64,000 bases of DNA from Siphonodentalium dalli. Taxonomy: Eukaryota; Mollusca; Scaphopoda; Gadilida; Siphonodentaliidae. A program made the position numbers and the translations under genes. The notes below the pieces were generated by a model that was given only the letters and a program-made list of their open reading frames with translations, did not search any database and was not told where the DNA came from. Below are positions 1 to 64,000 of the stretch, one piece after another (position 1 is the stretch's first letter; each line of letters starts with the position of its first letter). Where the stretch lies: assembly GCA_032622095.1 (NCBI GenBank), contig CP136064.1:274373614-274437613 (forward strand), read 5' to 3'.

Positions 1-20
1 ATGTAGCCGGGAACACCTAC

Positions 21-260
21 CCTCTGTTCTAGTCTCTGAATCAGTATTTTTCCTCCCTTCATTGAGCTAGCCTCGATTTGAGCCAGTCGTTGCTGCAGCA
101 TCTGGACCTGCGCATCGAGTTTCTTCCGGAGGTTCGCGGCCTGAGCCGAGCGTTCCTGCTCCTGTCGGAGTTGCTCCGAGTAACGATTCGAGTCAGTTGT
201 CGCCTTCTTACAACTCTCCTCTAATTTCCTCATCTCAGTCGCCATCTCCTCCAGATCACT
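21..260 (-). CDS. Mhc: Mhc-A coding exon 34, rod (residues 1730-1809)
   Basis: 240 nt, phase 0-0. Encodes [40 protein letters not shown] and [16 protein letters not shown], matching the family EASSLKGGKKMIQKLE block. The donor GTAGGT lies at 20-15, and the remaining exons fall outside the window. Confidence 0.97.
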
Positions 261-3200
261 CTGTAACGGAAGATATTTGCGTTGTTATTGTATATGTACA
301 ATACAATAAAGACGAAACAACCTCATTTCACTCAACGCGGCGATCGGTCCAATTAAAATAGCGGCATCTCGCCGACATGGAGAGGATTAAAGGTACTCAA
401 TCCGATCAGACGCTCCTAAATTACTATTTCTTTGGCTTCGGGGGTAAAACATATTTGATTCGAGCCGAGGAACCCACCCATCAAAGTTCAGAGTGATCAG
501 ATATCGATTTTTGACGTTTGTTATTTCTCGAGATGTGTAATAATATGTGGCACAGAAACACGTGGTCAATCGGGGGGGGGGGGGGTCTCGGACAAAATTG
601 CGGATGAAGATGGATAACTCTAAAATCAAGTGGTAATACGGTGAAATTTCGTGATACTTTAGTGATAATACGGCCATATTTTGTTGAACAAAATGTTGAT
701 AAATAACAAGTTTTCGGAAATTTTATACCATAGTTGACAGTGGTTAGCATTATTTGTTGCAATAAATCGATTCTGATAACTAAAGTGTATTTTGAGGAAA
801 ATTGTTGTTGTTGTTGTTGTTGTATCATGATGGTATGGGGACCTTCTGATCGGATTGAGTTCATTTAATATTCAACACACATAACTACTGTTCGTTGCGG
901 CGAATCACAGATTGTCGTCGCCTTGAGCGAAATGAGATTGTTTCGTCTTCGTTATATTGTAACAGACCAGGCACATCCTGAGTGTAGCTATATTCGCTAT
1001 ACTGTAACAGACCAGGCACATCCTGGGTGTAGCTATATTCGTTATATTGTAACAGACCAGGCACATCCTGGGTGTAGCTATATTCGTTATACTGTAACAG
1101 ACCAGGCACATCCTGGGTGTAGCTATATTCGTTATACTGTAACAGACCAGGCACATCCTGGGTGTAGCTATATTCGCTATATTGTAACAGACCAGGCACA
1201 TCCTGGGTGTAGCTATATTCGTTATACTGTAACAGACCAGGCACATCCTGGGTGTAGCTATATTCGTTATATTGTAACAGACCAGGCACATCCTGGGTGT
1301 AGCTATATTCGTTATATTGTAACAGACCAGGCACATCCTGAGTGTAGCTATATTCGCTATACTGTAACAGACCAGGCACATCCTGGGTGTAGCTATATTC
1401 GCTATACTGTAACAGACCAGGCACATCCTGTGTGTAGCTATATTCGCTATACTGTAACAGACCAGGCACATCCTGAGTGTAGCTATATTCAAGTATAATA
1501 TAGTACAATGTGGATATTGCCGTTTTGTGAATTCGATAAAAGAGGGATAAATAATATAATATTCCATAAATATGATTCAAATGCAGTATCGCACTAATGA
1601 AATAACATGTCTCGAACGATGGTATATCATCATGATATAAAGCAGTCATTAAGCACTGTGTTTAAATATTGTCATGGACGAGCGATTGCGTCGTCATGGT
1701 AATGCCGCTAAGAACGGCATACGTCTGCATGTCATTATTAAATAAAAATAAGCTAGCGCAAAATGGTGCAAAACGATTTTTATCTAGAGCTTTTTCGTTT
1801 GCTGCAATGTTGGTCAAAGTGAAATTTGGCATTGCAATGGTATGATCGATCCCAAAGTTTCGACACAAACAGGGAAATAGTGGATATGGCATCAAATTAA
1901 ACTATAATATATAGTAGTACATGTAGTTAAATTCAGGAAGTGCCTGACCTGATAACGTTCATCTTATTCCAAAATACTCGTATTATAATTTACAGTGTAT
2001 CCAGTCGTCTGGTTGAGCGTGGTACAAGACACGAAAGGTAAGACACCATGATCAAATTGAAACAGGACATACCAACGCGACATCATGATAATTTAGTTGC
2101 GAACTTCAGGTTTTGTCAATAGCGAATATAAGTGTGCACTTGAGTTGGACATGGATGGTGTATTTAGAGTTACCGTACCTGCATTGCGAGACAGTCGGCG
2201 GCAGACTTCTTCTTACTGGCCGTCAAGATGTTGAATTGGGCGGTGTATTCGATTATCCTGTTCTGTGCTTCGACCAAATCACTCTCTGCTGTCTTTCTGG
2301 CTCTTTCCGCCTGGAGACACAAACAATGTTCCAATTACCATCATATATTACAATTACCATCATATATTACAATTACCATCACATATGTTTGCGAACCAAC
2401 AACATGTACATGTTGAATTTCATTGTAGACTGTATATCCCAAGATCTCAGAAGCATTGATTAATGCAGACACATCTATGACACGGGTACACGTTCCAAGA
2501 ACCATGGACACGCGTATAATAATGCATATACTCGCGAAACCCCGATGTAGCCATATACTCGCGAAACCCCGATGTAGCCATATACTCGCGAAACCCCGAT
2601 GTAGCCATATACTCGCGAAACCCCGATGTAGCCATATACTCGCGAAACCCCGATGTAGCCATATACTCGCGAAACCCCGATGTAGCCATATTTCAGAGCT
2701 ATTGTCTTCACATATGGTCTATCGCTTCCAATAAATTTTTTTATATAGTTTCCTATAATTAATATGAATCGAAATGGCCCATTTCAATCATCCATTGTGA
2801 GTAACCGTTGCTTTAACCCTTTACCCAACAGAACGCCAGAAACGCCCAAATAAAGCTTCAACAGCCTAAAATATCTTCGGTCTGTCTCAATAGAACCATA
2901 CAAATATGGATATCATTGGAACCGGCTCATTGACCACATTGTGATAGTTACAGTTATGCCCTGTGCCAATGCATTCTCTTATATATGCGAGTCGACCATA
3001 GGTCGCCTCGCATATATAAGAGAATGCATTGGCCTAAAAAAACACTTTTTACCACTTTTTCTTACATTCTTTAACAATTTTATAATTTGTAATGTGTTAA
3101 GCCAATGCATTCTCTTATATATGCGAGGCGACCTATGGTCGACTCGCATATATAAGAGAATGCATTGGCACAGGGCCGTTCTGTTGAGTAAAGGGTTAAA

Positions 3201-6200
3201 GTGCTATGTGATGACGTCGGGCTGTATCTGCGTCGCGTGACACAATTTTAACACGGTGCATTCGTGTTCCACAGTGTAAATGCATATAAGACTATATTGT
3301 ACATGATTTCATATAATAATCGCACGAGGAATTTTCAACCGTTGGACGTCAATGACGACACGACATACTTAATGTTGACAATTCCTCCTAAAATGTGATA
3401 ATTGTATGGTGTTGTCTATTTTATATTACCTGCTCGAGACTGCTCGATTATATTGTCTCAGTTCGCTGGTTAGTATAGAGCGACGTGACGTTCGATTGTT
3501 GAGTTGGATTTCCGGGTCTCATGGTACTTCGACGCTATATATATGTCTGTATATGTTGTATTATGTTGTATATTTACCTGTTCGACGCTATATATATATA
3601 TGTCTGTATATGTTATATTATGTTGTATATTTACCTGTTCGAGACTAGCTCTCGTTTTCTCTGACTCGATGGTGATTATAGCGACATGACGTTCGATTGT
3701 TGAGCTTGATTCTCGGGTCTCATGGAAGCTGCGACGCTCCTCAATCATAACTGTCTCCATTTCCTACAAGCAAGGTGAATTTTTTTTTTATAAACCGTAT
3801 ATATATAATATAATTTATCTTCAATTACTCTTAATTCATCTGTTGACCCTTCCTTATCCACCGACACATTATATTAATGTTCGATGCTTCGATTTCTGCT
3901 TGGTATCGCTTAGTCTATTTGTCCATTTTTCCATCCGCCCTATTTCTAGCACCCGGCTTATCTTCTCACAACCATTCACGTACGCCCACCACATAACCTT
4001 ACACCACAAACTAACAAATATGGCAGGGCTTATTAATGTTGGGTACTTTGATTTGAGCTTGCTATCTTTCATGAGTTGTCCATCTCGACCTTCCACACTG
4101 TTGCTAGCACACATTGACACTTCCCACACCACTCACATAGTCACAACCTCCAAAACACCCATCCACATAATATTAATGTTCGGTAACTTGATTTACGCTC
4201 GTTATCTCTTCGTGATTTGTCCATCTCTTCTCGTGTCCTTCTGCTTCACCCAGAGATCTCCCTCATACTATTCACATCACCCCACCCACCCCACATATCA
4301 TAATAATGTTGTGTACGCTTGGTATCCCTTCGTGATTTTTCCATCTCTTCTCGCGCCCTGTTTCTGGCATCCAGGGATCTCCCTCATATTCACCAAACCC
4401 CACCCACCCCACATAACATATTAATGTTGTGTGCATTGACTTCTGTTTGGTACCTCTTCACTGATTTGTACATCGCTTCTTACGACATGGTGCTTGCATC
4501 CGATATCTCCCGCATATTCACCCTACCCCACCCACCCACACCACATATCATATTCACCCTACCCCCCCCCACCAACACCACATATCATATTCGCCCTACC
4601 CCACCCACCCACACCACATATCATATCAATGTTGTGTACCTTGACTTGCGCTTGGTATCTCTTTACTGATTTGTCCATCTCTTCTCGCGACCTGCTGCTT
4701 TTATCCAGTGATACCTCGAGTGACATAATATCACTCTCCAGCTTCTTCCTGATGCGCTGGACTTCCCCTCGCTGCTTGATCTCCACCTCCAGAGTCTGGT
4801 TCAATGACTCAATGGATCGCTGATGATTTCGCCTGGTGAGATAAAATAGTTTTAGAATGACGTGGGGGTGACTGGCCCGACCAGCACAGTGGTGTCCTAT
4901 CAACATGATCGGTCTGAAACTTGGCCGAATAAATATCCAGTGGCAAGACATTGGACGAACACTGTACTGTCATGTTTTCTCATTTAGTTAACTCAATAGT
5001 AATTGCAGGTTGAATTCTAAACTTTCGAGATGAAGCTTACATTCTCAGATGAAGTTAAAACTTCGAGGAAGCATTGATATATACATGTTAATATCGAACA
5101 AATAACTAAATTTCAACATTTAAAAATTAAGTTGCAAAAGGAATCAATAGTTCGACTTATATCACAATGATAATATCGAAAAATCTGATTTCGTAATACA
5201 CGCAGGAATTAGAAGTGAACAAACAATATGAAGTGCTATACAATTACGTAGATACATAATATATTTTATACCGGTATATTTAACAGCATATTATCCGCTA
5301 TATATACTGCCTGGCAGCTATTTCAATGGATGGTAGATCGTTGTAATGGACTGTGTGTAGTTAAAGATGCAAGTATTCAGGGCTTCATGGCAATTTTTAT
5401 AGAACAAAATTTTAATTCCTTATCAGGTACTAATGTATAAAATAACTTGTTTGGAATGAGAAGTGCCACGTGGTAGACACCATACTATTTGATTTTGAGT
5501 TTTATTTATCCAATTATATAATTTAGTTTCGATATATTATAGGGACAACAAAAATTTGTGTGTTAATTTTTCACTAAAAATTGCATTATTTGGCATAACT
5601 AGATCTCGATTATGTCACAATTGGTTGTCAACATTGTGTTATCCAAACGAAGATAAAACCTGTGTTAAATTAGATTTTGTATGTTGTTCTTGTAATTAGG
5701 TCTGGAACCCTGAATACATCGTTAATTTAGTTATGTTCAGTGTGTACCTTGTATTATCTAACTCCTCTTCTTTATCCGCCATCCTCTGTTCGACCTCTGA
5801 CCTCATCTCCGTTTTATCTTTGATAGCTCTGACGAGTTTGTTCTCCAGCTGACTGTTGTTAACGCTAGCCTCCTCCAGTGATGACAGTAGCTCGCGTTTC
5901 TCCTCCTCCACCCTCCTTACTGTTATATCGATGCCGCGGGTGTCGCGCCCTCCGTCATTAAGATGGTAGTTCAGCTCGTGCATTTCATCTGTGAAATAAA
6001 CGGTATTGTGACACCATACGAAAACCACAGCCCACCACATGATCACGTGCGTGTAGGAGTGATCCCGGTGGCTTATCGGCAAGGAGCAATGAGCTTTATA
6101 TACCGTCACAATCCATCCAGTGTCACCCTGTACATCAATTGCCCACGAATGCACACGATTCGTGTATTAGGAAAAGTGCGTCACGTGTAATGTTAGCTAT

Positions 6201-9200
6201 ACAAGTGGTTACTACGTGCGACTGAGTGATTTTACTGTGAAAATGACCATCTCTATGGACATTCCTTTCGGAATAGAACTGACAAACCATGATATGGCAC
6301 AGCCACCGAAATAAACCCAAAATCAAACCAAACATGTACGAATGTCAAACAGTGGAATAATGTGAGGTCTCACTTTTAGAGCATGCGGATCGTGCTGAGA
6401 TATGATTTATCAACTTACAGCTTGTTATATGTGACCCGCCATATCAAATCCAGTCGTAAGTCGGGATTTTTTTTACCCTGTGCCAATGCATTCTCGTATA
6501 TATGCGAGTCGACCATAGGTCGCCTCGCATATATAAGAGAATGCATTGGCCTAACAATTTTTGACAATTTTAATAATTTTTTCTTGTATTCTTTAACAAT
6601 TTTATAATTTCACCCATACAGAGCCCCAGACAAAATGAGCAGACGACATATGCTTCTATATGCTTCTATATATGTGTGGGCTCCCTGCAGGGTAATGGAT
6701 GTTTTTTATTTTATGTCCTAAAAATTGTAAGAAACATTTATTTTTAAAAAATGATAAAAAATTGTTAGGCCAATGCATTCTCTTATATATGCGAGGCGAC
6801 CTATGGTCGACTCGCAAATATAAGAGAATGCATTGGCACAGGGTATATAATAATAGATATGAATCGAGGACACATGTCCGGAAAAGTTTCTAACACAATT
6901 TCTAACTAAATTTTATTTAGAAATCTCATCACATCAGCGGGACAGTTTTAGGTGTTTTTAGAACAGAAATCTGCACGAAAACGTTCAGAACACACAAAAA
7001 AGTGGACCAAGAAGAACAACTCTATCACGGCACATTTCAGTTAAACTACAGATTCCCTCACGGTCGAAATAAACCACGTTTTATTTACAAAATAACTCTT
7101 TTTTGTCTTGAAATCGAGATTTATAAAAAAAATGCTGTTTTTGCTGTAATTGTGTCCTAGAAGATACAACTGAATTGTGTGTTAAACAGGTTATCATTAT
7201 ATTATACTCACCGATGAGCGTCTTGTTTTCTCGCCTGAGCACGGTGATAGTATCATGAAGCTCGTCATCATGTGATCTAGTTCGAAGGAGTTCATTGGCT
7301 GATGCCTTGCTCTCATTCTGAGCATTGATGACGTCGGCCGCTAGTTGCTTGCATTTGGTGTCCAGATCCTGAACATTTCTGTCGTGGTTTCTCTGCTTCC
7401 TCTCCGTCGCCGTGATAGTGGACGTCGCCTGTTCAAAATAAACATAAATATTAAAGATGTTCAGTCCGATTTGACACCATACAACCATCATAATTAATAT
7501 GTACATGTTCGATACAAGAAAATATGATATCTACACATCAGCATTAATATGAAGTTTTGCTGGCCAGATCACGACATTTTGATGTTTTTGCAGCATATAG
7601 GACAAATTCCGATGATCGTATTATAAAAAGCGGCCATGCTTATGATGTCCACAAACAGTAGATATTAAAGAGCGTTTTAATTACGAGCTTTGTAATCGTA
7701 TATTCGATGTATTACTCATGGATGACTTTTGTTGATTTTGGCGATGCATGTGTGATACACAGTGTGGTGATTACGTGGTGATTACAATAAATATTATAAT
7801 ATATAAATAATATGCATGTGTGATACACAGGGTGGTGATTACATTAATTATTTCACTCTCTTTTGCCTAGTGAGCGGAAATTGGCTAAAATTAAATTCTG
7901 AATAATTTGGCGTCAAATCGGACGGTGGATATTTAGTGTTCAAGAACATATGACGTCACATATAATACGGTCAGCCTTGGTGTAAATGATAACAGATTAT
8001 AATTTCGCAAACTGCCAAAAGCATTCTCGGTGAATTGAGGCCTACTTCTTTTGTTCAGGCATCACGTGTGCATTTTAGAACAGATATTCTCGTCTTTGCA
8101 AGTTGCGTTGTTTTTCTACCGGTAACCAAGGAAACGTTAGCCAGGTTCAGCAACACCAACATGTAACTTGTAACTTGTGTCGTCATTGCCAACGACAGTC
8201 ATAATGGAGTTCGCATTCGATTTGACACGGCATATAACACCACGCCAAACTCACCAGATCAAGCTGGGCCATGACGTCATCCAGTTCTCCAGCTATCCTC
8301 GACCTCGTCTTCTCTAGTGAGCTGACCTTTGACATCGCAGTCTCAGCATTCTCCTCGGCCTCCATCAATCGAGAATGGAGCTTGCGTCTGGAAATTAATT
8401 CACTCGATGAAAGACTCGGAAACACGTTGCATGCGTGAGAGTTGACGAGAATATATAGATATCTCACTGGCCTCACAAATAACTAGTGTATCTCCAACCT
8501 GAACCGCAAAATCGTAATGGTATATAGAGAGAACATTTATTAAAAAAATAATGATCCATCTATCATTATAAAAGTAAGCGAAATGTGTTAACAACTTGTC
8601 ACAGTCCTGTTGCTGGAACTGTATGGAGAACACTTTTGGTAAATATGTTTCCTCTCTTAATTTAATAAAAAATGTACTACATGTATGTACAGAAAACACG
8701 ACGCGAAGAACAGAGAAAGCATGCTATCCATCTTCCTTACAATGTATCGCGAATAATGTATCAGGTTTTCAATATTAGATATAGTTGTCGGGAATATGTT
8801 CTAAGAGAAAGAAAATGAAAGTGGTTAAACAAAAAAATCAAAGAAATTAAACACAACAAATACATATAAATAAACAAACAAACAATTACGAAGACAAAAT
8901 AAAATCGGAGACATTTTGTGTCGGTGTTATCAACCACTTACTTTGATTCTTCGAGTTCCTCAGCTCTGGTGGCGCCCTCTGATTCGTATTTCACGCGCCA
9001 TTGTTGACTCTCGTTGTTAACTCTCGACAGGGCGCGCTGCAGCTCAGCCTTCGTTTCGGCTTCGTCGTTGATTTGTTCTCGGAGAGCATCGACCTCGACA
9101 TTCAGATTGCGGATCTCAGTTCTCGCCTTGTCGAAATACTGCAATATAAACACGGGGCGTTAGATATAGAATACCCCTGTCGCATTATCTCACATTCCCG

Positions 9201-12200
9201 ATACATCTCTGTCACAAGACGTTTCCGGTTTAAACTTTGAAACATTTGTTATTTCTAACTCACAGTAACCTGCGTCACAATTGTAATCTTTATAACGGTC
9301 ATTTAAGAAGTGTGGATAGCTGCTATATTTGGAATCCATGCAGTGATGAGATATGTATTTGTTGTAGGATTTATTGTGACTAACGGCTGTCTCGAATTCA
9401 TGCAGTGATGAGATATGTATTTGTTGTAGGATTTATTGTGACTAACGGCTGTCTCGAATGCATGCAGTGATGAGATATGTATTTGGAATTCATGCAGTGA
9501 TGAGATATGTATTTGGAATGCATGCAGTGATGAGATATGTATTTGATAGTGGATGAGATATGTATTTGTAATTCATGCAGTGATGAGATATGTATTTGTA
9601 ATTCATGCAGTGATGAGATATATATTTGGAAATTCATGCAGTGATGAGATATGTATTTGTAATCTATGCAGTGATGAGATATGTATTTGGAATTCATGCA
9701 GTGATGAGATATGTATTTGGAATTCATGCAGTGATGAGATATATATTTGGAATTCATGCAGTGGATGAGATATATATTTGTTACATGACTTATTGTTCTT
9801 ACGAGTGAACGGGTTTATGTGCATTTGATGAACATCTAGTAAATAGTTGAGGTCTGTTCGAAGTTCAAAATCGGGACTGAATCGACCGATTTTCCTTGTA
9901 AACTTCAGTTATAAACATGATTGTTTTAACGATTACTCATTTTTTGTTTCGAATGGTAAATTTCCATAGCTTATGTACTAGTTTACCCAATCAGACAAAC
10001 ATTTAGATGTGTTTTAAACAAATTTAAAATCATATCCGCTTTGGGTTAGAGATTTGATTGATGACGTAGGTTCCTGGTTTTGAATCTAGTTATAAAAGGC
10101 TCACGGATGACAACAAGACCCACATCCTATTTGTTTTAGTTTGTTTGTTTGCTTGTTTTTGTTTATTTTTTGTTTTTTTTTGAGATTCTGAAAACAAGCG
10201 ATAACAATAGAGCGCCGGTAAATAGGCATGCGGATTAATATATGTCCAACAACCGGAACCGGAGAAGCCACGGAATTAACACGTGTAAAATATCGAGGGT
10301 ATATAGCTCGTGTTTTGTGACTGGTTTGTGGATACTTACGGAGGGATGCTATTTGCAGTTTGTGTTAGATAGATATTTAATGTTCCGGCCTCACGTGACG
10401 ACACGTGTGGCAAAGCTCGTTGGACTACTTAACGCACAATTGAAATCTAGCCAGGTTGCAAATTTATTTCTGCATTGATTATTCGTCTTTCCAAACTTTT
10501 ATGATCATACATTAATTTCAGACATTATTTTTTTAATTGTTTTATAACAAAATGATATTTGTTTTTATATATATGGGTCCCTTTTAAATATCATATTTTG
10601 TTTTCAACATGTGTTGTCAACAGAATAAAGCAGAACAACTCTTTTAATAATGTATTTCTAAAGCCATGGGCATAGTTGGTTTTGAAGATTTATTGTAGGT
10701 AGAAATCTTGTGTTCGATTGCTTTCTCAGGGTGCAACGATTAATCGCGATACATGTGCACGTATCGTTATTCTTTTTTTAAATTATTATCGCGATACGTT
10801 TTAACCGATGAATCGTAATGAGCTTATTCCCTCATTTTGATATATTTTGTCGACTACATGTATATTTCTTTAGTAGCTGTACGTATAGTAAGCATTGAAC
10901 AGTAGAAAACAGTGTCCAAATACAGGATGAAGTCACATGTTTCAGTGCGGCAACATAAACTTATGCACGTGATGGCATGCTAGTAGAAATGAGAAATCAT
11001 ACCAGACCACAACTCACAAATGAACTTTCGATAAATGTTCGAATCTCGTCAGCAAAATTCGCTATAGGTATTAAATCGTATCAATCGTTTAATTTGAAAG
11101 GAATTAATGGCACCTTAATGTTAAATCTGATATTCTATTGGGTTTCATATTATGCTCATGGGGCAATCTTACTGTCGTCTGTTCGTTCACAGATTGTTTC
11201 GCTTCCTCGACTCGGTCCATCAGTTGTTTCTTCTCTCTCGTTAACAGCTCAGTCCGCTGATCTGCCTCCTCGAGCTGTCGGGTCACGTGACTCATCTCTG
11301 ACGACATCTTTGTCTTCTGCATTTCGAGTTCGGATATCATTCGGGTTCCCTCGTCAATCGTCGCGTTCATATCGGCTATCTGCACTTCCATCTGCTTCGT
11401 TACCTTGTTAGATGCACCCTAAACATAATAAAGATTACAATTGAGAAATAGCTTTGGAGCAACTAATCACCGAGGTATTAATGTTCAAAAGTTTCAACAG
11501 TTGGAAATTTCATACCTGCCAAAACATTGATTGGAAATTTCACACCAACAATAGGTTGAAAATGTTCTTGTAGTTTGATTTTCAAACAATTTCTTGGGGG
11601 GGAATTAATTGTTTTTGGACCAATATTTGCATATTTTCCTATTTTTGGTAAAACTTTTGGACTGAAATGGTCATCAGTTGGAAATTTTCCAACCTCAGGG
11701 GGGGGGGGGTGACAGGTTGGAAATTTCCAACACTTGGAAAGCTTGTGTCCTGGTCCCTCCCCCGTGGCTTGACAAAAACTGCTAGTTACTTTAAGAAAAC
11801 AACACTGTCATACATTTGGTCAACGTTGTCATTGGAATTGTCATCAGTTGTAAATTTTCCAACCTAAGTGGGGTGTCAGGTTTGAAATGTCCACTCTTGG
11901 AATGCTTGAGGCTAGTCTAGATGCTAGGATTTTGCGATTTTCTTGTTCAGATTACAAAATTTTCCCACACCGGGCCGAACCATGGTCATCAGTTGGAGAA
12001 TTTTCAAACCTGAGGGGGAGTATGAGGTTGGAAATTTCCAACACTATAGGAAAGCTTCAGTTGAGGCCAGTCTAGATGCTAAGATTTGCGATTTTCTTGT
12101 TCAAATTTCAAAATTTTCTCACACCGGGCCGAACAAACATGGTCAGCCCGGTGTGTCGTGTGCATTTGTATGGAGTTAGACCACTAAATGTTAGGATTTA

Positions 12201-13764
12201 TGCAGTGTTTCAGGTTAAAACATCTGAATATTCTCATACTGGGACTATATAGAACCATGGTTTATGAATATATAGGATATTAGGCGTAAGAGCACTGATA
12301 TGTGCAAGGGGCTGTGCAAATGGAATTATGCAAAACTTGTGTTCGGACTGATTCTGATTCAAGGGGGGGGGGGTGCAGTTGGAATTTCCCAATGTGGACA
12401 CCCCCGAACGGAAACCCTCTAGCCACGTCCCTGGGACCAATCTATTGGTAACATGAGTTATCAACGTTGTGCAGGTGGTGGGATATTACGATTTACCTGT
12501 ATGATTTTCATTGAAGCCAGTTAAGCATATCGATGGTAGATCGAATTGTTCCAGCTTTTCGCTGGACGATATATTTAAACGTGTAGGTTTGGCGCCATGA
12601 CAAATGTACCGCCTAAATGGATCGCTGAACATGGCTATTATAATGTAAATAGTTCACGAATTCCACCAAAGTGTCATGTTAAAATGAACCTACAATTCGC
12701 ATAATACAAAGACGAATCACTACCGAGGTAACACCGGTTTACTTACGCCGTTTTTCTTGAAGTATGCCACTTGGTTAGCGAGTTCCTCAATGTCGTTTCT
12801 CATCTGGTTCTTTTCGTTCTCTGACCTATATACGGAAATAAATCAGCATAAGTCTCCGGGTTATATTTAAATTACGATAAAGACAGATGCCCGGTCTTGT
12901 ATGCGCGTTTTCTGTTCTGCCTATCTATTTTCACGAACGTTTTCTGGTAATAAGTGATTTATGCGACATTGTGCCGCACCTTTAAGATATCAAACACACT
13001 CAAACTGCATTCATTTCTTATATTTGTATACCATTTTTATAGTTTTCTGACATATGTCTGCAGTTCGGATATTGCACCATACAGCCATGTAATGTAGTTC
13101 TACATTTATATTCTACATGTGAATTATCGATGATAGGATGTGGCCGCGTGCTAAAAAACAAACACGCCCAGTTATTCTATATATAGCATTTAGTCATCTC
13201 GGTCGACAATATGTGAAGTCCTGTTATGGTGTATTTTACTGGATATACAAAGCATGACCCAATTGGCAGTTGACCAATTTGATTTATAGTAACACACACA
13301 CATGATATTTATTAGTTATTATTCTATTTATTGGCACATATACTATTGATCCACATGTTGCAACATCGACGATATAAGCTGGTTTAATTTTAGGCTATTA
13401 TAATAATCTTCAAATCGATGTTTCAGCCGTTAGTATAGGTATCAACAAGAGTGAACTTTTGGGATTGGTTAAGCATCTACACATGTACATAAACAATATG
13501 CCTTATGTGTTCTTGTATTGCATTGACAGACAGTGGAGTATATATATATTATACAGTGCGCTGTGTAATTTCTAGAAATCGACTTACTTGGACTTTGATT
13601 TTTGTGCTGCTTCGACTTGTGTGGTTAGTTCGTTAACGGCGTCCGACATCTTCTTTCTGATGGATGATATCTGTGTCTCATGCTGCATTTTATAGTCCTC
13701 CATCTCTCGTCGCAGTCTCCCGATCTCATGTTCTCTCTTCTTACTCACTTCAACCTGTCGTATG

Positions 13765-13834
<70 letters not shown>

Positions 13835-16800
13835 CCGCTGCTATCATTTCTATGTTGTTTATTATACCCAATTGGTAGTTGCACATAATAAATACAACAT
13901 ATATCAACATAAAGACAAATTTAACATGAGTAATCACGTACTATTGCATATACGTTCTCCTGAATTTACTGTCATAAAATCTCACTTGGTAGCTTTTGTT
14001 AGACATGTATATTGTCTCGAATGGTGAAGAAAGACCGGATCATGTCGCATATAACGTTTAACGTTTTCAATTTTTTATTCTGCATAATAAATGTGAACTT
14101 CTCATAATTTGTCATTTTTAAGAAACGAGGGCACGTTGCAATTATGTCCTTTACATAAGTTTCACGAATACTTTCGTAGGCCTGACATTCTAAGATGAAA
14201 TGATATTCTGACTCAATTTGTTTTGAATTACACGCAGAACACACCGCTGCTATCGTTTCTGTGTTATTTATTGTTATACAACATAGTGTTGTTTGTGTTG
14301 GTTTGGGTGTTTTGCAATATAGTAAACATCACTTCTAATCGTGAGACCGCTAGCTAACATATGATTGCATAGGAATGTGATAGTACCCACCAAGTATGGA
14401 TATATCAATTGATTTACTAGAATTCAACGAAGCTTCGAAAAGCAGCTATATGCTATATCATAAATAGAGGATCTACAACGAGTCCCCAGTTTATAGCGGA
14501 ATTTACAAAACGAGTCCAGTAAATTAGGTCTGGACCGAGCCTTTGGCGAGGTCCAGACCTAATTTACTGGACGAGTTTTGTAATTTCCGCTATAAACTGG
14601 GGACGAGTTGTAGATTCTATTTATTACATGATCCAAAACATCGACAAAACATACTTAAATCGACAAATGTGACGCGAAATTAACGTCGGCTTCTATAAGG
14701 CATGCGATGACGTTTCACGTAATTATTCGTCATTTTCCCGCGTAACGAAATAGTCCCAGATAAATACAGACTTTTTAGCGCATTTAATGGCGTATATTTA
14801 ATGACATAACTTTTCAAACTCTTCATTCGTAATAGTTTGTTGGAAAAATATTGGAAGCCATAGTATTTTGAGACGTAGCGTACGGAATGTTAACAGGTCG
14901 ACAAACCGGAAGTCAAAGGTCACCTGGGACTATTTCCTGTTATTAAACGAACGTTTAATATCACAATTTATAGAATGGGTTTATTGAATGGAATAAGGGT
15001 AGGATCATGTAATAAATGGCCTTTCGCAACTCAAATATTTCACTACAATTTAGATATTTAGGGAGAGATAATGTGGAAATACATTCTGGATACTATACAA
15101 CGTGTGGGGGACCCGCGTTAGCATAGATGTGGACATATACGGCACCAGAGTAACTGCAGCTAAAGTACCGACCACACTAATAATATGTTTAACACAAACA
15201 TAGGTCGTTTTTTTAACTTATTATCTGAACATTTCCCATCAATGAATATGAATCATTCTGCAATTTATTATCTTTTCGTATGTTTGTCGTATATTCCTAT
15301 AACCTGAACATCCCCCAAATGAATAATATACTATTCCAATGTATATCTTGATATCTGAATGGGATAATCCACTAAGTAAAGAACGGGTTAACAGATAATA
15401 TTTTGGTTGAGAGAATCATCCAATTACATCGGGATCACCGTGGAACATGTTTTATGGTCGAATGACCCCAAAATGACTCGTTCCCATCTACATGTCAATA
15501 TTAAAATTCATGACAAATGTTATGATGATCCTACCAAAGGTACAACCTGTAGTCCGTGCCAAAGGATTTAGTCATGCAAAGAGTAAAATCCAAGATGGCT
15601 GCTGGCGGCCATGTTTTTTTGGCCGAATGAACCCAAAATGACTCATTCCCATCTATATGTCAATATTAACATAACTGACAAATTTCACGATGATCAGACA
15701 AACAATACGGCCTGTAGCCCATGCTAATGGATTTAATTTTGAAATCCAAGTTGGCCGCTGGCAGCCATGTTGTTTTTTTTGCTGAATGACCCCAAAATGA
15801 CTCGTTCCCATTTACACGCTGATTTTCTCATAGACATGTTCACGAAAACATTCGACACACGGAATGGTCTACGTTTCTTATATTAATATCGTTGGAATGT
15901 TAATAAATGTTGTGTCAAAAGGTAACAACCGATGTTGTTGAAAGTTTCGGCATTGTTCTTCAAATGGGTGTGGTAGTCAAATATGTTATAAGTAGGAAAA
16001 TTGGCTTGAGAATTTCGTGTCGATATGTACGAATACATTCGACACAACAGAATAGTCCATAAAGTTGTTTAACGCAGGTATTTCAATATATATTGTGTCG
16101 ACAGTAGTAGTACACCGCAGCATGCCTTTGATTATGCCTTGAACTGATGCGAAAACCCTGTGCCAGTGCATTCTCTTATATATGCGAGTCGACCATAGGT
16201 CGCCTCGCATATATAAGAGAATGCATTGGCCTATCAAATTTTATATTGTTTTTTTTTATAATTGTTAAAGAATGTAAGAAACAATTATCAAAAATTGTTA
16301 AAGAATGTAAGAAATAATAAAAAAAAAAAATAATTGTTAAAGAATATAAGAAAAAATTATAAAAAAATCAAAATTTGATTTATGTTCCTATTGATTCGGG
16401 GACTAGCTTAGAGGTTTCAAATAAGCTGTGTTTACCTTAGGGAAATCTCGCTTCGTTTAATATTAATTTTGAATTCGGGACAAGGAAATGTTGTCCACAC
16501 TTCCTGTTTCAAGAAAGGGTACAAACGATGTTGTTGAAAGTCGCGTGTCTACTGCCCACCGTTTTAAGCACGTGACCATAAAACACACCTGAGCGGCTGT
16601 AGCTCCACCTTGCTCTTCGAGTTTCTCTGTGAGGTCATCTAAATCTCTAACCAATTCGTTTCTTTGTTTCTCAGCCTGAAATATGCAAAACGAAACATTG
16701 TTACCTGGAAGACGCACATAACACCTCATCGTGTACACGTTTACTGCCAATAGACGTGTGAGATTGTGATATCAAATAACCGGAATTTTGGTTTGTATAA

Positions 16801-19800
16801 AATATTGCCGCGAATATGCAAGAAAGAATTAATAAATTATCTATCAAATGTGACCCCGATGAATCCAGAACGGTATAATCATCCAGTGTTTGTATTTATA
16901 ATTGCAGTAGTCAGGGAATTTAAACTTCACATGAATCAGAGTACAAAATTTTCCCCATGAATAATATTTCCCGATGGAAAAATGCAGTAATAAAGATGCT
17001 GGTGAGCGAATATCTCTATAGGAAACGTGGTGATTATTATACGTATGAATCCTACGGGCCTATGACGATCTATATAGGGAACATGTGGAGAATAAGTATG
17101 AATCCCACTGGTCTGTACCAATCACTGTAAACACATACTCGCTCTCTTGCGGTTCGTTCGTTTTCATATTCGTCCTCGAGTTCGCTGAGAGTGACCTGGA
17201 ACTCTTTCAACTTCCGGTTGAGTTGAGCGCATTGGGTCTCTGTTTCTTCCAACTGGGTGCGTGTGTTGTTCAGATCTGAATCTTTCCTGAAATCAAAAAT
17301 ATATATTGGTTTCTGCAATTAAACATTATACATATTAAAACAGTCATTCACCAATAGAATAATATTTCCAAAATGAGCATGAATCAATGGAAGCAAGCAT
17401 CTGTGATCTGAAATTTATATTTTGGAATTATTTAGATGAAATAGGCCACGCTAGGCATTTAATGACGTGGTGAGTTGTCGACCATACTAATGCGTCCCCC
17501 ATGCGTAAGTTTTTTTCTTCTTAGATGAATATGAAAATGAAATCGACTAGCCAACCCGTACACGACAAGGTGCGTTTGTCGTATACATGGTGCTGGGTCG
17601 GTCGTAAGTTTATCTTCTGTTAAATATGTTGATGTAGTTACTCAGTCCACAATGTAACAACTCGAGCTTGAGAAAACACGGATGTGTTAATGTTCGTGGT
17701 GAGTTAACTAAGTTATGTGATATCCGTCATTCAGCCATGTATACGTGTATTAGTTGTGGGAATGCACAGTTATATGATGTATGTCATTCACTCATGTATA
17801 CTTTATTATTTGTGGGAATGCACAGTTCTATGATGAATGTCATTCACTCATGTATACGTGTATTAGTTGTGGGAATGCACAGTTCTATGATGTATGTCAT
17901 TCACTCATGTATACGTGTATTAGTTGTGGGAATGCACAGTTATATGATGTATGTCATTCACTCATGTATACTTTATTAGTTGTGGGAATGCACAGTTCTA
18001 TGATGTATGTCATTCACTCATGTATACTTTATTAGTTGTGGGAATGCACAGTTCTATGATGTATGTCATCCACTCATGTATACGTGTATTAGTTGTGGGA
18101 ATGCACAGTTCTATGATGTATGTCATTCACTCATGTATACTTTATTATTTGTGTGAATGCACAGTTCATACGATGTATGTCATTCACTCATGTATACGTG
18201 TATTATTTGTGTGAATGCACAGTTCTATGATGTATGGCATTCACTCATGTATACGTGTATTGGTTGTGGGAATGCACAGTTCTATGATGTATGTCACTCA
18301 CTCATGTATACGTGTATTAGTTGTGGGAATGCACAGTTCTATGATGTATGTAATTCACTCATGTATTTTATTATTTGTGTGAATGCACAGTTCTATGATG
18401 TATGTCATTCACTCATGTATACTTTATTATTTGTGGGAATGCACAGTTCTATGATGTATGTCATTCACTCACGTATACTTTATTATTTGTGGGAATGCAC
18501 AGTTCTATGATGTATGTCATTCGCTCACGTACACTTCATTATTTGTGTGAATGTACAGTTCTATGATGTATGTCATTCACTCATGTATACTTTATTATTG
18601 TGGGAATGCACAGTTCTATGATGTATGTCATTCACTCATGTATACTTTATTATTTGTGGGAATGCATAGTTCTATGATTTATGTCATTCACTCATGTATA
18701 CGTGTATTAGTTGTGGGAATGCACAGTTCTATGATGTATGTCATTCACTCATGTATACTTTATTAGTTGTGGGAATGCACAGTTCTATGATGTATGTCAT
18801 TCACTCATGTATACTTTATTATTTGTGGGAATGCACAGTTCTATGATGTATGTCATTCACTCATGTATACTTTATTATTTGTGAGAATGCACAGTTCTAT
18901 TATGTATGTCATTCACTCATGTATACTTTATTATTGTGGGAATACACAGTTCTATGATGTATGTCATTCACTCATGTATTCCTTATTATTTGTGGGAATG
19001 CACAGTTCTATGATGTATGTCATTCACTCATGTATACGTGTATTAGTTGTGGGAATGCACAGTTCTATGATGTATGTCATTCAGCCATGTATACGTGTAT
19101 TATTTGTGGGAATGCACAGTTCTATGATGTATGTCATTCACTCACGTATACTTTATTATTTGTGGGAATGCACAGTTCTATGATGTATGTCATTCACTCA
19201 TGTATACTTTATTATGTATGGGAATGCACAGTTCTATGATGTATGTCATTCACTCATGTATACTTTATTATTTGTGTGAATGCACAGTTCTATGATGTAT
19301 GTCATTCACTCATGTATATTTTATTATTTGTGGGAATGCAAAGTTCTATGATGTATGTCATTCACTCATGTATACGTGTATTATTTGTGGGAATGCACAG
19401 TTCTATGATGTATGTCATTCACTCATGTATACGTGTATTAGTTGTGGGAATGCACAGTTCTATGATGTATGTCATTCACTCACGTATAATTTATTATTTG
19501 TGGGAAGGCACAGTTCTATGATGTATGTCATTCACTCATGTATACGTGTATTATTTGTGGGAATGCACAGTTCTATGATGTATGTCATTCACTCATGTAT
19601 ACGTGTATTAGTTGTGGGAATGCACAGTTATATGGTGTATGTCATCCACTCACGTATACTTTATTAGTTGTGGGAATGCACAGTTCTATGGTGTATGTCA
19701 TTCACTCATGTATACGTGTATTAGTTGTGGGAATGCACAGTTCTATGATGTATGTCATTCACTCATGTATACGTGTATTATTTGTGGGAATGCACAGTTC

Positions 19801-22800
19801 TATGATGTATGTCATTCACCCATGTATACTTTATTATTTGTGGGAATGCACAGTTATATGATGTATGTCATTCACTCACGTATACTTTATTATTTGTGGG
19901 AATGCACAGTGCTATGATGTATGTCATCCACTCATGTATACGTGTATTATTTGTGGGAATGCACAGTTATATGATGTATTTCATTCACTCATGTATACTT
20001 TATTATTTGTGGGAATACACAGTTCTATATCATATGTCATTAAATCATCTATACGTGTATTATTTGTGTGAATGTACAGTGGCCTGTAGGAAATTACATG
20101 TGTCCATACTCACTTCCTTAAGTGCTCTTCGGTATCATGTAGGGCCCGTTCCACTTCATCGAGATTATCTTGTGTGGCTCTCAGATCCTGCTCCAGTTTA
20201 CGCTTCAATTTCTCGGTGTCACCTCTGATTTTCTTCTCGCGTTCGAAACAGCTCTCCATCTGTATAACATGATAATTTAAATATACGGAAAACAATTTCG
20301 TTTTGTTAGTTCGGACCCCGATGAGAATAATTTATGCCTCACTCAAAGCAACGATATTCGCATTCTGTGCGGTGCGTCTCCAACCACTAACAAACTGACA
20401 GCGTCGTGGAATGACACAACTTCTGAAAAGGACATGAACCCCAACATTAACAAACGAACGAACCAAATACCAACAACAAATTCATCAACCCTACGAGATA
20501 AAGGCTGGCTACAAAAAACAACCGTCCAATTACTCTACCATTCGGGATAAAGACTGGCGACAATTACTCAACACTTCGTGTTAAAGACTGGTGACAAACG
20601 ACAACCACCCAATCACTCAGCCCTCCGGGATAAAGGCTTGCGACAAACAACAACCACCCAATTACTCAACATTTCTGGATAAAGGCTGGTGACAACGAAG
20701 GGAATCACGTACCTCATTCAAAGTCGATTCGAGTTTGTTCTTGATCTTGTTGAGGTTGTTAACTTTATCTTGCTCCGACTTGAGTTCATCCATGGTTTTA
20801 TTGTGATTATCTTCCAGTGCCTTTCGAACCTTAGATAATTTACATAGATCTTCGTCTTGTTTGGTCAGCTCATCATGCAGACCCTTTATCTCGGTTTCTC
20901 TGGCTGCTTTCTCTTTCTCAACCTGTTGACAGACGTAAGCGTTGTGAAATGTTAAGTCGAATCGCAAGGGACCGTTGGGTTACTTCGAGTTATCCATGAG
21001 TTCGACGTAGCCAGTTCGACCATTAGGTGTTCCAAAAGATCAACCAGCAAATTAATTTCGACTGTTTGAAACTCCATTTATTAATTTGTAAGTCTGTTTG
21101 ACTAATAAGTTCGACGGAAGGCTGCCGAACAGTGCAGCAAATGAATCATCGGAGCTCAAGTTGAATAATGTAACAATCTCGTTACTAAATGCTCACTGAT
21201 GAGTAGTTCCCTTAGGAAATGTTCATAAAATAAATTCAACAAATGACCGCCTTTCCCGAACACCCATCCAGATGAATAATTGGACATTCCAATGTAAACT
21301 TTTATAACTGAATTGGAAAATTCATTTTGTCAAAAGGTTTAATTAGGACGTATCCAGCTAGGTAGTCGGACAGCTCTTTTAGGGGAAGCTTTGGTGGTCA
21401 AATTTCACAAATCGTTCTACTCTTTGTCAGACTCACAAAAGCTTAAAGGTCCACTTAATTGTCGACCCCGTATAACATTATATACAACATATTCCATATT
21501 ATATACCATTTGAAAGATGAAGCTCCAAAATATTGTATTACCAACTTATCCGGGTAAACATGTTGCTTTTGTCAAGGTACCGACGTGTTTGCTCTGCTTA
21601 ATTTGGATCTGGTCTGTACTGCCAGTCTATTATTCTCATTGGAAGGGGAATAACTCTATCACTTAGTTGTGAATTATTAGGCAGTATGGGGTAGATAACG
21701 GGGGAAGACTTGGTGTGAATCTGAGAAGACACTCCTAGGCCACAGTTATTCCACTTTCCGGTAGAATATATAAAAATGTTTGATTCCTCTTCCAAATGGT
21801 ATATAATATGAAACATGTTGTACATAGTGTGATCTGGGCATTCGGAAATTAAATGGGGCCTTTAATGTCAAATCAAATGGGGAATAAATAATAGGTTATT
21901 CGTTTGAGACGCACCTTCGTTATATGTGCGTCCATATCATCACAGTCCTGTTTTAAGTCATGTATCTCCTGATTCATCTTCTCTTGTTTGTCATTCGTCG
22001 TGGTTACCTGCCCCTCGAACTCCCCCAGACGATCCTCGGCCTCCTTCAGCTGTTGGTCATTCTCTATCTTCTGCTCCACCATAATCACGACCTTCTCCTC
22101 AAGGTCAGAGATGTGATCCTGTTCAGCTTGCAGCTGAAGGGCAAGGTCATCTTTCTGACACTGAAGCGTAACGTTCTGCTCTTCCAGTTCTTTTAGGAAG
22201 ACGAGTTTCTTCTCCATTTCTTCTCTCTGTTTAGCCATTTCTTCCTCTTTCTTCTGCATCTCTTCCTCTTCGCGTGCAACGTTTAACATCGGCTTGATCT
22301 GAAATTTTCAACTTTCATGATATACGTTTCATAACTGAGTAAAGACATCATTTCAATAGAGTAAAATGTTCATATATATACCTAGAAATCACCACTAATT
22401 AAAAGGGAAAACTTATTTTTCGACGATCTTCAAACTGATCGGTGGAGGTAGAACAGAGCCCTCGTCGCCAAGCTCCTGGTTATTGGTACCTGCTAACGAG
22501 CTCATGCGTGTAAACATTGAGTTGTGGGGGAAAATGAACTATCGTAAAAAAAAAGGATTAATTATATCTTAGTTATACAGTATTCGATAACATTGTGAAC
22601 TCACCTGAACGTAAAGTTTCCACCAGCCCCAATTCCTGAGTCCAAGCCACTTTCGGATGTTCTTCTGTATAAGTTCCAACCCAGTCCTATGGAAAGGTAA
22701 TAAGTTCAGTTTTCATTATGAATCATGCAACACAAAATTAAGAGAGGGCTATTGCTGATCGTGTCATAGTTATTGAGTAATTCTTAAAGTGAATATATCA

Positions 22801-25800
22801 AAATGAGCCAGAACAAGTGTTGACATTCCCAATGAAGCACGCACTAATACAATACACACATTATTTATGGCCTATATCAAACCATGTCCCATTAACCGAC
22901 ACTTGTGAAATTCTCACACGACCAAAGATTGTTAAAGGTGTATCCATGGTAACAGTTACATGAACAAATAAATATAATTTAACGCCGTTTTCTGCTTTGT
23001 TCTGTAGAAAATAATGTTGAAAACCAAATATGACAAAAACACTGGAACTATATATATTAAAGAATATAATTTGTTTATTGAACATCAACAATATATATGA
23101 TTGTGTCCCTCTAAAACTATGAATACATCTTTAATATAGTAAGATTTACGCTTTCATACACAGTGTATGTTTTGCTTTGAGGACATACCTTTGATCCTTG
23201 AGTTTCTTGAAGGTGGTTCTGAATACGTATGCTCGGATGTAGGACTGTAGGTAAGCGATGATGTTGGTTAGAGCGTCGTCTCTCATCTCCTCCAAGGAAC
23301 CCAACACTCCGGCTTTGAAGAACACTTTGGTTATTCCGAGCTTATAATCAGCTTCGTCCATCTTGAGCGCGACAAGGATTTTATCCGTGACCTGTTTACC
23401 GTCGACGAATCCTTGGGGCACGGCGTTTGGAGCCAGGATCGAGTATCTCTGCTTGAATTCCGAGTAGATGATCCTGCTTGGGAAGCCTTTCCTACAGATA
23501 CGGATTCCTTCCAGTACACCGTTACACTGAAGCTGGTGCAGGACCAAGCCGGCGTCGACCAGACCTGTAGGTACAATATATGAGAATGTGCTGAATTCCT
23601 ATCAACATGCCATTTGACACAGCATATACAACCAATATACAATATACATGTATCAGTATTACCTTTATTTGTCTGCTGATCACATGGAACACAAGAACAC
23701 GATCAATTAATGGGTTTAGTTCGAGACTTAAATGTTATGGATTGGATTGTTTATTTGCACAATGTTGTACGTGCATATCGCTTCAATGTTCTGAATTAAT
23801 AACCGCCGAAGTAGCGTTATCCCGACAACATACCTGGCTGTTTGAGCTCGTTGGGAATGATACATCTGACGAAGTGAGGATGTGTTGTGTACAAATTCTT
23901 CATCAGCTTGTTCAATGATTCCTGAAATATGGACATGAACATGTGATCGAATGTATATTATATCAATTCCAACCTTCATTGTCGACCGATAGAGTGGGAA
24001 TGGCGTTAAGTTCATATCATGTTTGATAAAAATGTGAAGATTTTCGTTCATAACGGTTCAAGCTAACGACAAGGAATCAAAATATATATACTACCAGGCG
24101 GGATAAATGATGCATTGACCTATGTAACATGTGTCCTACTTTATAACACATTTCATAATCTGTCGCGCACAAAATATTTCTTGGGACTGTCAAAATCATT
24201 TCTAAATCGTACGATTTAATTTTGTTCTATACATACCCTGTGAACAGAAGAGATTGTTTGGAAAGCAGAACTCTTCTTTTTCTTCTTGCCACTAGCGCCA
24301 GCATCGGCCTCTGTAAAACAAATCGAACTTAACAATTGGAACATTTATATCGATTGAAGTTAAAAATATACACAACCTTCGAGCTGCTAAGTATTGCATG
24401 AGTTATATACCACAACACAGAAAAACAGTGATGTCGAAAAAATATTTGGCAACACTGAATAAACTCGCGAATATTTGCTGTTGAGACCAACATCGTCCGG
24501 GTCAGAATCTCACTTGTTACGCTGATTTTTATTTTATGTCATATTATAACATAATAAACGCCTTCGCATAGTATAATGAACTACGGCAGATCAGAATTAC
24601 GAATAGGGTACTACGTCACTAGAATTTGTATTCTTTTTATCAGTTGTAGTTTTGCCAAATCCGTAGTTACTATTACAGTCTCAAACAACGAAGCATGTCA
24701 CGCGAGCTTTACGTGCAATAATCGAGCCTACCATTGACTAGAAACTGATAACAACATCATTAAACACACCGTAATAACAGCAAACATAATCATCTTACTG
24801 TGAGTAGCACGTTTAATGGCATTATTACCTCGCAAACGTAGTCTCGTAGTCATCATTTCTGCGAAAAGGGGATTGGTCAGTACTACAACTTTACGGCTAT
24901 GATAAGCTATTCGTAATACTTATCTGTCGCCGTGCATTGAGGGAAAAACACATACATGTAGGTGGCTCTGTGTAGATCAATATTATGAACAGGTCTGTAA
25001 CGTTAAAGGTATCCAACACTACATGCATAGCTCTATGTAGATCAATATTATGAACAGGTATCTAACGTTAAAGGTATCCAATACTACATTCATAGCTCTG
25101 TGTAGATCACTATTATGAACAGGTCTGTAACGTTAACGGTATCCTATACTACAATCATAGCTCTGTGTAGATCAATATCATCAACAGCGTTTTAGAGATG
25201 ACAATGGTCTTCGCGGTGGACATATTTTGTTCTTATACCAATCATAAATATAGCATAAATAACATGTTATTATCAAGATCGTACGCATTGTTAGTAAACA
25301 AAAGTCGTAGTATATATGATACAGTACAGTGCGCAAAGAATGTGCGATAAGCAAAAAAACACTCTACACCGGTGAGAACCCATGCACTGTGAAATTTGGT
25401 TAGAATAGACACCATACTGACAACAGACCGATATAAAAAAATCGCCACGGTGTTCAATGTTTTTCTTATCGCACACTTTTTACGTGCTGTATTTAAACAA
25501 ACGTTCGGTTCACACAAATCGCTTTTAAGGTTATTATCGCATCCATACTATCATTATACTATTACTATATTCTTGAGGAAATTCATAATTTGGTAACGTT
25601 TATTTCAAAATTATGACCTACAACCAAGGCCATCCGTGCATTCAACGTTGACTCAGTTCGTACATTTTGAAAATAGGACCCATTTTCCAAAATGGTTAAA
25701 ATTTCTAGTCTTGTTATCAGTTGGCATTCGTTTATGTATGCAGACACTAAGACAGTCCTACCTGGTGGTGCCTGGAAGAGGAGGGCGACGAGCGGCTCCT

Positions 25801-28800
25801 TTGATGTTGATAACAGGTTAACGACTGTCTCGTTCAGTGGGTCTTTGTTCTTCTCAATCCAGTTCGCGATGCTGTAGCTCACCTGTAATGTCGATAAAAA
25901 ATCGGTATCCGTTGAGTGTGAAAACCTTTTTAATATTTAAAAATTCGATGCCTTGTGTCATGAAAACTGGGTATTTCAGAAATATATCGCCTTAAACAAT
26001 CGAAGCTGGACGTGTCAGAATGGGAGAGTTGCTTAGATACGATAAATGTAATTTACCAGCCAAACGTAATATATTTCTCGTAGTACAAAGGTGTAATTTT
26101 GACAAGCACAGAAGACCAAAAATAGTCACATTATTATTTTTTTTTCTGAATGCGTCGGTTGAAAATCGATGACGATTTGAAAATGTTGCTTTTAAGTTAA
26201 ATAAGCTGTTATTACAGTTATGTGTAAATTAATGCACTCATATGCGTGTAATTATGGGATGGTGTTTGATGCTGTGCTGAATATTGACGAGGATAGGCTA
26301 TAAGCAGCATATTATTAGTATTCAAATTTCATTTAGATAGTTCTGTTATTATACGTTGTGACCAGTAGCACTCGCCATTTCCATGTATTGTACCAACGTT
26401 TTCTCCACCATGAATAACAGTTATAGTTATATGTTGATCTGGCTTACCGTGCCGGCGTAATGGTGCAGAGCGAAGTGACTTTCTGGCATTCCAGCTTTTG
26501 GTTTTCCTGGTTTGCCGAAGTTCTTGCATTTTCCCATATGATTGCTGTATAACTTGTCTTTGAACGTCTGGTCGCTAGATTTGGGGAACATGCATTCTTC
26601 CTCAAGAATGGACAGGATTCCCAATGGCTGAAATATAAAATAAATTGAATTATATTGGAAAACAAGCAACGTAACCGGTAGTAAATAAACATCAATGGCC
26701 GAAATATATGGTTAAATGTTGGTTGGCAAACGTAGCAGAAACATAAACTATATATGAATTGCCTGTTTAACACATACCTTCTCAATCAAGTCGACGCATG
26801 CTTGCAGATCCATTCCGAAATTGATGAACTCCCATTGGATGCCTTCCTTTGCGTATTGTTCCTGTTCCAGGACAAACATGTGGTGGTTGAAGAACTGCTG
26901 CAGTCTCTCGTTGGTGTAGTTGATGCACAGCTGCTCAAAGCTGTTGAACTAGAAATAAGACACGATTTTATATATTATAATGAGTAGAAATTATCGGACC
27001 AATGTTCAGTTATCAGCTCAACAAGGCAGTATGTGGGAATAGGAAAAATGTTATGGAGAAGATGAGGAAAACAACGAAAAGTCGTATTCCGTGATATTAA
27101 GACGCGTATCTGTAGATTATGAGTTAACTGAATTTAGCTGTAATGATAGAATGGGATCGCATCCCTGGTGTGAACCAGACGAAAGTAAGGTATGATCGCG
27201 TGATCCATTGTTTTGTTATATATAAAATCTGCTATCTTTATATTTACAATTTCCCCTTAAATGAAGATTCAAAACAACCGCGCCGGTTGACTTACGTCGA
27301 ATATTTCGAAGCCAGCGATATCGAGAACGCCGATAAATTGGCTCCTCTTCTGCTTTGTATCCAGGGTTTGGTTGACTCTCTTAACCAGCCAACTGAATAC
27401 TCGATCGAAGACACACTTGGACATCGCAGAGACGGAGTAGGTGACTTGGTTCACGTTTCTCCCCTGTATGACGTATTCAGTTCCGACCTTGACCTTTGGT
27501 TTAGTGAAGGCCTTCAGCAAATCACCAGCGTTAATTCCCAGAAGGAAAGCTACCTTCTCCGCATCTGTTGACATAGGGAAAACATAGCATTTTAATTAAC
27601 TTCACCCACAGGCAGTGGGGAAGTATTTGAAAGTTTTTATTACGCTAATTAACTCCGACTTGGTCCGGAAGGTAGGTGGAATAACTTTAAAACATGCTCA
27701 CCTTAGTGGGCAAAATGTGGCGGATTAAGTTGATGAAAACACATGCTATAACCAAAGTATAGTTAAATGATGAAATTATCTTTCTTTCACGCGACCAGTA
27801 GACTTTTAATGGGCTTTCCGGCAAATAAAAACTGGCCTTCGAATATAGGCGTCCAAGAAGCACGTTGCTGTGCCGTGTCGAACCCATGTTCCTTTAGTAT
27901 TGGAGCACTGATATATCCGTGTCGAACCCATGTTCCTTTAGTATTGGACCACTGAGATATCCGTGTCGAACCCATGTTCCTTTAGTAATGGACCACTGAG
28001 ATATCCGTGTCGAACCCATGTTACTTTAGTAATGGACCACTGAGATATCCGTGTCGAACCCATGTTACTTTAGTATTGGACCACTGATATATCCGTATCG
28101 AACCCATGTTCCTTTAGTATTGGACCACTGAGATATCCGTGTCGAACCCATGTTACTTTAGTATTGGACCACTGAGATATCCGTGTCGAACCCATGTTCC
28201 TTTAGTATTGGACCACTGAGATATCCGTGTCAAACCCATGTTCCTTTAGTATTGGACCACTGAGATATCCGTGTCGAACCCATGTTCCTTTAGTAATGGA
28301 CCACTGAGATATCCGTGTCGAACCCATGTTCCTTTAGTAATGGACCACTGAGATATCCGTGTCGAACCCATGTTCCTTTAGTATTGGACCACTGAGATAT
28401 CCGTGTCGACCCATGTTACTTTAGTATTGGACCACTGAGATATCCGTGTCGAACCCATGTTCCTTTAGTATTGGACCACTGATATATCCGTGTCGAACCC
28501 ATGTTACTTTAGTATTGGACCACTGAGATATCCGTGTCGAACCCATGTTACTTTAGTATTGGACCACTGAGATATCCGTGTCGAACCCATGTTACTTTAG
28601 TATTGGACCACTGAGATATCCGTGTCGACCCATGTTACTTTAGTATTGGACCACTGATATATCCGTGTCGAACACATATTCCTTTAGTAATGGACCACTG
28701 AGATAGCCGTGTGTATACTTGATGAGGCTAATCAACATATTCTCGTACAAATAGGTTCATATTGAACCTAAATATTCACATTCATATTGGACTTATTTGA

Positions 28801-31800
28801 TTCTGAATTAAGTCCATAGTGGACTTAGAGCGTTATTCGTTGACTGGCGCGGGCCACAGTGAAAACATATTATAGAGAGTATTTGCTAGACAGGCTCTTG
28901 CCTGCAAACGTTTACGCTGAAACAGCCACGCCCATACCTGTTGTTCCATCAGCCTCCGCCTGCTCCTCCTTCCCTCTCTGTTTGAACTTCATCTCACCCA
29001 TACTCATGACTGCGCATGTCTGTTTGTATGCGCTCAGTTTCTCCTCTGGTGTGAATCCCAATACATCGAAGGCTTTCTGTGAATGAAACAAAAATACTTA
29101 GTTAAATTTTTGTCGCAGAGGCCTTCCGGTGTGCGATCACAGCTGTGAATAAGCCCACTCTTTGAGAATGCTTACATCCTTTTGAGTCATAAAGTTCCCG
29201 AGAATTTTAGAGGATCAAGATTTTGTAATATAATAAACGTCACACAAAAATCGTACCACGAAGGACAACTCTATCTTGTTAGCAGCCTCAATCACGACAA
29301 ATTCCCTTTAAACTATAGATTCCACCACGATCTTTCTATCGAAATAAACCACTTTTATTTAGTTTACCTGTATGGACAAACCAGAATTTTTTTATTTTGT
29401 TTTTTAAATCAAAATTTAAAAAAACTGACGCAGTTATAACATCCTCCGGAGTACTTCGAGTTACAACACACAATTTTGTTGAAATCTGTCCTGGTGTCTG
29501 GGATGAAAATCGCGAACAGACAGACATACGGGTAGACAGATCCTACTCTTTCACGGATATAGATAATATACCAAAATATTCAGTTTGATCTGTATTTTAT
29601 TCGCAAAATAGCTAATTGTATAGTCTTGAAATCGGGATATATAAAAATTATGTTGTTGTTGTAATTGTAACCAGGAAAAAATATACCATCTTTAATTAAC
29701 AATAGTATTTTGTAAAGCCACCCAAACATTTCATGAGATGAGAGAATCCGACTTACATCTGTATCTTTCATCTCTTGTACGTCATCGATGTTGTCGACAG
29801 TTAACACGCCCTGGTTAACGTATGAATACAACCCAGCATCGGGACTCACCAACAACTTCTCTATAAAACAATTGAGTCATTACTATAGTTGAGAGCCATT
29901 TATATTTAAAATGGTTCGAAACACACCGTATGAGACCACTCTTGGAAATGTCTACAGACTACAGCGCATGCAACATATGATATAAAACGAACTTATGTGG
30001 AATGAGATTCCTTACTCAACATGTGGACATTTGATTGTGTTTCTGATAGCTAACCAACAATAGTGTTACACGTACAAAACACGTTTCTCACATTTCTCAC
30101 AACAGTGGCTATTTTTGGAGCAAAGTAAAGTATTATGTTCGAAATATTACCCAAATGCTTTTAGCAGTTGATGTTTATAAATAACAAATTGATTTCTTTA
30201 CCATAACGTGCAGGCATATAGCATTCCAAGGTTTGACTGATTCTTATCTACCATGAAATTATGGCAAATGCAGCTATTAGGTTTGGGATAAGGCTAGCAC
30301 CACTTACCATACAGATCTGGAAAAGCATTTGACAGAAGTTGGTAGAAGATATGGTAGTTCCTCTCCGCCGATTGCTGATACGTCACTCGAGATTTCTCCA
30401 ACAAATCTAAAAGTGAAAATACAATTCTGAATTACTTTGTTGGAGCAGCACATAAATACAATTCTGAATTGCTTTGTTTGAGCAGCATATTAATTCTGAA
30501 TTGCTTTGTTTGAGCAGCATACTAATTTTACTTTAATCTTCTATTATTGGGCGACTTAGATTACTCGGTGTTAATTAGTCATAAGAGGAATCGAAGTAGG
30601 TGAGGTGAAATAATGTCGTTGTTATTGACAATCACAATTTTGTCAGTACGTATATTAGATTATTAACGATTCTTCAATCAGACGTAAATCAAAAGAGTAT
30701 TTATAGTATCAATGGATTACTTACATGTTTCAATGTCAGCACCAGCTATCTTCCCCTGTGGCCCGAAATGAATCCGGACGAATTTACCCTGCAAACGATG
30801 AGAATATCTTCTGTTAAAGGTACTCTATCCGATCAGAGGGTCCCCATCTCATCAAGATACAACAATAACATTTCTTCAAAATACGCTTTAGTTATCAGAA
30901 TCGATTAATTGCAACAAAATAATGCTAACCACTGAACTGTGGTATCAACTTTCCCAAAACGTGTTATTTATCAACATTTTGTTCAACGAAATATGGCCGT
31001 ATTATCACTTGAGAATTCACGAAATTTGGCCGTATTACCACTTGATTTAGAGTTATCCATCTGCATCCGCAATTTTGACCGATACAATCCATTTGACGGC
31101 GTGTTTCTGGGCCACGTACAATTGAATTAACAAACTTCAAAAATCGATATCTGATCACTCTGAGCTATGATGAGTGGGATCCTCGACTCGAATCAAATAT
31201 TGTTTACCCCCCCCCCCCGAAGCCAAATAACTAGTCATTTAGGAGCGTAAAATCGGATTGAGTACCTATAATTTATTGCAATCCAGTGAGGAATATGTTT
31301 GCGATAATGAATAACCCGCATTTGAAATGATAGTAGGAGGAACACAAAGACATATCAACACATGACACTAGACCTATTATAACTCTCACTGCGTTGCTTG
31401 CATTATTAAATGTCAATAGCATGCTTTATTTAGATCCAAATTCCCTATGAAATGACGAGGAGTTCAATTAAATTTATCAAGAGAAAATAACGTCGCATTA
31501 TACGCGTGAATTTCGTAATGTAATTTATGGAACCGATTTTAAATAAATTTCTTATCACTAAGTAAATTATCGCACCACCAGAGGCCAATTTCCGGCGGAC
31601 CAATGGGATTAAATCAACTTTCCAATGACGTATAATACGGATTTTGACAAAATTAAGCAATTAACATTCTAATGTTGAATATGTAACACTAAATTTGACA
31701 TGATTTGGACATACGATTGGGAGAAACCGCTTTAAACAACATTAAATGGACTTACGAATCTGGATGAGTTGTTGTTCCTTGTGGTTTTAGCGTTACCGTA

Positions 31801-34800
31801 TGCTTCCAGTACGGGGTTAGCTTGCACAATTTGATCCTCCAGTGATCCCTGAAAAAAACGTACATTTTAAAACCAACCGAGTCTAATTCCCACTCAATCA
31901 TGACCGACATTAGGAAACTATTCGATATTCAATAGTATTTAAAACAACATACTCACACACAGTTGTGGTTATAAAATCAAACTATCATAAAAGATCAGCC
32001 TATATTTGTCTCTAATTTCCAGCAGACAATATTGACATGCTTTTAATGTATCTATTGGGTGTTAACATGACATACTTATGTGTACACATCGTTACTTGAA
32101 TAAATATACTCTAATATTTATCTTATACGGAGGAAATAAAGGATTGAATATAACATTTCAACATTGGTTATCTATAAGTTCCAACTTCCAACATACACCA
32201 TGTACGTCACTGCTAGCGGAGAGTCCACATACCTTCTTGTCGTCCTTGTGATCTCCAGAAGAGGCGACCAGAGCAAAGTACATTATCACTTTCTTTGTGT
32301 TTTCTGTCTTTCCGGCACCAGATTCTCCGCTGACATTGAATGGAAAGAAGAATAAACATGCATGAATAATAACCACGGACTTGTGATCGCATACGATATT
32401 GAAACGAGTCAGTATTTTATGTTTCAGTGAATGTCATCTGGTATGTATATATGCCATCAACGTCGTTTTTCGGTTGATCTATGAGATTATAGATCGATCA
32501 GTAGATGAATAACATGTTATTCGTCTACTGATCGATCTATAGGTTCATATAGGTCAACCGAAAAACGACGTTGATGGCTTATAATTACAACGATAAGACT
32601 TTAGTTTCAACTATCTACTATTAATCCATCTCAGAAAATTAATTGCCACAACAGGATTTTCCGTTGGACGATCTCCGAATTTGGTTGATGAGCCGAAAAT
32701 AAATTGGCCGAAATTGTCAACGAACAAGCAAACTTTCAGAAAATAAATATTTGCTCCTCAACTTACATTTTCAGCAATAAACTATCCATGATAACAATAA
32801 TCACTTGTTTGGCTACGATTTACGTTTAAAATGACTCAATAACATCTCAATAATTATCAACACACACAGAGTCGAATCCGAAACGATTGGATAGCGATCT
32901 CCGGTAAACATATTAACTCCAGACTCCAACCCTGATCACATCTAATGTTCGCGTGACAAATGCCATGTCATTACAATTGTTATGAAGCCGAAAATGTTAA
33001 TAGGGTTGTAATCGGGTAACACATTTTATTTATTCCCAGTAAAATTATCCATGTTCATCAGCCTGTTGATCAGTCTGATTCATAATAATTTGTGTTCACA
33101 GTAACTATACACGTTGTCATGTACGCTCTTTCGAAAATTGGACAAATGAAAAACGCGGCACGAACTTTGAGTGTTCAGTCGAGCGTTATAAAACATGAAT
33201 ACGTCTGAAATGAACAGACATAAGTATAGTATAGTATAGTGTCCATAAGAAGCGGAAACGAGCAATACAGACGTCAACTACTTTTTCAAATGTTTCTAGC
33301 GTTGAGTTTTCGAGTTTGTTTTTTCACTGAGATTCTAATGGAATTCTCGTTCCGCGGTTTCGCGTCATCCGGGGACGTCGTGTGGGGCGCCGGTTATAGA
33401 CTCGCCCATTTTTCTTAAGGTGTCACTACGCGATGTGACTCGTCTACTGCAACATATATGCACTGATAGATCAAGTCGCCCGCTAGTCTCTCGACCAATC
33501 AAATCCCCACATTTCATTGAAAACGAAAGTAGTTGTAATTATATCATATACAAGTACATTATTATATTAATTAATTCTTCATTTGGTGACTGTGATATTT
33601 TGCTAAACAGTTGAACGCCTGATTTTGAAAAAAATGGTTAACCATGCCAGGGATTCGTTTGCAACGGCGGGGTCCGAAAATGGTCCCCGGTCTAATGGCA
33701 ACTAGTCATGTTTCTTTCCCAATTTGTGACCTTAAAATTCCCAATCTCACATGAATTTAATAGGTGTGTGAGCAAATTATAGGATAGGACAATTTATTAA
33801 AAATATACACATATACATTCTTGACATAGAAGTAACAAGACAATCAATTGCACATTGTTGTGGTAAATTGAGGATTTCGGCAAATTGTTTACAAGATTTC
33901 CACGTTCATATGCTCCACTGGGATAAACTAAGACTCCAAATGCGCCCCATTTCCCCAAGTTATTATCATGAAACTTCTATTTAATTGTTAATTGTCGCGT
34001 TGTTCCTTAATCGAAGTAATCTACAAATAACAATATATTTGGATGTTTACTCACGTGATCAAACAAGACTGGTTCTCTCGATCTGAAATAAAACATTTAG
34101 TTTTAGAAGTTAAAACTTATTTCTTTAGATATTACTGTACATATAAAGTCCATTATGCATGTCAGATCCAATAAGCTGTGCTTCTCCACTAAACTGTTAT
34201 GTGGTCCTCTGACACCATTGGCATTGCGCAACATCAAATTGAATGCAAACCGAACTGTGACGAGTTCTTGTGCATCAGTATGAACAAGCCTGCAAATAGT
34301 TTGTCTCTAATTTGTAGAATGAGGTCCCCAGATGTTGAATTTAGTGAAGGCGGGCGAGCGTCACCAAATTCACCCTATGGGCACATCATTCTGCTTCGGC
34401 CTCATCTGGGAAGTATCTATAGTATCAAAGTAACATTGTTTTTGGTTACCTTTTCCCTTCTTTTTCCCTTCTTGGAAGTTTCTATAACCCCCGATTTGCA
34501 TAATCGAGGTGACTTATGGGTGAACATCACCAACTTCAACTGGTGAGCTTCAATCTTAACCTAGGTCTCCCTAGCAGTTGAGGCCTAAGCAGAATGAGGT
34601 TCACAGATGGTGAATTTGGTGACGCCGAGCTAGGGTCACTAAATTCACCATCTGGGGACCTCATTCTGCAAATGGCATACACACTATTTGTAGGCTTGAG
34701 TACGAACACAGTGACAAGAGACGTGTGTGCACTGGAAAGCGCTGTCACACATGATATGCAATTTATAATCAAACCCCCAATATTGCTAGTGTATTTTCAT

Positions 34801-37800
34801 AACACACTACCTAATTTGTCAGTTTACATTGCAGCCAAAATGGAATCGTTTCCACACGGCTGATAGTACCAATATATCCTTTATTATTCACAGTGGGGGA
34901 TGAGGTACACTTAAGTGGAAATAGCACTTGTCCTCACATCACATTGTCTGTGATAGTTGTATGTCATATACCTTGTTCTTAAAATTAGATAAATAAATAT
35001 ATTTAAAACTAAGACTATCATTCACACAACCATCAAATATATAGTTTATGTTCATCGCACTCAGCCCACTTTGTCACTATTACCTTGCAACATGAACTGG
35101 AATGCGTTGTCGGCGACGGAGAACAGATGGGGTGGCATCTCTGTCTTTCTCTTTCCTCGGTATTTATCGATGATGTTCCCAGTGTAGATAGGTAGCCTTC
35201 TGTATGGATTTATGGCTATACAGAACAACCCAGAGTAGGTCTGCAACATAAAATGTATAATGTGATGTGCAGATGTGGAGTCTTCTTTACGGATATATGG
35301 GAATACAGAACAAACCAGAGTAGGTCTGCAACATAAAATGTATAATGGGATGTATAGATATGGAGTCTTATGTTTTGGAATTATGGCGATACAGAACAAA
35401 CCATAGAACGTCTGCAACATAAAATGTATAATTTGATTTGGATATAGGACGTCTTCTGTGTGGAGTTACCATCAGTGCCCAGAAGCTACGTTACTAATGT
35501 AATATCTAAACCGTCGCATCAAATGGCTGCATCAGGAACTCTTGCATTGGATGAGCTGGATATGTGTTGCATGAGTTATTTATGAGTACTTTTACGAGTG
35601 ACAGGGATTATGTGCAGGTTGAGGTGCGTTTGATGATTAAATCGGGGCACAATCCATACCTATTTTCCATGCACACTTCAGTTATATAATATGACTTATT
35701 AACAATTACTTATTTCTGAATGTGCGTTGTGAATTTCCACAGTTCATATACTATAGTTTATCCTATCAGACAATTTTTTTTAACTTTGTGTATGATTTAA
35801 ACAAATTCAAAATCAACACCAATTTGGGTTCGAGACTTGACTGGTGACGTAGCTTCCTGGCCCTGGGCGTGCAGCCATATAAAGTAACCCGGATTAACGC
35901 TGAAAATTATATTACATGGCTGACAACTATTTGGAGATTCATCTTTGAATACGTTGAAACTATGCAATAATGTACGCCATAACGTTAATAAATTAATTGG
36001 TTCTGCTGAATTAGCTTCGATGCTGGCAGTACAAAGCGATGCTGTAAGGAAATAGTCAAGTTTTGGAGGGAGACGTTCCGGAATTAGGTAGTTTGATTTG
36101 GGTGTGCACACACAATTATACCGCCAGTAACGGAAGTATGTATTGGTGTGATATTTTGCTTGCACAAATAAAACTGTTGAGTGTTGTATCGGGCTCACGG
36201 AGAGATGTTTCGGGATTCTGTGCTTATATAAATACAATGGCTTGAGTAGCGGGATGTCAGAGTGATGTTCTGTACTTGAACAAATGAAACCGCGTGTAAT
36301 CCATGTAGACTTGTTTCGTGATTATGTATATACATTGTCACAACGCGGGAGGCAATATATACATGTATAGGCAATAGTTGGCTCCCGAAAGTAGTGTTGC
36401 GTATAATCTGAAGAGTGATAATTTTACACTTCGGGGAGGTAGTTTACCACCCGCGGATTCTAAATTGTACATCAGATCTGTTGCTAATCCGAAGAAGAAA
36501 CTGCTGAAATGGTGAACCCCTTGATGTGCAATTGTTTTACAGTGTAGTCGCACAAAGCCGCTCGTGTAGCGGGATCTAAAGTTGTGCAGCTGGTTCATTC
36601 AGATAACTCATGTCAGTCATGTCGGGTGGTTTGTCCCTCGGGTTTTAGAGTATACTCACATATATAAAACCGCTCTCGTATCGGGCTCTGAGGTTATGAA
36701 GCACGCATGATTCGTTAAGATACGTCATGTCCGCCATGTCACTGATCTGTTCGTATTTCGGCGGATTCATCTGTTGTACCTCATCCTTCTTAATCGTCTT
36801 CGTCTGAAATACGCGAGAATAATCGAAGAATCCTTGTATACACACAGATCACTTACATGTATGGCGTGGGTGGAATTTCCCTTATTTGCAGTGTTATTTG
36901 TGTATGTTGTTTCACATTGAAAGACCACCCACTCGATTTGGCATCGAATGTTCATTGCTATTGCCTGTGTTAACGGCTGGTTAAAATGAAATGTATTCCT
37001 TTCAACATTACCCACATAGCACACGGTGGTGGCGAAAGTTCGCATCGTTCGTTTTGAGTGATACATTACAATTGGGTACGAAAGCGTATAGAATAAAATT
37101 GCTTTCTCATATTGCTCGTATTCGGCAACAAAAATAAACGCTCTTTATAATAGATAATTTATTTGTACATTTATATTTTCTCGTCCACGTCAAAATACCT
37201 ATAGTCCTCATGTTGCGTTATAATTTGCTATGCTTTGCACGTGTAATAAAGTAATATTTGTCTAATGTATTCCATGTATATATCTCCGTGATTTTTATCC
37301 AACCCACGTCAACTATAAATGTCATAGATCATGTCACAAATCTGCTCTGGCTATACGTCAGTATAGATCATACTCCACCAGTTCAAAACCTGGGAACTTT
37401 TTGAACTTCATTACATTGGAAAATAATAGGTAATATATTTCTTAGTTAACGTACGAGACTTAATGCAACATGTTACAGTAGGTGATGTCCAGCTCTAAAT
37501 TGTGTGATGTAGACGGCTTATTTGAGCCGAGTTCGCTTTGATTCGCTTATAAGCATAAAATTTCCCTCGGGTAATCAATTAAATTACGTAGGTATTTATA
37601 TAACTTAGAAATATATCACCTGCCTTATTTTTGAATGTTCTAAAATCCGGGCAGAACATCAAAATTTACTAGATTAGTGATTCACGGCATTGTCTGCAAA
37701 AGTATCTAAAACCCGTAATCGTTTACCTCATTTTTGGCCGTCTTCACTGATACTGTGGCACCACCATCGCTCTCTATCTCCGCCCGTATGAACCCCTCCT

Positions 37801-37918
37801 TCTGATCCGGGACCCAGCAGGTTTTCTTGGCGTCGTATGGTTTCTGTTCCGCAAGAAGCGTCTTACGGTCCACAGCCAGATACTGGAAGTCCGGGTCGCT
37901 AGCGAAATTCTGAGACAT
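21..37918 (-). CDS. Mhc: Muscle myosin heavy chain, gene A (34 coding exons, 3' end outside window)
   Basis: Class II myosin heavy chain, the actin-activated ATPase motor and rod of the muscle thick filament. Thirty-four exons join with consistent phase (5427 nt, 1809 codons) from the ATG at 37918. Every intron has GT-AG ends. Visible in order: SH3-like N-terminus (about 30-80), P-loop GESGAGKT (175-182), loop 1 (about 197-210), switch I NNNSSRF (231-237), switch II DIAGFE (454-459), lysine-rich loop 2 (about 620-644), reactive cysteines C687 and C697, converter, two light-chain IQ helices (to about 826), the head-rod junction proline P829, then a continuous heptad coiled coil. Scallop myosin, from memory, is collinear throughout. 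About 130 C-terminal residues lie left of position 21. A second, nearly identical gene ends upstream. I found no intact mutually exclusive motor exons of the kind known in scallop or fly. Individual exons are listed separately. Confidence 0.96.
391..864. mobile_element. TTAA-flanked element (family B), gene A copy
   Basis: TTAA at 387-390 and 865-868 flank ends AGGTACTCAATCCGATCAGA and its imperfect inverse TCTGATCGGATTGAGTTCAT. 474 bp with a poly-G run and a GTT run. No real ORF. Other copies are at 30818-31267 (inverted) and 60104-60573. Confidence 0.75.
951..1490. repeat. 45-bp minisatellite, 12 units, gene A
   Basis: Unit contains GTTATACTGTAACAGACCAG and GCACATCCTGGGTGTAGCTA, then TATTC. 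The length is a multiple of three and three frames lack stops, which explains the long repetitive ORFs on both strands. Intron 33; the gene B array has 9 units. Confidence 0.97.
2179..2310 (-). CDS. Mhc: Mhc-A coding exon 33, rod (residues 1686-1729)
   Basis: 132 nt, phase 0-0. Encodes [35 protein letters not shown] and SAADCLAMQ, the conserved AERARK.A..EL.EA..R block. Confidence 0.97.
2525..2686. repeat. 27-bp minisatellite, 6 perfect units, gene A
   Basis: Unit is CATATACTCGCGAAACCCCG plus ATGTAGC, six times without change. Intron 32. The paralogous array at 62099-62260 also has exactly six. Confidence 0.97.
2817..3195. mobile_element. TTAA-flanked foldback element (family A), gene A copy
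   Basis: TTAA at 2813-2816 and 3196-3199 flank inverted ends CCCTTTACCCAACAGAACG (one mismatch at the right end). Inside are two 69-bp hairpin modules (2965-3033 and 3101-3169) in opposite orientation, bounded by CCCTGTG and CACAGGG. 379 bp, no ORF. TTAA and CCCTTT fit a piggyBac-type non-autonomous element. Confidence 0.75.
3430..3535 (-). pseudogene. Partial duplicate of exon 32 with stop codons
   Basis: Reads [19 protein letters not shown] then TAA, against [18 protein letters not shown] in exon 32. It retains a donor-like GTAATA at its left edge. The first 20 or so exon bases are replaced by a TATATAG tract, and the frame is broken. Confidence 0.8.
3635..3763 (-). CDS. Mhc: Mhc-A coding exon 32, rod (residues 1643-1685)
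   Basis: 129 nt, phase 0-0. Encodes [20 protein letters not shown] and [10 protein letters not shown], aligning with the family LRAALEQ block. The acceptor is CTTGTAG. Confidence 0.94.
3865..4560 (-). pseudogene. About five tandem decayed copies of the exon 31 3' end
   Basis: Copies near 3870, 4030, 4170, 4300 and 4425 each share, in plus-strand reading, AATGTTG(T)GTAC, CTTGGTATCTCTTC, GATTTGTCCATCTCTTCTCG and a degenerate TCCAGTGAT-like block with real exon 31 (4640-4720), spaced by CACCCACCCCACATA runs. All lack the 5' half of the exon. The same copies occur in gene B to the window edge. Confidence 0.75.
4640..4832 (-). CDS. Mhc: Mhc-A coding exon 31, rod (residues 1578-1642)
   Basis: 193 nt. 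Encodes [40 protein letters not shown] and [17 protein letters not shown], the family RRNHQRALESMQ..LE.E block. Phase 0 end before GTACAC. Decayed copies of its 3' end fill the downstream intron. Confidence 0.97.
4833..5747 (-). other. Intron 30 of gene A
   Basis: 915 bp, AT-rich. I see no repeat, coding sequence or element in it. Confidence 0.6.
5748..5988 (-). CDS. Mhc: Mhc-A coding exon 30, rod (residues 1498-1578)
   Basis: 241 nt. Encodes [39 protein letters not shown] and [13 protein letters not shown], matching the family L.EGGR..HE..K.RRRLE.EKEEL block. Ends in phase 2. Confidence 0.96.
6475..6844. mobile_element. Composite foldback element with two 69-bp hairpins
   Basis: Bounded by TA|CCCTGTGCC and GGCACAGGG|TA. 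Palindromic 69-bp modules at 6482-6550 and 6769-6837 (GCCAATGCATTCTC...GAGAATGCATTGGC) lie inverted at the two ends, separated by an AT-rich spacer. TA flanks would fit a mariner-type target. No ORF. Confidence 0.7.
6990..7190. repeat. Dispersed repeat shared with 29255-29690
   Basis: Both loci contain CAACTCTATC, CGAAATAAACCAC, TTTTATT, GTCTTGAAATCG and GTAATTGT in the same order. The copy here extends to the exon 29 donor side. Confidence 0.5.
7212..7428 (-). CDS. Mhc: Mhc-A coding exon 29, rod (residues 1426-1497 plus 1 nt)
   Basis: 217 nt. Encodes [38 protein letters not shown] and [10 protein letters not shown], collinear with the family LRRENKNL block. Confidence 0.95.
8255..8387 (-). 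CDS. Mhc: Mhc-A coding exon 28, rod (residues 1381-1425)
   Basis: 133 nt. Encodes [20 protein letters not shown] and [20 protein letters not shown]. Begins with 1 nt completing K1381 and ends in phase 0. Confidence 0.95.
8942..9138 (-). CDS. Mhc: Mhc-A coding exon 27, rod (residues 1316-1380 plus 2 nt)
   Basis: 197 nt. Encodes [40 protein letters not shown] and [15 protein letters not shown], the highly conserved QWR.K.ES.G..R.EELE block. Confidence 0.97.
9340..9782. repeat. 30-bp minisatellite, about 13 units, intron 26
   Basis: Unit TTCATGCAGTGATGAGATAT plus GTATTTGGAA, with TTGTAGGATTTATTGTGACT variants at the left end. ORFs on both strands are unit translations. Confidence 0.93.
9780..10110. 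repeat. Dispersed repeat shared with 35575-35905
   Basis: Both loci contain TTACGAGTGA, CACTTCAGTTATA, ACGATTACT/ACAATTACT, AAATTTCCA, ATCAGACAA and TGACGTAG..TTCCTGG in the same order. About 70% similar by eye, class unknown. Confidence 0.55.
10726..10815. mobile_element. hAT-like terminal fragment
   Basis: CAGGGTGCAACGATTAATCG resembles the CAGGGGTGCAACGATT ends of animal hAT elements. It is followed by alternating CGATAC motifs. I see no transposase or second end, so this may be a relic. Confidence 0.3.
11173..11418 (-). CDS. Mhc: Mhc-A coding exon 26, rod (residues 1234-1315)
   Basis: 246 nt, phase 0-0. Encodes [40 protein letters not shown] and [18 protein letters not shown], matching the family LTRQLEDAE block. 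Confidence 0.96.
11640..12180. repeat. Degenerate tandem repeat, unit about 170 bp, intron 25
   Basis: About three copies of GGTCATCAGTTGGAAATTTT, CCAACCT and GAAATTTCCAACACTTGGAA. Poly-G runs occur within it. No coding sequence. Confidence 0.65.
12747..12825 (-). CDS. Mhc: Mhc-A coding exon 25, rod (residues 1207-1233)
   Basis: 79 nt. Encodes [20 protein letters not shown] then YFKKNG. Short, but phases fit both neighbours. Confidence 0.92.
13588..13754 (-). CDS. Mhc: Mhc-A coding exon 24, rod (residues 1152-1206 plus 2 nt)
   Basis: 167 nt. Encodes [34 protein letters not shown] and [16 protein letters not shown], collinear with the family NKKREAEL..HEAQISALRKKH block. Confidence 0.95.
13770..13828. 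repeat. (TA)n microsatellite beside the exon 24 acceptor
   Basis: About 29 TA dinucleotides. It lies some 15 nt from the exon 24 acceptor, on the side where the pyrimidine tract and branch point would be. Confidence 0.98.
14002..14244 (-). pseudogene. Non-LTR retrotransposon C-terminal fragment
   Basis: The ORF reads [20 protein letters not shown] then [11 protein letters not shown], fitting the C-x2-C-x-H-x4-C motif at the end of many LINE reverse-transcriptase proteins. A 31-bp imperfect direct repeat (13834-13864 and 14243-14273, about 3 mismatches, ACCGCTGCTATC core) flanks the insert and resembles a target-site duplication. Only the end survives. Confidence 0.55.
14460..14624. mobile_element. 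Hairpin (MITE-like) element, intron 23
   Basis: Two arms of about 74 bp, containing TCTACAACGAGTCCCC, TTTATAGCGGAA and AGTAAATTAGGTCTGGACC, are inverted around a short loop (CGAGCCTTTGGC). Ends read TAAATAGA and TCTATTTA. No ORF. Confidence 0.75.
15186..15390. repeat. Dispersed repeat with AAATGTTCAGATAAT core
   Basis: Shares TTATTATCTGAACATTT, AATGAATAAT..CATTCCAATGTA and ATAACTGAAT-like blocks with about 21186-21345, 38624-38770, 54788-54990 and 57100-57180. Copies are diverged and class is unknown. Confidence 0.5.
15430..15820. repeat. About 150-bp tandem repeat, 2.5 copies
   Basis: Blocks CCCCAAAATGACTCGTTCCC, CATGTCAATATTAA and CAAGATGGCTGCTGGCGGCC recur. Non-coding, in intron 23. Confidence 0.75.
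16162..16230. mobile_element. Solitary 69-bp hairpin module
   Basis: Near-perfect palindrome GCCAGTGCATTCTC...GAGAATGCATTGGC, preceded by CCCTGT, as in the paired modules at 2965-3169 and 6482-6837. An AT-rich spacer with AATTGTTAAAGAATGTAAG follows to about 16350. The partner hairpin is missing. Confidence 0.75.
16589..16675 (-). CDS. Mhc: Mhc-A coding exon 23, rod (residues 1123-1151)
   Basis: 87 nt, phase 0-0. Encodes [20 protein letters not shown] then EQGGATAAQ, the conserved L(D/E)EAGGATSAQ block. Confidence 0.96.
17139..17286 (-). CDS. Mhc: Mhc-A coding exon 22, rod (residues 1073-1122)
   Basis: 148 nt. Encodes [20 protein letters not shown] and [16 protein letters not shown], matching the family block LEEELEAERxARxK. 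Confidence 0.95.
17716..20082. repeat. 56-bp minisatellite, about 42 units, intron 21
   Basis: Unit contains TATGATGTATGTCATTCACT, CATGTATACTTTATTATTTG and TGGGAATGCACAGTTC. About 2.4 kb of it ends some 30 nt from the exon 21 donor. Alternating TTTATTA/GTGTATTA variants suggest higher-order structure. All ORFs across it are unit translations. Confidence 0.97.
20114..20259 (-). CDS. Mhc: Mhc-A coding exon 21, rod (residues 1025-1072 plus 2 nt)
   Basis: 146 nt. Encodes [20 protein letters not shown] and [14 protein letters not shown], the usual REKKxRGDxEK rod block. Phase 2 end before GTGAGT. Confidence 0.96.
20713..20922 (-). CDS. Mhc: Mhc-A coding exon 20, rod (residues 955-1024)
   Basis: 210 nt, phase 0-0. 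Heptad coiled coil: [28 protein letters not shown] and [19 protein letters not shown]. Matches the family's DKxNxLNKxKxKLE block. Confidence 0.96.
21447..21861. mobile_element. TTAA-flanked non-autonomous element (family D), intron 19
   Basis: TTAA at 21443-21446 and at 21862-21865 flank inverted ends AGGTCCACTTAATTGTCGA and, read inward from the right, AGGCCCCATTTAATTTCCGA. No coding capacity seen. TTAA duplication is the hallmark of piggyBac-type transposition. Confidence 0.6.
21915..22298 (-). CDS. Mhc: Mhc-A coding exon 19, head-rod junction and S2 (residues 827-954)
   Basis: 384 nt, phase 0-0. Begins [14 protein letters not shown], with the invariant junction proline P829, then heptads such as [20 protein letters not shown] and [14 protein letters not shown]. 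Confidence 0.97.
22605..22686 (-). CDS. Mhc: Mhc-A coding exon 18, regulatory light-chain IQ (residues 799-826)
   Basis: 82 nt encoding [18 protein letters not shown] then WGWWKLYVQ. The tryptophan-rich end marks the regulatory light-chain site of the lever arm. Confidence 0.96.
22861..23110. other. Part of intron 17 of gene A, nothing recognised
   Basis: AT-rich intron sequence between coding exons 17 and 18. The short ORF here shows no family resemblance. Confidence 0.4.
23189..23564 (-). CDS. Mhc: Mhc-A coding exon 17, SH1/SH2 and converter (residues 674-799)
   Basis: 376 nt. Encodes [20 protein letters not shown] with C687 and C697, [40 protein letters not shown] (converter) and the start of the first IQ motif ([20 protein letters not shown]). 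Phase 2 end. Confidence 0.97.
23834..23921 (-). CDS. Mhc: Mhc-A coding exon 16 (residues 645-673 plus 1 nt)
   Basis: 88 nt. Encodes [20 protein letters not shown] then IIPNELKQP, the conserved strand before the SH helices. Confidence 0.97.
24237..24310 (-). CDS. Mhc: Mhc-A coding exon 15, loop 2 (residues 620-644)
   Basis: 74 nt. Encodes [20 protein letters not shown] and SSVHR. The lysine cluster is the actin-binding surface loop 2, which varies between myosins. Confidence 0.94.
24945..25195. repeat. About 64-bp tandem repeat, 3-4 units, intron 14
   Basis: Units share CTCTGTGTAGATCAATATTA, TGAACAGGTCTGTAACGTTA and AAGGTATCCAACACTACAT. Non-coding. Confidence 0.85.
25325..25495. mobile_element. 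Foldback (MITE-like) element, intron 14
   Basis: GCGCAAAGAATGTGCGATAA on the left is inverted as TTATCGCACACTTTTTACGTGC on the right, with CACC/GGTG blocks inside. About 170 bp, imperfect, no ORF of note. Confidence 0.5.
25762..25882 (-). CDS. Mhc: Mhc-A coding exon 14 (residues 580-619 plus 1 nt)
   Basis: 121 nt. Encodes [20 protein letters not shown] and [14 protein letters not shown] before loop 2. Phase 1 end. Confidence 0.95.
26448..26627 (-). CDS. Mhc: Mhc-A coding exon 13 (residues 520-579)
   Basis: 180 nt, phase 0-0. Encodes [32 protein letters not shown], a lysine/glycine/proline-rich GKPGKPKAG and [10 protein letters not shown], part of the lower 50-kDa actin-binding domain. Confidence 0.96.
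26778..26948 (-). CDS. Mhc: Mhc-A coding exon 12, relay helix (residues 463-519)
   Basis: 171 nt, phase 0-0. Encodes [35 protein letters not shown] and [14 protein letters not shown]: the relay helix that couples the active site to the converter. Confidence 0.97.
27296..27564 (-). CDS. Mhc: Mhc-A coding exon 11, switch II (residues 373-462)
   Basis: 269 nt. Encodes [41 protein letters not shown] and [12 protein letters not shown] (switch II at 454-459). Phase 0 end before GTAAGT. Confidence 0.97.
27874..28712. repeat. 44-bp minisatellite, about 19 units, intron 10
   Basis: Unit contains GTGTCGAACCCATGTTCC, TTTAGTATTGGACCACTG and AGATATCC. Units are near-identical with a few point changes and no variable spacers. 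It lies between coding exons 10 and 11. Confidence 0.95.
28938..29076 (-). CDS. Mhc: Mhc-A coding exon 10 (residues 327-372 plus 1 nt)
   Basis: 139 nt. Encodes [24 protein letters not shown] and [12 protein letters not shown]. Ends in phase 1 before GTATGG. Confidence 0.96.
29757..29860 (-). CDS. Mhc: Mhc-A coding exon 9 (residues 292-326)
   Basis: 104 nt, TTTATAG acceptor and GTAAGT donor. Encodes [20 protein letters not shown] and [10 protein letters not shown] of the upper 50-kDa region. Confidence 0.95.
30308..30406 (-). CDS. Mhc: Mhc-A coding exon 8 (residues 259-291)
   Basis: 99 nt. Encodes [20 protein letters not shown] and [12 protein letters not shown], phase 1 end before GTAAGT. 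Length and content match the conserved myosin exon. Confidence 0.96.
30412..30530. repeat. Short tandem repeat next to the exon 8 acceptor
   Basis: About three degenerate units of AATTCTGAATTGCTTTG followed by GAGCAGCA. It lies immediately upstream of the exon 8 acceptor in the transcript sense. Confidence 0.7.
30725..30788 (-). CDS. Mhc: Mhc-A coding exon 7 (residues 238-258 plus 1 nt)
   Basis: 64 nt encoding [21 protein letters not shown], the strand after switch I. The codon for Y259 is split. Confidence 0.96.
30818..31267. mobile_element. TTAA-type element (family B), inverted third copy, intron 6
   Basis: Ends AGGTACTCTATCCGATCAGA and GGATTGAGTACCT match the copies at 391-864 and 60104-60573, but the internal sequence runs in the opposite direction. 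Flanks are TTAA (30814-30817) and ATAA. It is clearly more diverged than the other two. Confidence 0.7.
31756..31848 (-). CDS. Mhc: Mhc-A coding exon 6, switch I (residues 207-237)
   Basis: 93 nt, phase 0-0. Encodes [18 protein letters not shown] and [13 protein letters not shown]. The switch I residues contact the gamma-phosphate and magnesium. Confidence 0.97.
32233..32329 (-). CDS. Mhc: Mhc-A coding exon 5, P-loop and loop 1 (residues 174-206)
   Basis: 97 nt. Encodes the Walker A GESGAGKT (175-182), [12 protein letters not shown] and a short lysine/aspartate loop 1 ([10 protein letters not shown]). Ends in phase 0 before GTATGT. Confidence 0.97.
32453..32578. mobile_element. 126-bp near-perfect palindrome, intron 4
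   Basis: Arms GCCATCAACGTCGTTTTTCG and CGAAAAACGACGTTGATGGC, with further matched blocks ATCGATCAGTAGA / TCTACTGATCGAT, are centred on AACATGTT. A short extra block in one arm interrupts symmetry. Probably a small MITE. Confidence 0.7.
32880..33990. other. Part of intron 4 of gene A, nothing recognised
   Basis: About 1.1 kb between coding exons 5 and 4. Short ORFs are present but none resembles a known family or carries plausible splice context. Confidence 0.4.
34055..34082 (-). CDS. Mhc: Mhc-A coding exon 4, 28-nt microexon (residues 165-174)
   Basis: TTTCAG acceptor and GTGAGT donor flank 28 nt encoding RENQSCLI, with split codons for D165 and T174. It joins exon 3 to the P-loop exon. A 28-nt exon at this place is also found in vertebrate sarcomeric myosin genes. 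Confidence 0.95.
34213..34765. mobile_element. Foldback element with two internal hairpins, intron 3
   Basis: AAGCCTGCAAATAG and GTAGAATGAGG (left, about 34285-34325) recur inverted as CCTCATTCTGCAAATG and CTATTTGTAGGCTTG (right, about 34655-34700). Each half carries its own hairpin with AATTTGGTGA/TCACTAAATT at the turn. No coding capacity seen. Confidence 0.55.
35084..35240 (-). CDS. Mhc: Mhc-A coding exon 3 (residues 113-164 plus 1 nt)
   Basis: 157 nt with 52 codons and a trailing G. Encodes [34 protein letters not shown] and [10 protein letters not shown], next to the ATP site. The acceptor TTTTATGTTGCAG is repeated twice more upstream, see 35241-35411. Confidence 0.96.
35241..35440 (-). 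repeat. Two tandem partial copies of the exon 3 acceptor and 5' end
   Basis: The acceptor ATTTTATGTTGCAG and the first 30-40 exon bases recur with exon edges at 35325 and 35411 (spacings 85 and 86 bp). The middle copy reads [12 protein letters not shown] then TAA. The distal copy reads [10 protein letters not shown] and continues open. The total shift of 171 nt is 57 codons, so use of the distal acceptor keeps the frame with no stop. Confidence 0.8.
35575..35905. repeat. Dispersed repeat, second copy (see 9780-10110)
   Basis: Same order of short conserved blocks as the intron 26 copy. It lies in intron 2, downstream of the decayed exon 2 fragments. Confidence 0.5.
36145..36635 (-). pseudogene. 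Tandem decayed copies of the 3' end of coding exon 2
   Basis: The best copy (about 36545-36635) reads, with a small frameshift, DMSYLNE...[12 protein letters not shown], matching DMTYLNE...[12 protein letters not shown] of the real exon next to it. Two or more weaker copies with ATATAAA and TATCGGGCTC blocks lie at about 36145-36290. All are truncated on the 5' side, so none is a usable exon. Confidence 0.7.
36660..36803 (-). CDS. Mhc: Mhc-A coding exon 2 (residues 65-112)
   Basis: 144 nt, phase 0-0, TTTCAG acceptor and GTGAGT donor. Contains [17 protein letters not shown] and [14 protein letters not shown], the core leading to the nucleotide pocket. Degenerate copies of its 3' end lie in the downstream intron. 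Confidence 0.96.
37727..37918 (-). CDS. Mhc: Mhc-A coding exon 1 (residues 1-64)
   Basis: Begins [17 protein letters not shown] and ends at KNE before GTAAAC, phase 0. It holds the N-terminal arm and the start of the SH3-like barrel, with the family signature [11 protein letters not shown] and KEGF. The start is chosen because it is the first ATG after the leader acceptor and the length matches the family. Confidence 0.96.
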
Positions 37919-37980
37919 GGTTCGATTCAGTATAAGAGTAGGCGTCGTCGAAATAAGTAGACAATCAGAAATGGCGGATG
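37919..37980 (-). other. Mhc: 5' UTR part of second exon, gene A
   Basis: A pyrimidine tract ending TTGTTTTTCAG abuts position 37980. The 62 nt between it and the ATG contain no upstream ATG. This makes the ATG at 37918 the first start codon in the predicted message. Confidence 0.65.
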
Positions 37981-39243
37981 CTGAAAAACAATGGTCTTTT
38001 TTAGAGATAATTCCTGTTCATCTGATCCTGCTTAAAATGTCGATGTTAATGTACCCAGCTAATTTAGCGTTGATTTAAAAAAAAACGCCGTTAACTTTAA
38101 ATCCAAAATATGGCGACTTGGAGCCACAAATTGTACTTTATAATAATCGCTAGTTTCGCACGTATGTAATCCGGGCCGCGGTTTGGTTATCATAATCAGA
38201 ATAATTCAATAAAACGTGAAATACATTGATTAAGACTTTCTATGCCGCGAAAGGGCTTATTATTCATGTCACTATTTATTCAGAATTCTTCTTCAGTATG
38301 AAACTATAAAGAGTATTCCAGATATGGTAACATTAAAGGGCGTGTATTTGACATCTGCGTGAACAAATGAAGCTAGCTGGGAAATTAAAAGACCTCGTTA
38401 ACATTTTTCAAGGTATAAAATCTCTATTACACCAGTATGTCATGTAGATGTCGACCTATAATATTGTACCTGCAAAACATATATATACATGATATTGTGG
38501 GCCAACATCAGGCATGTCGATTTCCAAACAACTCATAATCTTCGGGGTTCTAATAATTTATCGACTAATCCTTTCTATACAACATTGAAGTATAAATTGG
38601 AATGATGTATTATTCACCTCGAGGGATTTCGGGAAAAGTAAGCAGACAACATATAATATCAGTACAGAAGGAGTCCTATTTATTGGAGGAAAATGTTCAG
38701 ATAATACGTTCTTGAACTTATTATCTGAACATTTACTAAGTGACAACTACTCGTCAAAGAGTATTTATTATAGACAGGGTTACGTCACGTTCCGGAGATC
38801 AAAATAATCCAATCAGAATGATCCTATCAGGAACGGTTTCGAAAATAAAAAATAGGACATTCTAGAATTAACAATACGGCATTTTAGGATACGAATTTCC
38901 CTATAAAAAAACAGCGAAACATGGCATTTATATAGAAGTTACGGCATTTTGAAACAAATCAAATCCCCATTGCGAAGTCGAAAATAATTCATTCTTGGCC
39001 ACGTTCCTCGAATTTCAGTGGTATTAGAAGAGATTTGTTGAAACAACAGATTTAAAAAGGTATATATACTATCAATTAATAATGTTAATAAAGTGATACT
39101 GGAGTAGCGCCTTCATACGTCACATTTTATCCAGCATCATGTCGGCATTATTCGTGGATAAAATATAGGGGTGACGTGAGAAGAAGTTATGAGTGGTTGA
39201 GATGAACGTTCACATCAAACACTGATGGAAAAAGTAGACCTAC
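37981..39243 (-). other. 5' UTR intron of gene A
   Basis: No coding sequence seen. It holds one copy (about 38624-38770) of a dispersed repeat with the core AAATGTTCAGATAATA. Any muscle enhancer here would be hard to tell by eye; I found no exact MEF2 (YTAWWWWTAR) or CArG match. Confidence 0.5.
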
Positions 39244-39267
39244 CTTCAGTTTGTCCGCGATGAGACT
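39244..39267 (-). other. Mhc: Non-coding first exon of gene A (5' UTR)
   Basis: Starts at the putative initiator and ends in ACTGAAG followed by GTAGGT. It contains no ATG. It would splice to the acceptor TTGTTTTTCAG just above 37980, giving a split leader. Muscle myosin genes commonly have a short non-coding first exon. The transcription start is inferred and could differ by several bases. Confidence 0.55.
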
Positions 39268-39292
39268 GATGATGAGTCGCCAAGACACCCAG

Positions 39293-39300
39293 TATATATA
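39293..39300 (-). promoter_or_regulatory. TATA box of gene A
   Basis: On the minus strand TATATATA lies in the context GGTATATATACTGGG. About 30 nt downstream is an initiator-like TCAGTC (A at 39267), and then an exon-like stretch ending in a strong donor. This spacing fits a focused TATA/Inr promoter, typical of muscle structural genes. Confidence 0.6.
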
Positions 39301-39351
39301 CCTCGAGTACGTGGTCATTATACTTGTATATACCCCGGGAATCTGGTCAGG

Positions 39352-39441
39352 CACGTGGTTAATGATTAATTGATTTATGCACGTGGTGCCAATTCAATAA
39401 AGACTATTAATAAGGGCAGCATGGCTGTGTGTCCACACGTG
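39352..39441 (-). promoter_or_regulatory. Three CACGTG E-boxes upstream of the gene A promoter
   Basis: Perfect CACGTG palindromes lie at 39352-39357, 39380-39385 and 39436-39441, about 85-175 bp upstream of the putative start. CACGTG is a bHLH site. Occupancy is not known, and the core differs from the CAGCTG preferred by myogenic factors. Confidence 0.4.
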
Positions 39442-39444
39442 ACG

Positions 39445-39690
39445 ATAACCCATCGCCAGACTGGTACCCAGTCGCGATTCAGCAGCATCTCCATCCAACC
39501 AAACGAGAGACTGGTTCGCAGTCGAGAAGTAACAGCATCTCTGATTAAATGAGAGACTGGTACCCCGCCGAGAAGTAACAGCATCGCTGAGCAAATGAGA
39601 GACTGGTACCCCGTCGAGAAGTAACAGCATCTCTGAGCAAATGAGATACTGGTATACAATCGCGCGCTGCAGGAGCATCCCATAGTGCTG
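39445..39690. repeat. Promoter-proximal tandem repeat, unit about 46 bp
   Basis: Four to five degenerate units contain GAGACTGGTACCCCG and GAGAAGTAACAGCATC. They lie about 180-420 bp upstream of the putative start of gene A. ORFs across it simply repeat the unit and are not genes. Confidence 0.75.
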
Positions 39691-39700
39691 GCTCAGACGA

Positions 39701-39972
39701 CAGACTCTATCCAGAATACATGGTAGCCCACAGAGCACTAAGAGCAGCACCCCATAGCATATACCTGGAACTAAACCCCCGTCGGGATATATATAGTATA
39801 CAAGAAAAAAAGATGCAGGCCTCAGATCGCCCGTGAACTATTTTACAAGATTTAATCACGTATATTTGGAAAGTATTATAAATTTAATATATCTATTTAT
39901 CACACGCGCAGTGACTTAAGAGCTTAGAGCAATTATATCGATGGCAACATCTGAACTTTAGTATTATGTTAA
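39701..39972. other. Spacer upstream of the gene A promoter, nothing recognised
   Basis: AT-rich sequence between the promoter-proximal repeat and the large foldback. No gene or element seen. Confidence 0.4.
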
Positions 39973-42355
39973 AATTCCAGTGCATTTATGGGTTCACCTC
40001 AAGGCTCAAGCTAATTGCAACACAAAGTTTCTCATTGGGAATAAGTACATTAACCTATCACAAACAACATACTAAAAATAAAAAATAATCAAGAAAGGCG
40101 AAATTGATAAATGTGTGAATTTTGTGAAATAAATTTGTCAAAATTTGGTAAAATACTAAATTTATGGCTTTTCAAGAATGTTTATAAAAAATATTATTTC
40201 ACGAGGCCTTCCATTTGTATATCCAGTTTGTAGAGTAGAACATTCTGAACACAGAACAGAAAATCTTTCCCATATACGTTCCGTATTTGTCGAGTTATTT
40301 GCCTCCAAAATTGGGAGCTTATCTAATTTCAGAGCCTCAATTTCTCAAAATTCCATTTTTCTGGAAACTGACTCCAAATTTGAATATCGGAAAAATTATT
40401 TTGTTATTTCGGGATTGTTCTATATAACATGCCCATAAAGTTCTAAATATTACGGTGGCTGGTTTAGGAAATGGGAATTTTTTTTTATATCGTGGCCACG
40501 AAATACTAATTCGTGACCACGAAATAACTAATTCGTGGCCACGAAATAACTAATTCGTCGCCACGAAATACTAATTCGTGGCCACGAAATAACTAATCGT
40601 GATATACGATCGTCAGCCCCATTGTTGTAATGGAAGCGGATATAAATGATCTGGTTGTAGTTGTCCACCATCTTGGCATGAGCCACGGCGATGTGAGATG
40701 AAGGGTGTTGTAGGGTGGCCCGTAAAACAAATTAAGTAATCACCCCTTTCACCAACCCGATCCAAAGTCGCCGCCGTCCAGGGGGGTGGGGTCACAAAGG
40801 GCACCCACGACATGCAGTATATCTTGGGGGCCACACTACAACAGCCATTATACCACATCAAACGGTTAAGGGGCCGATAAATTGTATAGGTCCCATATTT
40901 GAACCCATCTGGGACGGCCATTTTGGATCGCGGAGGGTGAAAGCGGGTGAATATTTAGTTTGTCTCAGGGGCTACATTACAACACACTTTATTCGATCTA
41001 AAATGTGGGGGGGGGGGGGTTGCAAGGGTACCATATATGGACCCCTCTGATCAGTTATCATTTTCGCTCGAGGTGGGTTGAAGGTATGAAAATGTAGCTT
41101 GCTTTGCGAGCCACCGTACAATACCCTTTATTTGATCTATATTAGTCAATTAGTTATTTCGTGGCCACGAATTAGTTATTTCGTTGCCACGAATTAGTTA
41201 TTTCGAAAACAAAAAATTCCCATGTCCTAAACCAGCCACCGTAAAATATACTTCCACTAAAATACTAAAGTTGTTATTATAAAACAATAATCTGCACAAA
41301 CTGGAATAAAACAACTTTTGTCTGCAATGACTATAATAGGATGACAAGATCATAGCATTTTGTGATTACACCTACCCCATTATCAACATTCAAATTTGTA
41401 GTCAGTTTCTTGAAAAATAATGTGAAATATGTTGATTGGCTTAATCAATGTAATCCTATTTATTTTCAAACATAAGTGTTTTAGGAGTGTTCAAATGATT
41501 TTGCACATTAAACACCAATTGTGTTAATTGTTTTTACTATTTGTGCACAACAATAGCTTTTAAAATGGACAAAAACACACAGAAACAGTCTCAACATGTC
41601 ATTTTTTGGAACATAGTCAATACTAAGGATTCATAGGGCCATAAGTTGTTTTGGCACAAATGTGTTTAGCAATTCCAACACAGTGTATTTAACCTAGGAT
41701 ACTTAAGAGGTTTTTAAAAATACAGGGCAAATGGATATCAATTTATTGAGTTGTATGACTTCAAATATGGTATTTCATCATGCCAGGTCTGTATCACAAG
41801 GCAAATTTGGCTATACAATGGAACACTCATTTTGTTTAACAACATATTTGTCTTCTCGATCATAGATGCACAAAGTAATAATTTTTTGGCACAATCTAGT
41901 GAGCAAATTAATACAACGGCAAGATATCATTTCATTTTTATCTAGTTTTTGAAATACTAGACCATCAAAATGTATATGGATTTTAGCTAATTCTTAGAAA
42001 TTGAGGCTCCGCAATTGGACAAACTCCCAATTTTGGAGGCACATATTTCGAAAAATACTCTCAACGTAATAGAAAATGTTTGCTGCTCAGAATTGTGTAC
42101 TCTACAAATGAATATATAACTTGAAGGACTTGTGAAATGGAGTTTTTATAAACATCCTTGAAAAGGCATAAACTGAGTATTTTACCAACTTTTGTCATAT
42201 TTATTTCAAAAACTTTATCAATTTCGCATTTCTTGATCCTTTTTTATTTTTTGTATGTTGTTTATAATGGGTTAATAGACTTATTCCCGCAAAGAAACAT
42301 TTTGCAATTAGTTTGAGGTTTGCCACTATTTTCTCATAACTGCACTGGATTATAA
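39973..42355. mobile_element. Large foldback: inverted arms of about 380 bp
   Basis: The left arm (about 39973-40352) and right arm (about 41990-42355) are inverted copies sharing CTAATTGCAA, AACAACATAC, GCGAAATTGATAAA, TTGGTAAAATACT, TGCCTCCAAAATTGGGAG and GAGCCTCAATTTCT. Similarity is about 75-80% by eye. The loop holds a separate TIR element (40451-41243). Confidence 0.7.
40451..41243. mobile_element. 793-bp TIR element with AAATAT target duplication
   Basis: Ends TACGGTGGCTGGTTTAGGA and TCCTAAACCAGCCACCGTA are inverted. AAATAT precedes (40445-40450) and follows (41244-41249). Subterminal tandem GTGGCCACGAAATAACTAAT units occur at both ends. The interior resembles 45115-45400. No transposase; non-autonomous. 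Confidence 0.75.
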
Positions 42356-42622
42356 TTATAGTATAATTATGATATTCAATTTGTGTTGGGTGATTTTGTG
42401 TTGACAGTGAGATAAATATGGATGATAAGGGTGGTTGAAACAATTTTGATCTAATGAAAGATTTTTATTGTAGTGAGCGCCAAAGGAATTAATGATACAA
42501 ATCAACGAATGCTGCCCATGGCAATGTTTTTTATCTAAACATTAAAATTCGATAGCTCCCATATAGAGATGATAATGTTGCAAATATTTCGAATAATCCG
42601 CTCATAAATGACGGCTGCAGTT

Positions 42623-43430
42623 TCAATGAAAACATATGTAGAAATTTAAGATAGCCAAATTGATGGCGGTCATGTTTTTTAAACAATAAATCAGTTTAAC
42701 AGGATGAAAGATGAAAGATGTAGAGCGTCCATATGTGGTGTTAACCGGTCGGAAATGTCCAACAATTAAAACTTGCTGCATATGTTGGAAGATTTCAACC
42801 CAAGCGGATGGGTGATACTTAAACTTGGAAATTTCGGTCTGGGTCAAAGGGCATGCAGTTAAGAGACCAGTCATGAGATCATACACATGAAACTGTTCAA
42901 ATAGACCCGACAGTGTCCCATGCAATATAAGTACGCGGTCCACACCACCAACCCCATCTGAGAGGTCCATGTGACCTGCCTTGGAATATACACATGACCC
43001 GAGTGTATCCCATGCAATATAAGTACGTATGTCGCCACGTCCATACGTTTGACCAGTTTGAGAGCATGTGCATGTCATTTTCAAACAGACCCGATAGTGT
43101 CCCAGATAATATGAGTGTTCGTGCACATCAACCACCTGTCGCCGCGTCCCTGTTACCAGCTTTGATAACGTACACATGAAATGTCCAAATAGACCGACAT
43201 TGTGCCATGCAATATAATCACGGACATCCCAACCCGCTATCGCCGCGTCCCTACACACGACAAGTCTTGAGAAAATGCATATATAGTGTTCACCGCGTAC
43301 CTACATGAAAACGTGCACGTTACGTGTTCAAACAGACACGACGGTGTCTCCGTGCACTATAAGTGCACACACCCAACCACAGATATCGTCACGTCCCAAC
43401 ATGGCTGAGTGTACATTAAAATTAACTTCC
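42623..43430. repeat. Degenerate tandem repeat in the intergenic spacer
   Basis: Blocks such as CATGCAATATAA, ACCCGA(C/T)AGTGTCCCA and ACATGAAA(A/T)TGT recur about every 100-130 bp. This gives a 211-codon minus-strand reading frame with internally repeated RDYIAWH..GLF-like phrases. I consider it non-coding. Confidence 0.55.
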
Positions 43431-43749
43431 ACACAAGAAATGGCGTGCATGGGTTTTCATGAGACACAATATATATATATATATATTGCGACAATATTGA
43501 AATTCTGGAAAGTTATGGGTTAATAGCGACACTTCAACGCGGCCGCGGCCGCAGTCCCGTCCATGCGTGGGCGGGTTTTCATGTGAACCCATATCAATGT
43601 TTTGGCCACTAAAATCACCCAAGACGGTACTGGCTGGTTTGCTTGATCGCAAAACATATCGTGATGTCAGCATTTCGAGTGTTAATTGACTGCCATGGCT
43701 TTGTTGGGCAATTCCCACTTGATTCTATTGGGAATGTAATCGATGGTGG

Positions 43750-46700
43750 TTCCGCTACATACATGTGTGGAGTTATTAGTGCAACATTGATGCTTCATAT
43801 TAAATGATTACTAGGAAATTTCCATGAATCAAGATATGTTCACCATTGAATTATAGGCGTCCATTTTTGTCTATATTTAGTTTCTGTGTAGACCCAGTAA
43901 AATAGGCTGTGTCTGAGTTATGAGTCCAACTCATTTGAATATAATTATGACATGCAGCCTTAACCAGTTAATGACTGGATATGCATTGATGTGTAGTTTC
44001 ATTTCTTTGAGAACAAGGAAATACTCATCGATCAGAATCCAGATATTTAAACAAATTAACTGCATGAGAACAACATTAAGCACATAATGTCATTATTCTG
44101 CCACATGCATCTCGTTGGTAATAACTGCATGAGGTTAACAAAAAGCACATAGCCTTGGAACCCAAAATAATATTAAACAATTATATAAATCGGAATGGGG
44201 TTTGAGAACGATTACGGATTATGCAAGTCTCACAACTACAGCAACATAAGTTTTATAAACCTACATTTCAAGGCATTAAATATCAGGTTTTCGAAAACAA
44301 AACAGACAGAACAGAAGATGAAGTAAATTATTTGTCTATAAATGCATAATAAAGTCGTTTATATTTCTGATGTAAACGACTATGTAGGAACTGTTACACC
44401 GTAAGTCATTATACTGCAGGTTTGTGATGGTTCAAGAATGAATGTTTACGATTTCTTCTGATTAAAAATAAACATTTTCAGGAGATTCTGACATGTGAAA
44501 CTCAATTGTTGAGCCATCTAGGTGATAATTCAATTCATTTTTCCAAGTCTCTCTCAATCTGTGATCCCGAAGAACGTGATACTAACAAAAATTACGTTGT
44601 GTCGATCATAGCAAAGTCTAAAAATGTAGTCTGTGTGGGTTCTCTCGATCGAGTCGGTTCTCTCTACTAATATTTTGAAGGATAACTGGTTCAAACTGGT
44701 CATGACAGGAACATAACAAAGACAACACAACGAAATATGCATTAAGTTGATATTTGCACAACTTTTCATCAATTTCATTGAATTCCACTGCTTTCCTGCA
44801 TATGCCTTAATGTTAGAGCGGCTTAGTGTCAACATTAATATTAACAGAATCGTTCACTTTGTGATGCAAACAGGATATTTGGCATGCATGGTCAATGTGA
44901 AGACTGAACATTTTATTCTGACAAACCAATCATAATGGTTGACAGATTCAAATTGACTGCCACATTTTAAAAATGGCCGCCGTTTTCAGCTTGACTCAAC
45001 GTATACGACGAAGGTGCATGACTATATTCCTTATTCGAAAATCTTATATTTCGTTCAATTAAATGGTGCATGATGTAAAGTAGGCCACAGGACACTCTTT
45101 GCATATACCCGCCCAGATTCAAAATGTCCGCCGTCCAGAGGAGTCCAATTAGGGGACACATGCAATTCCTTATTCCTTTGACCGATTTAGATCAAATAAA
45201 GGGTGTTGTAGGGTTGCACTATTTCCATACAACACACCTGATCCAAAATAGGAAACCCATGACATTTCTTGGCCCCTTGACTAATTTGGATCCCTCTGGA
45301 CGGTGACCATTTTGGATCGAGTGGGATGTGTGGGGCGGATGTTTAGAGTGTCTTGGTGGTATTATGCAACACCATTTGTTTAACTTAATCCTGGTTCGAT
45401 TCCTCATGTAAACACTCTCTTTACTTGAATATACACTTCCTGCAGCTTATACATTTGTATATGCATACCACGGTAGTCTATTACATCATTAACTAAGTGA
45501 TTATATGAGACTAATGCTCCAAATTGTCAATCCCTATCGGTATATTTTTCAGCTATTTTACGGAAGAATACCACATGTATATATTATATTCATATCAGTG
45601 TTTCGTCTACCGAATGGGTTTCATTGTATAGGTTCCTCCAATATCAAAGTAACTATATTTATATGACGTGATCTTCATTGATTACATATTGACCAGTACA
45701 CGTTAATTGTGATCTAAAGTTCACCTTTCTGTTGATTCAGGGAAGTTTAATTAATTCATGAGATCCATAATTTTGCGTGATTTTGTCCTGACGTTATGGT
45801 TCCAGTACACCAAATAATCAAAAGAAATCACTCCTGATCCAGGGGTAATGTAAACAAAATAATAGGAAGGTATATGTCGCTATATTGCATCTGGCATTTT
45901 CGGGGACCCTTCCCCCCAAACCTACAAAAAAAAACAATATTTGTTTTACTTCCAATTTGTTTTATACCAACCTCCAAATTCCATAATGTTGGTATAAAAC
46001 CCTGCTGATATCACTCATGTGACTGGTAAATTATCTCCTTTAGTTTAATTGACAGTTTAACCTGTTTCAGAAGCTGATATAATTGAAAAATAGTTAATAC
46101 AGGCAAATACGAATATCTTTTCCAAATACTGGTAGTCCGGGCGCAAATATGGGTACCCTTGCACCCCCTGGGACGTAACTTGACCCCATTCATTTTGTTC
46201 CTTATTATGTCCTTCAACTTTAAAGCAATGTTTACAAGAAAAAAAAATGGCCGTGTAGACTCCAGACAATATGGCGTCCATCATGGCCAACGTTTTTCAG
46301 ACTAGGCCCTAAGTTAGTTTGATGCAAATTATATCGGGAAAATCAAGAAAAATGTAAGCAAATATATATTGTCGTGAAGTTAAGATATAATGCCACTTTT
46401 ATAGCGCAAAATTGAAACTCCACGAGATGACTACCAATATGGTCGCCGGAAGTTGAAAATATGACGTTTTTTCACTAATATCTTCTAGATCAGTTTATGC
46501 TGTTTGGTACTGGTTGAGAAATGTGACTTTATTTTGTATTTTTTATATTAACCGATCATTGGAGCAATGAAATGTGCAATTATTGGGGTCCTATCCCCAT
46601 CCGATCCCTATAAAAAATCGATGTTACAGAACGCGGTATAAAATTTCACAAACAATCACAATTGGGATTCTAGTCATATTTCAACAAGAAATGAACAGAA

Positions 46701-47420
46701 CTGTGATATGTAAGTGATGCATATCATTACCTATGAATATTCCAACACATTGGAACCAATATTGTTACTTTGGCTCAAAATGGCTGCCAAAATATGGAAA
46801 CTGGTAGATATTGGTCCAGCATGTCCTGCAATCGCTTACAAGTTGTTGTTGATTAATACAATGGGTTATTCTGCCGTATATACATTGAATACTAAGATGT
46901 CTGATGCACCACGGTTAATTGTCACTATTGTCACCACTGACATTACCAGAAATATTGGATTTTTCTCTCACAAACTTCACATAAATATCGGCAAAAATTC
47001 ACTTTTCAGGTTTTGACTATTTGTTCAAGTAAAATGTAACTATCTTTATTATGAAAGGTGTTTATTGTATTGGTATATCTTAAATGTGTCACACTAAGGT
47101 GTTTATAGACCAAATTGCTCAAGATGGCTTCCAAAATGGCAACCAAATTTGGTAAAAAGTAGATTTTTACATATATCCCGAGCATTATTCTCTGCGGTTT
47201 CCGAAAAGGTAGCAAATTGTGACTCGCTTGGTTATTATACGTATAACTGACAACTACATGTTCTATTCTGGTTGTCCCAGTTCCGTATGAGGCATGACAA
47301 ATTCAATTTAAAGTTGCAGTATGGAATTTTGCCGAGAACCTGTTTTGTGGTTCTGGCCATATTATTGAAAGGAAATGGTCAAAGCTTTCAGACGAAACTG
47401 AGATAAACCATAATCTGTGG
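43750..47420. other. Intergenic spacer without a recognised gene
   Basis: Short AAAATGGC(C/T)GCC-rich blocks recur (44972, 45120, 46260, 46780, 47125, 47475), suggesting old repeat debris. 45115-45400 resembles the interior of the 40451-41243 element. No coding exon or RNA gene recognised. Confidence 0.5.
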
Positions 47421-47499
47421 CTATTCTGGCCCATTAGGATCAAAATGGATCAACTGGATACAAGGTGGATGCCAAAATGGCGGCCAGTGAGTTACTGTA

Positions 47500-48720
47500 T
47501 GATCATAGGTGAAGCGAATAGGTATACAGGGAGTTGTTGTTTGGTCATGAATGATGTCAATATGTATACAAGGAGTGACTATATGGTTATTAGTGGGTTT
47601 CCATGGTGACATGCATAGGTATGCGATGAGTGGTCATGGTCACGTGTGATGTGAATCGGTATGCATGACCGTAGAGTGACCGTATGGTGGTTGGTTGTGT
47701 GTATCCAGTACCCGGTGGATGTATGGCCATTGGTGTGGTGTATGTATATAACGAGAGTAGCTACAGGATCATTTGTGTGTTGTTTATGTATATACGGAGT
47801 GTCTGTAAGGTCATGTGTGGGATGTAATTGACATGTTTACCATGTGGCTGTATTGTGACACGTTGTTGTATGTGTATACATGTTATTTATGTATGATCAT
47901 GGCTGGGGTGAATATTTATACAGGGCGTGGCTGTATGGTCATGTGTAAGAGTGTATACCCTGGTGTTCCTGCTTGGAGATTCGTGGCTGGATGGTCGTGT
48001 GTATGTTGTATGGGTATACACAAGTGTGGCTGTGTGGCCATGGGTGAGGGGTATGCGTATAAAGCGAGTGGCTATATGGCCATGGATGAGGTGCATATGT
48101 ATACATGGAGTGACTCTGCGGTCATGGCTGGGGTGTATTATAATATAATTAGTGGCTATTTGGCTATGGTTTGACGAATATGTATACATGGAGTGACTTA
48201 TGGCCGATGGTGTGGTGAAGATGTATAGAAGAATTGACTGTATGTTCATGGATGAATGTTTTAATAGGTACACATGGGGTGACTATATGGTCACAGGTCA
48301 GGTGTAGGAGTATACCTGGTGTCATGGTGAAGGTATGTTTATGAAGCGAGTTGCTATATGCACCATTGGCGAGGTGCATATGCATACCTGGAGTAACTTT
48401 ATGGTCATTGTGTTGGTGTTTATGTATATCTTGAATGTCTATTGACCATGGTGTTGATAATAGGCATACAGGGGTGACCGTATGGCTAATGGTGATGTGA
48501 ATGGGTATACAATGATTGACTTATGGTCATGAATGTGGTGATTATGTATACAGGGAGTGACCATGTGGTCACTGGTCATGTGTAGGGGTATACCCGGTGT
48601 GCATGCATGGGTGTATGATCATTTGTGGTGTGTACGGGTATAACCAAGTACGGTTGTCTGGTCAAGGATCAGGTGTATGTGTATAACGTGGGTGACTATA
48701 TTGTCCTTTGTGTGGTGTTT

Positions 48721-48754
<34 letters not shown>

Positions 48755-48770
48755 TGTGACTGTGTGATAA
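47500..48770. repeat. Degenerate long tandem array, unit about 50-60 bp
   Basis: Recurring GTATAC(A/C)(T/A)GG(A/G)GTGACT, TATGGTCAT and GGTGTGTATGTATA blocks continue over about 1.25 kb and end in a (TA)n run at 48724-48750. The open frames on both strands derive from this. Confidence 0.7.
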
Positions 48771-48789
48771 TGGGTGGCTATCGCTTTCC

Positions 48790-49331
48790 ACGTGTAACGT
48801 TTTATCAATTATGCATAAACACCATCAAGATGGAAATCTCTCTGACATGAACTCTCTATTGATTAACACATATCCTTGAGTTATTGTTGAAAGCGATAGC
48901 AATGGGACCCTTATTAGCTCCCGGACTATGGCGGATAGGCAAGTCTACCATCTACATGCATTGGAGTTTCTAGGTCAGTGTGTGATGAGAGTGTCCCATC
49001 TCTTCCTGTGTGATCAAATTCCATACTGCTAAATGGATGACGCATCGATGTAGTGAACAAATAAAGTAACCCATAAGAAGCAGATCATTGCACATAAAAC
49101 ACTATTACAAGGCATATGCATCTAATTTTACAAAAACAACTTACACACATCCCAGCATATCCCCTGCCAACCAGTGCGATATATTTCCCTGCAAGATATT
49201 ACATGTGTTTTGGCTATTTATTTTTTGTTGCTATTGTAATATATTTAAGCTGGTAACATCTCAGGACAGTGAACTCAATCTTGACTTTCGAGTCACCGTT
49301 GTCATTTTGTAGGTATTTTCATGACATTTAA
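48790..49331. other. Spacer between the degenerate array and the family C element
   Basis: No gene, repeat or element recognised. Confidence 0.4.
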
Positions 49332-49816
49332 AGGTACGGTTGGCCTTGGCGGTGGGTATCCTGTGAAAATATTTCCACCCGTCAAAAACCGCCACAAACA
49401 GAAAGAACATCAAAATGTAGACAGACTTTGTCCGTATACAAATAAGAAATATCGCATTAACAGTATGTTATTGTCATATGTTTGACCATTGTTATGTAAA
49501 CAAAAGCATAAAAAGTTACTTTTGTTTATATTATGATGGTAAACATAAAGAGCGTTCTTTGCTGGTAAATTCCTAATAGGGAGCTAATAAAGAGCGTTTA
49601 TGCCATTTGTGTGTGTTTAGCCAGTAGCATTGTGCTGTTTTCTGTAACACAATCAGGCTCTTGCTTAGGTAAAATATAGTAGGTCATTATGATAACATGC
49701 TGTTTACGCGATGGTCATGGTATATATGGACGAAACTGTAACGTTTTAATGTTTTTGCTGTCTACGGTGTTTGGAACAAATATGAATCTTTTCGACAATG
49801 AAGGCCAACCGTGCCT
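49332..49816. mobile_element. TTAA-flanked element (family C)
   Basis: TTAA at 49328-49331 and 49817-49820 flank AGGTACGGTTGGCCTT and AAGGCCAACCGTGCCT (one mismatch). 485 bp, no ORF of note. The AGGTAC start recalls family B. Confidence 0.75.
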
Positions 49817-49820
49817 TTAA

Positions 49821-51190
49821 GTTTTGCCAAAATTTTCATGGCATTTCAAAATGGATTTTCTCAAAATATGTCAGGAATTTCTTTGTGAAATTGGGTGCAA
49901 GCCATTATTGTGACACAATATTGTAGATCCATTTAACTATTAGCAAGTTTGCGATAGCCGTCCGACGGGAAAGGGTACGGGTAAATCGGTGAACATTGTC
50001 ACGGTCACCTGGGTACTTTCAATGCAGCACATAAAGCAATAGCGATTTGGAACGGGTAGATGTGTCCCAACAAAAATCCCAATTCTTGGGATAAATATTC
50101 CCTCGCCCTGACCCTTCGATCTATTGAAAGATTCCAAACCAATGTTTACTTAATATGACTAAATATTACCCAACTAAAATAATGGATAAATTCGATCTTA
50201 TATCTGACTGAAAGTACATGTAGGACATTATTAGATCCTGAGTCTAAAACAATACATTTTACACCGACGATTTGTTGAAAAATTTAACTATAACGTAATT
50301 GTATATTTGAGCTATCATAATCTATTTTCTAAGTCTGAAAATTCCAACCGATTTGTAGTCAACACTCGATCGGTCTATGACTTGTAGAATCCAATTGTTG
50401 AAAATGTTTCAAGATGAGTGAAAGAAAAGCACCAACCCCTTCCAACTACCGCCTTATCCTTGGTGAAAGCAACTGATTATCCTGAGGCCCAACTTATCTA
50501 AATAAAAATTCCAACAATCCATAACGGTAAGTATAAGATCGGTCAATAGAGTGAATGTGAATAACAATCTATCTACATCATAATATCTGTTTTGTTGCAG
50601 TTGGCTCACCATACATTACCAGTCGATATTGTCCATTTTAACATAGCCCAGACCATTCTATAGTCTAAATATCGTTTCAGTTATTGTGGGAACCTTTCTT
50701 TTGTCTGCTCCTTGGGGCACCTGTCATTTTGCAAGTACTCTGTACTCAAAACAAAATGTAGCCAAGCAAATATTTTCAAATTCTTTGACTTTGGGTCTTT
50801 CTTTATATTTGTCAGGCGGATAATCATCTAGATATTTGTAGTGTTCTCATTGGTGTATCTAATTGGCAGCCTCATTCTGGCTGAATTCTCATTGTGCCAT
50901 TTGCACTTATTGCCTTTTTCATATTCTTTCTTTGTTTGACTCAGCAGAGTATTCACGTCATAACATGTAAACCTGTACAATTATCAGTACAAAACAGTTA
51001 CCTATGATAGACCCATTTGGAGCCCAATAGATTATCTCTAATTGATTTGTATATCGGACAGACAGGCAGACGGATAGACAGACTTTCATAAATATAGATA
51101 TAGATGCCTTGTTCAATAGTTTGGGTGGGTGACGGAATTTGAGGCACTCCATGGGCCGTCGATAGCAGATAATATGATATTGTGTGGAAA
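49821..51190. other. Region beyond the gene B 3' end, nothing recognised
   Basis: Probably downstream spacer of gene B. No gene, repeat or element recognised. Confidence 0.4.
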
Positions 51191-51196
51191 TATTTA
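51191..51196 (-). terminator. Candidate polyadenylation signal of gene B
   Basis: AATAAA on the minus strand, about 135 nt after the predicted stop codon. A plausible short 3' UTR, but AATAAA is frequent in this AT-rich DNA. Confidence 0.35.
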
Positions 51197-51330
51197 TTTA
51201 CAAATAAATTAGAAATAGCTGGGTTATTAATCCTCGTGTTCTTGGATAGGTCCGACATCCTCTTATTCTGCAATTCTGCCTCCATATGGCTTCATCCGTC
51301 GGTAAGTCTTGTTGTAAAGTTCGTTTCGGG

Positions 51331-51380
51331 TCAGCATTTGTCACAAGTAAAACGGGTCACATGCGTCGTCGTGGATTTCA
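51331..51380 (-). CDS. Mhc: Mhc-B terminal coding exon 37 (tailpiece and stop)
   Basis: Acceptor TTTCCCTGTTTGTTCCAG then 50 nt. With the G carried from exon 36 (or 36') it reads VKSTTTHVTRFTCDKC and TGA at 51331-51333. Phase fits, and the length gives a short non-helical tailpiece as in other muscle myosins. The composition is family-variable, so identification rests on splice signals and position. Confidence 0.6.
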
Positions 51381-54300
51381 CTGGAACAAACAGGGAAACG
51401 TTACTCATAATATAATAATATGTATCACAACACACCCAACACACCACCCACAATACACATCACACCCAATACATGGCAGTTGCAATTGACAATAGCAAAT
51501 ACAGGTGAAAGAATATACATATATATGATGTGAGATTCAACCAATCATTGGCTTCAGTCATAGAAATATTGAGTTCTCCGAACGAGTAATATAAATCTAC
51601 CAGGTTCGTTCATATAACTCGAGGTGTTTCTCTTGCATTTTGTGATCAATAATTGCAGTACAACATTTAATTCCAGGTAATTGTTTACTTATTGAGCGCC
51701 GAAAACAGTCCAAACATATCCCCGTAGAGAAAATTACAGGAAATTCCTAGGAATTTCATTTTTTTACACAAAATCCTATTGAAATCCCGGAAATATCCCA
51801 GTTACAAATTAGATATAAATTAAGATATTCAGGATTGAATAACTGAATTTGGATGATATTCGGGAGTGACTAACTGTGAATTGAATATATATACTGTCGT
51901 GTAATACCGAAAAACTCCTGCCACCTCACTGGTATTTCATATTCAAAATATTTACGAAATACTCCTACTGTTAGTTTTGCACCCGACATTCTCCCGTGCA
52001 TAATCGATCATTTTTTTATAATTTTTTCTTACATTCTTTAACAATTTTATCACTTTTTCTTACATGTACATTCTTTAACAATTTTTAACATTTTTTTATC
52101 ATCATTTCTAATTTTCTTATCGTGGAAAAATTAGCTTCCAAACAAATTTCTCTTCCACTATTATCCAATGATATTCCCACCTATATCGCAGTTTTATTTT
52201 GGGATGTTGCCACTTTTATCCCGGTATATTCCTACTCATATATCAAAACTCTTTTGAAAGTCGATATACAACCATGCAGTATATCCTCATATCAATGGTG
52301 GTGCTATACATGTAGGTCTGGTACTACTTACCGTATTATAGCTTGAGGGTATCACTGGGCGTTATGATCTTTATTTATATTCCAGTGTCCGGGACTACTC
52401 ACCGTCTTTCTGTTGGTATATCCCCCGTGCGTTATGATCTACATTCCCCATGTTCGGGACCACTCACCGTCTTTCTGTTGGTATATCCCCTGTGCGTTAT
52501 GATCTACATTCCCCATGTTCGGGACCACTCACCGTCTTTCTGTTGGTATATCCCCTGTGCGTTATGATCTACATTCCCCATGTTCGGGACTACTCACCGT
52601 CTTTCTGCTGGACGGAAATAACCCTGCGCGTTATGATCGACTTTCCACTATGTTCGGGACTAATTATCGTAACTCTGATCAGACATCTCATATCCCCGTT
52701 CGTTCGGAAATGACTCCGGCCCCTGTTAGGGACTAATATTCCCTGCGCGTTCTAATCCCCGTGTTTGGCTCTATTTACCTCCCCATGCTCGGGACTATAC
52801 TTACCGTATCGATGGGATATCCTTTCGCGTTCTAATTTATATTTTACATCTCGTTTTCGGAACTACTTACCATATTTCTGCTGGGAGATATCCTTTTGCG
52901 TTCTACTGCGACATTGATCTAGGGCCATTTCACTGACGGAACCACGCCTTACTGGAACAAGCAGATACACGTTAATCAGAATAGAATAATATATATATCA
53001 CAACAGGCACAATACGCAACACACAAAAATCACAACACATCCAATATATTTCAGTTGCAAAATTGACAATAACATAAACAGGTGAAATAATAAACATATA
53101 TGATGTGAGATCATACCAATCATTGGCGTTCAGAAATACAAATATTACGTCCACCGAACGAGCAAAATAAATCTACCAGGTTCGTTCGTATAACGGGAAT
53201 CAGGTCGAGGTGTTTCTCTTTATAAATAATTGCAGTACAGCATTTAATTCCTAGTAATCTTTGACTTATCGAATTCTGAAAAAAGTTCAAACATATCCCC
53301 GTAGAGAAAATCAACGGAAATTACAATGGGACTTTTCGAAATTTCAAATTTCGACACAAAATCCCATTGGAATTTCGGAAATATCCACATTAGAAATAAA
53401 TTGGGATATTCAGTACAGGGGTGATTAACTAATTTGGATGATATGCGGGAGTGACTAACTGTGGAGATGGATAAGCATGCAATCAATACAGAAAAACTCA
53501 TTTCGCCTCACTCAGACAGCAAGGCTCACTGGTATTACATATTACAAATAGTCACGAAATTGTCCCATTAGTGTTGCACTTAACACCGACATTCTCCAGC
53601 GCATAATCGAGTTTAATGTTACCAATATTACGTTATAATCCCGACAAAATTTCTATTCCATTATTATAGAAGGATATTCCCACCTATATCCCTGTTTTAT
53701 TCCGGGCTGTTACCATGCACTTTTATCCCGGTATATTCCTACTAATAAACCAAAACTCTTTCGAAAGTCGACATGGATCCAGTATATCCTAACATCAATG
53801 GTAGTGCTTATACATCGTATTATTGCTAGAGGATATCGATGGGATCTATATTTAGCTTCCTATGTTCGGGACTACACATCGTCTACTGCTGGGAGGCATC
53901 CCTGCGCGTTCTGATCTACATCCAACGGTGCATGTAGCGACTGTGTGGCTGCAGACCCTCCCAAAACAAACTATTTGAAAGCTAAACAAATTGACAATTT
54001 TCGTGCAAATTGGGAGATATTTTCTGTTAAATTCGGGCAATTTTCGGGCAAATTGAATGGTATTTCAGGGGGAAATTGTGGCAAATTACAGTATTTTTCA
54101 CAATTCTGGCAGAATTATCACATTTAATGTTAATTTGAATCTATTTTGTTATTTATTGCTGTGTATATACGAGGTATATTCTACAAAAACTGTGTTACAA
54201 CAATGAATATAGCATCCAAAAAGTTCCCCCCACAAAAAAAAATAAAAAAAAATCGAGCGCCCGTACAGCAGCCCCCATGTTGAGGACTACTTACCGTAAC

Positions 54301-57300
54301 TCTGATGATCTCAGATATCCCTACGCGTTCGGCACGACTCCCCTGTTTGGGACTAATATTTCCCTGCGTGTTCTAATCCCCGTATTTTGGATATATTTAC
54401 CTCCCAATGATCGGTACTACTTACCGTATCGATGGGATACATACATAAGAGTTCTACTTTATATTTACACCCCGTACCGTGTTCGACGCTACTTACCGTA
54501 TCTCTGCTGGGGGATATCCCTGTGCGTTCTACTGCGACATTTCTCTAGAGCCATTTCACTGACGGAAGCACGCTCTACTGCGTCATCCAATTCTTGCTGA
54601 AGAGTGCGGCATTTTGATTGGTTGCTGTTTGCTATGGCTTCCTGTTAAAATTGAGTGACACATTATCAAGACATATCGGTGAGAAAAACCAGGTTATTTC
54701 TTATAAATACTAATTTAAGCCTTTTAGCCACGAACTATATCAGCGGTATTAGTCTCTATTAGCTCAATCATGTTGTTTATCGATTGATATACTAAATACT
54801 CATTGACGAGTTGTGACCTTTAGAAATGTTCAGATAATAAGAATCATTCTGCTCTTGTATTATCTGTTTTTCTATCTGTTGTCTGTTTTTATTACACGAA
54901 CACCCCTCTAAATGAATAACAGACCATTCCATTGTATACATGTATAACTGAATAGGATATTTCATTTACTAAATGAATGTGATGCGAAAAGCCACACATT
55001 AAGCAGGAACATGCATGACCACATATATATACTGTATACATTGGTAAAGAATATACTATTTTCATCAGAATTTCATGTTCATACAAAATAACATTTATGT
55101 ACATATAGTACTTATATAAATATAAATATTAATATTTATACTGCACACATAAATAGACACACATGTATAAATATGTGAATATAAATTCGCATATAAAAAA
55201 AAAAATATATATTAGTATACTATCGTAGTTGTATTCGTTTAAAGCATGTTTCAAATACATGTTTAATGCTAACGTTCTTCAATATGTGTATGTTGTCAAT
55301 ATCAAGGAGGCCACATAACTTCTCTAGTGAAGGGTTAAATAAATAGTATAAGTAAGGAATATATTTTCTTCTGATAGTGACAAAATGTTCGCAGACCAAA
55401 AGAATGTGAAACTAATCAGGTGCGAACAGCACATATTACATAATAAACTCTCGTTCTTTCGCTATCTTGGAAGCTCGTTTAGCAGTCAATGGTTTGCTTT
55501 CTAACTTTCACCAGGCTGGTATGAAATGCTGCTGTAAATCAAGATGGTAACGAGTAAAAGAAATCATGTTTAGATAACTCTGAGCTCGTACTCAAAATCT
55601 GAATCAAGCAAAACAACTATTAGTTTATTTTTATTTTTTATTTTTTTATTTGGTATCTGCAGATATAATTATACTGCATGGTTTATGTCGATTTTTATAG
55701 TTGAACATGTTTAACGTAGTTTCATTCAAGGAAATTCCACTGTGTTAATTTATGATCAGCTTCCTTCTCTGGATGAAGATCGTACCGCTATAATTGTGGA
55801 TCAAGAGTAATTGTACCGCTTTCAACTGTCTCATACTGAAATATTATTCCAAAACTGTTAAAATTGGTTCTGGATTCGAGATAACTTGAATCGACCAAGC
55901 ATTGTAGCAAAACGATATTCATAACGATAGGTTTCATATCAGATGGTTCGGTTTCAGAAAAGATAATCTATGACAGTCTATCAATCAATATGTAGGACCC
56001 AACACGCTATATGGGACCTATACCCCTCCATATTTTTGTTTACGTTGAACCTAAGACAAATGTTCTCAATTTCGACACACTCCCATCATGTCGTGACCAC
56101 ACCCAAAATATACACCATACCATACATGTTTAACATTAATAAGGGAGAAGAAAAATAACTAAGATATATAACTTGGGCTCACCTCTATTATCATCATCTC
56201 ATATTCATAATGTTCATAACTTGTTGTGTAAAATCAATGAGTATACATGAAAGCGAGGTTAAAATAAAATATGTTCCATCTATGACAGACGCTAAATATA
56301 ACACGAGGTTAATCGGTGAAGGCCAACTCAATTTGGAAACAAAGGAGAAAGTGTGTCAAACAATAAAATGACGACATCACGTTGATGCAAGTATCTTATC
56401 GAATTGTTAGCTAGCCATCATATATATGATAAATCACAAATAATGTCCGAATAACCAATATGACTGAAGTAGTAGCTAGCCGTCATGGAATTAATCGCAA
56501 ATGGTGCCTGACTAACCACTATGACTGAGTTGTGAGCAAGCCGCATTAGAACTAATCGCAAATAATGCCTGAATAACCACTCTGACTGAACTGAAGTGTG
56601 AGCGAACTATGAATGAATTGTGAGCGAGCCGCCATACAATTAATCGCAAAGAGTCTGAATAACCACTGAAACTGAATAGTGAGCGAGCCGTCATAAAAAT
56701 AAATCGCAAATGATGTCTAATTAACCACTACATGAATGAATTATGAGAAATCTGCCATAGAATTAATGGCAAATGATGTCCGAATAATAAAATCACTGAA
56801 TTTTGAGCGAGCCGCCATATAACTAATCGCAAATGATCTTTGAATAACCACTATATTAGTCACATACCGCTTCTTCAATGTGTTTCCTGTACTGTCGGAG
56901 CTTGGCCTGTAGATTATCAACGATGTCCTTACTCTTGCTTTGGTTGTTGGTTTCCTCCTCGACCTGGAACTCGAGGTCGCTCACTCGCCTCTCAGCTCTG
57001 CGCACGGCCTTCTGTGCATCGCCGAGATATTTCTTCTCGCTATCGAGTTCCATCTCCAAATCTACAATCTGAAACGAGAATGATAACCTTTTTTTACTAA
57101 ATACTCATTTAGTGGATGGTCCCTTTTATTATCGGAACTTTTCCCATCAATGAATAGGAAACATTATAAGATTGTATTATCAGTCAGTCGATCTGAATCT
57201 GATTATATATCATCATTATCCATCATCCATTATCCATCAACTGATTATATATCCTCATTATCCATCATCCATTATCCATGCATCATCTGATTATATATCC

Positions 57301-60300
57301 TCATTATCCATCATCCATTATCCATCATCTGATTATATAACCTCATTATCCATCATCCATTATCCATCATTTGATTATATATCCTCATTATCCATTATCC
57401 ATCATCTGATTATATATCCTCATTATCCATCATCCATTATCCATCATCTGATTATATATCCTCATTATCCATCATCCATTATCCATCATATGATTATATA
57501 TCCTCATTATCCATTATCCATCATCCATTATCCATGCATCATCTGATTATATATCCTCATTATCCATCATCCATTATCCATCATCTGATTATATATCCTC
57601 ATTATCCATTATCCATCATCTGATTATATATCCTCATTATCCATTATCCATCATCCATCTTATGATTATATATCCTCATTATCCATCATCCATTATCCAT
57701 CATCTGATTATATAACCTCATTATCCATCATCCATTATCCATCATATGATTATATAACCTCATTATCCATCATCCATTATCCATTATCCATCATCTGATT
57801 ATATATCCTCATTATCCATCATCCATTATCCATCATCTGATTATATATCCTCATTATCCATTATCCATCATATGATTATATATCCTCATTATCCATTATC
57901 CATCATCTGATTATATATCCTCATTATCCATCATCCATTATCCATCATCTGATTATATATCCTCATTATCGAGTAAAGGCCGAAAAGTTTGTGTTCATAT
58001 GCTTAATATGGCACAGGTTAGCGACTTGCAACTGAGGATGATCCTATTGTTTCTATACATCTTTTGACCTTCCAAACTTTTACTTCTTTGATCTTTGAAA
58101 TTGTAAAGTTTTACATTTTCCTTAAATTACAAATTTTAGGGCTTTTGGTTTTAATTACCCTCTTTCGACCAGTACATTCCAAATTCTTTTCAAAATCCTT
58201 TAAGCCGCTCCGGGATCTTGCTCTCCTACTCAAAATTTATGCCAGGAGCACGAGGATGCTGGTGTCTGCATGTGATTGGGACCCTGACCCCATTATATAC
58301 CCATTCTTTGATATGCTTTGCAGACCCTCTCCTCTTGCTCTTGTCATCCATTCATTTTTGACCAACAATTATTGTGTGGGTAAATTTATGACGAATATAT
58401 TTTAAGCCATTATTTCAGCTAAAACCTTCTTTGACATACCAAAATGCCTTGGCCGACCTGCCAGTGCATTACTCTGACTTTGTCTCTGTCAATCTAGTGT
58501 GCTAGGTGTGGGATTGCTAACCCTGACAGTTTGCTACCTGATCAGACACCCACTTACCTTATATGGTTACACATAAAAACATGCATCATCTGATTATATA
58601 TCCTCATTATCCATCATCCATTATCCATCATCTGATTATATATCCTCATTATCCATCATCCATTATCCATTATCCATGCATCATCTGATTATATATCCTC
58701 ATTATCCATTATCCATCATATGATTATATATCCTCATTATCCATTATCCATCATCTGATTATATATCCTCATTATCCATCATCCATTATCCATCATATGA
58801 TTATATATCCTCATTATCCATCATCCATTATCCATCATATGATTATATATCCTCATTATCCACCATCCATTATCCATCATTTGATTATATAACCTCATTA
58901 TCCATTATCCATCATCTGATTATATATCCTCATTATCCATCATCCATTATCCATCATTTGATTATATAACCTCATTATCCATTATCCATCATCTGATTAT
59001 ATATCCTCATTATCCATCATCCATTATCCATCATTTGATTATATAACCTCATTATCCATTATCCATCATTTGATTATATAACTTCATTATCCATCATCCC
59101 AATCTGCCATGTATATAATTGATGGACGAATCCATTTATTACAGAAGGGGTTAAACGTGTTACACTGACATTTAAGATGTGTGTGTTTTGGGTCATTTCT
59201 GGAAATATAAACCAAAATTTGGTCCGGCAAATTTGGTGGCTCAAGAGTACCAAACCAGTCTTATATTTACACAGCAGTGGTTATGTTATACGCGTTTTAT
59301 CATTTTCTGAGGTACACTTGTTTACGAGAAACACAAAGTAAAATACAAACATTATTTAAAGCATGCACATCTTATATCTTCGATTTAGTTTATTTGGTTG
59401 TCAAGCGCAAAATCAAAACATGTGGGTTTTTTTTCATTAAACTTTAAAATTGATGCACTTTGTTTTTCCTTTTGTTTTGTTTTGTTGTTGCTCATATTCA
59501 TCAGCCTGGTTTATTTTATTTCAACCGGGTCGCTTCATTGGATATTCCTATACTGCGGCGATAGCTATCCGAGCGAAGACTGGTTAACCAGCCTCACTCA
59601 CCACCTGGATTATAAATTGAAACCGGCTGGTGAATTGACTGCTGGTTTATCAAATAATCATATGTGGTGAATATAACTGCCGGAGGTCGAGTACGAAAAA
59701 ATCCAAATCTGATATTTAATGTAGCCGGGAACACATACCCTCTGTTCTAGTCTCTGAATCAGTATTTTTCCTCCCTTCATTGAGCTAGCCTCGATTTGAG
59801 CCAGTCGTTGCTGCAGCATCTGGACCTGATCATCGAGTTTCTTCCGGAGGTTCTCGGCCTGAGCCGAGCGTTCCTGCTCCTGTCGGAGTTGCTCCGAGTA
59901 ACGATTCGAGTCAGTTGTCGCCTTCTTACAACTCTCCTCTAATTTCCTCATCTCAGTCGCCATCTCACCCAGATCACTCTGTAACGGAAGAGATTTGCGT
60001 TGTTATTGTACATGTACAATAAAGACGAAACAACCTCATTTCACTCAACGCGGCGATCGGTCCAATTAAAATAGCGGCATCTCGCCGACATGGAGAGGAT
60101 TAAAGGTACTCAATCCGATCAGACGCTCCTAAATTACTATTTCTTTGGCTTCGGGGGTAAAACATATTTGATTCGAGCCGAGGAACCCACCCATCAAAGT
60201 TCAGAGTGATCAGATATCGATTTTTGACGTTTGTTATTTCTTGAGATGTGTAATAATATGTGGCCCAGAAACACGTGGTCAATCGGGGGGGGGGGGGGGG

Positions 60301-63300
60301 GGGTCTCGGACAAAATTGCGGATGAAGATGGATAACTCTAAAATCAAGTGGTAATACGGTGAAATTTCGTGATACTTTAGTGATAATACGGCCATATTTT
60401 GTTGAACAAAGTGTTGATAAATAACAAGTTTTCGGAAATTTGATACCATAGTTGACAGTGGTTAGCATTATTTGTTGCAATAAATCGATTCTGATAACTA
60501 AAGTGTATTTTGAGGAAAGTTGTTGTTGTTGTATCATGATGGTATGGGGACCTTCTGGTCGGATTGAGTACATTTAATATTCAACACACATAACTACTGT
60601 TCGTTGCGGCGAATCACAGATTGTCGTCGCCTTGAGCGAAATGAGATTGTTTCGTCTTCGTTATATTGTAACAGACCAGGCACATCCTGAGTGTAGCTAT
60701 ATTCGCTATACTGTAACAGACCAGGCACATCCTGGGTGTAGCTATATTCGTTATATTGTAACAGACCAGGCACATCCTGAGTGTAGCTATATTCGCTATA
60801 CTGTAACAGACCAGGCACATCCTGGGTGTAGCTATATTCGTTATATTGTAACAGACCAGGCACATCCTGAGTGTAGCTATATTCGCTATACTGTAACAGA
60901 CCAGGCACATCCTGGGTGTAGCTATATTCGCTATACTGTAACAGACCAGGCACATCCTGGGTGTAGCTATATTCGTTATATTGTAACAGACCAGGCACAT
61001 CCTGGGTGTAGCTATATTCGTTATACTGTAACAGACCAGGCACATCCTGAGTGTAGCTATATTCAAGTATAATATAGTACAATGTGGATATTGCCGTTTT
61101 GTGAATTCGATAAAAGAGGGATAAATAATATAATATTCCATAAATATGATTCAAATGCAGTATCGCACTAATGAAATAACATGTCTCGAACGATGGTATA
61201 TCATCATGATATAAAGCAGTCATTAAGCACTGTGTTTAAATATTGTCATGGACGAGCGATTGCGTCGTCATGGTAATGCCGCTAAGAAAGGCATACGTCT
61301 GCATGTCATTATTTGATAAAAATAAGCTAGCGCAAAATGTTGCAAAACGATTTTTATCTAGAGCTTTTTCGTTTGCTGCAATGTTGGTCAAAGTGAAATT
61401 TGGCATTGCAATGGTATGATCGATCCCAAAGTTTCGACACAAACAGGGAAATAGTGGATATGGCATCAAATTAAACTATAATATATAGCAGTACATGTAG
61501 TTAAATTCAGGAAGTGCCTGACCTGATAACGTTCATCTTATTCCAAAATACTCGTATTATAAGTTACAGTGTATCCAGTCGTATGGTTGAGCGTGGTACA
61601 AGACACGAAAGGTAAGACACCATGATCAAATTGAAACAGGACATACCAACGCGACATCATGATAATTTAGTTGCGAACTTCAGGTTTTGTCAATAGCGAA
61701 TATAAGTGTGCACTTGAGTTGGACAAGGATGGTGTATTTAGAGTTACCGTACCTGCATTGCGAGACAGTCGGCGGCAGACTTCTTCTTACTGGCCGTCAA
61801 GATGCTGAATTGGGCGGTGTATTCGATTATCCTGTTCTGTGCTTCGACCAAATCACTCTCTGCTGTCTTTCTGGCTCTTTCCGCCTGGAGACACAAACAA
61901 TGTTCCAATTACCATCATATATTACAATTACCATCATATATTACAATTACCATCACATATGTTTGCGAACCAACAACATGTACATGTTGAATTTCATTGT
62001 AGACTGTATATCCCAAGATCTCAGAAGCATTGATTAATGCAGACACATCTATGACACGTGTACACGTTCCAAGAACCATGGACATGAGTATAATAATGCA
62101 TATACTCGCGAAACCCCGATGTAGCCATATACTCGCGAAACCCCGATGTAGCCATATACTCGCGAAACCCCGATGTAGCCATATACTCGCGAAACCCCGA
62201 TGTAGCCATATACTCGCGAAACCCCGATGTAGCCATATACTCGCGAAACCCCGATGTAGCCATATTTCAGAGCTATTGTCTTCACATATGGTCTATCGCT
62301 TCCAATAACAAATTTTATATAGTTTCCTATAATTAATATGAATCGAAATGGCCCATTTCAATCACCCATTGTGAGTAACCGTTGCTTTAACCCTTTACCC
62401 AACAGAACGCCAGAAACGCCCAAATAAAGCTTCAACAGCCTAAAATGTCTTCGGTCTGTCTTAATAGAACCATACAGATATGGATATCATTGGAACCGGC
62501 TCATTGACCACATTGTGATAGTTACAGTTATGCCCTGTGCCAATGCATTCTCTTATATATGCGAGTCGACCATAGGTCGCCTCGCATATATAAGAGAATG
62601 CATTGGCCTAAAAAAACACTTTTTACCACTTTTTCTTACATTCTTTAACAATTTTATAATTTGTAATGTGTTAAGCCAATGCATTCTCTTATATATGCGA
62701 GGCGACCTATGGTCGACTCGCATATATAAGAGAATGCATTGGCACAGGGCCGTTCTGTTGGGTAAAGGGTTAATGTGCTATGTGATGACGTCGGGCTGTA
62801 TCTGCGTCGCGTGACACAATTTTAACACGGTGCATTCGTGTTCCACAGTGTAAATGCATATAAGACTATATTGTACATGATTTCATATAATAATCGCACG
62901 AGGAATTTTCAACCGTTGGACGTCAATGACGACTTACTTAATGTTGACAATTCCTCCTAAAATGCGATAATTGTATGGTGTTGTCTATTTTATATTACCT
63001 GCTCGAGACTGCTCGATTATATTGTCTCAGTTCGCTGGTTAGTATAGAGCGACGTGACGTTCGATTGTTGAGCTGGATTTCCGGGTCTCATGGTACTTCG
63101 ACGCTATATATATGTCTGTATATGTTGTATTATGTTGTATATTTACCTGTTCGACGCTATATATATATGTCTGTATATGTTATATTATATTGCATATTTA
63201 CCTGCTCGAGACTAGCTCTCATTTTCTCTAACTCGATGGTGAGTATAGCGACGTGACGTTCGATTGTTGAGCTGGATTTCCGGGTCTCATGGTACTTCGA

Positions 63301-63536
63301 CGCTATATAAATTATATGTATGTATATGTTGTATTATGTTGTATATTTACCTGTTCGACGCTATATATATATATGTCTGTATATGTTATATTATATTGCA
63401 TATTTACCTGCTCGAGACTAGCTCTCGTTTTCTCTGAATCGATGGTGAGTATAGCGACGTGACGTTCGATTGTTGAGCTGGATTCTCGGGTCTCATGGAA
63501 GCTGCGACGCTCCTCAATCATAACTGTTTCCATTTC
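51331..63536 (-). CDS. Mhc: Muscle myosin heavy chain, gene B (3' exons only)
   Basis: Second class II myosin heavy chain gene, upstream of and in the same orientation as gene A. Six exons in the window correspond to gene A exons 32-34 plus three further 3' exons: 63408-63536, 61753-61884, 59739-59978, 56868-57068, 54497-54641 and 51331-51380. Phases join without a break to TGA at 51331-51333. Gene B differs from gene A at 12 of 501 bases in the shared exons. Replacement differences: I/L and E/D (exon 32), N/S (exon 33), E/G, A/E and A/D (exon 34). The rod should assemble into thick filaments. The composite protein is about 1940 residues, or 1967 if cassette 36' is used. The rest of the gene is right of the window. 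A collapsed-haplotype artefact cannot be excluded. Confidence 0.85.
52871..52951 (-). CDS. Mhc: Candidate cassette exon 36' of gene B
   Basis: 81 nt between a strong acceptor (TATCTGCTTGTTCCAG) and donor GTAAGT, phase 1-1, no stop. Translates to (V)RRGSVSEMALDQCRSR then TQKDISQQKY, a diverged copy of the second half of exon 36. Either skipping or inclusion keeps frame with exons 36 and 37. Inclusion adds 27 residues and an RRGS motif absent from exon 36 (ERASVS). Function is inferred and transcripts are needed. Confidence 0.5.
52940..53825. repeat. Segmental duplicate of 51365-52320
   Basis: Same order of blocks as 51365-52320: CTGGAACAA, TATCACAACA, GATGTGAGAT, ATAAATCTACCAGGTTCGTT, GAGGTGTTTCTCTT, AATTGCAGTACA, CCCCGTAGAGAAAAT, TTTATCCCGGTATATTCCTA, and ATATCAATGGT. 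About 0.9 kb, some 80-85% similar. Confidence 0.75.
54497..54641 (-). CDS. Mhc: Mhc-B exon 36, end of rod
   Basis: 145 nt, TTTTAACAG acceptor and GTAAGT donor, 48 codons plus 1 nt. Encodes EAIANSNQSKCRTLQQELDD, AVERASVSEMALEKCRSR and THRDIPQQRY. The first half matches the family block N..K.RK.QHELEEAEERAD; the last ten residues are unusual. Confidence 0.9.
55000..56389. other. Intron 35 of gene B, AT-rich, nothing recognised
   Basis: No gene or clear repeat, apart from a dispersed-repeat copy just to the left (about 54788-54990). Confidence 0.5.
56390..56860. repeat. Degenerate tandem repeat, unit about 62 bp, intron 35 of gene B
   Basis: About seven units with AATTAATCGCAAATGATGTC, GAATAACCACTATGACTGAA and TGTGAGCGAGCCGCCAT. 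It runs up to the exon 35 donor. Confidence 0.85.
56868..57068 (-). CDS. Mhc: Mhc-B exon 35, rod
   Basis: 201 nt, phase 0-0, TTTCAG acceptor and GTATGT donor. Encodes IVDLEMELDSEKKYLGDAQK, AVRRAERRVSDLEFQVEEET and LQAKLRQYRKHIEEA, collinear with the family LE.EL..E.....RR.KEL.FQ.EED block. The gene A counterpart is outside the window. Confidence 0.95.
57185..57969. repeat. 42-bp minisatellite, left block, intron 34 of gene B
   Basis: Units of CATCATCTGATTATATATCC, TCATTATCCATCATCCATTA, TC and a shorter form lacking the second CATCATCCATTAT. Mixed long and short units. It begins about 120 bp from exon 35. Confidence 0.95.
57970..58582. other. Unique insert splitting the 42-bp minisatellite
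   Basis: About 610 bp unlike the flanking array, resuming at CATGCATCATCTGATTATA. It contains a 113-codon plus-strand ORF (58064-58405) that I do not recognise. No clear target duplication or terminal repeats. Either a transposon fragment or the original intron flanked by two arrays. Confidence 0.45.
58583..59095. repeat. 42-bp minisatellite, right block, intron 34 of gene B
   Basis: Same unit family as the left block, with more ATATAACCTC variants toward the right end. Confidence 0.95.
59100..59738. other. Rest of intron 34 of gene B, nothing recognised
   Basis: Ordinary AT-rich intron sequence. Homology to gene A begins at about 59718, the window edge of the other copy, so its true extent is unknown. 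Confidence 0.5.
59739..59978 (-). CDS. Mhc: Mhc-B exon 34, rod
   Basis: 240 nt, phase 0-0. Five base differences from gene A, all changing amino acids in three codons: E to G, A to E and A to D (AENLRKKLDDQ here). The gene B residues at the last two sites look more like family consensus. Confidence 0.96.
60104..60573. mobile_element. TTAA-flanked element (family B), gene B copy
   Basis: Counterpart of 391-864 with TTAA at 60100-60103 and 60574-60577. Longer poly-G run and shorter GTT run than in gene A. Confidence 0.75.
60660..61064. repeat. 45-bp minisatellite, 9 units, gene B
   Basis: Same unit as 951-1490 but three units shorter (405 against 540 bp). This is a ready length marker between the two copies. 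Confidence 0.97.
61753..61884 (-). CDS. Mhc: Mhc-B exon 33, rod
   Basis: 132 nt, phase 0-0. One base differs from gene A, changing FNILTAS to FSILTAS. Confidence 0.96.
62099..62260. repeat. 27-bp minisatellite, 6 units, gene B
   Basis: Identical unit and copy number to 2525-2686. Confidence 0.97.
62391..62769. mobile_element. TTAA-flanked foldback element (family A), gene B copy
   Basis: 379 bp, same position and structure as 2817-3195. TTAA at 62387-62390 and 62770-62773; CCCTTTACCCAACAGAACG ends here are perfectly inverted. Hairpin modules at 62539-62607 and 62675-62743. The insertion predates the duplication of the two loci. Confidence 0.75.
62999..63104 (-). pseudogene. Partial duplicate of exon 32, gene B
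   Basis: Ortholog of the gene A fragment at 3430-3535, with the same stop after HVALY. Truncated at the 5' side. Confidence 0.75.
63202..63303 (-). pseudogene. Extra partial duplicate of exon 32 in gene B (open frame)
   Basis: Reads [20 protein letters not shown] then IELEKMRASLEQ with a GTAAAT donor and no stop, unlike its gene A neighbours. The upstream TATATAG acceptor would put it out of frame with exon 31, so use as an exon is unlikely. This unit (about 206 bp period) is absent from gene A. Confidence 0.7.
63408..63536 (-). CDS. Mhc: Mhc-B exon 32, rod
   Basis: 129 nt, phase 0-0, same splice sites as gene A. Differs at six bases: four silent and two conservative replacements (AILTIDSEK against AIITIESEK). 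Confidence 0.93.
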
Positions 63537-63604
63537 CTACAAGCAATGTGTTGTTTTTTATTAAACCGTATATATATAATATAATTTATCTTCAATTACT
63601 CTTA

Positions 63605-64000
63605 ATTTATCTGTTGACCCCTCCTTGTCCACCGACACATTATATTAATGTTCGATGCTTCGATTTCTGCTTGGTATCGCTTAGTCTATTTGTTCATTTT
63701 TCCATCCGCCCTATTTCTAGCACCCGGCTTATCGTCTCACAACCATTCACGTACGCCCACCACAGAACCTTACACCACACTCTAACAAATATGGCAGGGC
63801 TTATTAATGTTGGGTACTTTGATTTGAGCTTGCTATCTTTCATGAGTTGTCCATCTCGACCTTCCACACTGTTGCTAGCACACATTGATACTTCCCACAC
63901 CACTCACATAGTCACAACCTCCAAAACACCCATCCACATAATATTAATGTTCGGTAACTTGATTTACGCTCGGTATCTCTTCGTGATTTGTCCATCTCTT
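63605..64000 (-). pseudogene. Decayed exon 31 3'-end copies, gene B
   Basis: Near-identical to 3840-4240 of gene A, with the same AATGTT, TTGGTATCGCTT and TTGTCCATCTC blocks. The true exon 31 of gene B would lie just right of the window end. Confidence 0.75.

Follow-up and report, generated by a model that had tools for sequence, protein, structure and literature searches.

Probable mirage-type minisatellites at exon edges of muscle myosin heavy chain genes in the scaphopod Siphonodentalium dalli

Introduction

Mirages have been reported from the amphioxus genes for Adh3, the globins BflGb6 and BflGb9, troponin C and PGBD5 (PMC3087553, PMC3902484). The excerpts cited here describe them as repeats in tandem whose units cross the border between exon and intron, at the 5' or 3' edge of an exon, with a unit size of 10-160 bases, with unstable copy number and in many cases with an intact AG or GT (PMC3087553, PMC3902484). 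Homogenisation of the units of an array and mRNA that is spliced normally in spite of the decoys are also counted among their traits. They were described as a possible lancelet trait. In human genes of segmental duplications, according to the excerpt used, minisatellites that expanded in recent paralogues reach the borders of exons and introns and are able to change introns; those minisatellites lie in exons and may become introns, whereas in the DNA studied here the intron already exists and the exon stays intact (PMC2812944).

Here we analysed 64,000 nucleotides of one contig of the scaphopod Siphonodentalium dalli (the window), for which an earlier note had described exon edges copied in tandem, with their splice sites, into the adjacent intron. 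A splice-donor minisatellite of the interferon-induced human transcript IFI6/6-16 was reportedly described by Turri in NAR in 1995 (23:1854) and, to judge by the title, its sites serve the transcript; in S. dalli acceptors are amplified too, and the repeats are known from the DNA alone. Intron gain by tandem duplication, in which a local duplication carries a splice site, is said to have been reported by Rogers in 1989, Zhuo in 2007 and Gao and Lynch in 2009, and for potato RdRp (PMC4974935). The copies described here differ from it in lying inside an existing intron, with no exon newly interrupted: a new intron inside exon 3 was looked for, and an uninterrupted match of 149-157 bases was obtained in 21 of 21 genes. 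Tandem exon duplication, which underlies mutually exclusive exons, also leaves tandem exon-derived copies in introns, but the copies in S. dalli are partial, with one splice site each.

As in the excerpts on the amphioxus mirages, the unit in S. dalli spans the boundary and consists of exon bases and adjoining intron with the splice site, donor and acceptor boundaries are both affected in myosin and in unrelated genes, and units of 58, 65, 85 and about 120 bases are of minisatellite size. The exon 32 unit (about 205 bases) lies above the size range given there, and a 1.6-kb unit at exon 36 does not fit it. Measured against the same excerpts, the differences are the non-lancelet host, the presence of up to 18-25 decoys, the five edges affected in one family, and the estimate of the frequency in unrelated genes, all of it known from sequence rather than transcripts. 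The view that such structures belong to no known class has to be given up, as they match the mirages in the excerpt of PMC3087553. The kind thus appears to be already described, and the host group and the frequency would be what is new.

Results

The window contains one muscle myosin heavy chain gene on the minus strand (gene A) and the 3' part of a paralogue (gene B). The best PDB matches of gene A include 1dfk, 1b7t and 3i5f, which we take to be scallop and squid myosin structures, and the host myosin is nearest to mollusc entries. Exon boundaries were placed by GT/AG and myosin homology, with micro-exon 4 left out; the 3' end of gene A lies beyond the window. The genes and their duplicated edges are the following.

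21..37918, minus strand: gene A, a myosin heavy chain of striated-muscle type, covered from its start codon as far as exon 34 (Pfam Myosin_N, Myosin_head, Myosin_tail_1; PDB matches)
36660..36803, minus strand: exon 2 of gene A, 3' edge and donor being the duplicated part
36554..36623, minus strand: decayed intron 2 copy of exon 2 positions 64-138, 72% identity
35084..35240, minus strand: exon 3 of gene A
35267..35437, minus strand: pair of decoy units (85/86 bases) upstream of exon 3, matching its true edge at 84% and 86% identity
4640..4819, minus strand: exon 31 of gene A
3847..4509, minus strand: five copies, in intron 31, of the 3' edge of exon 31 with its donor region
3635..3763, minus strand: exon 32 of gene A
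3430..3536, minus strand: intron 32 copy of positions 26-129 of exon 32, donor included, 78% identity
3528..3590, minus strand: nearer, second exon 32 donor repeat of gene A, 90% identity, decoy GT at +57, in frame and open
63408..63536, minus strand: exon 32 of gene B, the adjacent paralogue
62999..63304, minus strand: two exon 32 edge copies of gene B (63202-63304, 89%; 62999-63105, 79%; locus L024)
54497..54641, minus strand: exon 36 of gene B
52873..52954, minus strand: copy of positions 62-143 of exon 36, donor included, gene B, 88% identity
51380..54580, minus strand: 1.6-kb tandem duplication extending from within exon 36 across its intron (51380-52954 being the copy of 52951-54580)
52386..52660, minus strand: 65-base array inside the duplicated exon 36 region, weakly similar (71-78%) to the donor edge of exon 36

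Donor edges of exons 2, 31, 32 and 36 and the acceptor edge of exon 3 are thus copied, with their splice sites, into the adjacent intron, as had been noted; the exon 2 case is weak in the window and clear in three paralogues (L007, L011, L012), which carry 58-59-base arrays at this edge. Exons 2 to 32 of this set belong to gene A, and exon 36, formerly counted with them as part of one gene, sits in the neighbouring gene B. There the copy belongs to the 1.6-kb duplication that holds the 65-base array, and so falls outside the spacing of 65-200 bp once given for all copies; when this array was looked for among phage records, no match was found. Each exon 3 decoy unit of gene A comprises 59 exon bases and 26 intron bases with AG, and the tandem repeats finder (TRF) array at this edge spans 35186-35437. 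The exon matches of four exon 31 copies are 78, 81, 81 and 69%, and the fifth was recovered at 66% via an edge query. At exon 32, gene B has one exon copy more than gene A, within a TRF array at 62995-63511.

For the window we compared 80-base queries (50 exon and 30 intron bases) with their own intron over at most 2 kb, covering 73 edges with at least 200 bases of searchable intron. Five of the 73 reached a score of at least 30: the B32 donor (74), the exon 3 acceptor (59), the exon 31 donor (52), the B36 donor (47) and the exon 32 donor (37). The exon 2 donor scored 24 and the next-best edge 21. Arrays beside exons 8, 20, 21, 33 and B35 were left out as mirages, with edge scores of at most 20 (exon 21 donor 13, B35 donor 13, exon 8 acceptor 18, exon 20 donor 20, the last placed 14 bases off; the exon 33 acceptor is absent from the 20 best-scoring edges), and the sequence of those beside exons 8, 20 and 21 was inspected directly. 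Tandem arrays are in any case abundant in the window, whose gene spans hold 25 TRF loci of period at least 10.

Copy number varies strongly among the myosin paralogues. The exon 3 unit is present 1 to 19 times in 21 paralogues, and the highest decoy numbers are 18 acceptors before exon 3, 13 donors after exon 2 and 19-25 donors after exon 36, the last in L043 and L042 (19 and 25 copies of an exon 36-type unit with 34 exon bases). Most of the 274/275-Mb myosin genes have copies, and in three 221-Mb paralogues none of the five edges is copied. Near-identical genes differ widely in copy number, so that the instability described for mirages is found here as judged between paralogues. The suggested growth of introns is borne out by the distance from exon 2 to exon 3: one paralogue has 18 decoys and a distance of 2919 bases, seven genes have two decoys and 808-1439 bases, and the three 221-Mb genes have no decoys and 731-1144 bases. 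The gene with 18 decoy acceptors lies at 275.341 Mb, and one with eight at 275.422 Mb. In the 18-decoy gene (L009), neighbouring exon 3 units are 0.65-0.96 identical (mean among decoys 0.825), and the decoys diverge by 7-36% from their own exon. A tree of exon 3 (157 columns) left 12 of 17 inner branches open and lacked the resolution to place individual events.

On their far side the copies are cut short, as claimed earlier, and they were partial in 15 of 15 cases examined. Their far ends are scattered over 15-117 bases of exons that are 107-231 long, showing that there is no fixed anchor; the proposed expansion anchored at the splice junction is not supported. Nor are the decoy GT and AG specially conserved: the conservation of the splice dinucleotide was equalled or exceeded by a fraction of 0.15 to 0.70 of all pairs of adjacent columns in the eight arrays compared. 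Selection on the decoys was considered because dinucleotide retention (34/35 and 47/48) was high relative to identity squared, and the effect disappeared in the per-column comparison.

When scored on splice matrices built from the window's own sites, many decoys resemble real splice sites, in keeping with the claim that decoy sites are seeded. Median scores are 10.9 for exon 3 acceptors and 11.1 for exon 36 donors, and low for the decoy donors of exon 2 (5.2) and exon 31 (1.1), the latter with GT kept in 24 of 50 copies vs 34 expected from overall identity. Of 49 exon 3 decoy acceptors from 11 genes, 47, including 18 of 18 in L009, would if used cause a frame shift or run into a stop codon. 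A functional exon 3 extension was rejected as a general reading, since only one decoy of gene A, the first, with an in-frame open extension of 57 codons, and one of L008 are open, and the extension seen in gene A contains a stop in 6 of the 6 other 274-Mb two-decoy genes (L001-L006). A stop precedes the decoy donors of exon 2 in the two genes in which they were found (L009, L011), and the exon 31 decoys in 10 of 12. At exon 32, the first decoy donor, at +57, is near-identical to the real donor and adds an open in-frame insert of 19 codons in gene A, L021, L022, L023 and L024; of the 11 sets with decoys, 5 have it open, and it is frame-shifted or absent in L025-L028. New exons, also suggested before, were not seen.

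The same structures occur in unrelated genes (CCT, adaptins), at 9 of 134 tested edges (about 7%) from 68 loci. These 5 donor and 4 acceptor edges have copies with 15-117 exon bases each. The loci were drawn from 53 PF00118 and 30 PF01602 matches, skipping near-duplicate places by eye. The first set gave 12 of 16 loci (L051, L052 and L059, long single-frame matches, and L054, a near copy of L053, were left out), the second 40 of 40 and the third 16 of 18 (L119 and L124, cut beside exons, were left out). Two of the 136 edges, the L083 acceptor and the L121 donor, were omitted because the flank was too short; an earlier all-segment control count had no flank limit and took in the L083 acceptor. 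Exon ends at these loci were deduced with the window's splice matrix and could be misplaced by a few bases, the placement being least certain for L064.

Whether edges are copied more often than other intron DNA depends on the control. Compared with intron segments from which dispersed repeats were removed, counting first copies only, the ratio was 4.4 (95% interval 2.0-11.3); with one-sided first-copy controls and all intron repeats kept it was 1.34 (0.58-2.46), and with any-side intron segments, which count long arrays many times, 0.41 (0.18-0.75). Non-dispersed outward duplications were found in 9 of 134 flanks at -20..20, 3 of 134 at 60..120, 4 of 133 at 120..200 and 3 of 133 at 200..300. 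With all repeats kept, the outward rate was flat with distance (0.042, 0.062, 0.052, 0.045, 0.083 and 0.072 of tiles). An exon-interior control gave matches in 3 of 51 and 2 of 29. For the window by itself, copies were found at 4 of 72 edges vs 2.6-4.5 expected. Nine of 24 arrays lie at most 35 bases from an exon edge (the exon 20 donor being placed 14 bases off), vs 1.65 predicted by intron-only placement and 5.9 under a seed-unit null that allows straddling (P = 0.10). Two of these nine, beside exons 33 and B33, are one array in two genes. Since the ratio ranges from 0.4 to 4.4 with the control, enrichment of duplications at edges is unproven; of the comparison by which the earlier note was to stand or fall, the excess over all intron segments did not appear, and an about fourfold excess did once dispersed repeats were removed and first copies only were counted.

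Discussion

We consider it very probable that the structures are mirages, i.e. minisatellites with a unit spanning the exon-intron boundary, which arose by ordinary local tandem duplication and copy-number change and are tolerated because the copies fall on the intron side. The local tandem process proposed in the earlier note is upheld. A duplication of about 55-210 bases (once 1.6 kb), with random ends and caused by slippage or unequal exchange, would be the starting event. Inside an exon it would be removed by selection; if it straddles an edge, the original edge would stay beside the exon with all extra copies on the intron side, and the mRNA would be unchanged while splicing pairs the exon-proximal sites by exon definition. 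Later unequal exchange would make the array grow or shrink, in line with the copy-number spread among paralogues, and the decoys drift mostly without coding constraint, as frame shifts and stops show. The outcome would be longer introns with rows of strong splice sites that, by analogy with the amphioxus reports, splicing probably ignores.

Tandem duplications might also start at exon edges more than in other unique DNA, for which nucleosome borders, R-loops, paused splicing or transcription-coupled repair could be responsible. The fourfold ratio against non-dispersed controls, the 9 duplicated flanks at the edge vs 3-4 per about 134 farther out and the 9 of 24 arrays near edges speak for such seeding, which we nevertheless regard as unlikely: the rate is flat when all repeats are kept, the any-side ratio is below one, the window agrees with expectation, the straddling null is compatible with the array positions, and the exon 33 and B33 arrays are one array present in both genes. 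Moreover, exon-edge copies drift on one side only and should remain recognisable for a longer time, an effect that could account for an excess of at most about twofold. In the stronger form, which we hold to be rather doubtful, exon edges would be true duplication hot spots in this lineage, several times above unique intron DNA, with about one edge in fifteen carrying a mirage and splicing having to ignore rows of near-perfect decoys routinely, while a few of them, the +57 donor of exon 32 for one, would have been taken into use as alternative sites; in that case introns would grow by mirages widely among animals, and the lancelets would be no special case.

That some copies serve as alternative splice sites under selection seems quite improbable from the sequences. 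The high medians of the exon 3 and exon 36 decoys, the open exon 32 donor in five genes and the first exon 3 decoy of gene A would fit such use, but the corresponding sites are stopped, frame-shifted or missing in related genes, the exon 2 and exon 31 donors are poor, the splice dinucleotides are not specially conserved, and copy number varies widely between near-identical genes. Muscle myosin genes are known for alternative exons, and the copies do stand in tandem beside the exon; duplication of whole exons is nevertheless extremely improbable, because in the 15 cases examined truncation on the far side deprives the copies of the second splice site of the exon. Since assembly of tandem arrays is difficult, false repeat expansion might be suspected, yet there is hardly any chance of it: the same units recur in many paralogues, structures of the same kind occur in unrelated genes on several contigs, and the L009 decoys differ from their own exon.

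As mirages, these repeats would be a simple source of intron growth. They also offer a natural experiment on splice-site choice, with near-identical exons behind 0, 2, 6, 8 or 18 strong decoy acceptors. Among the donors, the in-frame open site at +57 of exon 32 may be an exception worth a look.

Edge copies in the myosin genes

The window, G000:C4:274373614-274437613, belongs to a nine-contig assembly of 2.23 Gb and carries two neighbouring myosin paralogues:

37918 (start codon) to the window's left end (exon 34), minus strand: gene A, muscle myosin heavy chain, Pfam Myosin_N, Myosin_head and Myosin_tail_1
63.5 to 54.5 kb, minus strand: gene B, exons 32-36, the next paralogue after gene A

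With one exon as query, the top PDB chains scored 209 bits (1dfk, 1b7t and relatives) and 201 bits (3i5f); we take these to be from scallop and squid. 3jbh (180 bits) and the first Myosin-4 entry (152 bits) scored lower. On this basis we describe the host as mollusc-like. A motor-domain exon matched at least 16 near-full-length places with 81-100% identity, all on contig C4, and exon 3 matched at least 21 places, both counts being lower bounds. The close paralogues, at least 16 on this one contig, lie at 274.19-274.67, 275.3-275.5, 221.3-221.5, 288.9 and 291.7 Mb, and one motor exon is 95-100% identical across eleven 274-275 Mb genes. Judged from these matches, the muscle myosin heavy chain family looks unusually large.

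To find edge copies (duplicated exon ends with their splice sites, here also called decoys), an 80-base query spanning each exon edge was aligned to the adjoining intron. Scores of at least 30 were obtained at 5 of 73 edges (exons 3, 31, 32 in both genes, and 36), and exon 2 scored 24. The copying of exon edges into adjoining introns described in the earlier note is thus real, but the spacing of 65-200 bp given there is not general, since the exon 36 copy, in gene B, lies within a tandem duplication of 1.6 kb.

We followed these copies through the myosin paralogues, cut out as genomic pieces (L numbers). The exon 3 unit comprises 85 bases (26 intron bases including the AG, and 59 exon bases). 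Among the 21 genes searched for exon 2 and exon 3 copies, it is present three times, counting the real edge, in gene A and six further 274-Mb genes (L001-L006), and 7, 10, 19 and 5 times in L008, L007, L009 and L010, respectively, with one partial unit each in L007 and L010. L011 has the real edge and a single weak partial match, and the remaining nine genes have the real exon 3 edge and no further unit. The exon 3 tree was too short for dating the copy events. The exon 2 array has a unit of 58-59 bases with 34 exon bases and forms 13 decoys in L011. Seventeen units were found in L007 and 19 in L012, exon 2 itself lying outside both fetched pieces; it also lay outside those of L008, L016, L017 and L020, which were excluded from exon 2 statements.

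Gene A and 11 of the 15 other sets have clear exon 31 copies; a single fragment was found in L023, where the piece ended short of exon 31. Exon 32 copies occurred in gene A and in each of the ten 274/275-Mb sets; those of the 288- and 291-Mb genes are weak (64-66%). The long exon 36 copy was found in gene B and 9 of 10 274/275-Mb sets, L044 being the exception; the 291-Mb gene had several copies and the 288-Mb gene a single weak edge-like match. The 65-base exon 36 unit (34 exon bases) forms 25 decoys in L042 and 19 in L043. In the same search, none of the three 221-Mb genes had copies of exons 31, 32 or 36.

The proposed intron growth was borne out: exons 2 and 3 are 2919 bases apart in L009 (18 decoys) and 1882 in L011 (13 exon 2 decoys). 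The distance is 808-1439 bases in the seven genes that have two exon 3 decoys each, and 731-1144 in the 221-Mb trio. Other changes also affect intron length, since L001, with two decoys, has a distance of only 808.

Edge copies in unrelated genes

Unrelated genes were found through the chaperonin (PF00118) and adaptin (PF01602) families. Edge copies at most 650 bases away were present at 8 of 104 edges in 52 loci and, with 16 added loci, at 9 of 134 edges, with 15-117 exon bases per copy. Edge copies are therefore not confined to myosins and occur at near 7% of edges in this two-family sample. In L079 (C2:20444358-20446089), the donor edge of a chaperonin-gene exon lies inside an array whose periods are 39 and 157 bases; its best edge copy scores 73 across 79 columns and is therefore recent.

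The exonic part of the copy measured 15, 33, 42, 43, 45, 54, 56, 59, 62, 78, 81, 84, 104, 104 and 117 bases in 15 cases, the two 104-base cases (exon 32, genes A and B) being probably one event. The far breakpoints in these cases have no common anchor, which speaks against the suggested splice-junction-anchored expansion.

Minisatellites spanning an exon-intron boundary have been described in amphioxus as mirages, so the pattern does not lack a known class, as had been supposed. PMC3087553 cites the Adh3 mirages (10-72 bases; Canestro 2002) and states that the data suggest undisturbed regular splicing; PMC3902484 adds PGBD5 and troponin C. According to PMC2812944, human minisatellites modify genes in segmental duplications and may form introns at exon-intron boundaries. 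Judged by title or abstract start, with most subscription papers beyond the search, no listed paper was recognised as reporting mirages outside lancelets; in one spider paper, "mirage" denotes a transposon class. Thus, the kind is already known, and the host group and scale are new.

Are edges duplicated more often than intron DNA?

In the any-side control, 9.9% of 1545 intron segments were copied in the 52 chaperonin/adaptin loci; the window gave 10.0% (1263 segments) and 22.9% (1500 segments). The pooled edge/segment ratio was 0.41 (0.18-0.75), or 0.60 (0.24-1.39) without dispersed repeats. These controls are unfair to edges because every copy in a long array is counted. When the first copy alone was counted (one-sided control), 6.8 of 134 were expected with all repeats against 9 observed (ratio 1.34, 0.58-2.46), and 2.1 without segments recurring in other loci (ratio 4.4, 2.0-11.3); in the window, 4 of 72 were observed versus 4.5 or 2.6 expected. 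The enrichment anticipated earlier thus held in the one-sided control without dispersed repeats, but not in the others (0.41-1.34).

Outward duplications of all kinds were flat with distance from the edge (0.042-0.083 of tiles), and non-dispersed ones affected 9 of 134 edge-adjacent flanks versus 3-4 of 133-134 at 60-300 bases. Nine of 24 TRF arrays lay within 35 bases of an edge and one further array inside an exon; 1.65 near-edge arrays would be expected with intron-only placement, and 5.9 if the seed unit may straddle the edge (P = 0.10). Exon-derived copies would diverge on one side only and should therefore stay recognisable about twice as long. An edge bias in duplication is possible but not shown.

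Tandem arrays, seemingly without the junction, also start 11-34 bases off five edges in the window:

30417-30527: exon 8
20485-20695: exon 20
17726-20080: exon 21, 56-base unit, ~42 copies
56432-56853: exon 35 of gene B
2332-2386: exon 33

Retention and predicted use of decoy splice sites

Splicing was inferred from sequence throughout. In aligned copies, AG is kept in 34 of 35 exon 3 decoys of L007-L010 and 14 of 14 of gene A and L001-L006; GT is kept in 47 of 48 (exon 2), 43 of 44 (exon 36) and 21 of 21 (exon 32) decoys, and in only 24 of 50 for exon 31. The proposed seeding of decoy splice sites is supported. Since array copies are not independent, columns were compared inside each of eight arrays: neighbouring column pairs whose conservation equals or exceeds that of the splice pair make up fractions of 0.19, 0.63, 0.54, 0.60, 0.26, 0.15, 0.70 and 0.30, giving no sign of selection on the decoys.

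In 11 genes with 49 exon 3 decoys in total, two decoys, one each in gene A and L008, would give an in-frame, stop-free exon; the other 47 would produce a frame shift or stop. On read-through, a stop precedes the first decoy donor of exon 2 in both genes with decoys found (L009, L011; six more had none at that threshold) and of exon 31 in 10 of the 12 decoy-bearing sets. Of the 11 sets that have exon 32 decoys, five can be read through to the first decoy donor without a stop. In these five (gene A and L021-L024) the donor lies 57 bases after exon 32 (+57; in gene A, window 3528-3590), is in frame and near-identical to the real donor, and leaves a 19-codon insert open; the L025-L028 sets have it out of frame or lack it at that position. 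We regard the +57 donor as the best candidate for real alternative splicing.

Other repeats in the window

Palindromic elements with inverted arms at 2958-3176, 6474-6845, 14460-14624, 32448-32583 and 62532-62750 resemble small inverted-repeat transposons, and those at 3.0 and 6.5-6.8 kb are related to each other. A 45-base minisatellite occupies the same intron in both genes, with 12.1 copies in gene A (948-1490) and 9.1 in gene B (60657-61064). Between the genes lies an inverted repeat of ~350 bases (40005-40352 and 41989-42317, 78% identity), with 22-base tandem repeats between its arms (40490-40601 and 41148-41205).
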